DNA from: Bugulina stolonifera
Lineage: Eukaryota; Bryozoa; Gymnolaemata; Cheilostomatida; Bugulidae
Reading direction: 5' to 3'
Assembly (NCBI GenBank): GCA_935421135.1
Contig: OW285187.1
Span: 26,164,429 to 26,228,428 of the forward strand
Length of the DNA: 64,000 nt
Part shown: piece by piece, positions 1 to 64,000 of the stretch
Position numbering within the stretch: position 1 is the stretch's first letter
Layout of the letters: each line of letters opens with the position of its first letter
Program-made: the position numbers and the translations under genes
Notes under the pieces: generated by a model
The model's database searches: none
Told to the model about the DNA's origin: nothing
What the model saw: the letters and a program-made list of their open reading frames with translations, nothing else

Positions 1-173
1 TTGCATTTATAGTTATGATTTGGTGAAAACCATCTCTAAATTTCTAACTCAATGAGCTATAGGGAATAATTTGATTACTAAGATGTGTGTATAATGTGAA
101 ATAATGTCATGATGGTAGTACATATACAATGTATTACTGTTCACTGACATAATTGTTTACTTTATATTTTCAG

Positions 174-998
174 TGAAGATCTGTACTTCAGTTATGGTAA
201 TAACTCCTACAATGATAAGTCTGGACACACCCACTTGGGGGGTGTTTGTGATATAGTAAATGGTCTAGCTACCTCCATTGCTAAGGCGTCTCAATACAAG
301 ATAGAGCAGACTGTAAATATAGCTGCCCACGAGCTTGCTCATAAGTAAGTGTAAAGCTCCATTGATACTCTACATGTATATTATAATGCTCTTAACTTGT
401 ATTGTCGTCAGCGAACATAGCCTCAGAGCAGTTGATGATTCAACTGCTATGGTAGGTTCTAATATCCTGTAGGTTATCACATGTTTTGTTCAAGCAAAAA
501 TTTGCTGGTCAACAATTTAGGTCTGTTAATAATTGTGGTGGTAATGATTACATCACATGACCAAATACTGTACAATGATTCCTGTAGCCATAATATACAT
601 GTATGATGATGTATTTGTTCATATCTATTTGTGTAATACTGTATACTACAAAAATTAATGTATGTACCGTGTTATAAATAATGTGTAAAATATATGCTTT
701 CAGCTTTTATTACTCAGGAACTGTAACTGGTCATGTATATTAGGTGTATTCGGAAATTGCACGAGCAAGGATTATTTTTGCCTGAGTGCTCACACTGCCC
801 TCGGTTATTAAATCATAGCCTCATATGAACTAGTACAATATATTAATACGCCTATTATAGCTTGGGAGCTTACGATGACTATGGACATGAATGCGGGGAG
901 TATATGGGATGGATTATGCAACCGTATAGTGGCTATCCATCTGCTCAACACTTTTACTTCTCCTGCTGTAGTCAAAACGATATCTACAACACATTGTC
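174..998 (+). CDS. Metalloprotease catalytic domain exons, ADAMTS/reprolysin (M12B) type
   Basis: Three exons (174-344, 421-451, 861-998) encode the second half of a zinc metalloprotease domain. Visible are a GGVC segment, the helix ending in HELAH (328-342), the continuation NLRAVDD when the acceptor at 420 is used, a [14 protein letters not shown] stretch whose IMQP is the Met-turn (Met at 915-917), and the FSCCSQNDI ending typical of adamalysins. In the family the zinc motif is HExxHNxGxxHD. Here Arg stands for Gly and Asp for the third His, so activity is doubtful or the site is unusual. An alternative acceptor at 411 would read HELAHNEHS, which fits the family less well. Exon 421-451 ends in phase 0 while exon 861 needs phase 2, so a micro-exon, another splice site or a sequence error is unresolved. 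The prodomain would be upstream of the window. Confidence 0.75.
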
Positions 999-3900
999 GT
1001 AAGTTACACTTTTGTTCCATTAAATTCAAACATGTTTTATATAATGTCAAAAATACTACATATAGGAAACACAAAGATTTATCATGAGAGATGAAAGGTG
1101 TCAATTTTTTACTTAATTTAATCAGCCAAAGGGCACAACCGTTTGTTCACAAATAAAAGCAGGCGCGCACAAAGGTAATGAATGAACATGATTGGTCAGA
1201 GAAAAAAGCACCTCACAGTAAACACAGCCAATGTGAACAGCATGTGCGGCTGTCGATGAAGACTCCTATGGGCGTGTCTACTGATTCTGTTTTAGCTGCA
1301 CCGTCTTACCACTGAATTTGACATACATTGTATATATGACATGCACAGTATATATGACATATATGACATACATTTGTACAAGGTATATATGGCATCATGA
1401 CATATATAACATACAAGGTGTATATGACATATAGGACATATAGGACATATATGACATGTAGGACATATATGACATTATATGCATGTACATGTATTATGTT
1501 TCTGTTAATTGTAGGGATGGGCGTCAATGCATACACACAGAACACTATACGGATCGGATACCGGAGCTGGTGAACGGACAGGCTGGGGAGAAATATAACC
1601 CCGACTATCTATGTCAAGGATATTCACCTGGATATGTCGCTTGTACTGAAGATGAATACAGGAGCTATGCCATTGGTATATGTGAAGAATTGCTTTGCAA
1701 GGAATCGAATAACAGCGAATGTCACTATGCAGGGTACATACCACCACATGGTAAGTAGTTATGTTTGTTTGTCTGCCAAGAATGTAGCCTGCATATAATT
1801 TTTTATCAGAACACAGTGTACCAGTTAGCACATAATTATATAACATAGTACAATTTACGGTACATGCGGATTCTACAGTAAACAACTTTTCTTGAAATTA
1901 CATAGTTTATCATTTAAAATTTACTGCTGGATTAAACCTTTCCCAAGCGCTGCTAAAAGATTTTTAAACTTTTTGGAAACGATTATTCATTTTCAGCTCC
2001 TCTGTAGTCTACTTTAGTGACCTTTTTATTTACAGGAATAAAGTATTAGCTATTCAGATACACTCATGATTAGCTGTATTATTAGATACGCTTTCAATGT
2101 CCATGATCTCTATTTCAAACTTGTAACTGCCTAACAAATATTATTGTCCAGCAGCCAATAGGATCGCATGATACGTGTTGCTGTGAATCTAGCGACCAAT
2201 AGGATTGTACGATACATGTTACTGTGACTATTTACTGCAGGTGCTTGACGTCCACAATAGTTCATGTATGACTAATTGCTTGCGTGTAGACTAAATGCTC
2301 TTTTCTGCCAGTATTGTATTTTTAGCTACAAATGTCTCACTTGCAATTGCTTTCAACTATGTAGCAGTTAGACTAATAGAATAATAATTCTTCACATAGG
2401 AACTCCTTGTGGTGATAATAAATGGTGTATGGAAGCAAAATGTGTCAGCAGAACCGCTAATCAAACAGAATATCGCCTGGAGCAGCCCACCTGTACACTG
2501 GAGAAGACAAACTGTAGCAGCAATCAGTATCAGTGCACAACAGGGGTTTTACGGTGTGTATAGGTCGACTAGTGCTTGCCGCTAAGCATTCAACTACATG
2601 TAGTTGCTTAGCAGCATGTACACATAATATGTAAACCTACCTGTATTACTGCATGTACATGACACACTATGCATGCAGGCTTATGCATTGACTAGTATCA
2701 GCTTTTTCACAATGTTTTTGCACACGTTACTAAGCAACGTTATTGTACACATGCATACTCGGCCAAATCTGTCATTAGTAGAAGAACTAATAATTATCAG
2801 TCATGTGACTTGAGGTCAAGGTCATCGGTAGCATCATTGCTCTACACTTGTAATGAGAGGTTTATTCTAACAGTTTCAATATATTATTTCCAACATTGTA
2901 ACAATTTGGAAACTCATTAGCTCTTTTCTTACAGCGTATCAGTTTTGCAGGAGGAATCAACTCCCATTTTTTCTAGCATTTAGAAAACCCATGAAAAGTT
3001 TGGCTTGGGAATAAAGCGCTATTGTTATTAAAAATCAAAAAAAATTTAATAAATTAAAATTTTTTATTGTCTTTGTAAATTTTTGTAATAGATATTTTTA
3101 TTAGTAGGTGTAGAAAAACACCATAGCTTTGCTAGTAAGATTGAAAGCCTCCTACTACTGTACTTTGTTTGAATCACCATCAGGCAATCTGTACTCCAGA
3201 ATGCCAATGGTGCTTATATGTATGTCTGTAAAGGAAGTATTATTAGTTTTGTATTGTTGTTTTATTGGTAGCTCCGATATTGCACTGAATGAATCATGTT
3301 ACGAGAAGTGGCGGCGGTGTGACGGAGAAGCCGATTGCCAAGACGGATCTGATGAGCACTACTGTAAATGCAATGAATGGATGTTCTCTTGTGACCCTGA
3401 GGTTACAAAGAATGGTAGTACTTGCATTGAATTCTATCATATCTGTGATGGGGAAGAGCAATGTCCTAATGGGGCCGATGAAGCCAACTGTACCTGTGCT
3501 GAAGATCAACACAGGTATTAATACACCCATCGTGTTACTCCTCACTCTATTTCTACTTGATTATGTTTTCATTTTGACTCTGTCAAACAGATGTAGGTGA
3601 AATATTAACCTTCCCGATGACGTTATGTTTTGTAGGTGTAATATTGGCCCAGTCTACTATAACCCACACAATTGTTATTCTAATTGGTCACGATGTGATA
3701 GATATCATGATTGCTATGATGGAAGTGATGAAGCTGGGTGCGGTAAGTGTATTATTATATTACGTAATTTTATATATAAGTATTCTATTTTATTGTATGT
3801 AATGTATTGTCATATTATAGTGTATAATGTATATTATAGATCTTTTTATATTGTATGTATTGTATTAACAAAATATACATATACACGTACATGTTATGCG

Positions 3901-6900
3901 GTACATGTACATGTAGAATATAACTTATATACACTACATACTTGAATGCTGTTTCTTTGTTTCTATTCTTATTGTAAATGGTGAGACAGTAAACATTATT
4001 GTATGAGATATAGTAACATAAACCTAGGTATGATTTCTTCATAATATGTGTATTTCATGTACTGGATATACATGTAGTAGTCAGATGTAAATAGATCTAA
4101 CCTCCAATTTGTACCCGAAGTTTGATTGCAAATGGGCAAAATATCATTTACTCATTTCGCTGAAATTTTAAAATAATTAGGTTTTGAATAAGATATAAGG
4201 GTATGGATAGTTGGCTGGATAAGAAAGACCACCTTCTTACCCAACCAGTGATAGTCATTTACTATGTTCCAGCTGACTGTTACAGCTCATGTGTCTCTCT
4301 ATGCAGGCTGTAGTGAACATAGCAGTTTCGAATGTGAAGTTTCCAATGGTATCTACAACACTACTCAAACAATCTGCCTGTATAATGAGCAGATTTGTGA
4401 TGGATATCCAAACTGTATGAATGGAGAGGACGAATCCAACTGCACATGTGACGAGTCAGTACAAAATTTGAAGTTTTTTACACGTTAGCATGACTTATAA
4501 AAAGCACTATTGATATAAAACTGACTCCATATTTAATAAAGTCGCCATTGTTAATTAAGTCGCACACTTATCAAAGAAGTGTGAGTTTTCCAAGGTTTAT
4601 TCACATAATGCGCTAACTTCTAGCGTAATGTGGTGTTGAGGCTGTACTACTTTGCTACATGTAGTACTACACTACAGCGCATGCACTACACTATGGCTTA
4701 CTGAATTGTACAATGGCACACTGTACTGCGTGTACTGCATGTACTGCGTGTACTGCGTGTGCTGCGTGTACTGCATGTACTGCACTACATACACTGCACT
4801 ACATACACTGCACTACATTCACTGTACTGGTTTAGTCTGGGCTCACCGAGTCTTTCCTACAGCTTCAACTAAACATGTAGGCCAGCTGTAGTCATACCCA
4901 TAGTAATGAAGTCACACATGCGCTGCATTCTATCTTGTGTTTGTATTTTTAGTGATGGTAGGTTTGGCTGTGGGAATACGACGCAATGTATAGACATCAA
5001 CTATGTGTGTGACGGTTATCCAGACTGCTGGGATAACTCAGACGAGTACGATTGTCCTTGTTATTATGGGTGAGTAACACCGCATATACATATATATGTA
5101 CATATATATATGTATATACATGTACATACATGTATAGGTGTACATGTATATACATATATATGTACATATATATGTATATACATGTACATACATATATATA
5201 TGTACATGTATGTACATATATATGTACATATATATCAAAAATCAATATAGTGGAGTTAATATCACATTCCTCTTACAAGTAGTAGAAGTTTGAAGGCCTT
5301 CGTATTGTGAGTTGACCAGCTTTGCTTCGAACTGGTACTAACTGATGGCACATAGGAGACTTGTTCTATCTCCTACATCACATTACTTGGTGTTTAATTT
5401 ATAACACCTTAATTCAACTGAGAGACATGAGCTATGTATATAAAGATAATGTCTTAGTAATTCATACTATCCTGCATTGGATTGCAGATTGTCGATTAGA
5501 ATCCAGGTGCTGGTACATGATTTACTTGTGTGACTCACAAGTAACCTAGCAACTCTCTCCTATAGTAGGTGCTATAGAAAGCAAAAGCTAATATAAGAGC
5601 CTAATATTTTAAGTGGACTGCCATGTTTTCTCTCAATACCCATATAGGCTATGTAGAATAAATAAGCATTTTTCGGGAGATTTTGGTAAAATGAGATATT
5701 TTTTGTGGTTGGGGCAATTGGTTTGGGCGTTACTCAAAAATAAAGAATGAAGATTGCTTCTGCTTTTCTGCACGTAATAACTTTACTTAACAAAGAATGA
5801 ACAGTATTTTTAGGCCTTGGTATATTTTTCATTGTTTTAACAACATTCCTGCATTATCAAAGCCAGATTTCAAATTAACAATAATATAATGCAATGTTGT
5901 TTTTAGCTGGATTGTATAACAAAAGTTGACTTCGTAATTAAAATTGTTTGTCCGGGAAATGACTCTTTTGTCAAATTTAACAATGAATTATTAACCAAGC
6001 GAGTATAGGAATTCCATGCTTCAATTAATGTAGTTAAAAGAAATCAGAAGGTTTTAAAGGGGTTATGCCACGTGTTTTAAGGTAGCATTAAGGAATAGAT
6101 AGTGTTAGGCCCAGGATGGATATCGACTATTTAAACTATTTGAGATGTGCTGTTGATAAATAACACTAAATTGGGCCCAAAATCACACTCAAGAATTTTT
6201 TATAACGTGAACACACGAACAAGAGACTAGACTTTACATATGATATAGACCTACAAGAAATTCAAATGTGCATGATATTATTACTAACTTGCATTTTATG
6301 TACTATTTGCAGAAAGGTGTCATGTCCAGATAACTCCAACTGCATTTATCCAAGTTGGTATTGTGATGGTGACAAAGACTGTGCTGATGGAAGTGATGAG
6401 ATTGGTTGTGCCTGCCAGAAGAATGGACTGTTTGATTGTTCTACAAATAGTTCAGGAACCTCAAACAGCTCATTGAACAATTCCACATGCATTCATTATG
6501 AACATGTGTGTGATAATAGAACAGATTGTCCCAATGGCAGAGATGAGATGTCATGTAACCAAGACTGCCCAGCTAATTATACCAAGTAAGTAGCATACAG
6601 GTACCTGACAAATTAATGAAACCAGCCATTGAGTGCTGTGTTATAGTAGCCTATAGCTTCAAATTGAAGTTTCAAGTTATGGAGATAAAACCATCTTTAT
6701 TCAAAATATATGTAGGCTACTACATGTATATGTCCCAGTTAGGTAATCTATGACAGAAGACTCATTTTATATCAAATGGAATAAAGAAAATAAACATACA
6801 TGAACTGCATGATTATTCAATTGCAGGTACCTCACTGAAATGTTAATCCTGTGCGGTTGTCCATTATAATAGTATTCATTTAACTTACCCATAATGCCCT

Positions 6901-9900
6901 GTGAGGGTTTATATCCTCTCCTAATAGTATTGCTTCCTTGTCAACTTGAAGTGAACAGAGAGAAGACAACCCTGTAGGTTTCTAACTTTCAAAGCATTAT
7001 CATTAAGGGCTCAATCCCCTTTGTCACTATTTTCTTAAAACTTACAGAATGGCAGGTGTTGATCTGGAAGTCATATAATACGATCCAGTATTATTTCTTA
7101 CAACAATTTTGTCATATTTTGATAATTATTTGTACTATTCAGTTTGTTTGTTAACTAACATCACTTTATTTAGGTGTAGCAGTGGAGTGTCCTATCACTA
7201 CTCTGGACTCTTTGATGATGTCTCTACGAATCCTCGATGCCTTCCCAATTTCCTTCAATGCAATGGAAAGTGGGACTGTACTGATGGAAGTGATGAAGCT
7301 AACTGCACCTGTAGGTGGGTTGATATAGCCTGCCTACCAATGGAATACCAGTTTTTATTATCAAATTTGTAATTAAAATTCCGCAAATAATGTATGTTAT
7401 GTAGCAATTACATGTGTATAATTACCTCCTTTTTACAGCGTATACGTATATTGTATAATAGGCCACTACCAGGCTAGTGCCATATTTTTATACTAGTTGG
7501 ACCAGGATGTGCTAATAAGAATAAAGTTGAATTATTTATATGAGTATGTTGATATAGGTAAAGAGTTTTATAACATGAAGTAGTACTAGACACGTTTTTG
7601 ATTTTATTCCTTATATTTTTTCGATATTAGTTCTAGTACCATCATCAGAGGAAATAATTTTTTATTCTTTGGATTACATTAAAACTAAAATTGAAATATA
7701 AGGAATAGGCTAAAAAATGAGGTACTATTTGGTTACTAGAGTTGCTACGCCCCGCATTTCCATTCACTGATATTTAACACTAATGTAAACTAAATGTATA
7801 TGATATTATGTTGAAGTATTTCAGGTTTATATTATGGATATTTTAGGAGCGACCAGTTTAAGTGTTTGAGTGGTGAATGTATACCTTGGAATTGGATCTG
7901 TGATGGTGGTACAGATTGTAATGATGGTTCAGATGAGATGGGGTGTCCCTGTGGTCATAATGAGTACAGATGTGCCAACTCTAGTAAATGTATACCTCAC
8001 TCCTACTTCTGTGACAACTACACTGACTGTGACTATGGGGAGGACGAATCCAAACACACGTGTAACGCTACATGTGCAGAGGATGAGTTCAGGTACTCCA
8101 ACTATTTCTGGCACCTTAGTGAATATGAATTGGGGTTTAGCCCTTTTGTAATGAATGGAATTGTGGGAACAAGTGCTTGACTGCACACAAATGAATTGTC
8201 TTCCAAGAAAAGTATTAAGACATAAGGATTTTTGGTACGGTGTGACTAACCATTTATACTGGGTTTTAAAAAGCTGGCTATCAAGGAAAATGAATAGCTC
8301 AGATACATATCATGTAGATCGCACTCTTGGATGAATATGTCAGATATGAGTAATCATACAGATGTATTTACTGTGAGAAAATCTGTTTTCTATTCTTTTG
8401 GGTTTTTTAGACTTGCCTAAAAAACTTTGACAGGTAAATTAAAAAGACAGATTGAAAATCTGCAAGTAATGTGATAATTTACCCCATTAGACAGATACTA
8501 GTATTATTCCTGTCATCAATGTACATTTATATTTCAGATGTTTTTCTGGTCTAGCCAGGCATGGCACTACTAACTGTGTATATCGAGGCACAACATGCAA
8601 CGGCTACTCTGACTGCTATGACCACAGTGATGAGACTTTGACTGAATGCCATGGTAAATATAAGTTACAGTAACCTTCTAACCCAATCATATAGAATAAT
8701 TATTATGTATTGCAAAATGTCCAACATTTAGCTGTTGATTGCAAATGCAAGCAACCTTACTTGATGAGTTTTTCCCGCTACATCTCCATGTCTAAGTGCT
8801 GTTGTCCAGCTGAATATGTTGGCTATGTTCTTCAGTTTTGATTCAGTGTGGCAGCCTTCACCAGGCCATTTCGTTCTCTATATAGCTATTTAGTGACTTC
8901 ATGCTCTAAGTTTGAGGTGCAGGCTAAAATGTATTTAAGCCTTCTTACCTTTAGGGTGTCCTGACATATGCGTATCTTTATGGTTTTAATCAAATTAAAA
9001 ATATATTGATAAGTTTAGCATTTTGAGTAACAACAGTTTTGCCTGCACTATGTTGAATGTCATAAGGGGATAAAATTATTGAAATCTACGTTGATTCAAA
9101 ATTCACGATAAATTCATCAAAGGAAAGTATAAAATGCTATCAATTCAATTCTTGGCAAAAAAGTACATGTCCAGGTGTACGCGTATAGTACAGCATGTGG
9201 GTTATTGTTGGTACTTATCATTGCTTTTTGTAGATAAGTGTGCCAATGAAGCACCACCAGGGTCTCCCAGCGTCTACTGCCTTGCCCGTCATAGCTCTGA
9301 CAGTTATTGCATCTACAGCGGAAGCGGTTACGAGTGCAACTGGTACCAAGATTGTCTTTATGGTGAGGACGAGAGCTGGATGTTCAACTGTTCCACTCCT
9401 CAGTCCAACTGCTCACTGTAAGCATTGTGTAACATTAATTACTTCTCCACATTATTATGAGGTTGATAGAATGAGAGACCAGCTATTGATATAAAACTGA
9501 CTCCATATTTAATAAAGTCGCCATTGTTAATTAAGTCGCACACTTATCAAAGAAGTGTGAGTTTTCCAAGGTTTATTCACATAATGCGCTAACTTCTAGC
9601 GTAATGTGGTGTTGAGGCTGTACTACTTTGCTACATGTAGTACTACACTACAGCGCATGCACTACACTATGGCTTACTGAATTGTACAATGGCACACTGT
9701 ACTGCGTGTACTGCATGTACTGCGTGTACTGCGTGTGCTGCGTGTACTGCATGTACTGCACTACATACACTGCACTACATACGCTGCACTACATTCACTG
9801 TACTGGTTTAGTCTGGGCTCACCGAGTCTTTCCTACAGCTTCAACTAAACATGTAGGCCAGCTGTAGTCATACCCATAGTAATGAAGTCACACATGCGCT

Positions 9901-12900
9901 GCATTCTATCTTGTGTTTGTATTTTTAGTGATGGTAGGTTTGGCTGCGGGAATACGACGCAATGTATTGACATCAACTATGTGTGTGACGGTTATCCAGA
10001 CTGCTGGGATAACTCAGACGAGTACGATTGTCCTTGTTATTATGGGTGAGTAACACCGCATATACATATATATGTACATGTATATACATATATATGTACA
10101 TGTACATACATGTATATATGTACATGTATATACATATATATGTACATGTATATACATATATATGTACATGTATATCAAAAATCAATATAGTGGAGTTAAT
10201 ATCACATTCCTCTTACAAGTAGTAGAAGTTTGAAGGCCTTCGTATTGTGAGTTGACCAGCTTTGCTTCGAACTGGTACTAACTGATGGCACATAGGAGAC
10301 TTGTTCTATCTCCTACATCACATTACTTGGTGTTTAATTTATAACACCTTAATTCAACTGAGAGACATGAGCTATGTATATAAAGATAATGTCTTAGTAA
10401 TTCATACTATCCTGCATTGGATTGCAGATTGTCGATTAGAATCCAGGTGCTGGTACATGATTTACTTGTGTGACTCACAAGTAACCTAGCAACTCTCTCC
10501 TATAATAGGTGCTATAGAAAGCAAAAGCTAATATAAGAGCCTAATATTTTAAGTGGACTGCCATGTTTTCTCTCAATACCCATATAGGCTATGTAGAATA
10601 AATAAGCATTTTTCGGGAGATTTTGGTAAAATGAAATATTTTTTGTGGTTGGGGCAATTGGTTTGGGCGTTACTCAAAAATAAAGAATGAAGATTGCTTC
10701 TGCTTTTCTGCACGTAATAACTTTACTTAACAAAGAATGAACAGTATTTTTAGGCCTTGGTATATTTTTCATTGTTTTAACAACATTCCTGTATTATCAA
10801 AGCCAGATTTCAAATTAACAATAGTATAATGCAATGTTGTTTTTAGCTGGATTGTATAACAAAAGTTGACTTCGTAATTAAAATTGTTTGTCCGGGAAAT
10901 GACTCTTTTGTCAAATTTAACAATGAATTATTAACCAAGCGAGTATAGGAATTCCATGCTTCAATTAATGTAGTTAAAAGAAATCAGAAGGTTTTAAAGG
11001 GGTTATGCCACGTGTTTTAAGGTAGCATTAAGGAATAGATAGTGTTAGGCCCAGGATGGATGTCGACTATTTAAACTATTTGAGATGTGCTGTTGATAAA
11101 TAACACTAAATTGGGCCCAAAATCACACTCAAGAATTTTTTATAACGTGGACACACGAACAAGAGACTAGACTTCACATATGATGTAGACCTACAAGAAA
11201 TTCAAATGTGCATGATATTATTACTAACTTGCATTTTATGTACTATTTGCAGAAAGGTGTCATGTCCAGATAACTCCAACTGTATTTATCCAAGTTGGTA
11301 TTGTGATGGTGACAAAGACTGTGCTGATGGAAGTGATGAGATTGGTTGTGCCTGCCAGAAGAATGGACTGTTTGATTGTTCTACAAATAGTTCAGGAACC
11401 TCAAACAGCTCATTGAACAATTCCACATGCATTCATTATGAACATGTGTGTGATAATAGAACAGATTGTCCCGATGGCAGAGATGAGGTGTCATGTAACC
11501 AAGACTGCCCAGCTAATTATACCAAGTAAGTAGCATACGGGTACCTGACAATTAATAAAACCAGCGATTGAGTACTGTGTTATAGTAGCCTATAGCTTCA
11601 AATTGAAGTTTAAAGTTATGGAGATAAAACCATCTTTATTCAAAATATATGTAGGCTACTACATGTATATGTCCCAGTTAGGTAATCTATGACAGAAGAC
11701 TCATTTTATATCAAATGGAATAAAGAAAATAAACATACATGAACTGCATGATTATTCAATTGCAGGTACCTCACTGAAATGTTAATCCTGTGCGGTTGTC
11801 CATTATAATAGTATTCATTTAACTTACCCATAATGCCCTGTGAGTGTTTATATCCTCTTCTAATAGTATTGTTTCCTCGTCAACTTGAAGTGGACGGAGA
11901 GAAGACAACCCTGTAGGCTTTTAACTTTCAATCCCCTTTGTCACTACATGTGTTTTCATAAAACTTACAGGATGGCAGGTGTTGATCTGGAAGTCATATT
12001 ATAATACTATCCAATGTTATTTCTTACTACAATTTTGTCATATTTTGATAACTGTTTGTACTATTCAGTTTGTTTGTTTGTTAACTGACATCACTTTATT
12101 AAGGTGTAGCAGTGGAGTATCCTATCACTACTCTGGACTCTTTGGTAATGTCTCTACAAATCCTCAATGCCTTCCCAATTTCCTTCAATGCAATGGAAAG
12201 TGGGACTGTACTGATGGTAGTGATGAAACTAACTGCACGTGTAGGTGGGTCGATATAGCCTGCCTACCAATGGAATACTAGTTTTGAATGTCGGCTTTGC
12301 ACTTAAAATTTTGCAAACATGTTATGTAGTAATTACATGTGTATAATTATGTTGTTTTACACCATGTATAATACAAATAGACTACCACCAGTGCCACATT
12401 TTCATGCTAGTTGAAACAGGATGTGCCAATAAGAATAAAATTCAATTAGTTGTATGAATATAATATAGATAAAGAGTTTTACAACATAAAGTAGTACTAG
12501 ACACGTTTTTGATTTTATTGCGCATAATTTTCGATCTTAGTTCTAGTACCATCATCAGAAGAAATAATTTTTTATTCTTTGGATTGCATTAAAACTAAAA
12601 TTGAAATATAAGGAATAGGCTAAAAAATGAGGTACTATTTGGTTACTAGAGATGCTACGCCCCGCATTTCCATTCACTGATATTTAACGTAACGTAAACT
12701 AAATGTATATGATATTATGTTGAAGTATTTCAGGCTTATATTATGGATATTTTAGGAGCGACCAGTTTAAGTGTTTGAGTGGTGAATGTATACCTTGGAA
12801 TTGGATCTGTGATGGTGGTACGGATTGTAATGATGGTTCAGATGAGATGGGGTGTCCCTGTGGTCATGATGAGTACAGATGTGCCAACTCCAGTAAATGT

Positions 12901-15900
12901 ATACCTCATTTCTACTTCTGTGACAACTACACTGACTGTGACTATGGGGAGGATGAATCCAAACACAAGTGTAACGCTACATGTGCAGAGGATGAGTTCA
13001 GGTACTCCAACTATTTCTGGCACCTTAGTGAATATGAATTGGGGTTTAGCCCTTTTGTAATGAATGGAATTGTGGGAACAAGTGCTTGACTGCACACAAA
13101 TTAATTGTCTTCCAAGAAAAGTATTAAGACATAAGGATTTTTGATACGGTGTGGCTAACCATTTATACTGGGTTTTAAAAAGCTGGCTATCAAGGAAAAT
13201 GAATAGCTCAGATACATATCATGTAGATCGCACTCTTGGATGAATATGTCAGATATGAGTAATCATACAGATGTATTTACTGTGAGAAAATCTGTTTTCT
13301 ATTCTTTTGGGTTTTTTAGACTTGCCTAAAAAACTTTGACAGGTAAATTAAAAAAACAGATTGAAAATCTGCAAGTAATGTGATAATTTACCCCATTAGA
13401 CAGATACTAGTATTATTCCTGTCATCAATGTACATTTATATTTCAGATGTTTTTCTGGTCTAGCCAGGCATAGCACTACAAACTGTGTACATCGAGGCAC
13501 AACATGCAATGGCTACTCTGACTGCTATGACCACAGTGATGAGACTTTGACTGAATGCCATGGTAAATATAAGTTACAGTAACGTTCTAACATAATCAAT
13601 TAGAATAATTATTACGTATTGCAAAATGTCCAACATTTAGCTGTTGATTGCAAATGCAAGCAACCTTACTTGATGAGTTTTTTCCGCTACATCTCCATGT
13701 CTAAGTGCTGTTGTCCAGCTGAATATGTTGGCTATGTTCTTCAGTTTTGATTCAGTGTGGCAGCCTTCACCAGGCCATTTCGTTCTCTATATAGCTATTT
13801 AGTGACTTCATGCTCTAAGTTTGAGGTGCAGGCTAAAATGTATAAGCCTTCTTACCTTTAGGGTGTCCTGACATATGCGTATCTTTATGGTTTTAATCAA
13901 ATTAAAAATATATTGATAAGTTTAACATTTTTAGTAACAACAGTTTTGCCTGCACTATGTTGAATGTCATAAGGGGATAAAATTATTGAAATCTATGTTG
14001 ATTCAAAATTCACGATAAATTCATCAAAGGAAAGTATAAAATGCTATCAATTCAATTCTTGGCAAAAAAGTACATGTCCAGGTGTACGCGTATAGTACAG
14101 CATGTGGGTTATTGTTGGTACTTATCATTGCTTTTTGTAGATAAGTGTGCCAATGAAGCACCACCAGGGTCTCCCAGCGTCTACTGCCTTGCCTCTCATA
14201 GCTCTGACAGTTATTGCATCTACAGCGGAAGCGGTTACGAGTGCAACTGGTACCAAGATTGTCTTTATGGTGAGGACGAGAGCTGGATGTTCAACTGTTC
14301 CACTCCTCAGTCCAACTGCTCACTGTAAGGATTGTGTAACATTAATTATTTCTCCACATTATTATGAGGTTGATAGAATTGGAGACCAGCTATTGAAGAC
14401 GACTTTGTGCAGATTTAGAACACGGTTCCAACATAACACTTTGCCTGCTATTTGCTAGCTTGAGCTCCTTAAGCTAATTCCACGAAATAAGTGCAGTAAA
14501 TCACTAAATTAGTACTACTGCTACACTAGTAGATGGTGCAGCAGACCTGCTGGTAAACAATACTAAATTTAGATCGCAGGCTAGCTCAGTTCATTCACTA
14601 CCCTGTACTGTGTCTAGTAAAAAGAGAATAGTTATCTTCTCTCATCTCTCTCAAGCCAATGACATCTTCAGTATTGTCATAGTCGGATTTGAGTTTCACT
14701 TTTTATTTTGAAGTTCAATATTTCACACTTGCTGCTTTTTTATTTTGTTCTGTTATTCCAGTGTACATGATATTTGCAGGAGTGAAGTTCAATGCGGTGC
14801 TGGTTGCGTTGAGCTTGACAGAATCTGTGATGTCCCTCAGGACTGTGGTTTATTTCAGAAGTTACTGTGTCCTGTCTGTGACGGTGTGTTTCAAGTTTAT
14901 TTATAAACCATAATATTATAAACACTAGTGTTCTACTTCTATCATATCTCGTGATCATCAGTTTATTTTGTAACCATATTTTCAACTCAAATCATAGATC
15001 TGTTCCGACTACTTGAACTGGTTTTTTCGAATACCTGCCTGTTTACTGGCACAGCTGCAGTAGGTGTCACTACATTCCTACATGGGTTTGATTTTAACGT
15101 AGCTTAAATTGGCATTGTGGGACATTTATATAGATACATGGAACTTCTAGTGTTATAGCGATGTATACATTTCCTATACACATGTGTATCCCAGTAAAGT
15201 ATTATATTTTTAAAGAATGATTTTAACATAGCTTAAATTGGCATTGTGGGACATTTATATAGATACATGGAACTTCTAGTGTTATAGCGATGTATACATT
15301 TCCTATACACATATGTATCCCAGTAGAGTATTATATTTTTAAAGAATGTCTGTTTTATGTGAAGACTATATCATTGGTAGAAATGCGTGTTTGCTCAGGT
15401 ATAATTCGTTTGAGACGTCATGTAGTGTTGGTAATTCGTATTGGTTACAAAACTTACAGTGGGCATGCTAAGCTGTGACAATAGTACTAGATGTATTGAT
15501 CCCCTTAACATCTGTGATGGCTACCAGGACTGCAATGACGGGACAGATGAGAGTTACTGCCAGCCTTGTCCTACAGGGACACATAGGTAAGTATAATACA
15601 CTGTGTATATATGTACGTAATAAATTGCATGTACTCATTATATTTGCATTTTATACCATGTACATAATATGTTTATACATATTGTACATGCACATAATGT
15701 AGTTACTGGATAGATATGTATATGTATGCATAATATATGTGCATACTTGTACATACAGTTAGGTTAGGAATGTTGCTGCTGAATATATAATTATGTATAT
15801 AATTATATACACGTAATACATTTGCACATGAAATAATTCTATGATCTACTCAGTGTCTACATGTACTTAGAGTACCGGCTATAAAACTTGCAAGTACTAT

Positions 15901-18900
15901 AAATACAGGTAAATACATGTGTTGTGTGGTAGAGCTATCCAGTATGACGCATGCTTATACAGTGTATGTCCGTATCTACATGTCCGTATCTACATGTCTG
16001 TATCTACATGTCCGTATCTACATGTCTGTATCTACATGTCCGTATCTACATGTCCGTATACATATTGTATACATTTACATTACCCGTTCTTACACTTACA
16101 TCCAGGTGCTCTAGTGGAGCAGTTCTGGGTGCAGCGGAAAGAATATTAAATTTTGAATTGCTGAAAGAATGGAACGTGTCCACCACAGGCATGGGCCTCC
16201 TTCCTGCTTCATGTTACAACAAGACAACCCCAGATTCCTGTTGGGAAGCCCACTGTGCTGACCTGTCAGACATAAACGACTGCTGTAAGAATAATGTCTA
16301 TGCACAAGTATTTAACAAAATAAGTTTTTATTGTTGCTATTTACTATAAACAGTGGAAAGTAGGAGGGTATCTGTCCTCACAGCACTTGAATATTGTACT
16401 AGCAAGTATTACAAATGTAGCTCTATGGATGGGCCTCATTCAAGCAGTCTTGCCCAAATTGTGAGGGTGTAAATGAAATCGAAAACACTTATTTGGTCTA
16501 GCTAGTTAATGTGTAGCTGTGTTCAGAGGATCATCGTTATTACGTATGAAACAGTGTAACACAAATTCATTGAGAACTAGTTTGTTCTTGTAAGTAAGTT
16601 AGCGCTGACTCACCACGTGTGAAGTAAACATATTTGCTAATCCTATCAGCCTTAGTTATGCTCACACGAGTATAGACCTAGCTCTAGTTCAGTACTGGTG
16701 AATGCTGTATGTATATAGCAGTATTATAATGATATACATGTCCACACTGTTTGGTGTGTGGTTATAGCCTGCTCTGAGATGGTCGAGTCTCCTGGTTCCT
16801 TAGAGTACACTTTCTGTCCGATATACTATGGTGGGTCATACGGTGTAGTAGCGTGTGTCACTCGCTACCAAGGATTCTTCTGTGACGGAATGGTGGATTG
16901 TTTCAATGGAGCTGATGAAGCCAACTGCACATACAGTAGGTTTCCATACCCTTTATGTAGTATGTAGTGTGTTTCCATGCGCCGTGCTGTGGTATGCAGT
17001 ATGTATCTATATGCATGCTGTGGTATCTAGTGTGTTTCCATACCCATGCTGTAGTATGTAATATGTTTCCATACCCATGCTATAGTATGTAGTGTGTTTC
17101 CATACCCATGCTGTATTATCATTTCATTCCATTCTATTTTCCTGTTAATCTCTTTTGATTTAATAATTTCTCCCTTCTTGATAAACTACTAAGTTGTATG
17201 TACAATTGTAGACTGTTCGATTGCTGCTGTTTTGATTATATATTAGTAAGCTGTTAGGAAAACTCATAGTGAAAAAATACAAATATTATCAGTTGAGAGC
17301 TAGAATTGTTTCTTACAGACTCTGTCCACATATTTACATTGTAGACATAAAACTGGCAAAATGATTTTTGGAACACAGTATTTTTACTATATTATTTGTA
17401 ATTGAATGTTTGCACATTCTTACTATAATATCTCTCATACTACTCTTGTGCTATTAGATGTAATACAGTCATATTTGTGATACACTGCATTGTAATATAT
17501 TTGTAATACAATACTACTTGTACTATGTTTTGTAGATGCAACCAAACCAATGAACTGTACAGGGTAAGTATCTGGAGTTTGATACTAACAGCTATCTAAC
17601 AGCTCATCTCACAATGTATAAAGCATGAAAGTATAATAGTCTAAACATAGTTAATTATATAAATGTAAATGTATAAGTGGGCCTACTTACACTGTAGGTA
17701 CACTGAATACGTGTGCTTTACTAATGTTACTTTGGTGGTGTAGTAAAAATGCAGGAGTTGTCAATTATACAATAGTAGTACTCATAACTACCGTTCAGGT
17801 GCTGAAATCACACTTGTTTATGGCGTCATATACAAACTTGCTGAGTGTATAACAAAGTTGTACAGGAACATTCCTAGCTCTGGGCATGACTTTTCCAACA
17901 CTATATAAAGTAATAGTTACTCATATGATTTCTGGTAGAATGAAAGGAGCATCCATTAAAACATCTTGGTACAAAAACGGCTTGATTTACATGTACCTTT
18001 TCATGTTTGTTTCAGCATGAACATAATTCCAGCCAGTTGCTACATTGTTTGTTATAAATTTTCTTGTAGTGACGATTTCTTCTGCTTCACTGGAGAGTGT
18101 GTCCCTCAACACAAGGTGTGTGACGGTACTGCAGATTGCACAGGTGACATTGACTTCATTGGATACTCAGCGGATGAAGTGTATTGCAGCTCTTGTGAAT
18201 GTGAGTTAGATATACATGCAAAAGGATGAGTAAGCCCACACTGATTCCTACAATGATATATCTATTGATGGTTGTGGTAATCGCCTTTGCTATACAAGTT
18301 CTAGATGGTTTTATCAGCTAAAATGAAGCATACTGGAAATTATAAGCTAGCTGGCATCTAAATCAACTCCTAGGTTTGGAAATGGCCTAAACTGGTCCAT
18401 ATAATCCCAAATATTGGATTATTTTATGCCATAGTTATAATATAATAAAATAACTGCTCAAATAGGATATGAATTGTTACATTACTTACTCATTTGCTGA
18501 GATATAATCCTCTCCTGTGTCTAAGAAAAGTTCTATGGAGATAAAATTTTTCAAACAAACTCATTTACTTTATCATGTTGTTTGATTTAACATTGTTTTC
18601 TTGAAAATAACAATTTGCATTAAATCAAAGCAAGAATTTTAATTAATTAGTTGCCAAAAATTACGATCAGCTGACTCTCAACAAATGACATTGTCGGTTA
18701 TTGCCACAGACCTTCACTTGGCAATTTTATTGTTATAGCTATTCTCGACTATGCATGTGGGGATAAGTGTGTGTCTCCAGACAGGATATGTGACGGTGTC
18801 AATGATTGTGCAGACGGATCAGATGAGGATAACTGTGATGTAGACTGTCCACTCGGAAGTTACAGGTTCCTTACTTCTACATAGAAATACTATTTATGTT

Positions 18901-21900
18901 TTACATTGTGTATATATAGATGTACATGTAGTGCATGTACATGTAGCTACATGTGTTGTAGATGACCTTGTCAAAATTTCAATAAGATACTTATTGATGC
19001 ACTACAGCAGTAACCACATTGTCTCCACCCTTAGCCAGGGGCTTATGCTAAGCTGTTTGTCCAGTTTCTAAATTCTCCAGAATCATAAATAAATACAATG
19101 TACTTGTGATTGGTTGTAATTGAATTAGTATTGTTGAAAAGTTTGTCCATCGTTCATTCTATTGCAATTGTCTGATGGATACATTTTAATTCTCAATTTT
19201 ATCGGAGTCTGTTTGAAGCTGTTGGTGTAAGTAAGAAGTTTTACGATAAAAATTAATACTAGACACATTTTTGAGATGCTTCTTGTACTACTTTTTGTCT
19301 TAATGAATTTACATTTATATCAACCGATTGGCGTTTCTATAGTTATACACTAGTAAGTGGAAAATAAATGTTTTTGAGACTGGTATACTCTTTGTAGATG
19401 CGAGCATGGAGCTACAGCATATGCTGGTTACCTGCTGAGCTCCCTCTCAGTGTTTAACATGGCTTCCTTCTACGGCATGCCTTTAAATTGCTACAACAAG
19501 ACTGAGACGCCATGTTTGGACGTGCAGTGTGCGGACGCATCAGACATACTTGGCTGCAGTAAGTATAGATATCACTTTTGTTTACATTTTCATTTTATTG
19601 TGAAGTCAAGTAATAAATCGTTATCTCGATACTGGTACTTGCTACCAAAGTTTTGTCAGATGTTTGTTTTAATTGAGACAGTCTGTGGGTGTCCCTCCAA
19701 GGTTTCCTTCCAGATCATATTCTACAACATGGTGACTTAAGTCTTTGGTAGCAAATAGTGGCTGAATACGCATCGGAAGCCACTCTAGCAAATCCCAAAT
19801 TTAAAATGAAATTGAACTGTTATTGTGGTATAGTGAAATTATTTGATAACATGTAAAGTTCCATGTAAATTCAAATAATGCTGGATACCTTTATATATCG
19901 ATGGAGTTTATTCCTCTGTGGTCCTACTATTTTGTATGTTTTATATAGCATGCGAAGATGTGAAGGATTCCTACACTAAGACTGGCGTACTATCCATGTC
20001 TAATGCAACAGATATGGGCTATGAGCTTACCGGTGACCTGGTTTGCCCTAGGACGGTTTATGGTACTTCCTTGATATTGAGTTGTATATCCGTGAGTCGA
20101 GGGTGTGACGGAATTTCAGATTGTGAATTTGATTTGGACGAATTAGAATGTGACCGTAAGTACAATCAGATGTTATCAGTGCTAGATGGATATCATGTAC
20201 CATATGCTTTCAATTTATAGTAATAATCAAATTCACCTGATTCACTCCAGGCAAAATGTTAACCCACAATCTATAACTAATATAATGGTGGCCTAATAAT
20301 ATATAAATCAATCAGTCAGTACAGTTTAGTTCAGTTTCGTGGTAGAGGGGAGACCCGGGAAAACCGTACCTATCAACCAAATTGCTTCTCATATATGTGA
20401 GCCCTTCAGTAACAGACTAGAATACTACGTCTATTAGTAACATAATGAATTGACAGTATTCCACTTCATTGCATCGCTGAGCTGTGGAATCAAGGATCAA
20501 AATTAATAAAATTCCTAAATGGCACTGCCATGCACTTGACTTCTATATTAGGGATACTACCTGTGGTAAAAAAAGCAGAAGGCCTCCATCTTTCTCTAAC
20601 TACTAATAGAGTTCACATATGACAACTTATTTAAATAGCTCGCCCAGTTTTCTCAGGCCTACTCATCATCACTACACTAAACTAAACTGTATTTACTGAT
20701 TGTAATATCAGTAAGCCTGATGCCTAGGCTAACAAAACAGAATCAAAATCAATCAATAAATTTTTCCATTTTACTTTCTAGCTATGCACAACGCAACTTC
20801 AACTAACAGGGTTACTAACATAACTACCTCTAGTTTTACTACTGCCACTACTGGCAATGTCACTGTTGGCAATGCCACTGTTGCTACTACCACTAATACT
20901 ATTAGTACTATTACCAATACCACTCCTGCCGCTACGCCCAATACTACTACTCAAAGTACTACCAGTCCCACTACCATTCCTCCTACTACCACCAGTTCAG
21001 CTACTACGCAGCCTCTTGCCACTACAAGCAATGGAACTACTACTGCTACTACTACTACTAATATGACTACTACTGCTACTAGACATACGCCTTCTACTGC
21101 TCTAACCACTGCTACTATGCCTAGTGCTAGTCATACAATTACGACAACTACTATTTCTTCTTCTACTACAACTGCTCCTCATACTAGTCATACAACTATT
21201 ACTGTGAGTACTAGCAGTCATACTGCTAAGACCACTACTGTCACTACTCCAACTACTTTTACTACTCCAACTACTATTATTACTTCTACAATGACTACTA
21301 CCACTTCTCCCACTACTGCTGTTACTCCCATTACTGCTTCTACTACTACAACAACCACTCCTAGTCCCACTAACACTCCGACTACTACCACTCCGACTAC
21401 TACCACTCCGACTACAAGTAGAACTACTACTAAGGAGGTTAGAACTACTGTTTCTACACGGACCACAACACAGAATGGTAATTTGATCACTCACCATGTT
21501 TGTATAATTTGCGTTTGAGTTAGCAATACTTCTTGGTTTTCTCAGTTAGTGTTACCATGGAAATTACATTCGCTCTTTCAAGTTGCTTTCTGCACTCAAT
21601 TTATCTGAGTGTTACAATAAAAATATGCTTTGTAATCGCGCGTCACGTCATTTTGAATCTTTTGCATGGTAATTACTGTATGCAATTCAACTACATTATA
21701 TAAGACGAATTATGTTATTTTATTCTGTTTTTTTCGGAAAATTTATTGGGTTTGAAATTTTTTCACATGAAGCTTTTGCACGCTGGCTAGACTTAGATGC
21801 AGTCTTGCATCATTTCAATGTAGTCAGGATTGCTCAGTAAATGCCAGAGGTTGTCCTCTCCACTAGGCATACAGTTTATGATGTAACCCTCAACCACGTT

Positions 21901-24900
21901 GGGAAAACTGCATTAGAACATGTAGGATTACATAAAATTACGTAATATTGCGCTTGCTCTGTAACTACCTCACTCATTTTGACTGCTAATTCATCTCCTG
22001 CACATTATCATTAAAGGTCGCACTTTAATATGCCCACCAGCTAGAATGGATGAACACAGAGCACCTATGTATATTGATTACATAAGCCGTAGCATTTTGC
22101 AGAGCTCATTGTTATGTATTCTTATTCTCCTCTGGGTATTGTAACTATTGCATAGTAATGTAGATGTTTTTAGTTGCTGAAAATCCACTGAGCGTCAGTT
22201 TGTTATTTATTATTATTGGCTATTTTACATTTAAAATCTATCTGTTAGTTTACCATTAGTGGATACTTCAAAAAAATTATAATTTATTGGCATAGTGCGA
22301 ATGAAAGCATATAAGGCAAGTATTTAATAAACGATGTGTTTGTGACTGAGCAATTACCATGGCTTCCACAAAGGATAATTATTGTGTTCAGCAATTGGAT
22401 TTAGGCCAACTCCATTCTATAACTGAGTGATACTCACAATTTCATTCTCTAGTTTACACAACCTCATATATCTTGACCTTCTATTACAGTGATATACTGC
22501 ATATAATATTGTACAACTTTTAAAGACTCTACATTATTTAATTATTCTTGTAATAACAATGTTTTTTGTTCTGTTATATAACAGTAGTCACTTCTGGCTG
22601 CCCTACCAGAGATAGATACTATGTATGGAAGGAACCAGAGGCCTGGAGTTCAGACCTCCTCTACCCTTTTGGCGCTGCCAACAATGATTCTGATATGTTA
22701 GCCGTGCCTGTCAGCTATGATCAGGACTACATGTGTACTAGAGTGAGGCTCAATGGAAACATCGGTGCACAGTTTTTTAATGGGAGATACCAATTCATAT
22801 ACGTACGTACATATTCACTTATACACTTATACCTAATACCTATACCCTGTAGCTGATACCTATATCTATTTACACCTATATACCTATACAAGCCATGTAA
22901 TTATTCACAGCATTTAGATGGTGTCACCAGTTTGGTGGTACATTGCTGGTAGTAATTTTTTGTAATCTCAATTCGATACTGTATTTTGTAACTATAATAG
23001 TTACCATACATAGTTGCTATGGCCACCGCACATAGTTGCTATAGCTACCATGCACAGTTGCTATAGTTACCATACGCAGTTGTTATAGTTACCATGTATT
23101 TGTTCTAGGTTTGTCCTGACGGGATGCTAAGTTTTCACACAGAATGGCGATTGTGGTACCCTACTATATTTGAGACCGATACGTGGTATGAGTCAACATC
23201 AATAATTGCTCCATTTTGGTCTGTCGTCAGCGTTTTCCACACTAGATTAGTAGAGAAAGAATTTCCCGGACTCCGAACTAGGGTTTACTATCATGTGTAT
23301 AATAGCCGCTCCAAAGATGAGAAGACCAAGCAGGTGTTAACTAGAGCAGCTGAGCAGGTTCATGCCAAATATCCTGGTAAGTATTGTGATACATGTTATG
23401 GTAGAGCACATGTGGGCAAGTGATGTCATTTGTACTGGTTTGATCAATCTCAGTTTAATAAGTGAATTTATAATCTAGGCCACTGGTTATGTAAACTAAT
23501 TGTAAGCCTGGACATCATAGTTTATTTGAAAAGTATGCTAGTGAGTATTGTGTTCCCATTGTCAGAGAGCTGTAACAAGTCAGTATTAATTGGCTCTGCT
23601 ACCTTCTTGACTCTCTATCAGAGTATACAGTGAGAGGTGGATGCTTTACTAGCCTGGGGACTTTGAAGTAGCCACACTTTAGCTTAACACACCCATGTCC
23701 AGATTAGCTGTAGTTTTTATCTGACATGCTATGTTTGTACCATTTGACTATATTTTTTAGATGACTCAAAGTTTACGAATTTCAAGCCGACCTCTGTTCT
23801 TGTGGTAACATGGATCAACGTGGCGCCTTACAGTGAATGTGAACACGTAGCACTCTCCCACTTCCTTAATTGGACCGTTGACAATGACATGTTGATAAAA
23901 TGTAAAGAGAGAGCAAAGACAATCAGCGTGAGTGCTTACTTAGATAAATACAGATCTAATATTTGTATCCTATTCATGTGTTGTGATGTTCATATAAAAT
24001 TCATGTATAAAGCAGTTTTTGTTATTTCAAAATAAGATTACCACTTTTGTATCTATTATTATGGTGCGTAGACATTTTATTCAGACAACGATAGGAAAGT
24101 ATCACAGTGAAACATTAATGGTTTGTATACACGTGTTACATGTACCACATTGACTACATATAGCACATTGAGAAAATTTAAGGCGATAAAGACGATCTCA
24201 AGATAACCGCCTCCCAGATATAATTAGGCTGGCTTTCCATTTGGGGCAGCGCAGCGATTTTTTTTTTCTTTGAGGCAGTTTTTCATAACTTCACCCTCTA
24301 TGTTTAATTTATTCAATGCACTCGGAGTTGTTACAATGTTATATCACTTCTCTTAAGTTGAAGATGACATATTTGCTCCTAATTCACTGTGTATATGCTG
24401 GATCGAAGTAGAAATACTTTTGTGTTCCCTTTGTGGAACGCTACGCCTCTGCCCTCAATCTGCTCTGGACAATCTAATAATGCCCCAGAATGGGTTGAAA
24501 AGGCAACACCATGTGGCCAAAGGTTACGCCAGCTATCACAACAAGGTACTGGGTGGGTGAATGGCACGAAAGTGGCAGCAGAGTTCCCTCCCGCATTTGG
24601 AAATATTGTAAAGAGATAAAAAAAGACAGCATTTTTTGCAATTTTACTGTTATTCTTTGATGGTTGGTCGCAGTACAAAATCTAACATGCCTACACTGGC
24701 TATTGGGGACTCCACTTGCACCGGGGATAGTACAATGTTCATAAATGTTCATGTTACAACAATTGTGATGGGAATGATAATACTGGCTTTCCTACTGCTC
24801 TACAAAGTGGTCTTGGTGGGTGAAGTCGTAGGACCCTAACTAGCAGTACATAAATGTTAGTAATAGGGTGCATTAGATTTTTTTTTAATCATTAGCAATT

Positions 24901-27900
24901 AGGAAAACATCTCACACAGAAAAAAAGTCTGAACAACATGTGGAGTATATGGAAATATATTGAGTTACCAAACAGGAGAGGACAATCCAAACAATTCAGA
25001 TTATACTTTAGAGCCAGACATTGATATCATATATTTATGTGTTACATAAACAAATTATGATATCAATGCCTGGGTCGAATCAGTCGTAATATATCAATCT
25101 ATGTCAGAAATGCATATTTTATCTTCATGTTTCAGCTCAACAATTTCCAGGCGGTGTTCATAACTAATGGGATATTCTCGTTCCTTCAGTACATCTATCC
25201 AGAGGGTGGCATTCAGTGGGTACATCCAGGTAACATAGATATTTATGTTGACAATATTATGTCTTCTAGTAATATTTATTTAAATATATTTATTAACATG
25301 GCTCACAGGAGTTTTAGCCTGAACCCACGAGCCCCAGTGCTATGAAGCAGGAAATTAACTGCCGCCTCACCGTTTAATATTATTAGATCTACGTTGTTCA
25401 TTTTACTTCCACTATGTTCACATTATTATAACAGTTGTAGATTTATATGCAGCTATTTATTTATATCGAGTGTTTATTTACCAGCTGTTGCTAATCGTTG
25501 CAGACATCAGATCTTGTATGACAGAAGTTGAACTATCAAACATAAACTCTGTGACTGGACAAGCTCTCGCAGGTTTTACCTCGGGTGATAAAGAGTGGGG
25601 AGCTGGCGAAACTGTCTCACAGTATGTCCAGTCGACTATGAGTATGATGAATGATGATCAATGTGAGTTGCTCAACTGTGACAGTGACCTAGTTTGTTAG
25701 TATATTGATAGCAACTGTGACCTAGTTTATTAGTACTCTGATGGCAACAGTGACCTAGTTTATTAGTATATTGATAGCAACAGTGACCTAGTTTATCAGA
25801 ACATGTGTATATTGATTGCAAATGTGACCTAGTTTATGACCTTTCCACTTACATGATGTCTTGAATTCACTCTACCTCTTGATAACGAATATAGACAATA
25901 CATAGTTGTACCTTTTACTACAAGCTATGCTATCATCAAAATTATATATACACACAGCCCTGGTAGTACAGTCGATGAATTATTATAGCAATAGCATGAT
26001 GTTTTCTACAAGGACCTGGGTTCAAGCCTGACCAATGGTTAAAAGTTTCCTCTTTGTAACATAGCTCGCCCTTGCAGTTAACACCTGTGCTATGATACAT
26101 TATGGAAACCATGTTCCCTCTCGTATAATATTGAACACTAAGCTTAGCATAGAGGTAATAATACAAAAACATATGATTTTACAGATCAAATTGAAGGAAA
26201 GCAATGGCTGTTTAGAGTTGAAGACTCTACAGGAGTGCAGGATGCTGAACAGAAATGTATGGATTTTGTTGACAATCAGGACCCTGAAGTTTATTGGAAC
26301 TTCAACTTAGATGAGCCCTGTCCCCAAAATCTGTGGCAAGCATACTTCGATTTCAGGTGAGAAAATGAATTTTATTTTATGAATTGATCATGAGATGAGT
26401 AAACAAAGTAAGTACTTGAAGTGGTAGCAGTGATAGCAGTACATGGGGCTTGACTGTAGTTATTTGTAGACTTTAACCTCTGCAGATCACATGTTGAACT
26501 ACTGCTTTATCCTGTCATGCTTCGTGCATGTGAAACACATTTGAGACCAATGTGTCCGCCATGTACTATATACACATCTAAGGACTATGATAAAATATCA
26601 CTTATATCTGATCAGACTATCAATGTGTATGTGTTTTATATTATGTATGTCTATGTCTATGTCTATGTCTATGTCTATGTCTATGTCTATGTCTATGTCT
26701 ATGTCTATGTCTACATGTATGTGTAGGCCTATGTGTGCATGTATGTCTATGTGTATATCTATGTGTATGTGTATATCTACATGTACATACACTATGTGTA
26801 TGTCTTACAGTTTTGAATGGACTGGGTTTGGACCAGGTGGAATGGAATGCTTTAAAACCATATTTGATACAGTCAACTCTACAGGAGTGGTGCCACCTGA
26901 ATATGAAGGCCTGAGGCAAACGTGCTGCTATGTAGCATCTTGGCAGCGTTCAGATTTCACAGCTCTAGTTGATTTTGCCCCTCATGGTGGACATGTGACA
27001 GTAAGTGGAATATTTTCTGGGATATTTGCCAGGTGTTAGATGGTTAGTACCCATCAAATACCCCTTATGTTAGTGTCAGAATATTGTAGATTGTACATGT
27101 ATGTTTATATGACGTATTACTTGCCCATACATGTGTATATTGTTATAATGCACATGTATGTGATTGGGCATGATGTAACAGAGCACAAGACCAGTGAACA
27201 TCGGAGTTGTCTCCTCTATAACAGCTGATGAAGAAGGAATCACCTTATTGATGCATTGACACACCATGCAGGGCTCCGCAAGCCTACTGTATAAGTAGAT
27301 ACGGTTTATTGATCTTTCAATACAGTATGAACAGCTAACAGTGTACAATGTATTTGCTAACATAGGATGGTTCTGATGAGGAAAGGGAGGCATATCAACA
27401 CTGTTGTGTAGAGTCAGCTGACCTTAGTGTGTGCAGAGACTTCTATTGGGCACGACCTTCAAGTGATGGTGAACTCTATGTCCCAGTTTCTATGGGTGAG
27501 TATGTTTATCACAGGAGACCAGTTTGTAACAACAGTGTTAGCACATCTGTACCACTAAAGCAACTCATAAAGTTTAATCTGTGTAAGTAGCAGTATGTTC
27601 ACTCTTTAGATGGGTTTATTCTTTGTGTCCAACCTAGTACTTCCCTTCGTAGTAATATAATGTATGAGCAGGAAATTGAGATAGTATTCTTGTTAGTTAG
27701 TACTACTCTGCAGCTCTTCTCTGATCTTTGAGTGAAAATCGCACCTTTTCCAAGTTAGAAGCATTTCCTGTCAGTAATAACAACATAAACTACTCTTTCA
27801 GCCCCATTCTTTGGAGATCCGCACATCGTGACATCTGATGGAGTCAGTTACACCTTTAATGGTCTCGGGGAATATCTCTTCACTCAGATAGAAAACAGAA

Positions 27901-30900
27901 TTACAATTCAAGCAAGAACTGAGAGAGTTGTGTTGGACAATGGAAGTAAGTGACTTAGGATCGGTATGGGGTAATCTCGTATTCTGTACAAATCATATCA
28001 TTGTAGAAAGACTAGCCTGTGCCTCTCTCCAACTCATTTTATTCAAATTTGATACCAAATTTAATACTAAGTACTTTTCTGATAGTTTCTGTCTAAATTA
28101 CTTAGATCTGGGTCAAGCCACCTACTTTTCTGCTATATGCGTGAAGAGCGACCAGCTACCCAAAGTACAAGTTCAGATCAACAAAGCAGCTGCCGATGAT
28201 GTCATAGGGGTAGAGAATCAGCTACAGATGATCATTGACGGAACTGAGAAAGACATCTCTCTGATAGAGCAAGATAGCAACACCACACAGACACTAAGTG
28301 GTGTTGATACAGGAATCCTATTCAAAAGATCTAATGCTAGTTTGACGGTCTTCTTTTCTTCCGGAGTATCTGTAAACGTATCAGCCATCAACGTAAGTAA
28401 TTTGGTACTTACAATTTTCTTTGAAGTAAAGCACATGATTTTATTGAATATTTTATCTTACTATTCTGAAGGTCACTTCTCATATACCTGTACTAAATAT
28501 GTAGTGAATGCGTCATGGAACTGTATGTCTGTAGAAAATGCTCACAATTACCCTGGGACTACCAGCTAAGTTTATGGGAAAGACGATAGGTTTGACGGGA
28601 AAGTATGATGGTGACAAAGAGAATGACCTGTGGAAGAAGGACCTTACTGGATACATTCCTGCTGATTCCACTGAGTCGGACATCTTTGATTGGGCACAAA
28701 CATGTAAGTTATTGCTGTATTTACTCACCAATGTATAAGCTGACGTGGTATAGGTAAATACTCATATACAGTATGCTGAGATATACTCAATTACTGTATC
28801 ACATCCATAAATAATGTATATATATTATATCTACATGTATGATCACATCCAGGGTTGACACAAATACACAAAGCTCACTATTCTTCACTTGGACTAATAT
28901 CGGCTTTAGAAGTTAACTATTTGGGCTACTACATATTATCCTCTAGTTCTTACCATGTTTATTGATTAGCAGTGTTGGAGTGTATTGGTGTGCTAATTTC
29001 TAAAAAACTTTGCTTTTTCATTAAGATTTATCCTCTTTTACTAACTCAAACTATGCGCAGCTTACCTGAGTCACTAGATGTTACTTAACTTGACTACATG
29101 ATATGCATACTATATTTCAGTTGCTGTATCTGAGGATGATTCTATCATGTACTACACTGAAGATAGCACTGAGTGGAGCACCTACAATGAGAATTCCTTT
29201 ATACCTATATTTACCGATGATGTCGATAGCTGGGTTTGGTCGCCAGCGGAGCTGGAGGGTCAGGCATACGAGGCATGTGGGAATGATACGTCCTGTTTGT
29301 ATGATGTCTATGTCACTGGAAATATTGATGTTGGGGTTAGCTCCAAACAGACAGCTGATGCAAGTGTAGCTGTTAACACTGCTTTACGTGAGTTTAACCA
29401 CTACCATGCTATGAGCATGGTTCATCCTTATATAATTAATTAATTTTTGCTTACAACTGCCAGTTTATTTAAAGTCATGATTATGGTCAACTAACTAATA
29501 ACATTTTTATTAATTTAAACTTAAATCTTAAAGAGAAACTCTACAGATTTTAAAGGTTCTACACATATTTATAAACGTTGATGCATTGATTTCTACCACC
29601 TTTTTTCAAATAATAGAATTGAAGTAATAGTACTAGAAACTGAACAGGATCTTGCATCGACTTCACTTTATAATTTACAGATAACTTTGCTCCAAAGATA
29701 ACTGGTTCAAGTACGCTCTACATTACTGTGGGGGAAGAGTTTGAGTATGCAGTCAGTGTAAATGACTCTAATGGTGATGAAGTTACAGTGTCCACTAATA
29801 TTGACACTAGCCAATCACAGGCCGACCATATTGTGACCTTGTCTGCTACCCTGACTGCTGCTACCAACTTTGACGGGTTCAAGCTTACGGTTACGGCTAA
29901 GGTGAGGGCTAACTCCAGATGGAATATTATCTTACGCAATGAACTGTCATGTTGGAGATATGTGCATTCAGTTTTTACGAAACGATTTGAGTATCTCCTC
30001 CACTATTTCATGATTTAAATTTACTTATTATAGTGTGTTCAAGTAGTACACAAGGTTTAACTGCCAAATACTGAAATAAGTTTCACACCCGCAACTTACT
30101 TAGCTATTAAAATGTGCTGGTATGTACTCGCTGAGTTGAACACTATTCATGCTCCTGTTCCTCTTTAATCAGTGAGGTTGTACATGTGTTCCTCTTTAAA
30201 CAGCGACATTGTGCATGTTCAACTATTTATACAGGATCCCAGTGGAGCAGCAGCCACTAAAACTCCTCTAGCCATGATATGTAACTGTGCTAATGGTGGC
30301 ACATGTGTGGAACTATCTTCTGAAGAGCAGTCTTACGTTCAGTCTGAGTGAGTAATCAGTCAACATCTTCTTTAATCAGTTTGTAGCTGATATATAGCTG
30401 TTATCGCTGACTTTTACCAAGTCGTAGAGTTATCGGAGAGATTGTTAAAATATGTGACTTTTCTGATTGGGTTTAGATAAAGGATGGTTGTTACACAGTA
30501 GTCCATACATTTTTAAACTTATATCCAAAACCATGTAGCAATACTGGATAAATCTTTCTGGTTTTTATTACAGATCTGTGGTTCTGGAGTGTATCTGTCC
30601 TACTGGATATACTGGTTCTTTCTGTGATGCAGATCTGGATGCATGTTCTTTAGTAGCATCTCCATGTTATCCATCTGTACTGTGTGTAGATAATCCTGCA
30701 CCTGCTGATCATACTGGTTATACGTGAGTTATCTCCCCTTCTAAATATGAACTTGAGGTGATTCATGTGCACAATACATGTAAATGTGGTCGCTGTTATT
30801 CAGGTTAGTAGTAATAGCTCTGAAAGCGGTGAAGTTGTGTTCTCTTGCCCACACTGAATCGCATGACACTGTAATTGGTTACTAATTCAAATACTTGCAA

Positions 30901-33900
30901 ATGTAAGACAAGAATCGTAAAATTGTAATTCATCAGTAAATGATTACTTTTTAAAACTTTTGAGTTGTTCTGTGGTTTTCTATAACCGACAGCAAATATA
31001 GTTGTGTACAGTACTTGTACCTTATTTGTTTTCAATATTACCAAGTGATGTAAGCAGCCATTTGTTTTTTTCTAATGGCCTCCACAGTGATCAATTTTAT
31101 GTTAGAATATTGCTGGCTGATTGTAGAATAAAACACACTTACTTATGCAGGTTTCGACAGTACCTGAAAAATTCACGTACCTATACACTGTACAAGCATA
31201 GCTGGTGCATCTCTATACCAACATCAAAACGCATGTAATAACCGCTTCAGTTGTACTGGTAGTGAGAAAGTCCATTTATATTTCTGTATAGATGTGGGGA
31301 TTGCCCACCTGGATACACAGGAGATGGAAAGGCTTGTACAGATGTAGATGAATGTGAAGATGAATCAAAATGTGATAGCATCTGTATAAATTCCCCTGGA
31401 TCCTATGTGTGTGCCTGCAACAGTGGCTATGAGCTTAACGCTGATGGCTCTACATGTGACGGTAATTGTATAATGTTGTGTTATTGTATAAAGGTTTGAT
31501 ATTATGTAGCCAATGATAAATAGATGCTCGTATTTGGTGGTTCAAAGATTTAGTTTAATATACGACAAAATGTTTGTTTATCAAAGGAGGTGTTATACAT
31601 ATACATGTACGCTATATTTATAAAATTGTTATTGTATTAGAGCAACCTGAGACATGAGGCAGATGTTGCCCACATGCATATGTGCATATTGTGTAATATA
31701 ATTTATTTTCTTCTACATTATATTCAGTGCCATTATTTATTGCAAGCTTAAACCAATTCAAAAATTCCATTCTATCATGTCGAGAATTTTGACACAGTAC
31801 TCGTAAATTATTTTTTCATCCTCAGACATTGGTTTTGTTCACCAGCTTGAATCAATTTCAGACATTTCTTTATTTTACAGATGTTGATGAATGCCTGATA
31901 GACCCTTGTCATCACGACTGTACAAACACAGCTGGAAGCTTTGTCTGTAGCTGTAATGATGGATTCACTCTAAATGATAATAACATTGACTGTGAACGTA
32001 AGTAACTATCTAATCTAGTGGGATAGATGTATGAATATATTTAAAGTAAAATGTTGGTTGTTTCTTATCGATCACCAAGGAATCTGCAAGGGCATTGTTA
32101 TTATTAACTGAACGAATGTGAATTTATATGTACATGTACATATAGATACATTATTGGCACTATGAAGTTGCACAAGCCTCCTTTTATTTATCTTCTTCTT
32201 GTTTTGATCAAAGCATAAATGATGACAACTCCTGAGAATGCAATATGCCAGGAATATCTTCACGTAGTGCAGCAGGCTTGCATACATTACATCTCTTTAG
32301 ATACTTTCTACTACTGTACATGTATATTTTTGTACTAATGTAATGTTGTAGCATCCAACCCATGTGACATACCAAGCCCATGTGACGATACTAACGGTTT
32401 CTGTAACAACGTCGACGGTGTGGAGATGTGCTCTTGTAAGAAGGGTTACACTCTAAATGCAGACGGATCAACATGTGACGAGGTAGATGAGTGTAAGCTG
32501 GGAACTGACGCGTGTGAACACAACTGTGTGAATACAGTAGGAGGTTATTCATGTGAGTGCAATGATGGCTATACTTTGGCCTCCGATGGAATGGCTTGCA
32601 CAGGTGAGATTTCTACTGCTGATTATGGTCAAGTTTTGTATGTAGTGTAAGAGGATATTTGTATTGCTGACAGCTAGCTACAGTGTACATACATGTATTG
32701 CTTTGTTGTTATACATAAATCTAGTCACAGAAATAGTGATGGTGTTTCCCGAGGGCCTGACCTCTAAAATAATCATCTCAAATGATGCTTATGTTGAATT
32801 TGCTTGTTCAGACAGCTAATTTTCTATTGGATGACCTGATTTTAGACATCTAGGTCTTAGAGAATACATCTAACTGTTTACTAGCTTCTGCATAATAATG
32901 ATCTAATATAGTTTTATTAGATCTATAGGTTAATAAAATGCTCTTGTATGCTATTATACAACTGCGTATTTGGGCTGATCATGTAGTTTAGTTTCATTCT
33001 CAACAATGTCATCTATTACAGTCTATTGTAATCTATTCTACTGTAGATGTCAATGAGTGTGTACAGGATTCTTTTGACTGCCACGTCTCACAGACATGCT
33101 CTAACACTGACGGTGGATATGAATGTGTATGTAACACTGGACAAGTATTCAAAGATGGCCAATGTCGAGGTATGGGTTATAGCTGGAAGTCAAAATGGAT
33201 TTTTCTACTACTGTTATACTCGTAGTTAGGGTATACCTACTCTCATATAGACACCATTTAGAATATATACAATGTGGATTTATATTGCATTTTCTTTTAA
33301 TTTGAGGCTATAATAAAGTAGTTACCCTACTTCACCATATTATACTTAACATGCTTTGCTGTCACAGACTATTATATACATAGTTAGCCACTGTTCCATA
33401 TATATATGTGCCGTTATTTTAGTTGTGGTGGTTACCGACCCTGTAGAGGACGTGACAGAAGAACCTGTTTCTGAGGCTAAGGAAAACTCTGTCAAGTTTT
33501 CTTTGGAAGGAATGAAGATATCTGAGGTAACTACTAGCCACATTTGATCTTACTAGTTATACTAGATCTGCCAGCTTCTCTTCATATTCATTTAATTTCA
33601 TCCATTTTTCCATAATCAATGATTTGATAATTGAACTCAAAATTATGGAAAGGCAGTGCTGTAAGATGCAATACATTATAATTACAGGAATTATGAGTCA
33701 TATTATAATAGTTCTTTTAGAATATATGTATGAGTGAAACATAATTAGCTTTGCTATATACATTAAATATTGCAGTTAATGTCCACTGTTTTACAGTAGC
33801 ACCATTTACATTTCTACATTGGTATCGGAATAGCGATTGTCACTGCATACCTTCAGTCTGCCATATGTGTGTAATACAGATATGAATTATGAATGTTATA

Positions 33901-36900
33901 ATATTTACAGTACACGGTGGAGAAAGAGATCAACCTGTTCACCATCTTAGCCAGTCAGCTGACAAACATGTGTTCCTCCACTTCTTGTGACTATGAAACT
34001 GTAGAATCTAAGGCTAATAGGAGACGGTATGCTAGTAAACCCTTCCCTATGTGAAGTAGTATGAGATGCAGTTTGGGATTTTATTCCTGATGTTTCCATA
34101 CCAGTCTTGGTGTCGTTATGGCAATGATACCAGGACTGGTGTCGGCACACCTGAAATTAAAATCAAAAAATGTACCTAGTACTATTTCATATCATAAAAT
34201 TTCTTACACTCACCGACATCTTCAAATCTTCTCCATGTGTTACTCCAACTGATTGCTAAATATGCGGTAATTACTGCATAACACTGTATTGTAAAAATTA
34301 CATGTAGCTACAGGTATGTCTGACCTATAATACCTCTAGTACATACATGTAGGTCTGATTCTTAATCTTCTGGTGAAGTCTTCCTGGCCTGCAATTTTTC
34401 TATCTATATGAATAGTATAATATATCAGGTATGTGAACCTCCAGCCGGGTTTATGGTAAGACAGAATGCAAGGGGATGAAGTTTATACTAAACGTAATCA
34501 GATGAACTAGATCTGTAGCTGTCCAGGTTCTATGAGGATACACATATATACATGTATTACAGGAAGAGGGCAGCATCTATAACATTCTATAAGGAGTACT
34601 TTACCAGACTCCCTGGATACCCTCAGTATGATGATAATGGTGACCTCCAGCTGGCTATCTACACTTTGGTACCGGGTACTGGGGTTCTGAGCAGCGACCA
34701 GTTGCTGGAAGCTACACAGAAATCGTCTTCCTCCATAGGTTCCACCCTTGGTATGAAAATCCTAATATTCTATCTATTTATAATATATATTATTTTATTC
34801 AAAATTACATTGGTAATGCAATATAATATTTTTTGCATTAGGCCTACTACAGAGCTAGGCTATACAGCTTGTACCATTTTCGTGTTTTGTAGGGATACCT
34901 TCTCACACTCAGTGAGGTTTTGGTAATAATATACACTTGGGGTTTCACTGGCAGCAATAGTAAGGCTGCATAAGTGCAAATGATATTCGTTTGTATATTT
35001 TGACAGCTGAATTAATAAACAAATTTTAGCTAGAAATCTACCAATGTAGAATTGAAAGCCTCCACACTTACCTAAAATAACTATAGTATGAAGTAACTCA
35101 GCTGTGACACCAAATTTCATAACCGCAAACTTTTGATATGTAAATGCTGCTATTGGATCTCTATTTGGGATCTACTTATATGTAATGAATGTGTATGTTG
35201 TAGGCTACACAGTGGTAAATGTTGATGTTGTGTACATTCCAACCACCACTGCTGCCACCACTGAAGCTGCACAGGAACAAACTACCATCGGAGACACAAC
35301 TTCTAGAAACCAGTCTGTTATCTACATAGCTATTGGAGTATCTGCTGGTGTGGTGCTTCTTGCTGTAATTCTAGCTGTCGTCGTCATCAAAACCACTAAA
35401 TCCAAGTAAGTAGACAAGTACATGATTTGATGTTTAGAATGAATACTTAGAAATGCTAGTTGTATGACTTCTCATTTATAGTAGCACGACTTCTTGTATC
35501 ATGTCTTCTGTTTTATAGTGGCTGAACGTTTCCTTTATGGTAGCATGTCTTCTCCTGTGTAGTAAGACAGAACCAGAAGTCAAACTATGATACCGGACCA
35601 TATCTACTATTCATTCTAGGCAATACTATTTTAGGCAAAGCACCAAAACTGTTTATCCTACGACTGACCCAGAATATTCCAGAAAGTTCTCCAAGGCCGA
35701 CTCCTTAGGCCCCATCATAAAAGCTGATGCAGAAAGAGGTGTTGATGAGCCTCCATTGGTGGTCTACCCTGCTGCTGCCACCAGTAAGGCTGCTACTACT
35801 GTAGAAGCACCTGCTGAAGCTGACACATCAGATAGCAGACCTCCCTCAGCTAGTAAACATGTGATGGGACATAATAGGGTATCCACTCCACCCAGAGACT
35901 CAGTTACTCCAGTGGATGCAGAAGGTTAGTATTGCATGAAAGACTAATAAATCTTCATGAAACTTATACATGCAACGCAAAACACTTTTTTTCATGTATT
36001 TGGATGGAAATTGGGTTTCCGAAAGTGCAGCCGTGTGACATAGTTTATATCCACTGGATATGCCTCTGTTACATGTGCATCAACTGCTGTGTGACAAGTG
36101 ATAGAAATAGCTGGTGCACGTGGTCCTAATACTCCAAACATATATAATAGTGAATTACATATGTATATATTTCAGAACAAACAATAATGTTGATTGTTTC
36201 TTCCACAAATTTTAGATTTTGCGTTTTCAATTGATGGTAGGTTTGCAGGAAATATCCGTTGATACACTCACCATTATATAACTTTATACGTATCATGCCG
36301 CTGCACAGTAGGATAGAGCATTATTATCTTCTTGCCTTTGCACCTTTCTTTACGCAAAATTTGTTTTATATATTTTAGTTTAATAAGCAACACAAATTTT
36401 TAATATGGTAAGTATTATGTTGTGCACATTGTGATTTCTAATTTTGGTGTATAAAAGTTGTGGATTTAACAGAATTTTAGATTGTTGTGCCATTGTGGCT
36501 TGTAGTTTAACATGTGTATAAATATTCATATCCCCTTAGTGTGATGTAATTCCTTGAATTTGACAGTCTCCTTTTATAAAGTGATAATCCTCTAGTTGTT
36601 ACCCTGCTTCTTACTAACCCAACTCCAGCAGTTAGTAAAAGATATAATTGTATAATTTTAATACTGCTACCTGAGGGTATGCTAATAGTACGTACCTGTT
36701 AATACACTACTAGTACTTACCTGTTGATATGCTACTAGTATTTGCCTGTGAATATGCTACTAGTACTTACCTGTGAATATGCTACTTTTACTTACCTGTG
36801 AATACACTACTATTACTTACCCATAGATATGCTACTAGTACTTAGGCTACTTGTGTTACTTGTGTTACTTGTGTATGTATATGCTACTTACCTGTGTATA

Positions 36901-37576
36901 TGCTACTAGTATTTACCTCTGAATATGCTACTAGTACTTACCTGTGAATATGCTATTAGTACCTACCTGTAGATATGCTACCAATATACTTACTTGTAGT
37001 TATGCCAGTAGTATTTACCTGTAGATACACTACTAGTACTTAACTGTCGATATGCTACTAGTATTTACCTGTGAATATGCTACTAGTACTTATTTGTGAA
37101 ATTACATTAGTTAGTTTTGCTGCTTGGTTATTATGTAGTATGTTTTATTATATTAAATCATAGTACCATAAATTTGATTTTAGGGTATATACATGTATAT
37201 ATAATATAAGATTAGCGTTGGTGACATGTTTCTGTTGTGAGCAATAAAGAAGTAAAAACTTGTCTGCTTTCCATCAGTGCTTACTTTACTCATAAAGACC
37301 CTGTCAACTGTATGAGCTCTAGGTTCTCGAATCTGTTTTACTCTCAGTTTATATTAGGAAATTAAACTATTATCTGTAATGTTGGCAGGTGGCTCCGAAG
37401 ATTTAGAGCAGGAATTACTCTCCAACAGCACAAACAATCATAAGTTCAACATCCCAATCTTAGCGCTTCCAGATGACGACGAAGATGTATTTGATAATAA
37501 GGGGACAAGGATATGTGTCATACCACCGACACCACTTCCTCCTAACTATGACCCTTATGACAACTATTATCTCTAG
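174..37576 (+). CDS. Gene A: giant ADAMTS-like / LDLa-array / mucin-4-like type I membrane protein (5' partial)
   Basis: Exons read by eye with GT-AG borders and matching phases: 174-344, 421-451, 861-998, 1515-1750, 2400-2553, 3272-3514, 3636-3742, 4307-4454, 4953-5069, 6313-6585, 7174-7314, 7847-8092, 8538-8653, 9234-9417, 9929-10045, 11253-11525, 12104-12244, 12756-13001, 13447-13562, 14141-14324, 14780-14883, 15460-15586, 16106-16284, 16768-16935, 17536-17563, 18070-18200, 18739-18865, 19398-19558, 19949-20155, 20782-21477, 22585-22802, 23109-23376, 23761-23927, 25136-25229, 25504-25662, 26185-26356, 26811-27000, 27366-27495, 27802-27945, 28106-28392, 28535-28703, 29121-29387, 29681-29901, 30235-30347, 30574-30723, 31292-31461, 31881-31997, 32352-32603, 33047-33169, 33423-33526, 33911-34026, 34563-34750, 35204-35405, 35620-35924, 37389-37576 (TAG). 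About 3270 codons are in the window. The start, signal peptide and any prodomain lie upstream. Only the 451-to-861 junction fails to keep frame. It could still be two transcripts; cDNA would decide. Confidence 0.82.
1322..1482. repeat. GACATATA-type low-complexity repeat in gene A intron
   Basis: Irregular repeats of ATATGACAT and related units just upstream of the exon at 1515. Not coding. Confidence 0.7.
1515..2553 (+). CDS. ADAMTS-type disintegrin-like / Cys-rich domain exons
   Basis: Exons 1515-1750 and 2400-2553 continue directly from the protease domain in phase. The spacing of cysteines, a CEELLC segment and above all the [16 protein letters not shown] stretch match the Cys-rich region that follows the catalytic domain in ADAMTS proteases (DGTxCGxxKWCxxGxCV in the family). 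In ADAMTS proteins this part helps substrate recognition outside the cell. The usual thrombospondin type-1 repeat does not follow. The second exon instead runs into the first half of an LDLa module (CSSNQYQC), so the protease unit is joined straight to the LDLa array. The 1751-2399 intron shows no gene. Confidence 0.78.
3272..4454 (+). CDS. Proximal LDLa modules 1-4 of gene A
   Basis: Exons 3272-3514, 3636-3742 and 4307-4454 complete module 1 (begun at the end of exon 2400-2553) and encode modules 2 to 4. Each shows the LDLa pattern of about six cysteines with the calcium-cage end CDGxxxCxDGSDExxC (variants [24 protein letters not shown]). LDLa modules bind calcium and serve as ligand-binding units in LDL-receptor-family and many other extracellular proteins; the ligand here is unknown. 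All three exons are phase-compatible. Insertions of Asn/Thr-rich sequence between the first cysteines give several possible N-glycosylation sites. Introns 2554-3271 and 3743-4306 hold no recognisable gene. Confidence 0.85.
4688..4822. repeat. TGTACTGC / ACTGCACTACAT repeats, copy 1
   Basis: Imperfect tandem units of 10 bp (TGTACTGCGTG) followed by 12-bp units (ACTGCACTACAT). Part of the duplicated segment, so repeated at 9664-9798. It gives rise to a Cys/Tyr-rich open frame without meaning. Confidence 0.8.
4953..9417 (+). CDS. LDLa modules 5-12 of gene A (first copy of the duplicated six-exon unit)
   Basis: Exons 4953-5069, 6313-6585, 7174-7314, 7847-8092, 8538-8653 and 9234-9417 total 1077 nt (359 codons) and encode eight LDLa modules. 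Most keep the acidic calcium cage ([24 protein letters not shown]); the last two ([21 protein letters not shown]) are more divergent and the last has a long insert. Entry and exit of the unit are both in phase 2, so adding or losing one copy keeps the reading frame. The module in 6313-6585 carries an Asn/Ser-rich insert with several NxS/T sites. Introns are 400-1250 bp; the one at 5070-6312 contains the palindromic TA-rich array. Confidence 0.87.
5084..5236. repeat. Palindromic TATACATATATATGTA array, copy 1
   Basis: Alternating purine-pyrimidine, self-complementary TA/CA/TG units directly after the donor of exon 4953-5069. It can form cruciforms or hairpins. The second copy is about 35 bp shorter. 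Confidence 0.85.
9664..9798. repeat. TGTACTGC / ACTGCACTACAT repeats, copy 2
   Basis: Second copy of the intronic repeat at 4688-4822, almost unchanged. Confidence 0.8.
9929..14324 (+). CDS. LDLa modules 13-20 of gene A (second copy of the duplicated unit)
   Basis: Exons 9929-10045, 11253-11525, 12104-12244, 12756-13001, 13447-13562 and 14141-14324 have the same six lengths (117, 273, 141, 246, 116, 184) as the first copy and remain open in frame with intact splice sites. Amino-acid changes from copy 1 include NG to DG and M to V in the second exon, DD to GN, R to Q and A to T in the third, N to D, S to F and T to K in the fourth, G to S and Y to H in the fifth, and R to S in the sixth. The acceptor of the third exon has changed from TAG to AAG. 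Both copies look functional; nothing marks either as a pseudo-copy. Confidence 0.86.
10060..10176. repeat. Palindromic TATACATATATATGTA array, copy 2
   Basis: Counterpart of 5084-5236 in the second duplication unit, contracted and rearranged, showing how fast this array changes. Confidence 0.85.
14780..20155 (+). CDS. Distal LDLa and degenerate LDLa modules 21-28 of gene A
   Basis: Exons 14780-14883, 15460-15586, 16106-16284, 16768-16935, a 28-nt micro-exon 17536-17563, 18070-18200, 18739-18865, 19398-19558 and 19949-20155. Clear LDLa modules are in 15460-15586 ([16 protein letters not shown]), 16768-16935 (NGADEANC), 18070-18200 and 18739-18865 ([16 protein letters not shown]). Exons 16106-16284 and 19398-19558 encode a longer, degenerate type with CYNKT and CADxSDIxxC but without the full calcium cage. 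Exons 21-24 and 26-29 of the gene have the same series of phases and module types, so this region is itself an old four-exon duplication. The remaining introns, including 16936-17535 with a short tandem repeat, show no other gene. Confidence 0.8.
15090..15347. repeat. 129-bp direct tandem duplication in gene A intron
   Basis: The 129 bp from 15090 are repeated from 15219 with only a few base changes (for example AACGTAGC versus AACATAGC). Fully intronic, between exons 14780-14883 and 15460-15586. Confidence 0.9.
15967..16059. repeat. 14-bp tandem repeat (TGTCCGTATCTACA)
   Basis: About seven copies of a 14-bp unit with C/T variation at one position, upstream of the exon at 16106. Confidence 0.88.
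16939..17113. repeat. About 31-bp repeat (TTTCCATACCCATGCTGTAG)
   Basis: Roughly five imperfect units after the donor of exon 16768-16935. Confidence 0.75.
20782..21477 (+). CDS. Mucin-like Thr-rich exon of gene A
   Basis: A single 696-nt exon, in phase 1 at both ends, encodes about 232 residues dominated by Thr, with Ser, Ala, Pro and Ile. Such sequence is expected to be densely O-glycosylated and extended, as in the mucin segments that precede NIDO-AMOP-VWD in MUC4. Near its 5' end are NATS and NITT sequons. The codons are strongly biased to ACT/ACC, and short tandem units based on ACTCCGACTACTACC occur near 21375-21418, so the segment probably grew from a microsatellite. Open frames on the minus strand here are by-products of that composition. 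Confidence 0.85.
22585..25662 (+). CDS. NIDO domain exons of gene A
   Basis: Exons 22585-22802, 23109-23376, 23761-23927, 25136-25229 and 25504-25662. The opening [13 protein letters not shown], the IIAPFW segment, [31 protein letters not shown] and a final [12 protein letters not shown] follow the NIDO pattern (LYPFG-D, PFW-D, W-NV-Y, NTFQ, Y-IQW, GF-GD) known from nidogen, MUC4, alpha-tectorin and Mesh. NIDO is an extracellular domain commonly found upstream of AMOP and VWD. All junctions are in frame. Gene B has the same domain at 49078-51189, with the last two exons fused into one. The 21478-22584 intron (1.1 kb) shows nothing recognisable. Confidence 0.84.
22990..23096. repeat. About 27-bp repeat (AGTTGCTATAGTTACCATAC)
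   Basis: About four imperfect units ending just before the acceptor of exon 23109-23376. Confidence 0.75.
25679..25845. repeat. About 37-bp repeat (AGTGACCTAGTTTATTAGTA)
   Basis: Four to five units following the donor of exon 25504-25662; intronic. Confidence 0.8.
25958..26050 (+). repeat. Possible tRNA-like SINE head in gene A intron
   Basis: TGGTAGTACAG at 25961 resembles a pol III A box and GGGTTCAAGCC at 26018-26028 a B box, about 55 bp apart. No proper cloverleaf was drawn, so a decayed SINE rather than a tRNA gene. Confidence 0.3.
26185..27495 (+). CDS. AMOP domain exons of gene A
   Basis: Exons 26185-26356, 26811-27000 and 27366-27495. The order CMDFV...[15 protein letters not shown], then CF...LRQTCCY and finally YQHCCVES...[13 protein letters not shown] fits AMOP, the cysteine-rich extracellular adhesion-associated domain of MUC4 and SUSD2-type proteins, which pairs CPCT/QQCCY and CCxxSxxCxxYxxxRP motifs. 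It lies between NIDO and VWD exactly as in MUC4. Gene B has matching exons at 51883-53557. The intron 26357-26810 contains a hexanucleotide array that reads open in several frames but is not coding. Confidence 0.8.
26644..26712. repeat. ATGTCT hexanucleotide microsatellite
   Basis: About eleven copies of ATGTCT followed by looser ATGTGT/ATCTAC units to about 26790, just upstream of the AMOP exon 26811-27000. It reads open in several frames but encodes only simple sequence. Confidence 0.92.
27802..29387 (+). CDS. VWD domain and post-VWD region of gene A, with GDPH motif
   Basis: Exons 27802-27945, 28106-28392, 28535-28703 and 29121-29387. The first begins [19 protein letters not shown], a VWD start; GDPH is at 27813-27824. 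In MUC2, MUC5AC, MUC4 and RGM proteins the GDPH Asp-Pro bond is known to break autocatalytically, so self-cleavage is a reasonable prediction here. The third exon holds the [14 protein letters not shown] segment typical of the end of a VWD fold. The fourth ([13 protein letters not shown]...[16 protein letters not shown]) matches the region after VWD in MUC4/SUSD2-type proteins. Gene B exons 53903-55648 align throughout. Confidence 0.84.
29681..33169 (+). CDS. Beta-sandwich-like segment and EGF array of gene A
   Basis: Exon 29681-29901 encodes an Ig- or cadherin-like strand pattern ([19 protein letters not shown]). Then exons 30235-30347, 30574-30723, 31292-31461, 31881-31997, 32352-32603 and 33047-33169 encode about seven EGF-like modules. 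Several are of the calcium-binding type (DVDEC, DEVDEC, DVNEC openings, CxNxxGSYxCxC centres, [11 protein letters not shown] ends). These form a rod-like stalk between VWD and the membrane-proximal module. Six exons here have exactly the same length as their gene B partners (221, 113, 150, 170, 252 nt, and the preceding 267). Introns of 300-1150 bp show only AT-rich sequence. Confidence 0.84.
33423..34750 (+). CDS. SEA/HD-like membrane-proximal module with furin-type site, gene A
   Basis: Exons 33423-33526, 33911-34026 and 34563-34750 (phases 1-0-2-1) encode an acidic leader, a strand [14 protein letters not shown], a helix with two cysteines, then RRRKR followed by AAS and [23 protein letters not shown]. 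The basic motif is split by the intron: RR at the end of the second exon, RKR made by the splice to the third. R-x-K/R-R is the recognised form for furin-type proprotein convertases. A furin cut inside a SEA-like fold just outside the membrane is known for the Notch heterodimerisation domain; that parallel is an inference. Similar modules occur twice in gene B. Confidence 0.7.
35204..37576 (+). CDS. Stalk, transmembrane helix and PPxY cytoplasmic tail of gene A
   Basis: Exon 35204-35405 encodes a short Thr-rich stalk and one transmembrane helix (about 35317-35388, [20 protein letters not shown]) followed by Lys-rich stop-transfer residues. Exon 35620-35924 encodes a Ser/Thr/Ala-rich tail. The last exon, 37389-37576, has an acidic patch ([10 protein letters not shown]) and ends [17 protein letters not shown] before the TAG stop. 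PPNY at 37538-37549 matches the PPxY ligand of WW domains such as those of Nedd4-type ligases, and several tyrosines could be phosphorylated. Acceptor 35619 was chosen; a nearby AG at 35634 would shorten the tail. The intron 35925-37388 holds a long tandem repeat. Confidence 0.82.
36676..37100. repeat. About 25-bp tandem repeat (ACTTACCTGTGAATATGCTA) in last intron of gene A
   Basis: About fifteen imperfect units. Most contain ACTTACCT, the complement of the splice donor AGGTAAGT. Confidence 0.85.
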
Positions 37577-38005
37577 ACTGTCATTATTATCATACTATGG
37601 CACTTCGGACTGCATTATTTTTTAGAAACGTGTGATTAGTTTATGAATACGTCTTTGAGTGCATTCCAGATTGATACATTTTTAGTTACCGTTCTTTATA
37701 CATACGCTGCTTTGTATTCTGCCAAATAATTTCCAAACATCTTATTATACTCAAATTTATCTGTGCCAACTCAAGTTTATTTTTTTACATTGCTCTACTT
37801 TATATCAATGATTAATTTTACTCCTTTTGACCCTATGCTATCTGTCTTTTACAAAATTCCGTCCTATATTCACATGTTGCTATAAAGCTGCTAAAATTTA
37901 TATTTTCAAAGACAGAAAATCAAATATTTTTCCCTCCATTGAGAGTTTTAAAAACACATTAATAACATTTTACCATATGCTGGTTTAATTACCAATTAAA
38001 TAAAA
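37577..38005 (+). promoter_or_regulatory. Gene A 3' UTR with candidate poly(A) signal
   Basis: AT-rich sequence after the TAG stop. An AATAAA at 37999-38004, overlapped by ATTAAA, is the first clear polyadenylation hexamer downstream. No other coding signal is seen in this stretch. Confidence 0.5.
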
Positions 38006-38409
38006 TAGTATGTGTGACTAGATATTGTTCTTCATATGGGATAATAGGTTTTATATTGCAATGTTCTACATGTGCAACAAGTACTATGGCGAGACTAGAC
38101 TCATTCTATCTTATTACTGGACTGGTGAAAAAGGTGTTAAATTATATACGCGACCCGTATACTTATGGAGATAACAAAAGCTTGTCTTCAACATAGTGCG
38201 TGTAACTCCCCATGAGATACCTAAACTGGCTGCACCGCAAGAGTAACTGGCAACCTGTTCCAATCAAAGACCACCACAAGAACTCGCCTGTCACAGAGCC
38301 ACCTGTGTGCAAGCCATATCGTAGCATACTGAATTATTAAACTATTCATTGACCAGTTTATCCAATCTGATGGCATCACAGCCTTCAACTGCAGCTCTGA
38401 CTGTTAGCT

Positions 38410-38508
38410 GTTGACAGCCTTCAGCTGCTAAGGCTGCATGGTGTTGACAGCCTTCAGCTGCTAAGGCTGCATGGTGTTGACAGCCTTCAGCTGCTAAGGC
38501 TGTATGGT
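38410..38508. repeat. 33-bp tandem repeat, three copies
   Basis: Three nearly perfect units (GTTGACAGCCTTCAGCTGCT...), with a decayed partial copy just before 38410. Intergenic, downstream of gene A. Confidence 0.93.
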
Positions 38509-38568
38509 GTGCACATAAAGAGTTGATGCCAGAATGAGAATGTTAGTTTGTACACCTTGTAAGAAATA

Positions 38569-38588
38569 AGGGTCAGCATGCTGACCCT
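38569..38588. other. 20-bp perfect palindrome
   Basis: AGGGTCAGCATGCTGACCCT is fully self-complementary. It contains an inverted pair of GGTCA half-sites as used by nuclear receptors, but the six-base spacing is not a standard one. Confidence 0.7.
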
Positions 38589-38799
38589 ATAATGTACACA
38601 TATACGCTGCGTGTTCTTCAAACACAGCTTGATTCTGACTCACTGTGCAGCTGACAGACTGGGAATATTTGTTCTGGATATCGATTTTTCACTTAGATTC
38701 TGCATGTAAATATTTTAAGAGTGTAAATTCCTAATTGCTAGATTTAAAGCTCTTTACGTAATAACTTATTTTTATTTAGCTAATTTAAATATTTGTATT

Positions 38800-39795
38800 G
38801 CTGCGGGTCGCGTTAATCAATAATAGTTATAGCTACGTAGGTATCCATGTTGAAAAACAGATTACGTCCGCTGCCGTGCCCTGCTGGGTAGCTGAGGCAC
38901 AGCCACACAACATACAGGCCAGAGAACAGGGGAGAGGGAGTCAGAACCGGCTTAGCTAGGGCTAGGGAGAGTGGGGCAAAAGGTTAACCAGTGCATCAAA
39001 GTCGGTCTCGGACCATAATCGGTCTCAGTTACAGTCGAATCACAAGTATAATCGAAGTCAAGTAAAAGTATACAAAATGTAACCATATGCAACTAACTAG
39101 TACCAATAGATACAATTATTACGATTAAGCATTCAACATGCAATAATGTGGAAAATAATGTCAATGTGGAATGTTTGGAGTGTTCTGTATGGGACATAAC
39201 ACTTCTGCTGTGGAAGCAGATACTAAGGTGGCCGAGTGGTCTAGCGCTAGTCACTCTGGTCTTGCAGCAATGGCACAAGTTATCTGCGAGAACACCGGTG
39301 CGGATCCCGCCAACGACCTGAAGGTTTTTGTCCCGAAGCAGATTTCCCTCCGTGACATATCGAACTACAATAATATCCAGTTCTAGGAGCCGTGGTGGCC
39401 GCTCGATTAGTTCTGCTATTGGGTAGCCACGTTAAAGAATTGTGTTTGGCACTAGGGATATTATTATTATTTGAGTAGTTGCACACCTTGAGAGAGGTGG
39501 TGAGGGTGTTTACCCCGCAACCCTCGCCCGGAGTTCAGCCAGGTAGGAGGGAAGCAGATACATGTGCCATGGTGCCTGTGGGAGAAGGTTTGGGTCAATT
39601 TGGAAACCGGCTATACCCCAACACCTCCCACTGTGCCGCCCAATCAATCAGGAGGGTGAGGTCACAGCAGTGAAGCTGTGTCGCCAAAGAGCAGGTTGGC
39701 CATGGCACTCCCCGATACTAACTGACCAAGCTGGTACCCGCCGCTGTTGAGATGGATCACTGCGCAATGCCAGCCAGCCAATCAAGGCAAGCTAC
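38800..39795 (+). repeat. GC-richer intergenic island with tRNA-like SINE candidate
   Basis: This kilobase is clearly less AT-rich than its surroundings. At 39227-39250 GGTGGCCGAGTGGTCTAGCG matches the D-arm/A-box region of Leu- or Ser-type tRNAs, and at 39297-39308 GGTGCGGATCCC resembles a B box. The spacing is close to a class II tRNA with a long variable arm, but the acceptor stem does not pair, so a SINE rather than a tRNA gene is proposed. Sequence to about 39790 may be the SINE body or another repeat. Open frames on both strands here show no known domain. Confidence 0.42.
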
Positions 39796-40497
39796 TCTAA
39801 TTGGGACTAGTAACAGTAACAGTAACATGTGTAGTTCTCTTGTAACAATTAGAGAATGAAACTCACCTGGACAGGACAAAGCTGCAATTAATATGTGTCT
39901 CAACTGTGCTTGGTGCTCCAAATACTAGCTCTTAAGAGGAATCCAACATAGCCAGCCCTAGAAGTTACCGGAGGTGTTACAGGTGGAGAGATGTTACTAC
40001 TTTGTTAGTTAAAAGTAAGCTGAAGAGTGCAAGAAAATAAAGATCTGTTTATACTAAATTAAGCTCTCTGTCTGGTCCAAAGGTTTGACTGGGTACCGTC
40101 ATAAGGGGAAGCTCTATGCATTACAAACACATAGATATATAGTAAAACAAGAATCAGATCAGAACAATTCCAATAGCCAAAACAGTACCGGGTGCAAAGC
40201 AGTTCTCACAACTGTATAAACAAGCTAGAATTTTTGTATTAGATACATCACAGGAATATACTTGTAATAACACAGCAGCTATAATATTATGTGCAAGATA
40301 GTCTTAGATATCAAATGTAATTTTAATTCCCGCATATCTGATGATAGTGATGTTGGCAAGCTGCAACCATTTGAAATATTATTCCTTGTAAAATAATGCA
40401 AACATAGGCATTTACGTGCCATTGAGTTTCCAGAGATTAAAAATTTGTCATCATTTCTATTGCTTCCACATCATAGAAGTATAATATTGTAATGGTA

Positions 40498-41151
40498 CGC
40501 CCAGTCGTATCTTACATCTGACACTCATTATTACATGCATACATGTATATATCTGCTTGTACTTTACTCTTATATTGTTATATATGATCGTATGATTATA
40601 TCTAAGTCTTTTAATGCCTTTTTATACCCATGTACAGAGGCCCGACCTCTCAGAATCCATTGATATTCATTTTGTACATGAATTGGACCATTATAAGCAA
40701 CTTTTGTAGAACCCGACCTATTTTGGGTCGGCCGTCGGGCTTCCGGCGGCCATCTTGTTGCGCAACTTCCGGACGACCACACGTCGTCTTTTCCCGACGT
40801 CATGTCGGCCGGAAGTCCTTATACTATATAAAGGGCATTGTTTTACTGTTCATTGTCTCAGTCTTCACTTGGCTTTCAATAAAGACACATCTATACTTGA
40901 TACAGAGACTTTCTCTTCCTTTTGCCAGGTCATTCGCCTTGCGAACTGCCTACTAGGTCGGATCACTCTCTTTCATTGTATAGTCTGAAGGTCGGACTTG
41001 AGATCAGATGGGTCGTCTTTGGTAGTATTTGGGCTACTGAGACCGCTCGATCTTTCATGTAATGCGAAGTCCTATTACCACTCATAGGCACTTCATTTCT
41101 GGGTCGATAGTCGTCCAAGGACGACCGCACCAAATCACAGAAACCATTACA
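40498..41151. mobile_element. Solo LTR of a retrotransposon, about 654 bp
   Basis: Begins TGTAATGGT and ends ACCATTACA, perfect 9-bp terminal inverted repeats with the TG...CA ends of LTRs. It is flanked by ATAT on both sides, a 4-bp target duplication. Inside are a TATA box (TATATAAAG at 40825-40833) and AATAAA at 40878-40883 in the order of U3-R-U5 on the plus strand, and a strong hairpin CCGACC...GGTCGG near 40715. No internal retrotransposon genes flank it, so recombination between two LTRs is inferred. Confidence 0.75.
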
Positions 41152-41679
41152 ATATATTCTAATATTGTATTTGAATTCTGTCCATTATTTGTGGTTAATT
41201 TACATATAGTGTAATATTGTTTGCATTTTTCCATTGTCAAATTTTGTAGAACTCCAATTTTGTGTACCACATGATAAAATTACAGCATACAATTATAGAG
41301 GGTGCTGCGCAGGAAGCTGGTAGCTAGGCCATATGTAAATGTTATGATTTGTTGTCAGGCAAGTGTCTGAAATATAATAGTGTGCAAATGCTATGCTAAC
41401 AAGATATGTACCTAGTATCATACTTGATTCCTAGCGTTACACCATACTTGCTTTAATCTGTTGCAACCTGCCACCTACAGGCATTTGGTTGTCACAACAT
41501 ATAGACAACATTTGTGGGCAACTAACAACAAAAATTTATATAAATTTTAATATACACACTCGATTACGATCTAATACTTGGGCTGTTGAACACAGCGTAT
41601 AAACTTATAATATAGTTAAGTAATGGTTACTTTGCCATTGCAGCCACAGACTTTTGAAATAGTTTATATGTAAGTGTGC

Positions 41680-42180
41680 AGATATACAATCTACATACAT
41701 AATATACATATACATGACGTATATCAACTCAATCTGCATACACCTCATCAGCGCAGCTCAGAGATATCCCTAGGAGCTCACCATGGCAATACTGTATATT
41801 TAGAAAAAAGCATCATTTATAATGTGCGAAATACACTGAACCATGTTCACTGTACATGTATATGGTGTATATACTTGTACAGTACAATGTACATGTATAT
41901 GAATATGCAGTAAGTATAAGTTAATGAGCGCAGATAGCTAGAGTTCAGTATTTCAGATTTCTGGAATGTGACCATAAAATGCAGATAAAGGCGTTTAAAG
42001 ATACAAACTATTAAATATTCCAATTATGATATTGTAAAACAGTGCGATGTAGCAATATATAATGTGCATGTACAGTGTACATAAATATACAATGTACATG
42101 CATGTACATCTATGTACAATGTAATATGTACATGATTGTACACCTATGTACATGTACATGTATGTACATGGGGAAACCAA
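41680..42180. repeat. TACATGTA-rich low-complexity intergenic region
   Basis: Frequent overlapping GTACATGTAC palindromes with ATATAC units; no gene seen. The rest of 42180-44800 is AT-rich without recognisable features. Confidence 0.6.
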
Positions 42181-44902
42181 TTCCTCAAACCATTTTGGGT
42201 TGGTAAAATATAGGACAACTAAATCTCAGTTACATGTATGAAATACATGGTATTAACACCAATTCCAATAAGCTAAGAAAAACAAGCCTTGCTTTAAGGT
42301 AACCATTAAAATGCGAACCGCATTGTGTACTGCAGTGCAGTATATAACATCAATTCTATATTGTACAAGTCTATACATCATTGCAATCATTTCTGTCGGT
42401 ATATAGACTCCAATTCTAACGAATATATTTTACATATAAGATCTATTCACATTCAGCATTTGTGTGTTTTCCTCCTGTTGAAATCGAAGAAGGTTGTCTG
42501 GACCACATTTCAACTCGTCCAGTACGGAATCCGCAACTACAAGTAATAATAATAATGGCTTCATATAAAACTGATACTCATTATCAGAATAAGTATTGCC
42601 TGTTGTAGGATAGGTTTTAGCAGCAATAGAATATCAATGGACAGGAAGCAGGGGGTTGGGGGTCTTGGTTTGGCTTTTAACTTAATTATAAACAGTTACT
42701 GTATAATTTTCCAATGTTTATTATTTCTCTAACGTAACCTTAACCATTTGCTCTACCTGGTCTAGATAACTAAACCATGAGCAAGCAGTGAAATAAATGG
42801 TGGCATTCAAATTATTTTAATCATCAACAAACTTCAAAATTTAAAATTCAGGACACTGATTCTCTGTGACATACATATTATAGGTATTAGAAAACTTTTA
42901 ATTTTGATAAAAGTTATAAGCTATATCAAACATTAGTTTAAGCTTTAGTGCTATAAACTTTTAGGTCAATTGGCATACATCTTGTGCATGTGTTTATAGT
43001 TATTTCTTTGGAAACCAAAGCATACCCATAACACATTACTAAGCTACGTTATGTAAATTATCTGATAAATTATAGAATATCCATTTCTCAATTATATACT
43101 TACCTAATTAAACTTATAGTGTTTGATTTGTAATCTCACCTTAAGATTTTTTGCATGTTCAAGTGACATGGCAATATTATAAATATATTTACCATTGGAG
43201 TATTATGGTTACCTGCCTGGAATGTTTATTTGACGACCTTTTGTTTTATAGTACTCTCAGTTTCAAATCACACGAATATTTATCCATTTATTTAAATGTA
43301 ACTACACGTACTAATATCAGCAATGAAAATATTGAATTTATAATTTTAACTGAACAAATAGCCAATACGTAATTCTAAACCCTCACCTGGAAGCAATCCT
43401 ATTGTCAAATATTTGTCATGTTGAAATCATTGATTGCTATAAGCTTAAAGGCATCATTCAAGAGCTGACTTCAGCGGCAGCAGCAGCGACAAAAAGAATA
43501 TCAGGTAAATTGTTTGGATAAAATATATTCTCTTTATATAGTTCATACCAGATTTAGCAAATATCTATCTATATGTGATACAATATTACAAATGGTAGTT
43601 GCTGCTCTATGATTTAAATAAAATGCGATAATTCCACAGTTTTACAATATTATACATACTTTTATTTTAGTGCAAGTCTGGTTATACTCATATGCCTTAA
43701 TGTACATCATGTACATGTATGTTACATTGCATATAAATTTATAGAAGGAGGAAAAAGCTATAAAATAGGGAAAAGCATATTTTATTACCAAGAATTATAC
43801 ATATACATTATACATACATGTATACATAGCGGAGAGATAGAATAACAATTCAGTATCTGTATGATTACATACAACACCGCCTATCTGGGCACACACTTTT
43901 GAAACAAAGAATATTTATATTTTTGTACATTTTTCAAAGTTTTCTAAAAACCACATTGATTCATACTTAACATTGCCTTACACAATCCTATAGGCAAATT
44001 GGCTACGGTACTTCAGTTTGAATTTTATACTATTCGAGGTTTTATTATTTACACTAACATACATGTAAATGCATGTACATGTAGGTTGCCCCATGGTACT
44101 ACATGTAGTACATAACATATTACGCACTAATTACAATTATAACAGGCTTTATTAAAAATATGGTGATCCTGTTTAGAGTTAACAAGTTGCCCCAAATCAA
44201 AAAATTTTACTTAAATGAAACATTCTTGTCTTTGAAATGGGTTACCTCATAGCTAAAGCATGCTTCATGATCCAATAGAAAAATTGTTAAAGCCCAGTTC
44301 TCAACTCCTGACATGGTTTGTTTTTGTCATCATGATGTAATGAAGGAGCACTTAATCTCTTTGGTAAATAGTTCACTGGAATAGTTGATACTAACACCAC
44401 ATTGTTTTTATTGTTTCCATGTGCACAGCATTATGTTTTATTTGTTTTAAAATTTTCATTCAAATAGATTATTTGTTTTTCAGCAAGCGGTTGCTATTAG
44501 AAAAAAATATTTGGTATGCATCGTGCTAACTTTCTTAGAATTATTTAAACAAGAATTTTTTTATTTCTGCTAGCTACATGTACATATAATTTATTTTACA
44601 ATTGTTTAACTGTTGTGCTGTTTGATAAATGATTTTTTATCAAATACCTGCACAAAGTAAATAAGATAACTATTTTATTTAAAAAGTACACAACCTTTTA
44701 CATTATACAATAATAATGCTGCTTTAAAATTAATTACATTGTATATTATAGCTGTTAATGCAAAATAATATTTGTATTGACATGGGGTTTGATGGATTAT
44801 TTCTATTCTTTAGGAGAAAGAAAAGACCAACTGCCTGCCTAAGTTTTAGTATTAAGAGAGCTGTTAGCAAGGAGAGACGATTACAAGAATAAAACGTGAA
44901 GA

Positions 44903-45669
44903 ATGGTCTATAAGAGACTGTTCCTTTGTATAGCACTAATCTTATGTCAGCAGGGATTATTCATAGCTGCCCGTAAGTTCCGAATCTTGTGAATAAATAG
45001 GCCAATGATATATTTAAGAATTATATGTCATACAAAATTCGAAGTAGTATATGGATGTACACTGATATTCTCTTATTGTTACTTTGAATAAATATTTTTT
45101 TATTTGAAGTGTGCATCAAAATTGAGAGATTTTAGTATATTATAGCAGTATTTCCTAGGTTTTTGATCAGTCATCGGTGCTTAGTTAATGATCAAATTAT
45201 GGTATTATTTAAGGCAGAAGGATGTTGGCATCTTATACTCATGTCTATATGTTTACATGTCTACATGTCTATGTGTCTACATGTCTAGGTGTCTATGTAT
45301 CTACATATTATCTACTCATGTCTACATGTCTACATGTCTATGTGTCTACATGTCTAGGTATCTATGTATCTACATATCTACTCATGTCTACATGTCTACA
45401 TGTTTACATGCCTGCATGTGTTTATATCTACATGTCTAGGTAAAGTAAGCCTATGGAACATGTGCATATAAATTAGCTATTAGCTGTTAACCCCTTAAAC
45501 ATGTGGATATTTTTCTGAAAACAGGCGCTGGTAACTTTGACTGTTAATGATGTTATATCATAGAATAGAAAATAATTTTAAATTTACATAACTGTATATT
45601 ACGCAGAGGCAGATTTGTCATCAACACCAACCAGTGAGTCGCCTGAGGAAGTCGTAGCCACTACTACAG
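44903..45669 (+). CDS. Signal peptide and acidic Ser/Thr leader of gene B
   Basis: The ATG at 44903 opens [20 protein letters not shown], a short basic start followed by a hydrophobic core, which is a clear secretory signal peptide of about 23 residues. Stop codons precede it in frame in the likely 5' UTR, which supports this start. The next exon, 45607-45669, encodes a Ser/Thr/Glu-rich linker. A possible 5' UTR acceptor lies at about 44813, and a stretch ending in CAG before GTAAAT at 43505 could be an upstream non-coding exon; that is a guess. Confidence 0.8.
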
Positions 45670-48600
45670 GTATGGGCCTTTACCTCGGATGTGTCCTGAT
45701 GACTAAACTCTGACAAATTAAAATTATTTGACTAGATTTTATTATGTTAGAAAGCTAATTATACAATTAATGAGATTAACAGGCATGTTTAAATTATGTA
45801 ATACAACCTCTAACTTCACCATGTTATATCAGTAGTACAGTTAGTAAGTTTTGTACACACTATTTAATATATATATATATTTTCATACCAGCCAGTCCAG
45901 ATGATCCAGTAGAGCCAGAAACAAAAGAGTCTTCAGATGAGGCGAAAGAAAACTCTATTCGAATCGAAACTAAAGGCACAACAGCAGAGCAGGTATTGCT
46001 CGGATGTGCTTCAAATTGATACCAGAATTCATCACAATTTATCACACACACTTGATTCAATATTCATCTTTAGAAATTTTTCTCTCAAATAACTAAATTT
46101 TCTAGTTTGAAACAACCAATACACGTGTAGTTTCTATGGTTTCATGACAGGAAAATGTCAAATTGAGCTCTGGTTTTGCACAGGAAATATGGAGATACTA
46201 CTGATTTTTATGGTTGAAAGGCAACAGGAATAGTGTAAGATGCACATTGTTTTGCCTTAAAGTTACATTTTAAAAGGAATGGCAAAGAAATTGCAAGAGT
46301 TTACACAGAGCGTAGTTAGTTATCTAACAGATGACAGCCAAAATTTTCACTTGGCCTGTCAGTGCACTTTTTTTACGAGGACTTTGGATTTTCATTTAGC
46401 ATTCCCCTGCTATGTATTTTTCCTGCAATTTCTTTTAAAACACAATCATTAGGACCAACATTTAAAAACAGCGTTTTAATGGGTCATTTACAGTTCACCT
46501 ATGCAAAGAATGACAAGGTTCGTGAAGTATTGAAAGATACAGCTGATTCATGCGACGGAGGAACAACCTGCGGTAAAGCAGATTCTGGTTCTAGAAGGTA
46601 TGTCAGTCAAATGTTATTAAATTGCTTTTAAAAGTATATTTCTCCATTCAGAACAAAATAATGCAGTTCCTGAATGGTTTTACTTTTGCTTTCAATATGG
46701 AGAAGTCAAAGGTGTGTGTATTGCAGTGCTCGCCGCTTGGTAGCCAAGACCGACACAAAACGTGCACTGCAATCGATTAATAAAACGCTAGGGCCTACCT
46801 TACCACTGATAGATGCCAACTTTAAACAACTGACCAACAGGCCCAACCTGCTACTATCATGCATATCATTGTGCATGCATGGGACCGACATCCGTTTTCA
46901 GGACTGAGCATGTATAAATATTATGTGTGATTACGCTATTCACTTTAGGCACTCAGTTCTCGACAGAACACACTCTTTCACACACTCTTTCATGAGCACT
47001 AGCATCGAGCCTATGCCCTCGATACGTGCATAGGCAGCTACATACTGTTCACTCTTTATGTAATGCTGGAAACATAGCTTGATCGACCACTCTCAACCGC
47101 TTCCTACACTCGCGCCATCGACACCCGTGTTTATCTTAGCAGAAAACATTACAATAGAAATGTGCAGTAAATTGAACTATGGGGCTGTTATAATACAGAT
47201 TGAATATGTGTTGCAACATACCAGCACATTTATTCTACCTGGAGCAACCATGGACTAATGGTTAGGGCGCTGATCTTTGATGTTAAGAGCTCCTGGTTGG
47301 ATTCTTGTAAAAGGCCATTAATGGTTTTAAGAAAGACATCCAACCTTATGCTGCCCCTGCAAAATCTTGGCATAGTCATTGTAGCCTTTAATTATTACTC
47401 CCAACACTCAGGTGCTAGTGATAGAATTAGTATAAAATAGAGATAACAAATATTTTTTGTGTTCACTTCCATATAATATCACTAATGATTGTAGGAGAAA
47501 ACGACAAACCACACCGTTTACTATAGACAACTTCCAGCTAGTAGAAGGTTATCCGAAGGTCACAGATGATGGTGAATTAGTGATTGCTTACTATGGTGTA
47601 CTCCCTACGAATGAAGTTCTTCCTTTGGAGGATCTGTTAGCGATTGCAAAGAAAGCGAAAACAGAAATTGAAGCTATTTTAGGTAATTTGCACATTTACA
47701 CTGTTGATGCAATGCCTCTTAATGGCTTTCTAAAAGTGCACTTTCTTTTCAATACATTAATTTTTTAGCCTTGCTGCTCACAGTATATAGACACTAACTA
47801 TGTATTCATGCTGACGTGGTTAATGTTGACACATATTGTAGGCTTAGGCAGAGACTGAGCTAATTCATTTATGTAATCAAAGTACAAAATTTGTGGATGT
47901 CAGCATAAACAATCATGACTATTTCAAAATTCTGAATAACATTGAATTGAGAGTGATATGATTTCGTCTACATGAACAGTGGAACTTGCTTAATTCAGCC
48001 TCGAATAATTCAAAAACTTGGTTAGTTTAAGCTATTAGCCTTGGTCCCTGCTGAGCACTACATGTACAGTACATACAAGTACTTCAATTAAGTGAAGTGA
48101 TCTAACAATTCAAACTCAGGCCTAATTCAAACCAATTATGACGGTCCCTTGGAGTTTGAATTAAGCAAGTTTCACTGTACATATACATAAGTACATGTAT
48201 ATTGTAGAGATGCTAAGGGTAGTAGCATGCCTCTAGACTTGTACAGTATATAATATTGCATTCAATCTTCATTACTTAGTAGTATGCAGCGTGTGCTTGA
48301 ACTTTCAACATTATTTCTAAATAAATGATTGATTTGTAGGAGAAATCACTATCATTGCTTGTACCAGTGGCTACGAACTGAATGATGACGGTACAGCATG
48401 TGTTGGTAAGCAATAAGAATTACATTTGTAACACCTAATGCTTGATGATATGCAACCTGCAGACAGCCAGTAGAGTAATTAGCAGCTGGCAGCAATTATA
48501 ATAGTATTCAAAAGTTGTTTATAAGTATATTTCTGAATGCTAAATGAGAACCAGCATGTCTGGAGTGACTTGTTCACACCCGCAGACGTGTTGAATAGTT

Positions 48601-51600
48601 ATAAGCACTCCATGTGATAGTCTAATATTTGGCATGGATACCAATAAGCTTTGTATTGACTTTCCTTTCTGATAGTTATCATTTATTGGATGCACTTTTG
48701 TTCTGATAGATTTAAATGGAGCAACTGAACCAACTACCAAACTTGGCGAAAGTACAACTGAAGATTCCTCTACAACAGGTAAAGAGTGAGCAAATACCCC
48801 TTCTCCAATGGGAATCTGCATAACTATACATCAAATGCCTAGACACTTGAACAAAAATAATTGAACAAACAGAAAGTCAACATGCTCAAAAGTGAAATTT
48901 CTCAATTGAGTTTTACTAACGATTTTATTCTGAGTGCAGCAAACCTGACTTAGTAGTGAAAAACCAAATAATATCTTCATATCTAAAAGTGTCAAACTTC
49001 TTGCTATGCATGCACCAAGTGATCCAAATGGAAATAAATATATATGTAGGCCTACATGTAAGCGACTTGTTATTTAGCCCCAATCCTGAACCCACTGACG
49101 TCTGAGAGACTGTATCCATTTGGTGAAGAGAACGGAGATGTCAACATTCTAAGCACTGACAGCAAGGATCCAATAAACTACAATCAGTGCTACAGAGTTA
49201 GTAGAACGAAAGACTGTCCTGAAAAATTTAGCTACTTTGGGAGAACGTATGAATCTTTCTATGTAAGTTTAATGAAGCATGTGTACACCATACAATGCCA
49301 AGTGTAGCAGCTTTGCCATGAATTTGATTACATTGACATCTCTTGCTTAGATACCAAAATAAGTGAATCATAGGTAGCCCTGTTTCTGAGCCAAATCTGA
49401 ATCAGGAGAAGTTTTAGTCTATTCGTTTATTACTTTCTCACCTTCACAACCAATTATGGATGTTCTACCTAACTATTTGGTGGGGGTGATGTACATGTAT
49501 ACGCACTTATCAACTGTAGTTACATTGAAAGTAAAACTACAATTTGGAATGCCTGTGTTCACATTGATATCATGCGAGTATTCACTACTCCCACCAATTC
49601 GCAATGATCGTCTGACCTTAGTCTACACAATGTTCCACTTATTTAACAAAATTTGAGAAAGCTTTATGTTTTGTAATTTGAGCATTGTGATCTAACAAAA
49701 CCACACTTGGCTTCAGAACATAATACCATCACAAAACACTTGGCATATCTCTTTAAAGTTAAAGCTTAAATTCCCATATATGGCATAGGGGAACATTTAG
49801 CCACATGTAGTGTTGAAAATAAATCTGGCCCCTGATGATGTTATGAGTAGACCTACAAATATTAATTTATTGTCTATGTTATTGAGAGACCATACTAAAC
49901 TCTGGTTAGCCTGCTGTAACTCCAAAAGGTCCTTTCTATATCAAGTAATATAAGGGTGAATATTGTTATTTTAGGTCTGTAGCAATGGCTTAGTCACTTT
50001 CGACAAAACAATCAGAGAAAACTACCCTGTCTATTTCGGCGACTATCCAAAGGCAGGCTTCTCTCCCTTTTGGTCTCCTGTTGATGAGATTACAATGGCT
50101 TTGTCTACTAAGCCCCTAGAGGAAGATAAACAGACTAAAGTATATGTACAGGTTTACTGCAACGGCAATGACATCAATGATGTTTTGGATCGTGCTGCAG
50201 CAGAAGGTCAGAATATTTATGATTAATACTATGGTTTTAATGTAAGGAATTTGTTGGTATTGCAATATTCTGTGAGTCTCCGAGTATTAATTCGTATAAT
50301 TGAATGTCATCCAAATAGGCTAGCTGTTATATTGGTGAATTTACGTTCTATCCATACCATTGTTGTCATGTTTAAATAAAGTGTTTGTGCTGTTGGTTGC
50401 AGAGCAAGACATAAACCCAAGTATGGCTTTTGTGGTGACATGGGTGAATCTCATGTATGATGACTTTGCGTGCAGACACAACTCTTTAATCATGAGCAAA
50501 GCTAAAGCTGAAGGAGCAGATGTCGACAAGAGAGTTGAGGAGAAATTTGAGCAATGTCTTGAATTGTATAAAGATGCGAAGGTAAATCCTGCATTATTGT
50601 GAATTTTTATTATATGTAGGTCTATAATTGCTCACGGTAAATTTTACAATTGAGTTTTAAAATAATGAAATATGCTTAGGTCTAGGCTATTTGACTTTTT
50701 CTGCTTTAATGAGGCTGCAGATAGAGATTCATGTAGGGTTATCTCTTCAGCTGTAACTGCTGAGGCTTGAACAGAGCAAATAGAGGAATTGAGGCCTGGA
50801 AATTTGATTTTACAACAAATCTTTTGCTACCAATTCTAATAATTTACAGCAATATAATGGAGTGGTTTCTTGTTGAGTTACATGTACACAGAAATTACAT
50901 GTATATTAGTCTAAATTGTCTTGGTAATTAGGCATTGTACACATTTAACTTTTTATTGTGGCACAGAGAAGGACGTTCCAGGCTGCATACGTTACTGGTG
51001 AGGGCAACGCAAAGCTGAAATTCATCTACCCCGAAGGAGGAATGCCAGTTCCAGAATGGCCCATCGAATTTTCTGCCGGATATACCTCTGGTGTTAAGGC
51101 TGGTGAAATCACAAATTTTAAAGACCTATCCGAAGAGATCAAGTTTGCTGATTTCTATTCAATTCCAGATGAACCAGGAAATTATCAAGGTTTGCTATTT
51201 ATTACATTTCTAAGCAAATGATTCTGTGCAGATATCAACATTTGATATTTTTTAATTAATCAAAAATTTAAAATTAATTGAAAAAACCGTGTGCCTGATT
51301 GGTTTAAATTTATGCACCGCTGGTTAATTAATTGACTATGCTTGATCAATGTATACAATACATCTATCCATTAGCGCCAAAGTTGCGTTATCTGCTAAAT
51401 TTTCTGCTCTATGCGTGTAGTTTCATTAACAGCTCAAGTACTAATATTCTAATTTTTGAATTGAACAGATGACAGCACTTATTTCAAAAGGATACTTTCT
51501 AATATTATTGAGTTAAACAACATGAACACAGTTCAGTGTCTACTGTGTCTTCCCACTTCTTACTACTAACAGAGATTATGAAACCCAAAGTATGCTCAGC

Positions 51601-54600
51601 CATTTGGTAATTTATGGATACCTCACTATTGTCTCTGTTTACACTAATGTATATACTGTAGATGTAAGCCAAGTAGACTGCTAGATTATAGTTCAACACT
51701 CGGCCTACTAGTTTATCTTTAAAAATTTGACTATAAAATACTTCAGATCAATTGCACATATCCCTCAGTACTGTTGTGTGCATATAACGAGTAGACAAAT
51801 TTGAATAAATCAAGAACACGGTACTTCCAAAACAGTACATAGTTTATGCACTGTCTTATGGTCTTTATATCAATGCTATTAGATGGAAGATTGGGAGAGT
51901 ACGTGCACGAGGTTGCCACATTCAGCGGTGAGTTACCTCCAGAAACAAAGTGTCTCAACTGGGTAATAGAGGAACTGCCCACGAGTCAAGTGTATCAGCT
52001 TATCAATAGTATTCTTATATGCCCAAGTTTCAGAGGTTCCGTCGAGAGAGATCCAAGGTAGGTGTACTACAATATAAATTGCTGATCTGATGTCACATGC
52101 GGATTTGTCACTCTATTGTTGAAAACGTCAATATTTCCACAAAGTATAGTAACACAGCGCTTGAAATCTGTTTTAAAAGGAATTAAGACTGATATTACAA
52201 GCCTGGGATAAAAAATAGATCAAAATAAACATTGACATAGTAAAATACTAAATTATACAGCATGTTTGTGTTTCCAGGATGTTTTTATAGTCACATTTTC
52301 ACGTCATACTAACCCAATTTTAATATGAATACATTGGTGGGGGGGGGGGCATTTTGAGGATGAATATAATAATTATGTCTAGCTGGTTGCACGTGTACAT
52401 GGTGCGTGCAGTTAGTAAAGTATTCAATATTGTCCTTGTTACACGCAGTCATTTTTGAACGAAACAAGAGAATGTTTTACTCCTATGTTTATTTTCTATG
52501 TGAATAGTTGGTTCACATCTATTTCTCTCCCTACATCAGCGTGCATGTAAAAATGTGTATGTCAATATGTACACTGTATATTATAAATGACACTGTCGCT
52601 AGAAATTTGTTTAATACTGTACCTTTTGGCAAATTATTTAGAGCACAGAATTAATTAAAATCTAATATGGCAAACAAGAACACGTTACATGAACCGTGTA
52701 ATATACTATATTATACTCGTTAAAATCAAATTCTTTTTGTACAAAATAATTTGTGAATAAATACTATTTTATTAGATGTTTCATTTCAAGTAATACATTT
52801 GAAGTTTTTATAAACATTATCACAACTGAGGACTCACTTCTGAAACTTGTAGCTTCTGGCCAATGAGCACGCTGGGAGGATATGGTTCTGTGTGTTACCA
52901 TTCATTCCCCATAAGAATAGGGCTGCTTACTGTGCGCCAACAGTGTTGCTATAGTAACTCATGGTTTGGAAGTAACCTCATCACCAACACCCGAGGCAAT
53001 CCCTACGGCTATGGCTATATTACTGATGTAAGTATAATTATATTTAGTAGCAATCTGGTTCAGGATAATAATCGAAAATGTATAATATGTACTTTTACAC
53101 AATCCAGTAGTCTAGCATGATATATGGTCGAGCAACAGCTGTGGTGAGGCCATAATTCTAGTAGTACCATAGTTTGTTAGTAGAGCTTCATTGACTTTGA
53201 GAAAAGATTGCTTAATTCATATAGATTTGATTACTGTAAACCAAGAGAAAGATAGATGTAGGACAACATTGACTACATTGTCAAATGTTTGGCAAGAGCT
53301 CATAATCTCATAATTTTTTTCTGGTTTGTAAATACACCAATCCTCATCTCATGGGCTTTAGCAGAATTATAAAGTGTTATCAGTATTCACGATATGATAT
53401 AGAATTATTATTTATGTTTATATTTTCTCCCATAAGAGTTCACAAGAGGAGAAAGATGCTTACTCAAACTGTTGCTGGGACTCAACTGAGTTCTGTTCAC
53501 TATTCCACCTAGTCAGACCTCTCAGTTACGGTTGGGGTTACAGGCCCCCAAGAATAAGTAAGTTCCTATTAGTTAAACCATAAGGCTATATCTTCAGTCT
53601 AGTGTTTTGTATCAGCAGTTAGTGATGTAAGCTGACTGTGAACTTTCGGGGCTAGATTGGCTCTTGTAACTTTTACTTGCCATTTTTATGTTTTATCGGT
53701 AAAATGTTTCTAATACACTAAAACTAATTGCCAATATTTTGAATTTTGATGGTGATACATGGGTAAAGTGATATAAGATAAGTAAATATCAATGACTATC
53801 GTGAAGAGCTGTTAAACTCTTACAACTAAAAGTTGTATAGTAGGTAATACAGAGACCACAAAGGCATATAATATATCAAATACTTTCTACTCGTGTTTAC
53901 AGTATTGGCAGCTGGAGATCCACACATCATAACAGGAGATGGGAACAGCTACACTTTCAATGGACAGGGAGAGTACTTGTTAGCAAAGTTTGAGGATGGC
54001 GTAGCACAAGCAAGAACTGAGGTGGTTAAGACCGTTAACGGAAGTAAGAGTTTTAGCCTTTAATTGGTTGTTCACCAAGATCTATGGTGGAAAGAGGTGG
54101 AAAGATTAAAATAGCCTTGGCTCTTCACCACAGCAGAAACATGATATTTTTGGCCTTATTTCATATACATGTACATGTACATGTAGATAACTTCATCAAT
54201 GGATAAAATCTGACTACATAAATCAAAGCAAAATATCATTCTATCCATTTTTGTTCACTTTTGCACCTAAAGATGATACACATGGATATAAGTGTGCATT
54301 CTATATGCATAAGCAAATCTTGCAAAACTTTCTTATTGAGCAATCATTTGAAACAGGTAAATTTACAAGCATCCTGCTTGAGCACTATGTCAGTCTCTTC
54401 AATTATATTACATGCAACATATTGCTGTCATGTAATATCATGTATGGCACAGCGAAGTCTTAGAAATTGTTGTGATGGCAAAACTGTTTCTCATGGAGTT
54501 AATCCTACATATATTTGCAGGCGCAAAAGCAACATACTTTACTGCAGCATGTGTGGAATTAGTTGGACTGCCCAAAGTTCAGGTACAATTGAACAAAACT

Positions 54601-57600
54601 GCTGCAGCTGATGAAGTGAAAATCCAGAACCTACTGCAGTTGATCATCAATGGCACAGAGTTTGACATAAGCTTGACAAGTGAGCAGGGTAGTAATATTG
54701 ATGGAGTGGATTTAGGAATTGTGTTTAAAAGAACAAACACTTCATTGACAGTCTCATGGTCATCAGGATTCTCCATTACCTCATCCGTAGAACAGGTAGA
54801 GAGTTTATAGTGAGGTGTTACTCAGTGTATCTTGCATCATGGTGTCTCTTAACTTCTATACCAAATGTACTAGTCTATTTACCTTAAAGCAGGTGGGTAG
54901 ACCTTCTAATTCAAATACTAACCATGTTAATTTCTTATCATTTCTCAGGGAATGATGGCTCTTAGCGTAGGCTTCTCCGACAGTTTGAAAGGAAATGATA
55001 CATACGGTCTAACTGGACTGTACGATGGTGACCTAAGCAATGACTTTGTGTATGCTAATGGATCAGCTAGCGGCCTGAACAGCAACTCTTCTCAGAAAGA
55101 TCTATTTGACTGGGCAAGCACCTGTGAGTACATGCACCTACTATATATAATAAAAGGGAATTTCTACATTTCTGCATTATTGCCCTTGAGCAAAACCTTT
55201 TGATAAAAGACGATGCGTCATAGAATGGAAACCTAATAACGTAGAAGCACATCTGCCAGGGAAAGACTTGACAATGCACAGAGTAATAAATGACATGAAA
55301 TAATGCAATCTTTTATCTTGCTTATCCAACAGTTATTCCTATTAGCTCTTAGTATTAACTAGACTGCGTTAATTATTTCAGTCGCCATATCTGAGGAAGA
55401 TTCCATTATGTACTACACTGAAGATAACACTGACTGGAACACATACAATAACAACTCCTTTGTTCCGGAGTTCTTTGACGACTCAGATAGTTGGGTGTGG
55501 CCTTCCGAGGAACTAAAAAAACAGGCATACGAAACGTGTGGTGATGCACCAGCTTGTCTGTATGACGTTTACATGACTGGAAACATTGATGCCGGTACAG
55601 CGGTTAACAAGGTGTTTGAAGAAAACAAAGAAACAAACTCGATATTGAGTAAGTGACTCCTTCACTTTACGCATAGATGTTATTTTTACTTGCTGAATGC
55701 CAGAACATGTTTTAGACACAGTATATTGTTTCAGTTGGTTGACATGTTGATTATACTGAATGAACTACGTTTGTTTCCAGATAATCAGGCTCCATCAGTG
55801 TCTTGCCCCGACTCTTTCCTCATAATTGTCGGAGAGGAAGTGAACATCACTTGTAACATCACTGATACCAACGAGGCAGATAACTTCACAGTTACTACTA
55901 CAGCAAACGACACAACAATCACGTCAGTCGGCGATTTATACACCATTAGTCTGACAATGAGTTCAATTCCAGACAACTTCACTTTTGTCGTTATGGCCAC
56001 GGTAAGCGAACAGTTGTGAGCGCTAACATTATTTGTATGACAGTCAGACTCTGTATTTGTGACAGCAGATATCTGTACTACATGTATTCCTTTAGTAGAA
56101 ATGCCACAGGCAAATTTATATGCAATACAGCTTGTGGAATTGTAACTAGCAGAAGAATTACCCCTTTTCACATATTTTCATGAGGCTGAGAAGAGTTAAG
56201 CACTTGCTGTTCTGTTTGAATAGATACCCAGTTAGCTTGTTGGTCGGCATTGATATTCTCACAGTCAAGACTTTGTGTGATCCCTTAACATTGTACATTA
56301 CTGTATACTGATTAGATTTGCCTGATGGCTAGTCAGTCTCTCTAATGTAATCATCCAGTTGCAATTACATGTAGGTTGCATTATAAGATAACTATTACTG
56401 GTTATGGTGTTAGGCATTGGTTAATATTAATGAATGTTTCATACACAAACATACAAACATCCAATGTGGTTATTTTATCCTATGTTAGAGGTAAATTAGA
56501 AAAATAAGTAGTTGGTGTGGTACAAACATTGACACAGCGACTGTCCAGTTGATAGATTGTTGTTATTTGACTGCTGTTTGTATGTAGGATGATGCAGGTG
56601 CTGCTGGCACAAGCACACCAGTGCTAATGATATGCAACTGTGCCAACAATGGTACCTGCGACCCTTTGACAGAAGACGAGCTCTCATTTGTGGCAACAAA
56701 GTGAGTATCATTGCTAATAAAGAGCTCTTGGATGCTAAACATTTCTATACTGCTTGGGCACAAGTAGATAGTAAAATATAATATTTATGTGTATTATATG
56801 GTATTATAACTATGCATTAAATTACTGTAATTTTGGTTGAGTTGATGGTGATGGTTCAGTTACCATTGACACCACCACAATGTATGTCTAAGCATCTCAT
56901 TGCTATGGTACAATGTTACAGCTCTGTAGATCTGGAATGTATCTGTCCTACTGGATATACTGGCTCTCTCTGTGATGCAGATCTGGATGCATGTTCTTTA
57001 GTAGCATCTCCATGTTATCCATCTGTAGAATGTGCAGATAGCCCCGCCCCCGCTGACGAGACTGGCTACACGTAAGTTCAATCTAAATTCACTCAATTAT
57101 AACAACAGCTTATTCACACACTGGATACTGGTGTCAATAACTGTAAACGCTTACACCTTGTTATACAGATGTGGAGATTGTCCATCTGGATATGAAGGAG
57201 ATGGAAAGAGTTGTACAGATATAGATGAATGTAAGAATGGAACTAAATGTGATAGTATCTGTATAAACTCTCCTGGTTCCTACAAGTGTGACTGTAACAG
57301 TGGATATGAACTTAACGCTGACGGTTCCACCTGCGATGGTTAGTATATTCTGTCTTCAAGATATCAAAGGTTCAAACGGTTATTAACAATACTCCAAAGG
57401 CTCATGAGAACAAAGAGGGAAAGTTTATCAGGTTTGATAAAATACCTACATGTAAGTACATGTAAGTACATGTAAGTACATGTAAGTACATGTAAGTACA
57501 TGTAAGTACCTGTAAGTACATGTAAGTACATGTAAGTACATGTAAGTACACGTAAGTACTTATAAGTACATATAAGTACCTGTAAGTACATGTAAGTACA

Positions 57601-60600
57601 TGTAAGTACTTATAAGTACATATAAGTACCTGTAAGTACATGTAAGTACATGTAAGTACATGTAAGTACTTATAAGTACATATAAGTACCTGTAAGTACA
57701 TGTAAGTACATGTAAGTACTTATAAGTACATATAAGTATCTGTAAGTACATGTAAGTACATGTAAGTACATGTAAGTACATGTAAGTACATGTAAGTACT
57801 TATAAGTACATATAAGTACATGCAATTATACCAAGCGCTATGGAAGGGAACTCAATAAGGAGCTAATTTCTACTGATTTTATGAAACAGTTGATCAGGTG
57901 AATATACATGTACATGTAGTTGAATTGTTTGGAATTTTTGTTCTGGTGATGCTAACACTATGTTTCTGTGGTTCACATTACAGATATAGACGAATGTAAG
58001 ACCCAGCCTTGTCACCATACATGTACCAATACTGCGGGGTCATACAATTGCTCATGTGATGATGGCTATGTCCTCAATGGAACTAACTGTGATGGTGAGT
58101 TTGATACAACAATACAATAAATAATACAATAAGACGATAATACAACAACACAATAACATAAAAACATCACGGTATAATCACACAACAATACAATAATACA
58201 ATAATACATTCTTTCATTTATTTGGGATATATTTGCAGAATAATACTAAGAATATTTCTATTATATTATTTGTAGCCGCGAATCCCTGTGATGGATCAAA
58301 CAGCTGTGACAGCACCAATGGTTTGTGTAACATGGTGGATGGTTCAAATGTGTGCTCCTGTAAGAAAGGATACACTCTGAATTCTGATGGAGTAACATGT
58401 GACGAGACAGACGAGTGTGCATTAGGAACTGATGCATGTGAACATGACTGTAACAATACCGATACTGGATACCTGTGTAGTTGTAACTTTGGATATAGTC
58501 TGTCTGTAAATGGATACAGCTGCGAAGGTGAGCACAGCGTTTATTTAAGTTGGTCCCCCTGAACATGTACATGTACATTGTATATAAATTTGGAATCATC
58601 TTTATGCAGCATTTGATAAGTTAGAAATATTTTCTATAGGAAAACAGGTTTATGCTAAAGGGAATAGATTGCTTGGTTTGTTGCAAGTCAGCAAATCTTA
58701 GGATTCACCGTTCTCAAGAAAGCTCTTTAAAACATGAATCACCGAGTAGTTCCTCTACTAACACGCTACACAATATTTAAGCAAGAAGTTGTTGAAGCCC
58801 ATTAGGTAGTTGTATTTATTATTGGAATATTTCCTGTTGTAGATGTTGATGAGTGTGCATTTGGAGGAAGTAATGATTGTCATGTAACACACCTGTGTAC
58901 CAATCTCGTTGGTACATATGAATGTTCCTGTGCCGAGTCCAAGGTCGAGGTGGACGGAGTGTGCAAGTGTAAGTTAAACACGTTACCTTATCATCAAATC
59001 TTTAAGGACTTTTAATTAATTTAAAGGATGCGTCTCCTCAATTTTCAAAAATTTTGCTCATTATTATCTATCGGACAACTCTCAACACAGTAGACAGAAT
59101 CTGTCTACTGTGTTGGGAGTTGTCTGATATATAATTACTTGCATGTGCATGATTGTCTTGCTTGTTATCCTCTCAATACGACCTAAGCCTGCTAACATTG
59201 CAGACTCTAAAACTAGCTTTTCCATCAATTGTATTGCTACTTACCAGATTAATATAGAATACATGACTGTATAAACATACTTTGTACAGTGCATGTAAAT
59301 GTTGGGAGAATAAAACTGTACCCATGGGTGTAACTAACATCTATATCAGCCAGTTGCAACGTCGTTGATGTCATGCTACATGTATATTTTGTTCTAAAAC
59401 TTTACTGACTGCTTCCTGTGTATTGTAGCATCGTCTGATGCAGTATCACCTGAAGCAGCCCAATCCTCTAATCAAACCAAAAACAACGCTGTTATAATTG
59501 TGGTGAAAAACATGACTCTGGACCAGGTAAACTTTGTAATACTAGCTTTATATGCAACATTCATAAGTCATACCAAAATGAATGGGGATTGTTATTATAG
59601 AGCTTGGGCTATTTCTATTTCTCCCTGTAACCAACGAGTTCACAAGACAAATATTTTTAGTATTTTTGTTTGAATCGAGGTTCAGAATTTACATTTTTAT
59701 AAACTCTCAGTATCTGAATGTTATAACCTCATTCTTGTAGTACACTTATGCCAAAGATGATGGTGTGCGATCAGACCTCGCTACTGCGGCTAACAAGGTG
59801 TGCAGCGGAGGGACAGAGTGCAAACTTTTACCAGAGACCCAATCCAGAAAGTTCGTTGATTTTTTTATAAAGTATTCACATGCTATTAGAAAGCAATATA
59901 TTATTTATTGTCAATAACTCTACTCGTATCACAAATAAGCACCCGTGTAGGTTTACGGCAATTTCGTATAACACAGTTACGACTAATTTTGTATACATGT
60001 ACGTGAATACATGTGTAGGTATAATAATGATATCAAATTTGATTGTGCTGCATCTACTTACAAATACATCTTAAATATATCATGAATAATGACCTAGACT
60101 ACAATTCTCTCTTTTTCAGGAAAAGAGCAACTGTGACTTATACGAAAGACCACTTTGCAAGAATCCAAGGTTATCCAAAGACTGACGGTAGCGGTAACCT
60201 TGAACTGGCTGTGTATGGTTTGGTTCCAGGGTCTGGAGTACTTTCTATCTTTCAGTTTGAGGCGATAGTAAACGAGGCAAAATCAAGTATCTCAACCACC
60301 TTGGGTATGTCACTGGTGTTGTGTGACGGCATTATATACACTGTACATTATTACATAGCTATTAAGAGTAATGCGCAGTCGTATAATGTAGCATAATTAG
60401 TACCGAATGTGGTACATATGTAACTGGGTTGTCAAATATTAATTTCCTTGTAACACTATAGAGAGCATGCTTCCAAGAATGCTCTAAGAAGAAAAAATGG
60501 GAAATTCAGTATTAGTGTCAGACATATACATTATGCCACATGACAGATCTCTATTGATGTGCAGATTGATGACATCAACAGAGGTTTTCACACGTATAAT

Positions 60601-61449
60601 TGCTATATGTTGCAAATATCATTTTACCGAAGTATATAAAGTTATTATGTCTCTGATAATGCAGGATATGAGGTCACTGGGGTGAATTCATTGGTTCCCG
60701 TAACTACTACTGTGGCTGCTCCTACAACTACTGCAGCTGTCACTACAACTGCTAAGCCATCAGACACTACAAAAGTAGTAGAATCAGCAACCAAAGCAAA
60801 GTCATCAAAGACTGGTGTCTACGTTGCTATTGGTGTCAGTGTGGGACTTGTAGTCATTGCTGCCATCGTTGTGATTGTCATAGTAAAAATGAAAATGAAG
60901 TAAGTATGAACGTCTATCTCTGCGAATTAGAGCTAGCTAAGCAAAGTTGGGTTCTAATTGCATTATTCTTTAAATAGCTCTTAATTGTCAACTTTGTCAA
61001 CTTGTCTAACTTGTCAATGTTTAGAAATATAATAATGTTACATGTATATGAAAGCAAAACATTGATATCCTTTTAGCAAGCGATCAAAGACCGTACCAGT
61101 GAGCGAAGAGGGACATACAGCGAGTTCGAGTCAGCCACGGAGTGTTAGTGCAACACATATGAGCAGGGTGGATCCAGAAAGACCACCAGAACCTACCCTG
61201 GCAGCACCTGCCCATGCACAAGATAGGCCCGTCAGTAGTGTGCAGAGAACAAGTACAACCAAAGCTGAGAGCAGACCTGTCACAGGTGTTCAAAGGCCAG
61301 CAACAGGTAGAAGCAATGTGGCTGTAGAACAGACCACCAGAGCTTCCAGCAGACCAGGCAGCAGTAGCAGTGGCACAAAGCAGACACAGGATCATAGCAG
61401 AGTTCACACTCCTGTAAAGGAGAGCAGTGCACCGGCCCCAGTAGAATAA
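44903..61449 (+). CDS. Gene B: MUC4-like type I membrane protein (SEA-like, NIDO, AMOP, VWD, EGF, SEA-like, TM), complete
   Basis: Exons, all with consistent phases: 44903-44972 (ATG), 45607-45669, 45892-45992, 46494-46597, 47495-47682, 48340-48405, 48710-48778, 49078-49262, 49975-50206, 50403-50581, 50967-51189, 51883-52057, 52853-53027, 53437-53557, 53903-54043, 54521-54795, 54949-55123, 55382-55648, 55781-56001, 56588-56700, 56922-57071, 57169-57338, 57984-58094, 58276-58527, 58843-58968, 59429-59526, 59741-59850, 60120-60304, 60665-60899, 61077-61449 (TAA). Total 4953 nt, 1650 residues. It is a tandem paralogue of the 3' two thirds of gene A, about 7.3 kb downstream on the same strand. 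It lacks the protease, LDLa and mucin parts. The donor at 59851 (GTTCGT) and at 57339 (GTTAGT) are weak. Confidence 0.88.
45236..45441. repeat. TCTACATG / TCTATGTG repeats in first intron of gene B
   Basis: Imperfect 8- to 9-bp units (TGTCTACA, TGTCTAGG) over about 200 bp. Overlapping open frames in it are repeat translations. Confidence 0.85.
45892..47682 (+). CDS. N-terminal SEA/HD-like module with RRRKR furin-type site, gene B
   Basis: Exons 45892-45992, 46494-46597 and 47495-47682 (101, 104, 188 nt; phases 1-0-2-1) reproduce the gene A membrane-proximal module at the other end of the protein. The leader [18 protein letters not shown] closely resembles [18 protein letters not shown] of gene A. 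The two-cysteine helix and the basic site RRRKR, again assembled across a phase-2 intron, are kept, followed by [22 protein letters not shown]. The last strand differs and runs into an EGF remnant. The large intron 46598-47494 contains an LTR-like piece and a tRNA-like element. Confidence 0.7.
46720..47153. mobile_element. LTR-like fragment in gene B intron
   Basis: The 3' end (AGAAAACATTACA, ending 47153) is nearly the same as the end of the solo LTR at 40498-41151 (AGAAACCATTACA), and both have CTTT(C)ATGTAATGC about 100 bp before the end. TATAAAT occurs near 46914. The 5' limit is uncertain: ATAGA precedes a TG at 46814 and follows the end at 47154-47158, which would make a 340-bp LTR with a 5-bp target duplication, but that may be chance. 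Confidence 0.4.
47244..47312 (+). repeat. tRNA-like SINE head in gene B intron
   Basis: TGGACTAATGGTTAGGGCGC at 47251-47270 matches a tRNA D-arm/A box closely, and GGTTGGATTCTTG at 47295-47307 is a near B box. Spacing is right for a tRNA, but stems are poor, so a tRNA-derived SINE is likelier than a gene. Confidence 0.45.
47977..48177. mobile_element. MITE-like element with about 24-bp terminal inverted repeats
   Basis: CAGTGGAACTTGCTTAATTC at 47977 is matched in inverse by GAATTAAGCAAGTTTCACTG ending at 48177, with one mismatch over 20 bp. The ends resemble those of pogo/Tigger-type elements. No transposase and no clear TA target duplication on the left. Confidence 0.65.
48340..48778 (+). 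CDS. EGF remnant exon and Thr-rich linker of gene B
   Basis: Exon 48340-48405 (66 nt) encodes [15 protein letters not shown], which looks like only the last third of an EGF module (compare [13 protein letters not shown] in gene A). The first four cysteines of an EGF are absent. Exon 48710-48778 encodes an acidic Thr-rich linker ([18 protein letters not shown]) standing where gene A has its long mucin exon. Both are phase 1-1 and could be skipped without breaking the frame. The intron between 47683 and 48339 holds a MITE-like element. Confidence 0.65.
49078..51189 (+). CDS. NIDO domain exons of gene B
   Basis: Exons 49078-49262, 49975-50206, 50403-50581 and 50967-51189. Motifs [65 protein letters not shown] and [12 protein letters not shown] follow those of gene A in order and spacing. 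The penultimate pair of gene A exons is a single exon here, so one intron was gained in A or lost in B. An additional cysteine-bearing insert (YNQCYRV, CPEKF) is shared in position with gene A. The 49263-49974 intron shows no other feature. Confidence 0.82.
51883..53557 (+). CDS. AMOP domain exons of gene B
   Basis: Exons 51883-52057, 52853-53027 and 53437-53557 match the three AMOP exons of gene A in phase and order. Visible are [26 protein letters not shown] and [20 protein letters not shown], the QQCCY and CCxxSxxCxxxxxxRP elements of AMOP. The acceptor of the last exon reads AAG, weaker than usual. The intron 52058-52852 contains a run of about 12 G residues near 52338 and otherwise nothing recognisable. 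Confidence 0.8.
53903..55648 (+). CDS. VWD domain and post-VWD region of gene B, with GDPH motif
   Basis: Exons 53903-54043, 54521-54795, 54949-55123 and 55382-55648. The first starts [20 protein letters not shown], with GDPH at 53914-53925, the motif known for autocatalytic Asp-Pro cleavage in MUC2, MUC5AC and MUC4. The third exon has [15 protein letters not shown]; the fourth has [13 protein letters not shown] and [16 protein letters not shown]. Strong similarity to gene A is continuous, and the last exon is 267 nt in both genes. The intron 54044-54520 reads open in places but shows no domain. Confidence 0.84.
55781..58968 (+). CDS. Beta-sandwich-like segment and EGF array of gene B
   Basis: Exon 55781-56001 encodes an Ig-like segment ([17 protein letters not shown]) with two cysteines that gene A lacks, and several NxT sequons. 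Exons 56588-56700, 56922-57071, 57169-57338, 57984-58094, 58276-58527 and 58843-58968 encode about seven EGF-like modules, several calcium-binding (DIDEC, DETDEC, DVDEC). Lengths 221, 113, 150, 170 and 252 equal gene A. Part of exon 56922-57071 is almost identical to gene A in DNA, far above its flanks. The intron after 57338 carries the GTAAGT decamer array. Confidence 0.84.
57451..57820. repeat. 10-bp tandem array of TGTAAGTACA (37 units)
   Basis: Thirty-seven consecutive decamers; 27 contain GTAAGT and 10 contain ATAAGT. The ATAAGT units come in pairs every 50-60 bp, so there is a higher-order pattern. The array lies in the intron about 110 bp after the donor of exon 57169-57338. Confidence 0.95.
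59069..59129. other. Long near-perfect intronic hairpin
   Basis: Arms 59069-59097 and 59101-59129 are inverse complements over 29 bp with two mismatches (both tolerable as G-U in RNA) around a 3-base AAT loop. It could be a fold-back element or a small-RNA hairpin. Confidence 0.75.
59429..60304 (+). CDS. C-terminal SEA/HD-like module with RKKR furin-type site, gene B
   Basis: Exons 59429-59526, 59741-59850 and 60120-60304 (98, 110, 185 nt; phases 1-0-2-1). The strand [14 protein letters not shown], a helix with two cysteines (KVCSGGTEC), the basic motif RKKR before [10 protein letters not shown] and the stretch [26 protein letters not shown] align well with the gene A module. The basic site is again completed by splicing across a phase-2 intron. 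The donor after 59850 is GTTCGT, poor for a constitutive site, but the frame and the protein alignment both support it. Confidence 0.7.
60665..61449 (+). CDS. Stalk, transmembrane helix and Ser/Pro-rich tail of gene B
   Basis: Exon 60665-60899 encodes a Thr/Ala-rich stalk and one transmembrane helix (about 60806-60885, [20 protein letters not shown]) with a Lys/Met stop-transfer end. Exon 61077-61449 encodes a 124-residue basic tail rich in Ser, Thr, Arg, Pro and Gln, with an internal degenerate repeat (RPVSSVQR and RPVTGVQR), ending in PAPVE and a TAA stop. The helix closely resembles that of gene A, but the tails are unrelated and PPxY is absent, so intracellular partners probably differ. 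Confidence 0.82.
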
Positions 61450-62400
61450 CTGAATATTCTCATATACTCTGAATATATTATAATGTGAACCATCCCTTTA
61501 CACACATTCATATTACTGCAGTTATACTAAACATTGCAACATTTTTATAATTTTATAATGAAAATATTTATATTATTTTGGTTTTGAGAGGCACTTGATG
61601 CCTTATTATTGCCTTTGTGGTCTAAATGACTGGAAGGGGAAGTAGATAGCACACTAGAACATGAATTGGAGATTACAGATGACCTTCAGGATGAAATCAG
61701 TGATACCAATGACAGTTATTATACCAATGTGTATAATATTGAGGTGTTACTATGACTGTTGCAGTTATCTGATTCAAGCAATGCATAGTTTGTGCAGTTT
61801 CTCCTCGTTCACCTGTTTGAATGCATGTGAAAAGAGTGAAGGAACAGCCATAAACGTTGCTATACAAATTGCTATCTATTTATCTTCCAATCATTTGGCT
61901 ATAACTTTTGCAGCTTGTAATGTATCTATATGTTTGGATGACCCTCCCTTACAGTGTTGGCTTTTGACTGTCAATTTCAATTCATTTTATTGTGATATTG
62001 AAGAGCCTGTGTTCCACTATTTGTGATGACATAATGAAAAGGCAGAGGTTGAGGAGTCTATGAAGAACTGATACTAAGCTATTTACAATATTTTCTAGTT
62101 CTCTTATGTCAATGTATTGTATTGATAAAAGATTTATGTCACCTTGGATGGCACATCCTAGATTAAACATTATACTGCTAGCATCACCAGGAATTTAGTC
62201 ACTGGTTCAAGCAGGGCATTGAGGCTAAGGCTATTAAAGATACACTAAACTTACATGCAGCAGTTCTGGGCTATACCACCACAACAGATAAATAAACATT
62301 TACAATTGTCTTCCCATTGGGTTGAAGTTTCGCTTTCTGTTTTAAAACTATATGTACATTGCATGTGAAAAATTTAAATAAATGCAAGTTTAGAGTGCTT
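61450..62400 (+). promoter_or_regulatory. Gene B 3' UTR with candidate poly(A) signals
   Basis: AT-rich sequence with AATAAA at 62291-62296 and 62377-62382. An open stretch at 61661-62026 has no recognisable domain and is probably UTR. From 62400 to 64000 nothing beyond AT-rich flank is seen. Confidence 0.4.
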
Positions 62401-64000
62401 CTTTGAGCAAAGACCTATTTTGTTGTTTGAATTCCACACATGTACACTGTGCAACCACCATCATATTAATTTAGTAATGTCCATACGCTACAAGTAGTGT
62501 TGTGGTACACACGTACATACAGTGTACATGTTTTAGTGCAGTCAGATAAGACATTTAAGAGTTGTCTGACCATTTGCTTTACTATCTGTAAGCAAGGATG
62601 ACTTCAGTGCTGTATAAGATTAATACAGACATTGGAGGCAGCTAGTTATTTCATGTCACTCTGCGCAGTTTGAGATGGGATCAGGAGAACAACTCAAGCC
62701 CTGTTTATACAAAATAGTCGTCTGCTATCAGCTCCTATGCTATGCATGTGAGAGCTATAAATACTAGGTAGAAATTGGCAGCAGTGTAGCACACCACTAG
62801 TGGTAGTAGTGATAGCAAAGAATGTTTGACTGTTTGTAAATTTGGCTATGTACATGTAAGTTACTGCAAGCCATATGCAACAGATCGCACACTACAAGAC
62901 CAAATTTAAGGCAATTTAGGTCGGGTTTTGTGGCACAAGTCAACCGTGAGGTATTGCATCAAAAGTTGAATGAAGTTACACTTGCACCACAAACTTGCTT
63001 AATTATTTATTTTGACAAAATATATATTTTCCACCCCATACAGAAATAAAGTTGAAAACCCTGGATATAAATTAACAAAACACAACTACATGCATGTAGC
63101 AATTTCTACTTTGGGTATAACAAAGCGCAGAAATAAAATTTTTAAAAGGTACACATAATATAAGCACAATACACATAGGCTTTGAGGCATTATTATAGCA
63201 GTATTTGTGTGCACAAAACATTAATTGAGCGGGTAACTCTTAATAGTTAAATCTTTTCATGAAACAGTAATTTTGCAGTGCACTTTATTCAAACCTGGAG
63301 AAGGATAACGTTTACTCAACATCTCCTTGTATCATAGACGTAGTACGTAATCACCAGTATGTACTGTATTAACTAAACCAGGTATGTAAAACAAATATCA
63401 GCTCAGTTTAAAAACAAAATATTTTTTGTGGGAGTAGAATATTTGCAGACAAATCTATGAATAAATTGCACATTGTACATGAAACTATTAGTAATAAAAT
63501 GATAGTTATCAAAATTGGTGCTTATTCTTTTAGTTAGCTCTGAATGTCATTTCATTGAATACTTTTGCCATTGCAGCAATTTCTAACCTAATCTCATCAA
63601 GTTGTCATGTATGCTATTAGTACAATGGAGCCAATAAATGGGGGTAAAGTATTTGCCATGTTTAAACAATTACATGATTTTAACAATATTTAAGTGAATT
63701 CCTTTGCTTTTTAGCGCTCAACCTTTTTTACTTATAATATGACAAATCTTCACTTCTGGGATCAGTTCTGTTCTGTTAGGTTGAGTATATATCCGCAGTA
63801 ATACAATCTACAATTACATGCAAATTTACTATAACAATGATTGTACAGAAGAGACATGCATAGATACTAAAATTTAGCCTGTTACTGCAGCATTTGATTT
63901 CCTGGGTGTGGCACGTGGTAGATTAATAAGAAATGGGTACAGCCACCCACCAAAGAACTAGCGCATGGCTGGTAAATTCAGCTAATTTTTTCTGGCAAAT

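Follow-up and report, generated by a model that had tools for sequence, protein, structure and literature searches.

A predicted gene of Bugulina stolonifera joins an ADAMTS-like head, a long LDLa array and a MUC4-like membrane protein in one reading frame

For the membrane mucin MUC4, a putative autocatalytic cleavage at a GDPH motif has been reported that splits the protein into a large outer part and a part tethered to the membrane (PMC8660890). MUC4-like mucins that share GDPH, C8-3_MUC4 and EGF modules, most of them also with NIDO and VWD, are found in bryozoans (P0001–P0005, P0016 and gene 2, the neighbor of the gene described here) and in corals (P0006, P0007), with neither a protease nor LDLa among the Pfam families listed (for gene 2, within the first 1308 aa). 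Predicted proteins that combine LDLa, NIDO and C8-3_MUC4 are already in the databases from starfish and amphioxus (P0018–P0020, P0025–P0030), with no reprolysin among the Pfam families listed. In the LDL receptor family, a YWTD beta-propeller stands beside the LDLa and EGF modules, and ADAMTS proteases are secreted enzymes with a metalloprotease domain, an ADAMTS-type Cys-rich domain and TSP1 repeats. The gene described here (gene 1) shares the LDLa-NIDO-C8-3_MUC4 combination with the starfish and amphioxus proteins and adds a reprolysin-like head. Our literature searches on bryozoan, ADAMTS, LDLa and MUC4/NIDO themes found no description of this protein or of its domain order, in line with a preliminary description of the locus, whose author knew of no described protein with this order.

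The window, i.e., the whole stretch of B. stolonifera DNA that was analyzed, is 64,000 nucleotides long (C1:26164429-26228428) and belongs to a genome of 235 Mb in 27 contigs. Hand curation of the exons, with 10 kb of upstream sequence (L010) added, gave a model of 62 exons that runs from window position -3977 (L010 6023) to 37576, has its stop codon at 37574-37576 and encodes 3728 aa (Table 1). All 61 introns are GT-AG, the phases agree at all junctions and there are no internal stops, which bears out the single reading frame through protease, LDLa array and mucin that had been proposed from the window. The proposed count of about 55 exons rises to 62 once the upstream part is added, and the single phase disagreement that had been noted, at an unnamed junction, leaves no conflict when 174-344 is joined to 861-998. 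The start at position 174 did not hold, as 174-344 is the ninth exon of a gene whose first exon lies about 4 kb farther upstream. The predicted order is a signal-like N-terminus, prodomain, RKKR, M12B metalloprotease, ADAMTS-type Cys-rich domain and LDLa array, followed by the Ser/Thr exon, NIDO, AMOP-like region, VWD with GDPH, C8-3_MUC4, EGFs, RRKR, TM and tail.

Table 1. Predicted features of gene 1 and its neighbor; positions are those of the window unless L010 is named
Feature	Position	Strand	Description
Exons 1-8	L010 6023-9753 (upstream of window)		Signal-like N-terminus, prodomain, RKKR, first part of catalytic domain
Exon 9	174..344	+	M12B catalytic domain part up to HELAH; Reprolysin 6.4e-10 (Pfam), P0015 alignment
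Exon 10	861..998	+	Remainder of zinc motif and Met-turn; Asp codon 874-876 at third zinc-ligand position
Exon 11	1515..1750	+	End of catalytic domain and most of ADAMTS_CR_2 (2.8e-11, Pfam)
Exon 12	2400..2553	+	End of ADAMTS-type Cys-rich domain; LDLa module 1 begins at 2513; LDLa match 684-730
LDLa array	2513..20155	+	Exons 12-36; about 26 recognizable modules, 23 Pfam stretches
Tandem duplication copy 1	4507..9489	+	About 5 kb, six LDLa exons; 95.4% identical to copy 2 (BLAST)
Tandem duplication copy 2	9483..14396	+	BLAST
Exon 37, Ser/Thr-rich	20782..21477	+	232 aa, 137 Ser/Thr; phase 1-1, 696 nt; not in P0015
NIDO domain region, exons 38-43	22585..26356	+	NIDO 5.6e-22 (Pfam)
AMOP-like region, exons 43-45	26185..27495	+	Profile comparison 95.8%; no Pfam match
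VWD domain, exons 46-48	27802..28703	+	VWD 2.4e-12 (Pfam); GDPH 27813-27824
C8-3_MUC4 domain, exon 49	29121..29387	+	1.8e-10 (Pfam)
EGF and Ca-binding EGF modules, exons 51-56	30235..33169	+	EGF_CA 5.3e-31 (Pfam)
Juxtamembrane SEA-like region, exons 57-59	33423..34750	+	Furin-type RRKR, residue 3439; no Pfam SEA match
TM helix, exon 60	35204..35405	+	Residues 3546-3564, hydropathy
Cytoplasmic tail, exons 61-62	35635..37576	+	PPxY present; of 11 sequences compared, only P0015 has similar last residues
Gene 2, separate MUC4-like paralog	44903..61449	+	Signal-like start 44903 read by eye; chaining model from 45318

The codon table for exon chaining was derived from 22 stretches of the same gene, so the comparison of its scores with those of the controls is biased toward the gene. 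Under narrow splice thresholds (run 1), a gene cost of -6 divided the region into three, with breaks at -338/-260 and 18884/19459, and a cost of -12 gave one gene that included unrelated upstream exons. Under wider thresholds (run 2), costs of -6 and -10 gave one gene of 66 exons from -3801 to 37576 (scores 782 and 774), and costs of -14 and -20 extended the same gene by seven small exons to 39928 (scores 769 and 763). The controls stayed far lower, with 14.1–16.1 for three Markov-1 shuffles and 73.5 for the reverse strand. At a cost of -14, 51 of the 62 curated exons were recovered identically and 11 differed, mostly at one edge; among these, P0015, a protein of the bryozoan Watersipora subatra, backs exon 10 (861-998) and exon 41 (25136-25229). 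An exon picked by chaining at 412-451 was rejected, as its inclusion brings a stop into 861-998 and the alignment with P0015 is uninterrupted when it is left out. The small chained exons 3184-3219, 23622-23636 and 36216-36236 were dropped as unsupported; the frame is kept either way.

The preliminary description had suggested looking for the same order in the proteomes of other early-branching animals. A search with the full-length protein (21 matches among 4437 candidates) found one colinear protein, the uncharacterized 3338-aa W. subatra protein P0015, which argues against separate genes for the protease, LDLa and NIDO parts. P0015 aligns with the whole of gene 1 save for its own first residues and the Ser/Thr exon, with identities of 25% in the prodomain, 44% in the catalytic domain, 38% in the Cys-rich domain, 41% in LDLa, 38% in the NIDO region, 37% in the AMOP-like region, 67% in VWD, 59% in the C8-3/cadherin-like region, 68% in EGF, 56% in the SEA-like region and 43% in the TM plus tail. 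The order prodomain, M12B protease, Cys-rich domain, LDLa, NIDO, VWD with GDPH, C8-3_MUC4, EGF, RRKR, TM and tail is common to both proteins, as is RKKR. Pfam finds three reprolysin models, 20 LDLa stretches, NIDO, C8-3_MUC4 and EGF within P0015; VWD and ADAMTS_CR_2, neither of which matches at E <= 1, are both seen by alignment. P0015 differs from gene 1 in its canonical zinc motif, in its 20 rather than 23 Pfam LDLa stretches and in lacking the Ser/Thr exon and PPxY. Its residues 1-65 (~65 aa), read by eye, look like reverse-transcriptase sequence and are probably a wrong first exon; its annotation thus has at least one probable error, and the 5' end of the model is uncertain. RNA-seq is reported to be part of the genome project for W. 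subatra, whose Ensembl annotation relied mostly on aligned transcripts (PMC12902671); the name of P0015 comes from NCBI.

The link between protease and LDLa array lies within exon 12, where the end of the Cys-rich domain is followed by NCSSNQYQC of LDLa module 1, and in this genome the LDLa-mucin and mucin-NIDO joins rest on phase. At these joins, the locus could instead hold two adjacent genes, a secreted protease-LDLa protein reaching to ~20220 and a MUC4-like mucin that starts near the mucin/NIDO exon. Stand-alone MUC4-like paralogs with signal-like starts of their own do exist (gene 2 and Watersipora P0002), a read-through of exon 36 reaches a stop at 20218-20220, and the narrow-threshold chaining split the region, though at 18884/19459. 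A mildly hydrophobic ATG occurs at 20014 inside exon 36, and a weak signal-like ATG exon at 21557-21668 fits in phase into the NIDO exon and could start a shorter product; with 7 such candidates over 45 introns in three phases, chance alone would give ~0.1 in an intron of this size and phase. On the other hand, P0015 has only 15 residues at the position of the Ser/Thr exon and runs from LDLa into NIDO by this short linker, the start of the mucin exon has no hydrophobic signal (hydropathy maximum 0.52), all phases agree, and chaining under wide thresholds returns one gene; we consider two genes very unlikely. The near-identical 5-kb tandem copy inside the LDLa array could also point to an artefact of assembly or annotation, such as a misjoin or collapsed haplotypes, but the two copies differ at 26 of 1077 bases in their six exon pairs (2.4%; 13 synonymous and 12 non-synonymous among 353 codons) and at 103 of 3816 non-exonic bases (2.7%). 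Furthermore, the sequence used (L010 and window 1-40500) contains no N, the assembly is reported to derive from 52-fold HiFi reads with a contig N50 of 12.6 Mb (PMC10213821), and the same domain order recurs in a second species, all of which leave an artefact extremely improbable. One predicted B. stolonifera gene that joins the protease-like head, the LDLa array and the MUC4-like membrane part is confirmed as a continuous frame, and the proposal of such a gene is supported, with P0015 as its colinear counterpart.

The head was examined against the features of ADAMTS proteases. A Reprolysin match above the Pfam cut-off (6.4e-10) indicates that the M12B catalytic domain is present, ADAMTS_CR_2 (2.8e-11) covers the disintegrin-like/Cys-rich part, and the prodomain ends in a furin-type RKKR at residue 336, one of two RxKR sites in the protein (the other is at residue 3439). 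The best PDB sequence matches to the head are ADAMTS13 and ADAMTS1 (7.6e-9 and 8.7e-5), with ADAMTS_CR_2 in common. None of the three pieces searched with Pfam, which comprise all but the Ser/Thr exon, matched TSP_1 at E <= 1, and the protein is therefore not a strict ADAMTS; moreover, the TM helix predicted by hydropathy at residues 3546-3564 would anchor it in the membrane, unlike the secreted ADAMTS proteases. The term ADAMTS-like, used in the preliminary description, can accordingly be kept for the catalytic domain, the Cys-rich domain and the prodomain with its furin site, but not for TSP1, secretion or the zinc motif. In B. stolonifera this motif, read across the 344-861 exon junction, is HELAHNLGAYD (HELAHNLGAYDD), with H516 at 328-330, E517 at 331-333 and H520 at 340-342 in exon 9, and Asp replaces the third His of HExxHxxGxxHD. 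The Watersipora motif is canonical (HELGHNLGSEHD; aligned stretch HELGHNLGSEHDNSDECEPDAGWIM). Given Asp at the third zinc-ligand position, a working protease is not evident in B. stolonifera.

A genome search for a second copy of the head gave 10 matches, three of them outside the locus; the best of these by E-value has 28% identity (C4:8474590), beside short stretches of 39% and 41%, so no close paralog of the head was found in the genome. Among nine reprolysin-like loci (L017, L053-L060), the third-ligand residue is His in four and Asn in two, and three have no open-frame HExxH match. The two loci with Asn (L058 and L059, C2:19.07 Mb) read HELGHQLGLPN, another altered zinc site, and loss of the third ligand is thus not unique to the head of gene 1. 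A run of ADAMTS_CR_2 places was also observed on one strand at C1:29505395-29706093, perhaps a tandem gene cluster.

Since its third zinc ligand is Asp, the B. stolonifera head is probably weak or inactive as a protease and may act mainly as a binding module, and catalysis by the Watersipora head is plausible. Alternatively, the B. stolonifera head could be active with Asp as its third zinc ligand and could cut ligands captured by the LDLa modules or neighboring mucin chains. The Glu and Gly of the motif and the Met of the Met-turn are retained, and the catalytic domain is 44% identical to that of P0015; against activity, L058 and L059 have Asn at the same position. We know of no M12B protease with Asp as third zinc ligand, and the Asp-zincins have other folds than this head. 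HExxHxxGxxD is, for its part, the Asp-zincin motif, and the snapalysins keep a Met about ten residues past the third ligand, but the same source describes Asp-zincins as having no Met-turn (PMC3890501). Taken together, an active Asp head seems unlikely, and we favor a B. stolonifera head that binds rather than cuts.

The LDLa array is long, as the preliminary description had stated, though its count of 28 modules was somewhat high. Pfam recognizes 23 stretches (Ldl_recept_a 3.4e-133), and a home-made LDLa model gave 27 matches at i-E <= 0.01, one of which (residues 557-583) lies inside the protease, leaving ~26 modules. In exons 16106-16935 and 19398-20155, degenerate LDLa-like modules (CSSGAVLG...) form a unit of two parts that is repeated, the second also being recognizable in P0015. 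The YWTD beta-propeller family gave no match at E <= 1 in the three Pfam pieces without the Ser/Thr exon, which sets gene 1 apart from the LDL receptor family. When the genome was scanned for LDLa (150 of 358 candidates scored), four places fell in this array, and the rest of C1 26.18-26.52 Mb had none. At C3:17480171-17543831, an LDLa exon recurs at a period of ~974 bases in dozens of consecutive copies, forming a very long tandem LDLa array. On the minus strand, NIDO places at C1:13863617-13923941 are preceded by LDLa places ~40 kb upstream and possibly mark another LDLa-NIDO gene.

The C-terminal part carries the features of MUC4-like proteins: NIDO, VWD with GDPH (residue 2700), C8-3_MUC4 and EGF were found by Pfam and a TM by hydropathy. 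The NIDO, VWD, EGF and TM parts of the proposed order hold, but AMOP and SEA gave no match at E <= 1 in the three Pfam pieces without the Ser/Thr exon; by profile comparison, the region before GDPH scored 95.8% against the AMOP-bearing P0010/P0011 and 99.8% against the coral mucin-like P0006/P0007. Membrane mucins of this type have a large, O-glycosylated Ser/Thr-rich region; the Ser/Thr-rich region of gene 1, with 232 aa, is short for a mucin. Its exon can be skipped in frame (phase 1-1, 696 nt), and, as P0015 has no such exon, the architecture does not always include the mucin stretch. The PPxY noted earlier is present in the tail of gene 1 but not in that of P0015; the comparison of 11 tails (Table 1) includes some incomplete models. 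Short tandem repeats occur in introns at 36668-37100 and 57440-57820 of the window.

The relatives of gene 1 were sought with several queries. With the C-terminal half as query, the top protein matches come from the bryozoans Watersipora subatra and Bugula neritina, so the sequence is that of a cheilostome bryozoan and not of an early-branching animal, as had been supposed. Among the 35 proteins listed for the C-terminal-half and full-length queries, reprolysin families are recorded for one (P0015) and LDLa for 10. A 1997-aa N-terminal query, in a search that reached proteins of ~1100-3500 aa sharing words with it, matched nothing at E <= 0.001 among 1206 candidates. The shorter C-terminal-half tree did not resolve gene 1, gene 2, P0015 and P0001; in the longer tree, the partner of P0015 is P0001, which is unfused (97/97), and that of gene 1 is gene 2 (80/86). 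As a point against the favored reading, a grouping of gene 1 with P0015 was not recovered by these trees; in the longer one it appears in 2% of 200 bootstrap trees, and the corresponding constraint was not rejected (p-AU 0.102). By eye, P0001 and P0015 have an identical EGF stretch, which may reflect gene conversion.

Downstream of gene 1, the window contains the separate MUC4-like gene 2. In the first 1308 of its 1641 aa, Pfam finds NIDO (9.9e-6), VWD (4.3e-11), C8-3_MUC4 (7.5e-11) and EGFs, with no reprolysin or LDLa at E <= 1. Gene 2 also has GDPH, a TM was seen by eye, and 47493-47705, near the N-terminus, resembles the juxtamembrane SEA-like region. Genome-wide, at least 33 NIDO places were listed, a lower bound that omits the NIDO exons of this window; 18 of them lie downstream of the window at C1:26249248-26508676, which is probably a family of MUC4-like genes.

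Based on these features, we consider it moderately likely that gene 1 encodes a type I MUC4-like protein of ~3700 aa that is processed and presents its head and array, the head being weak or inactive here and canonical in Watersipora. The signal peptide and the prodomain would be removed, the latter at RKKR. By analogy with the cleavage reported for MUC4, the chain may then be cut at GDPH in VWD, a second cut could fall next to the membrane at RRKR, and the fragments would remain together at the cell surface. A VWD-EGF-TM stalk would thus carry an outer subunit made up of the protease-like head, the LDLa array and NIDO. Ca-binding LDLa modules may capture ligands, which the head could bind, process or trim; for B. 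stolonifera, binding with weak or no catalysis is favored, and the Watersipora motif is canonical. Such a protein may serve in adhesion, barrier or defense, as the preliminary description had suggested. A bolder reading, a membrane-tethered mucin that captures and cuts with its own metalloprotease and giant LDLa array, with a His-His-Asp site in one lineage that may cut, is in our view rather doubtful.

What is new here is the predicted protease-like head on a MUC4-like scaffold, which among the matches listed occurs only in the two bryozoans. B. stolonifera belongs to the Bugulidae and W. subatra to the Watersiporidae, and an architecture common to two bryozoans of different families is unlikely to be an isolated accident. 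Poly(A) RNA-seq of B. stolonifera is on deposit (ERR10123683; PMC10213821). A protease head would have been added to a surface-mucin family known for barrier, adhesion and signaling roles. With a canonical zinc site in W. subatra and an altered one in B. stolonifera, both within the same architecture, the pair lends itself to a natural comparison.
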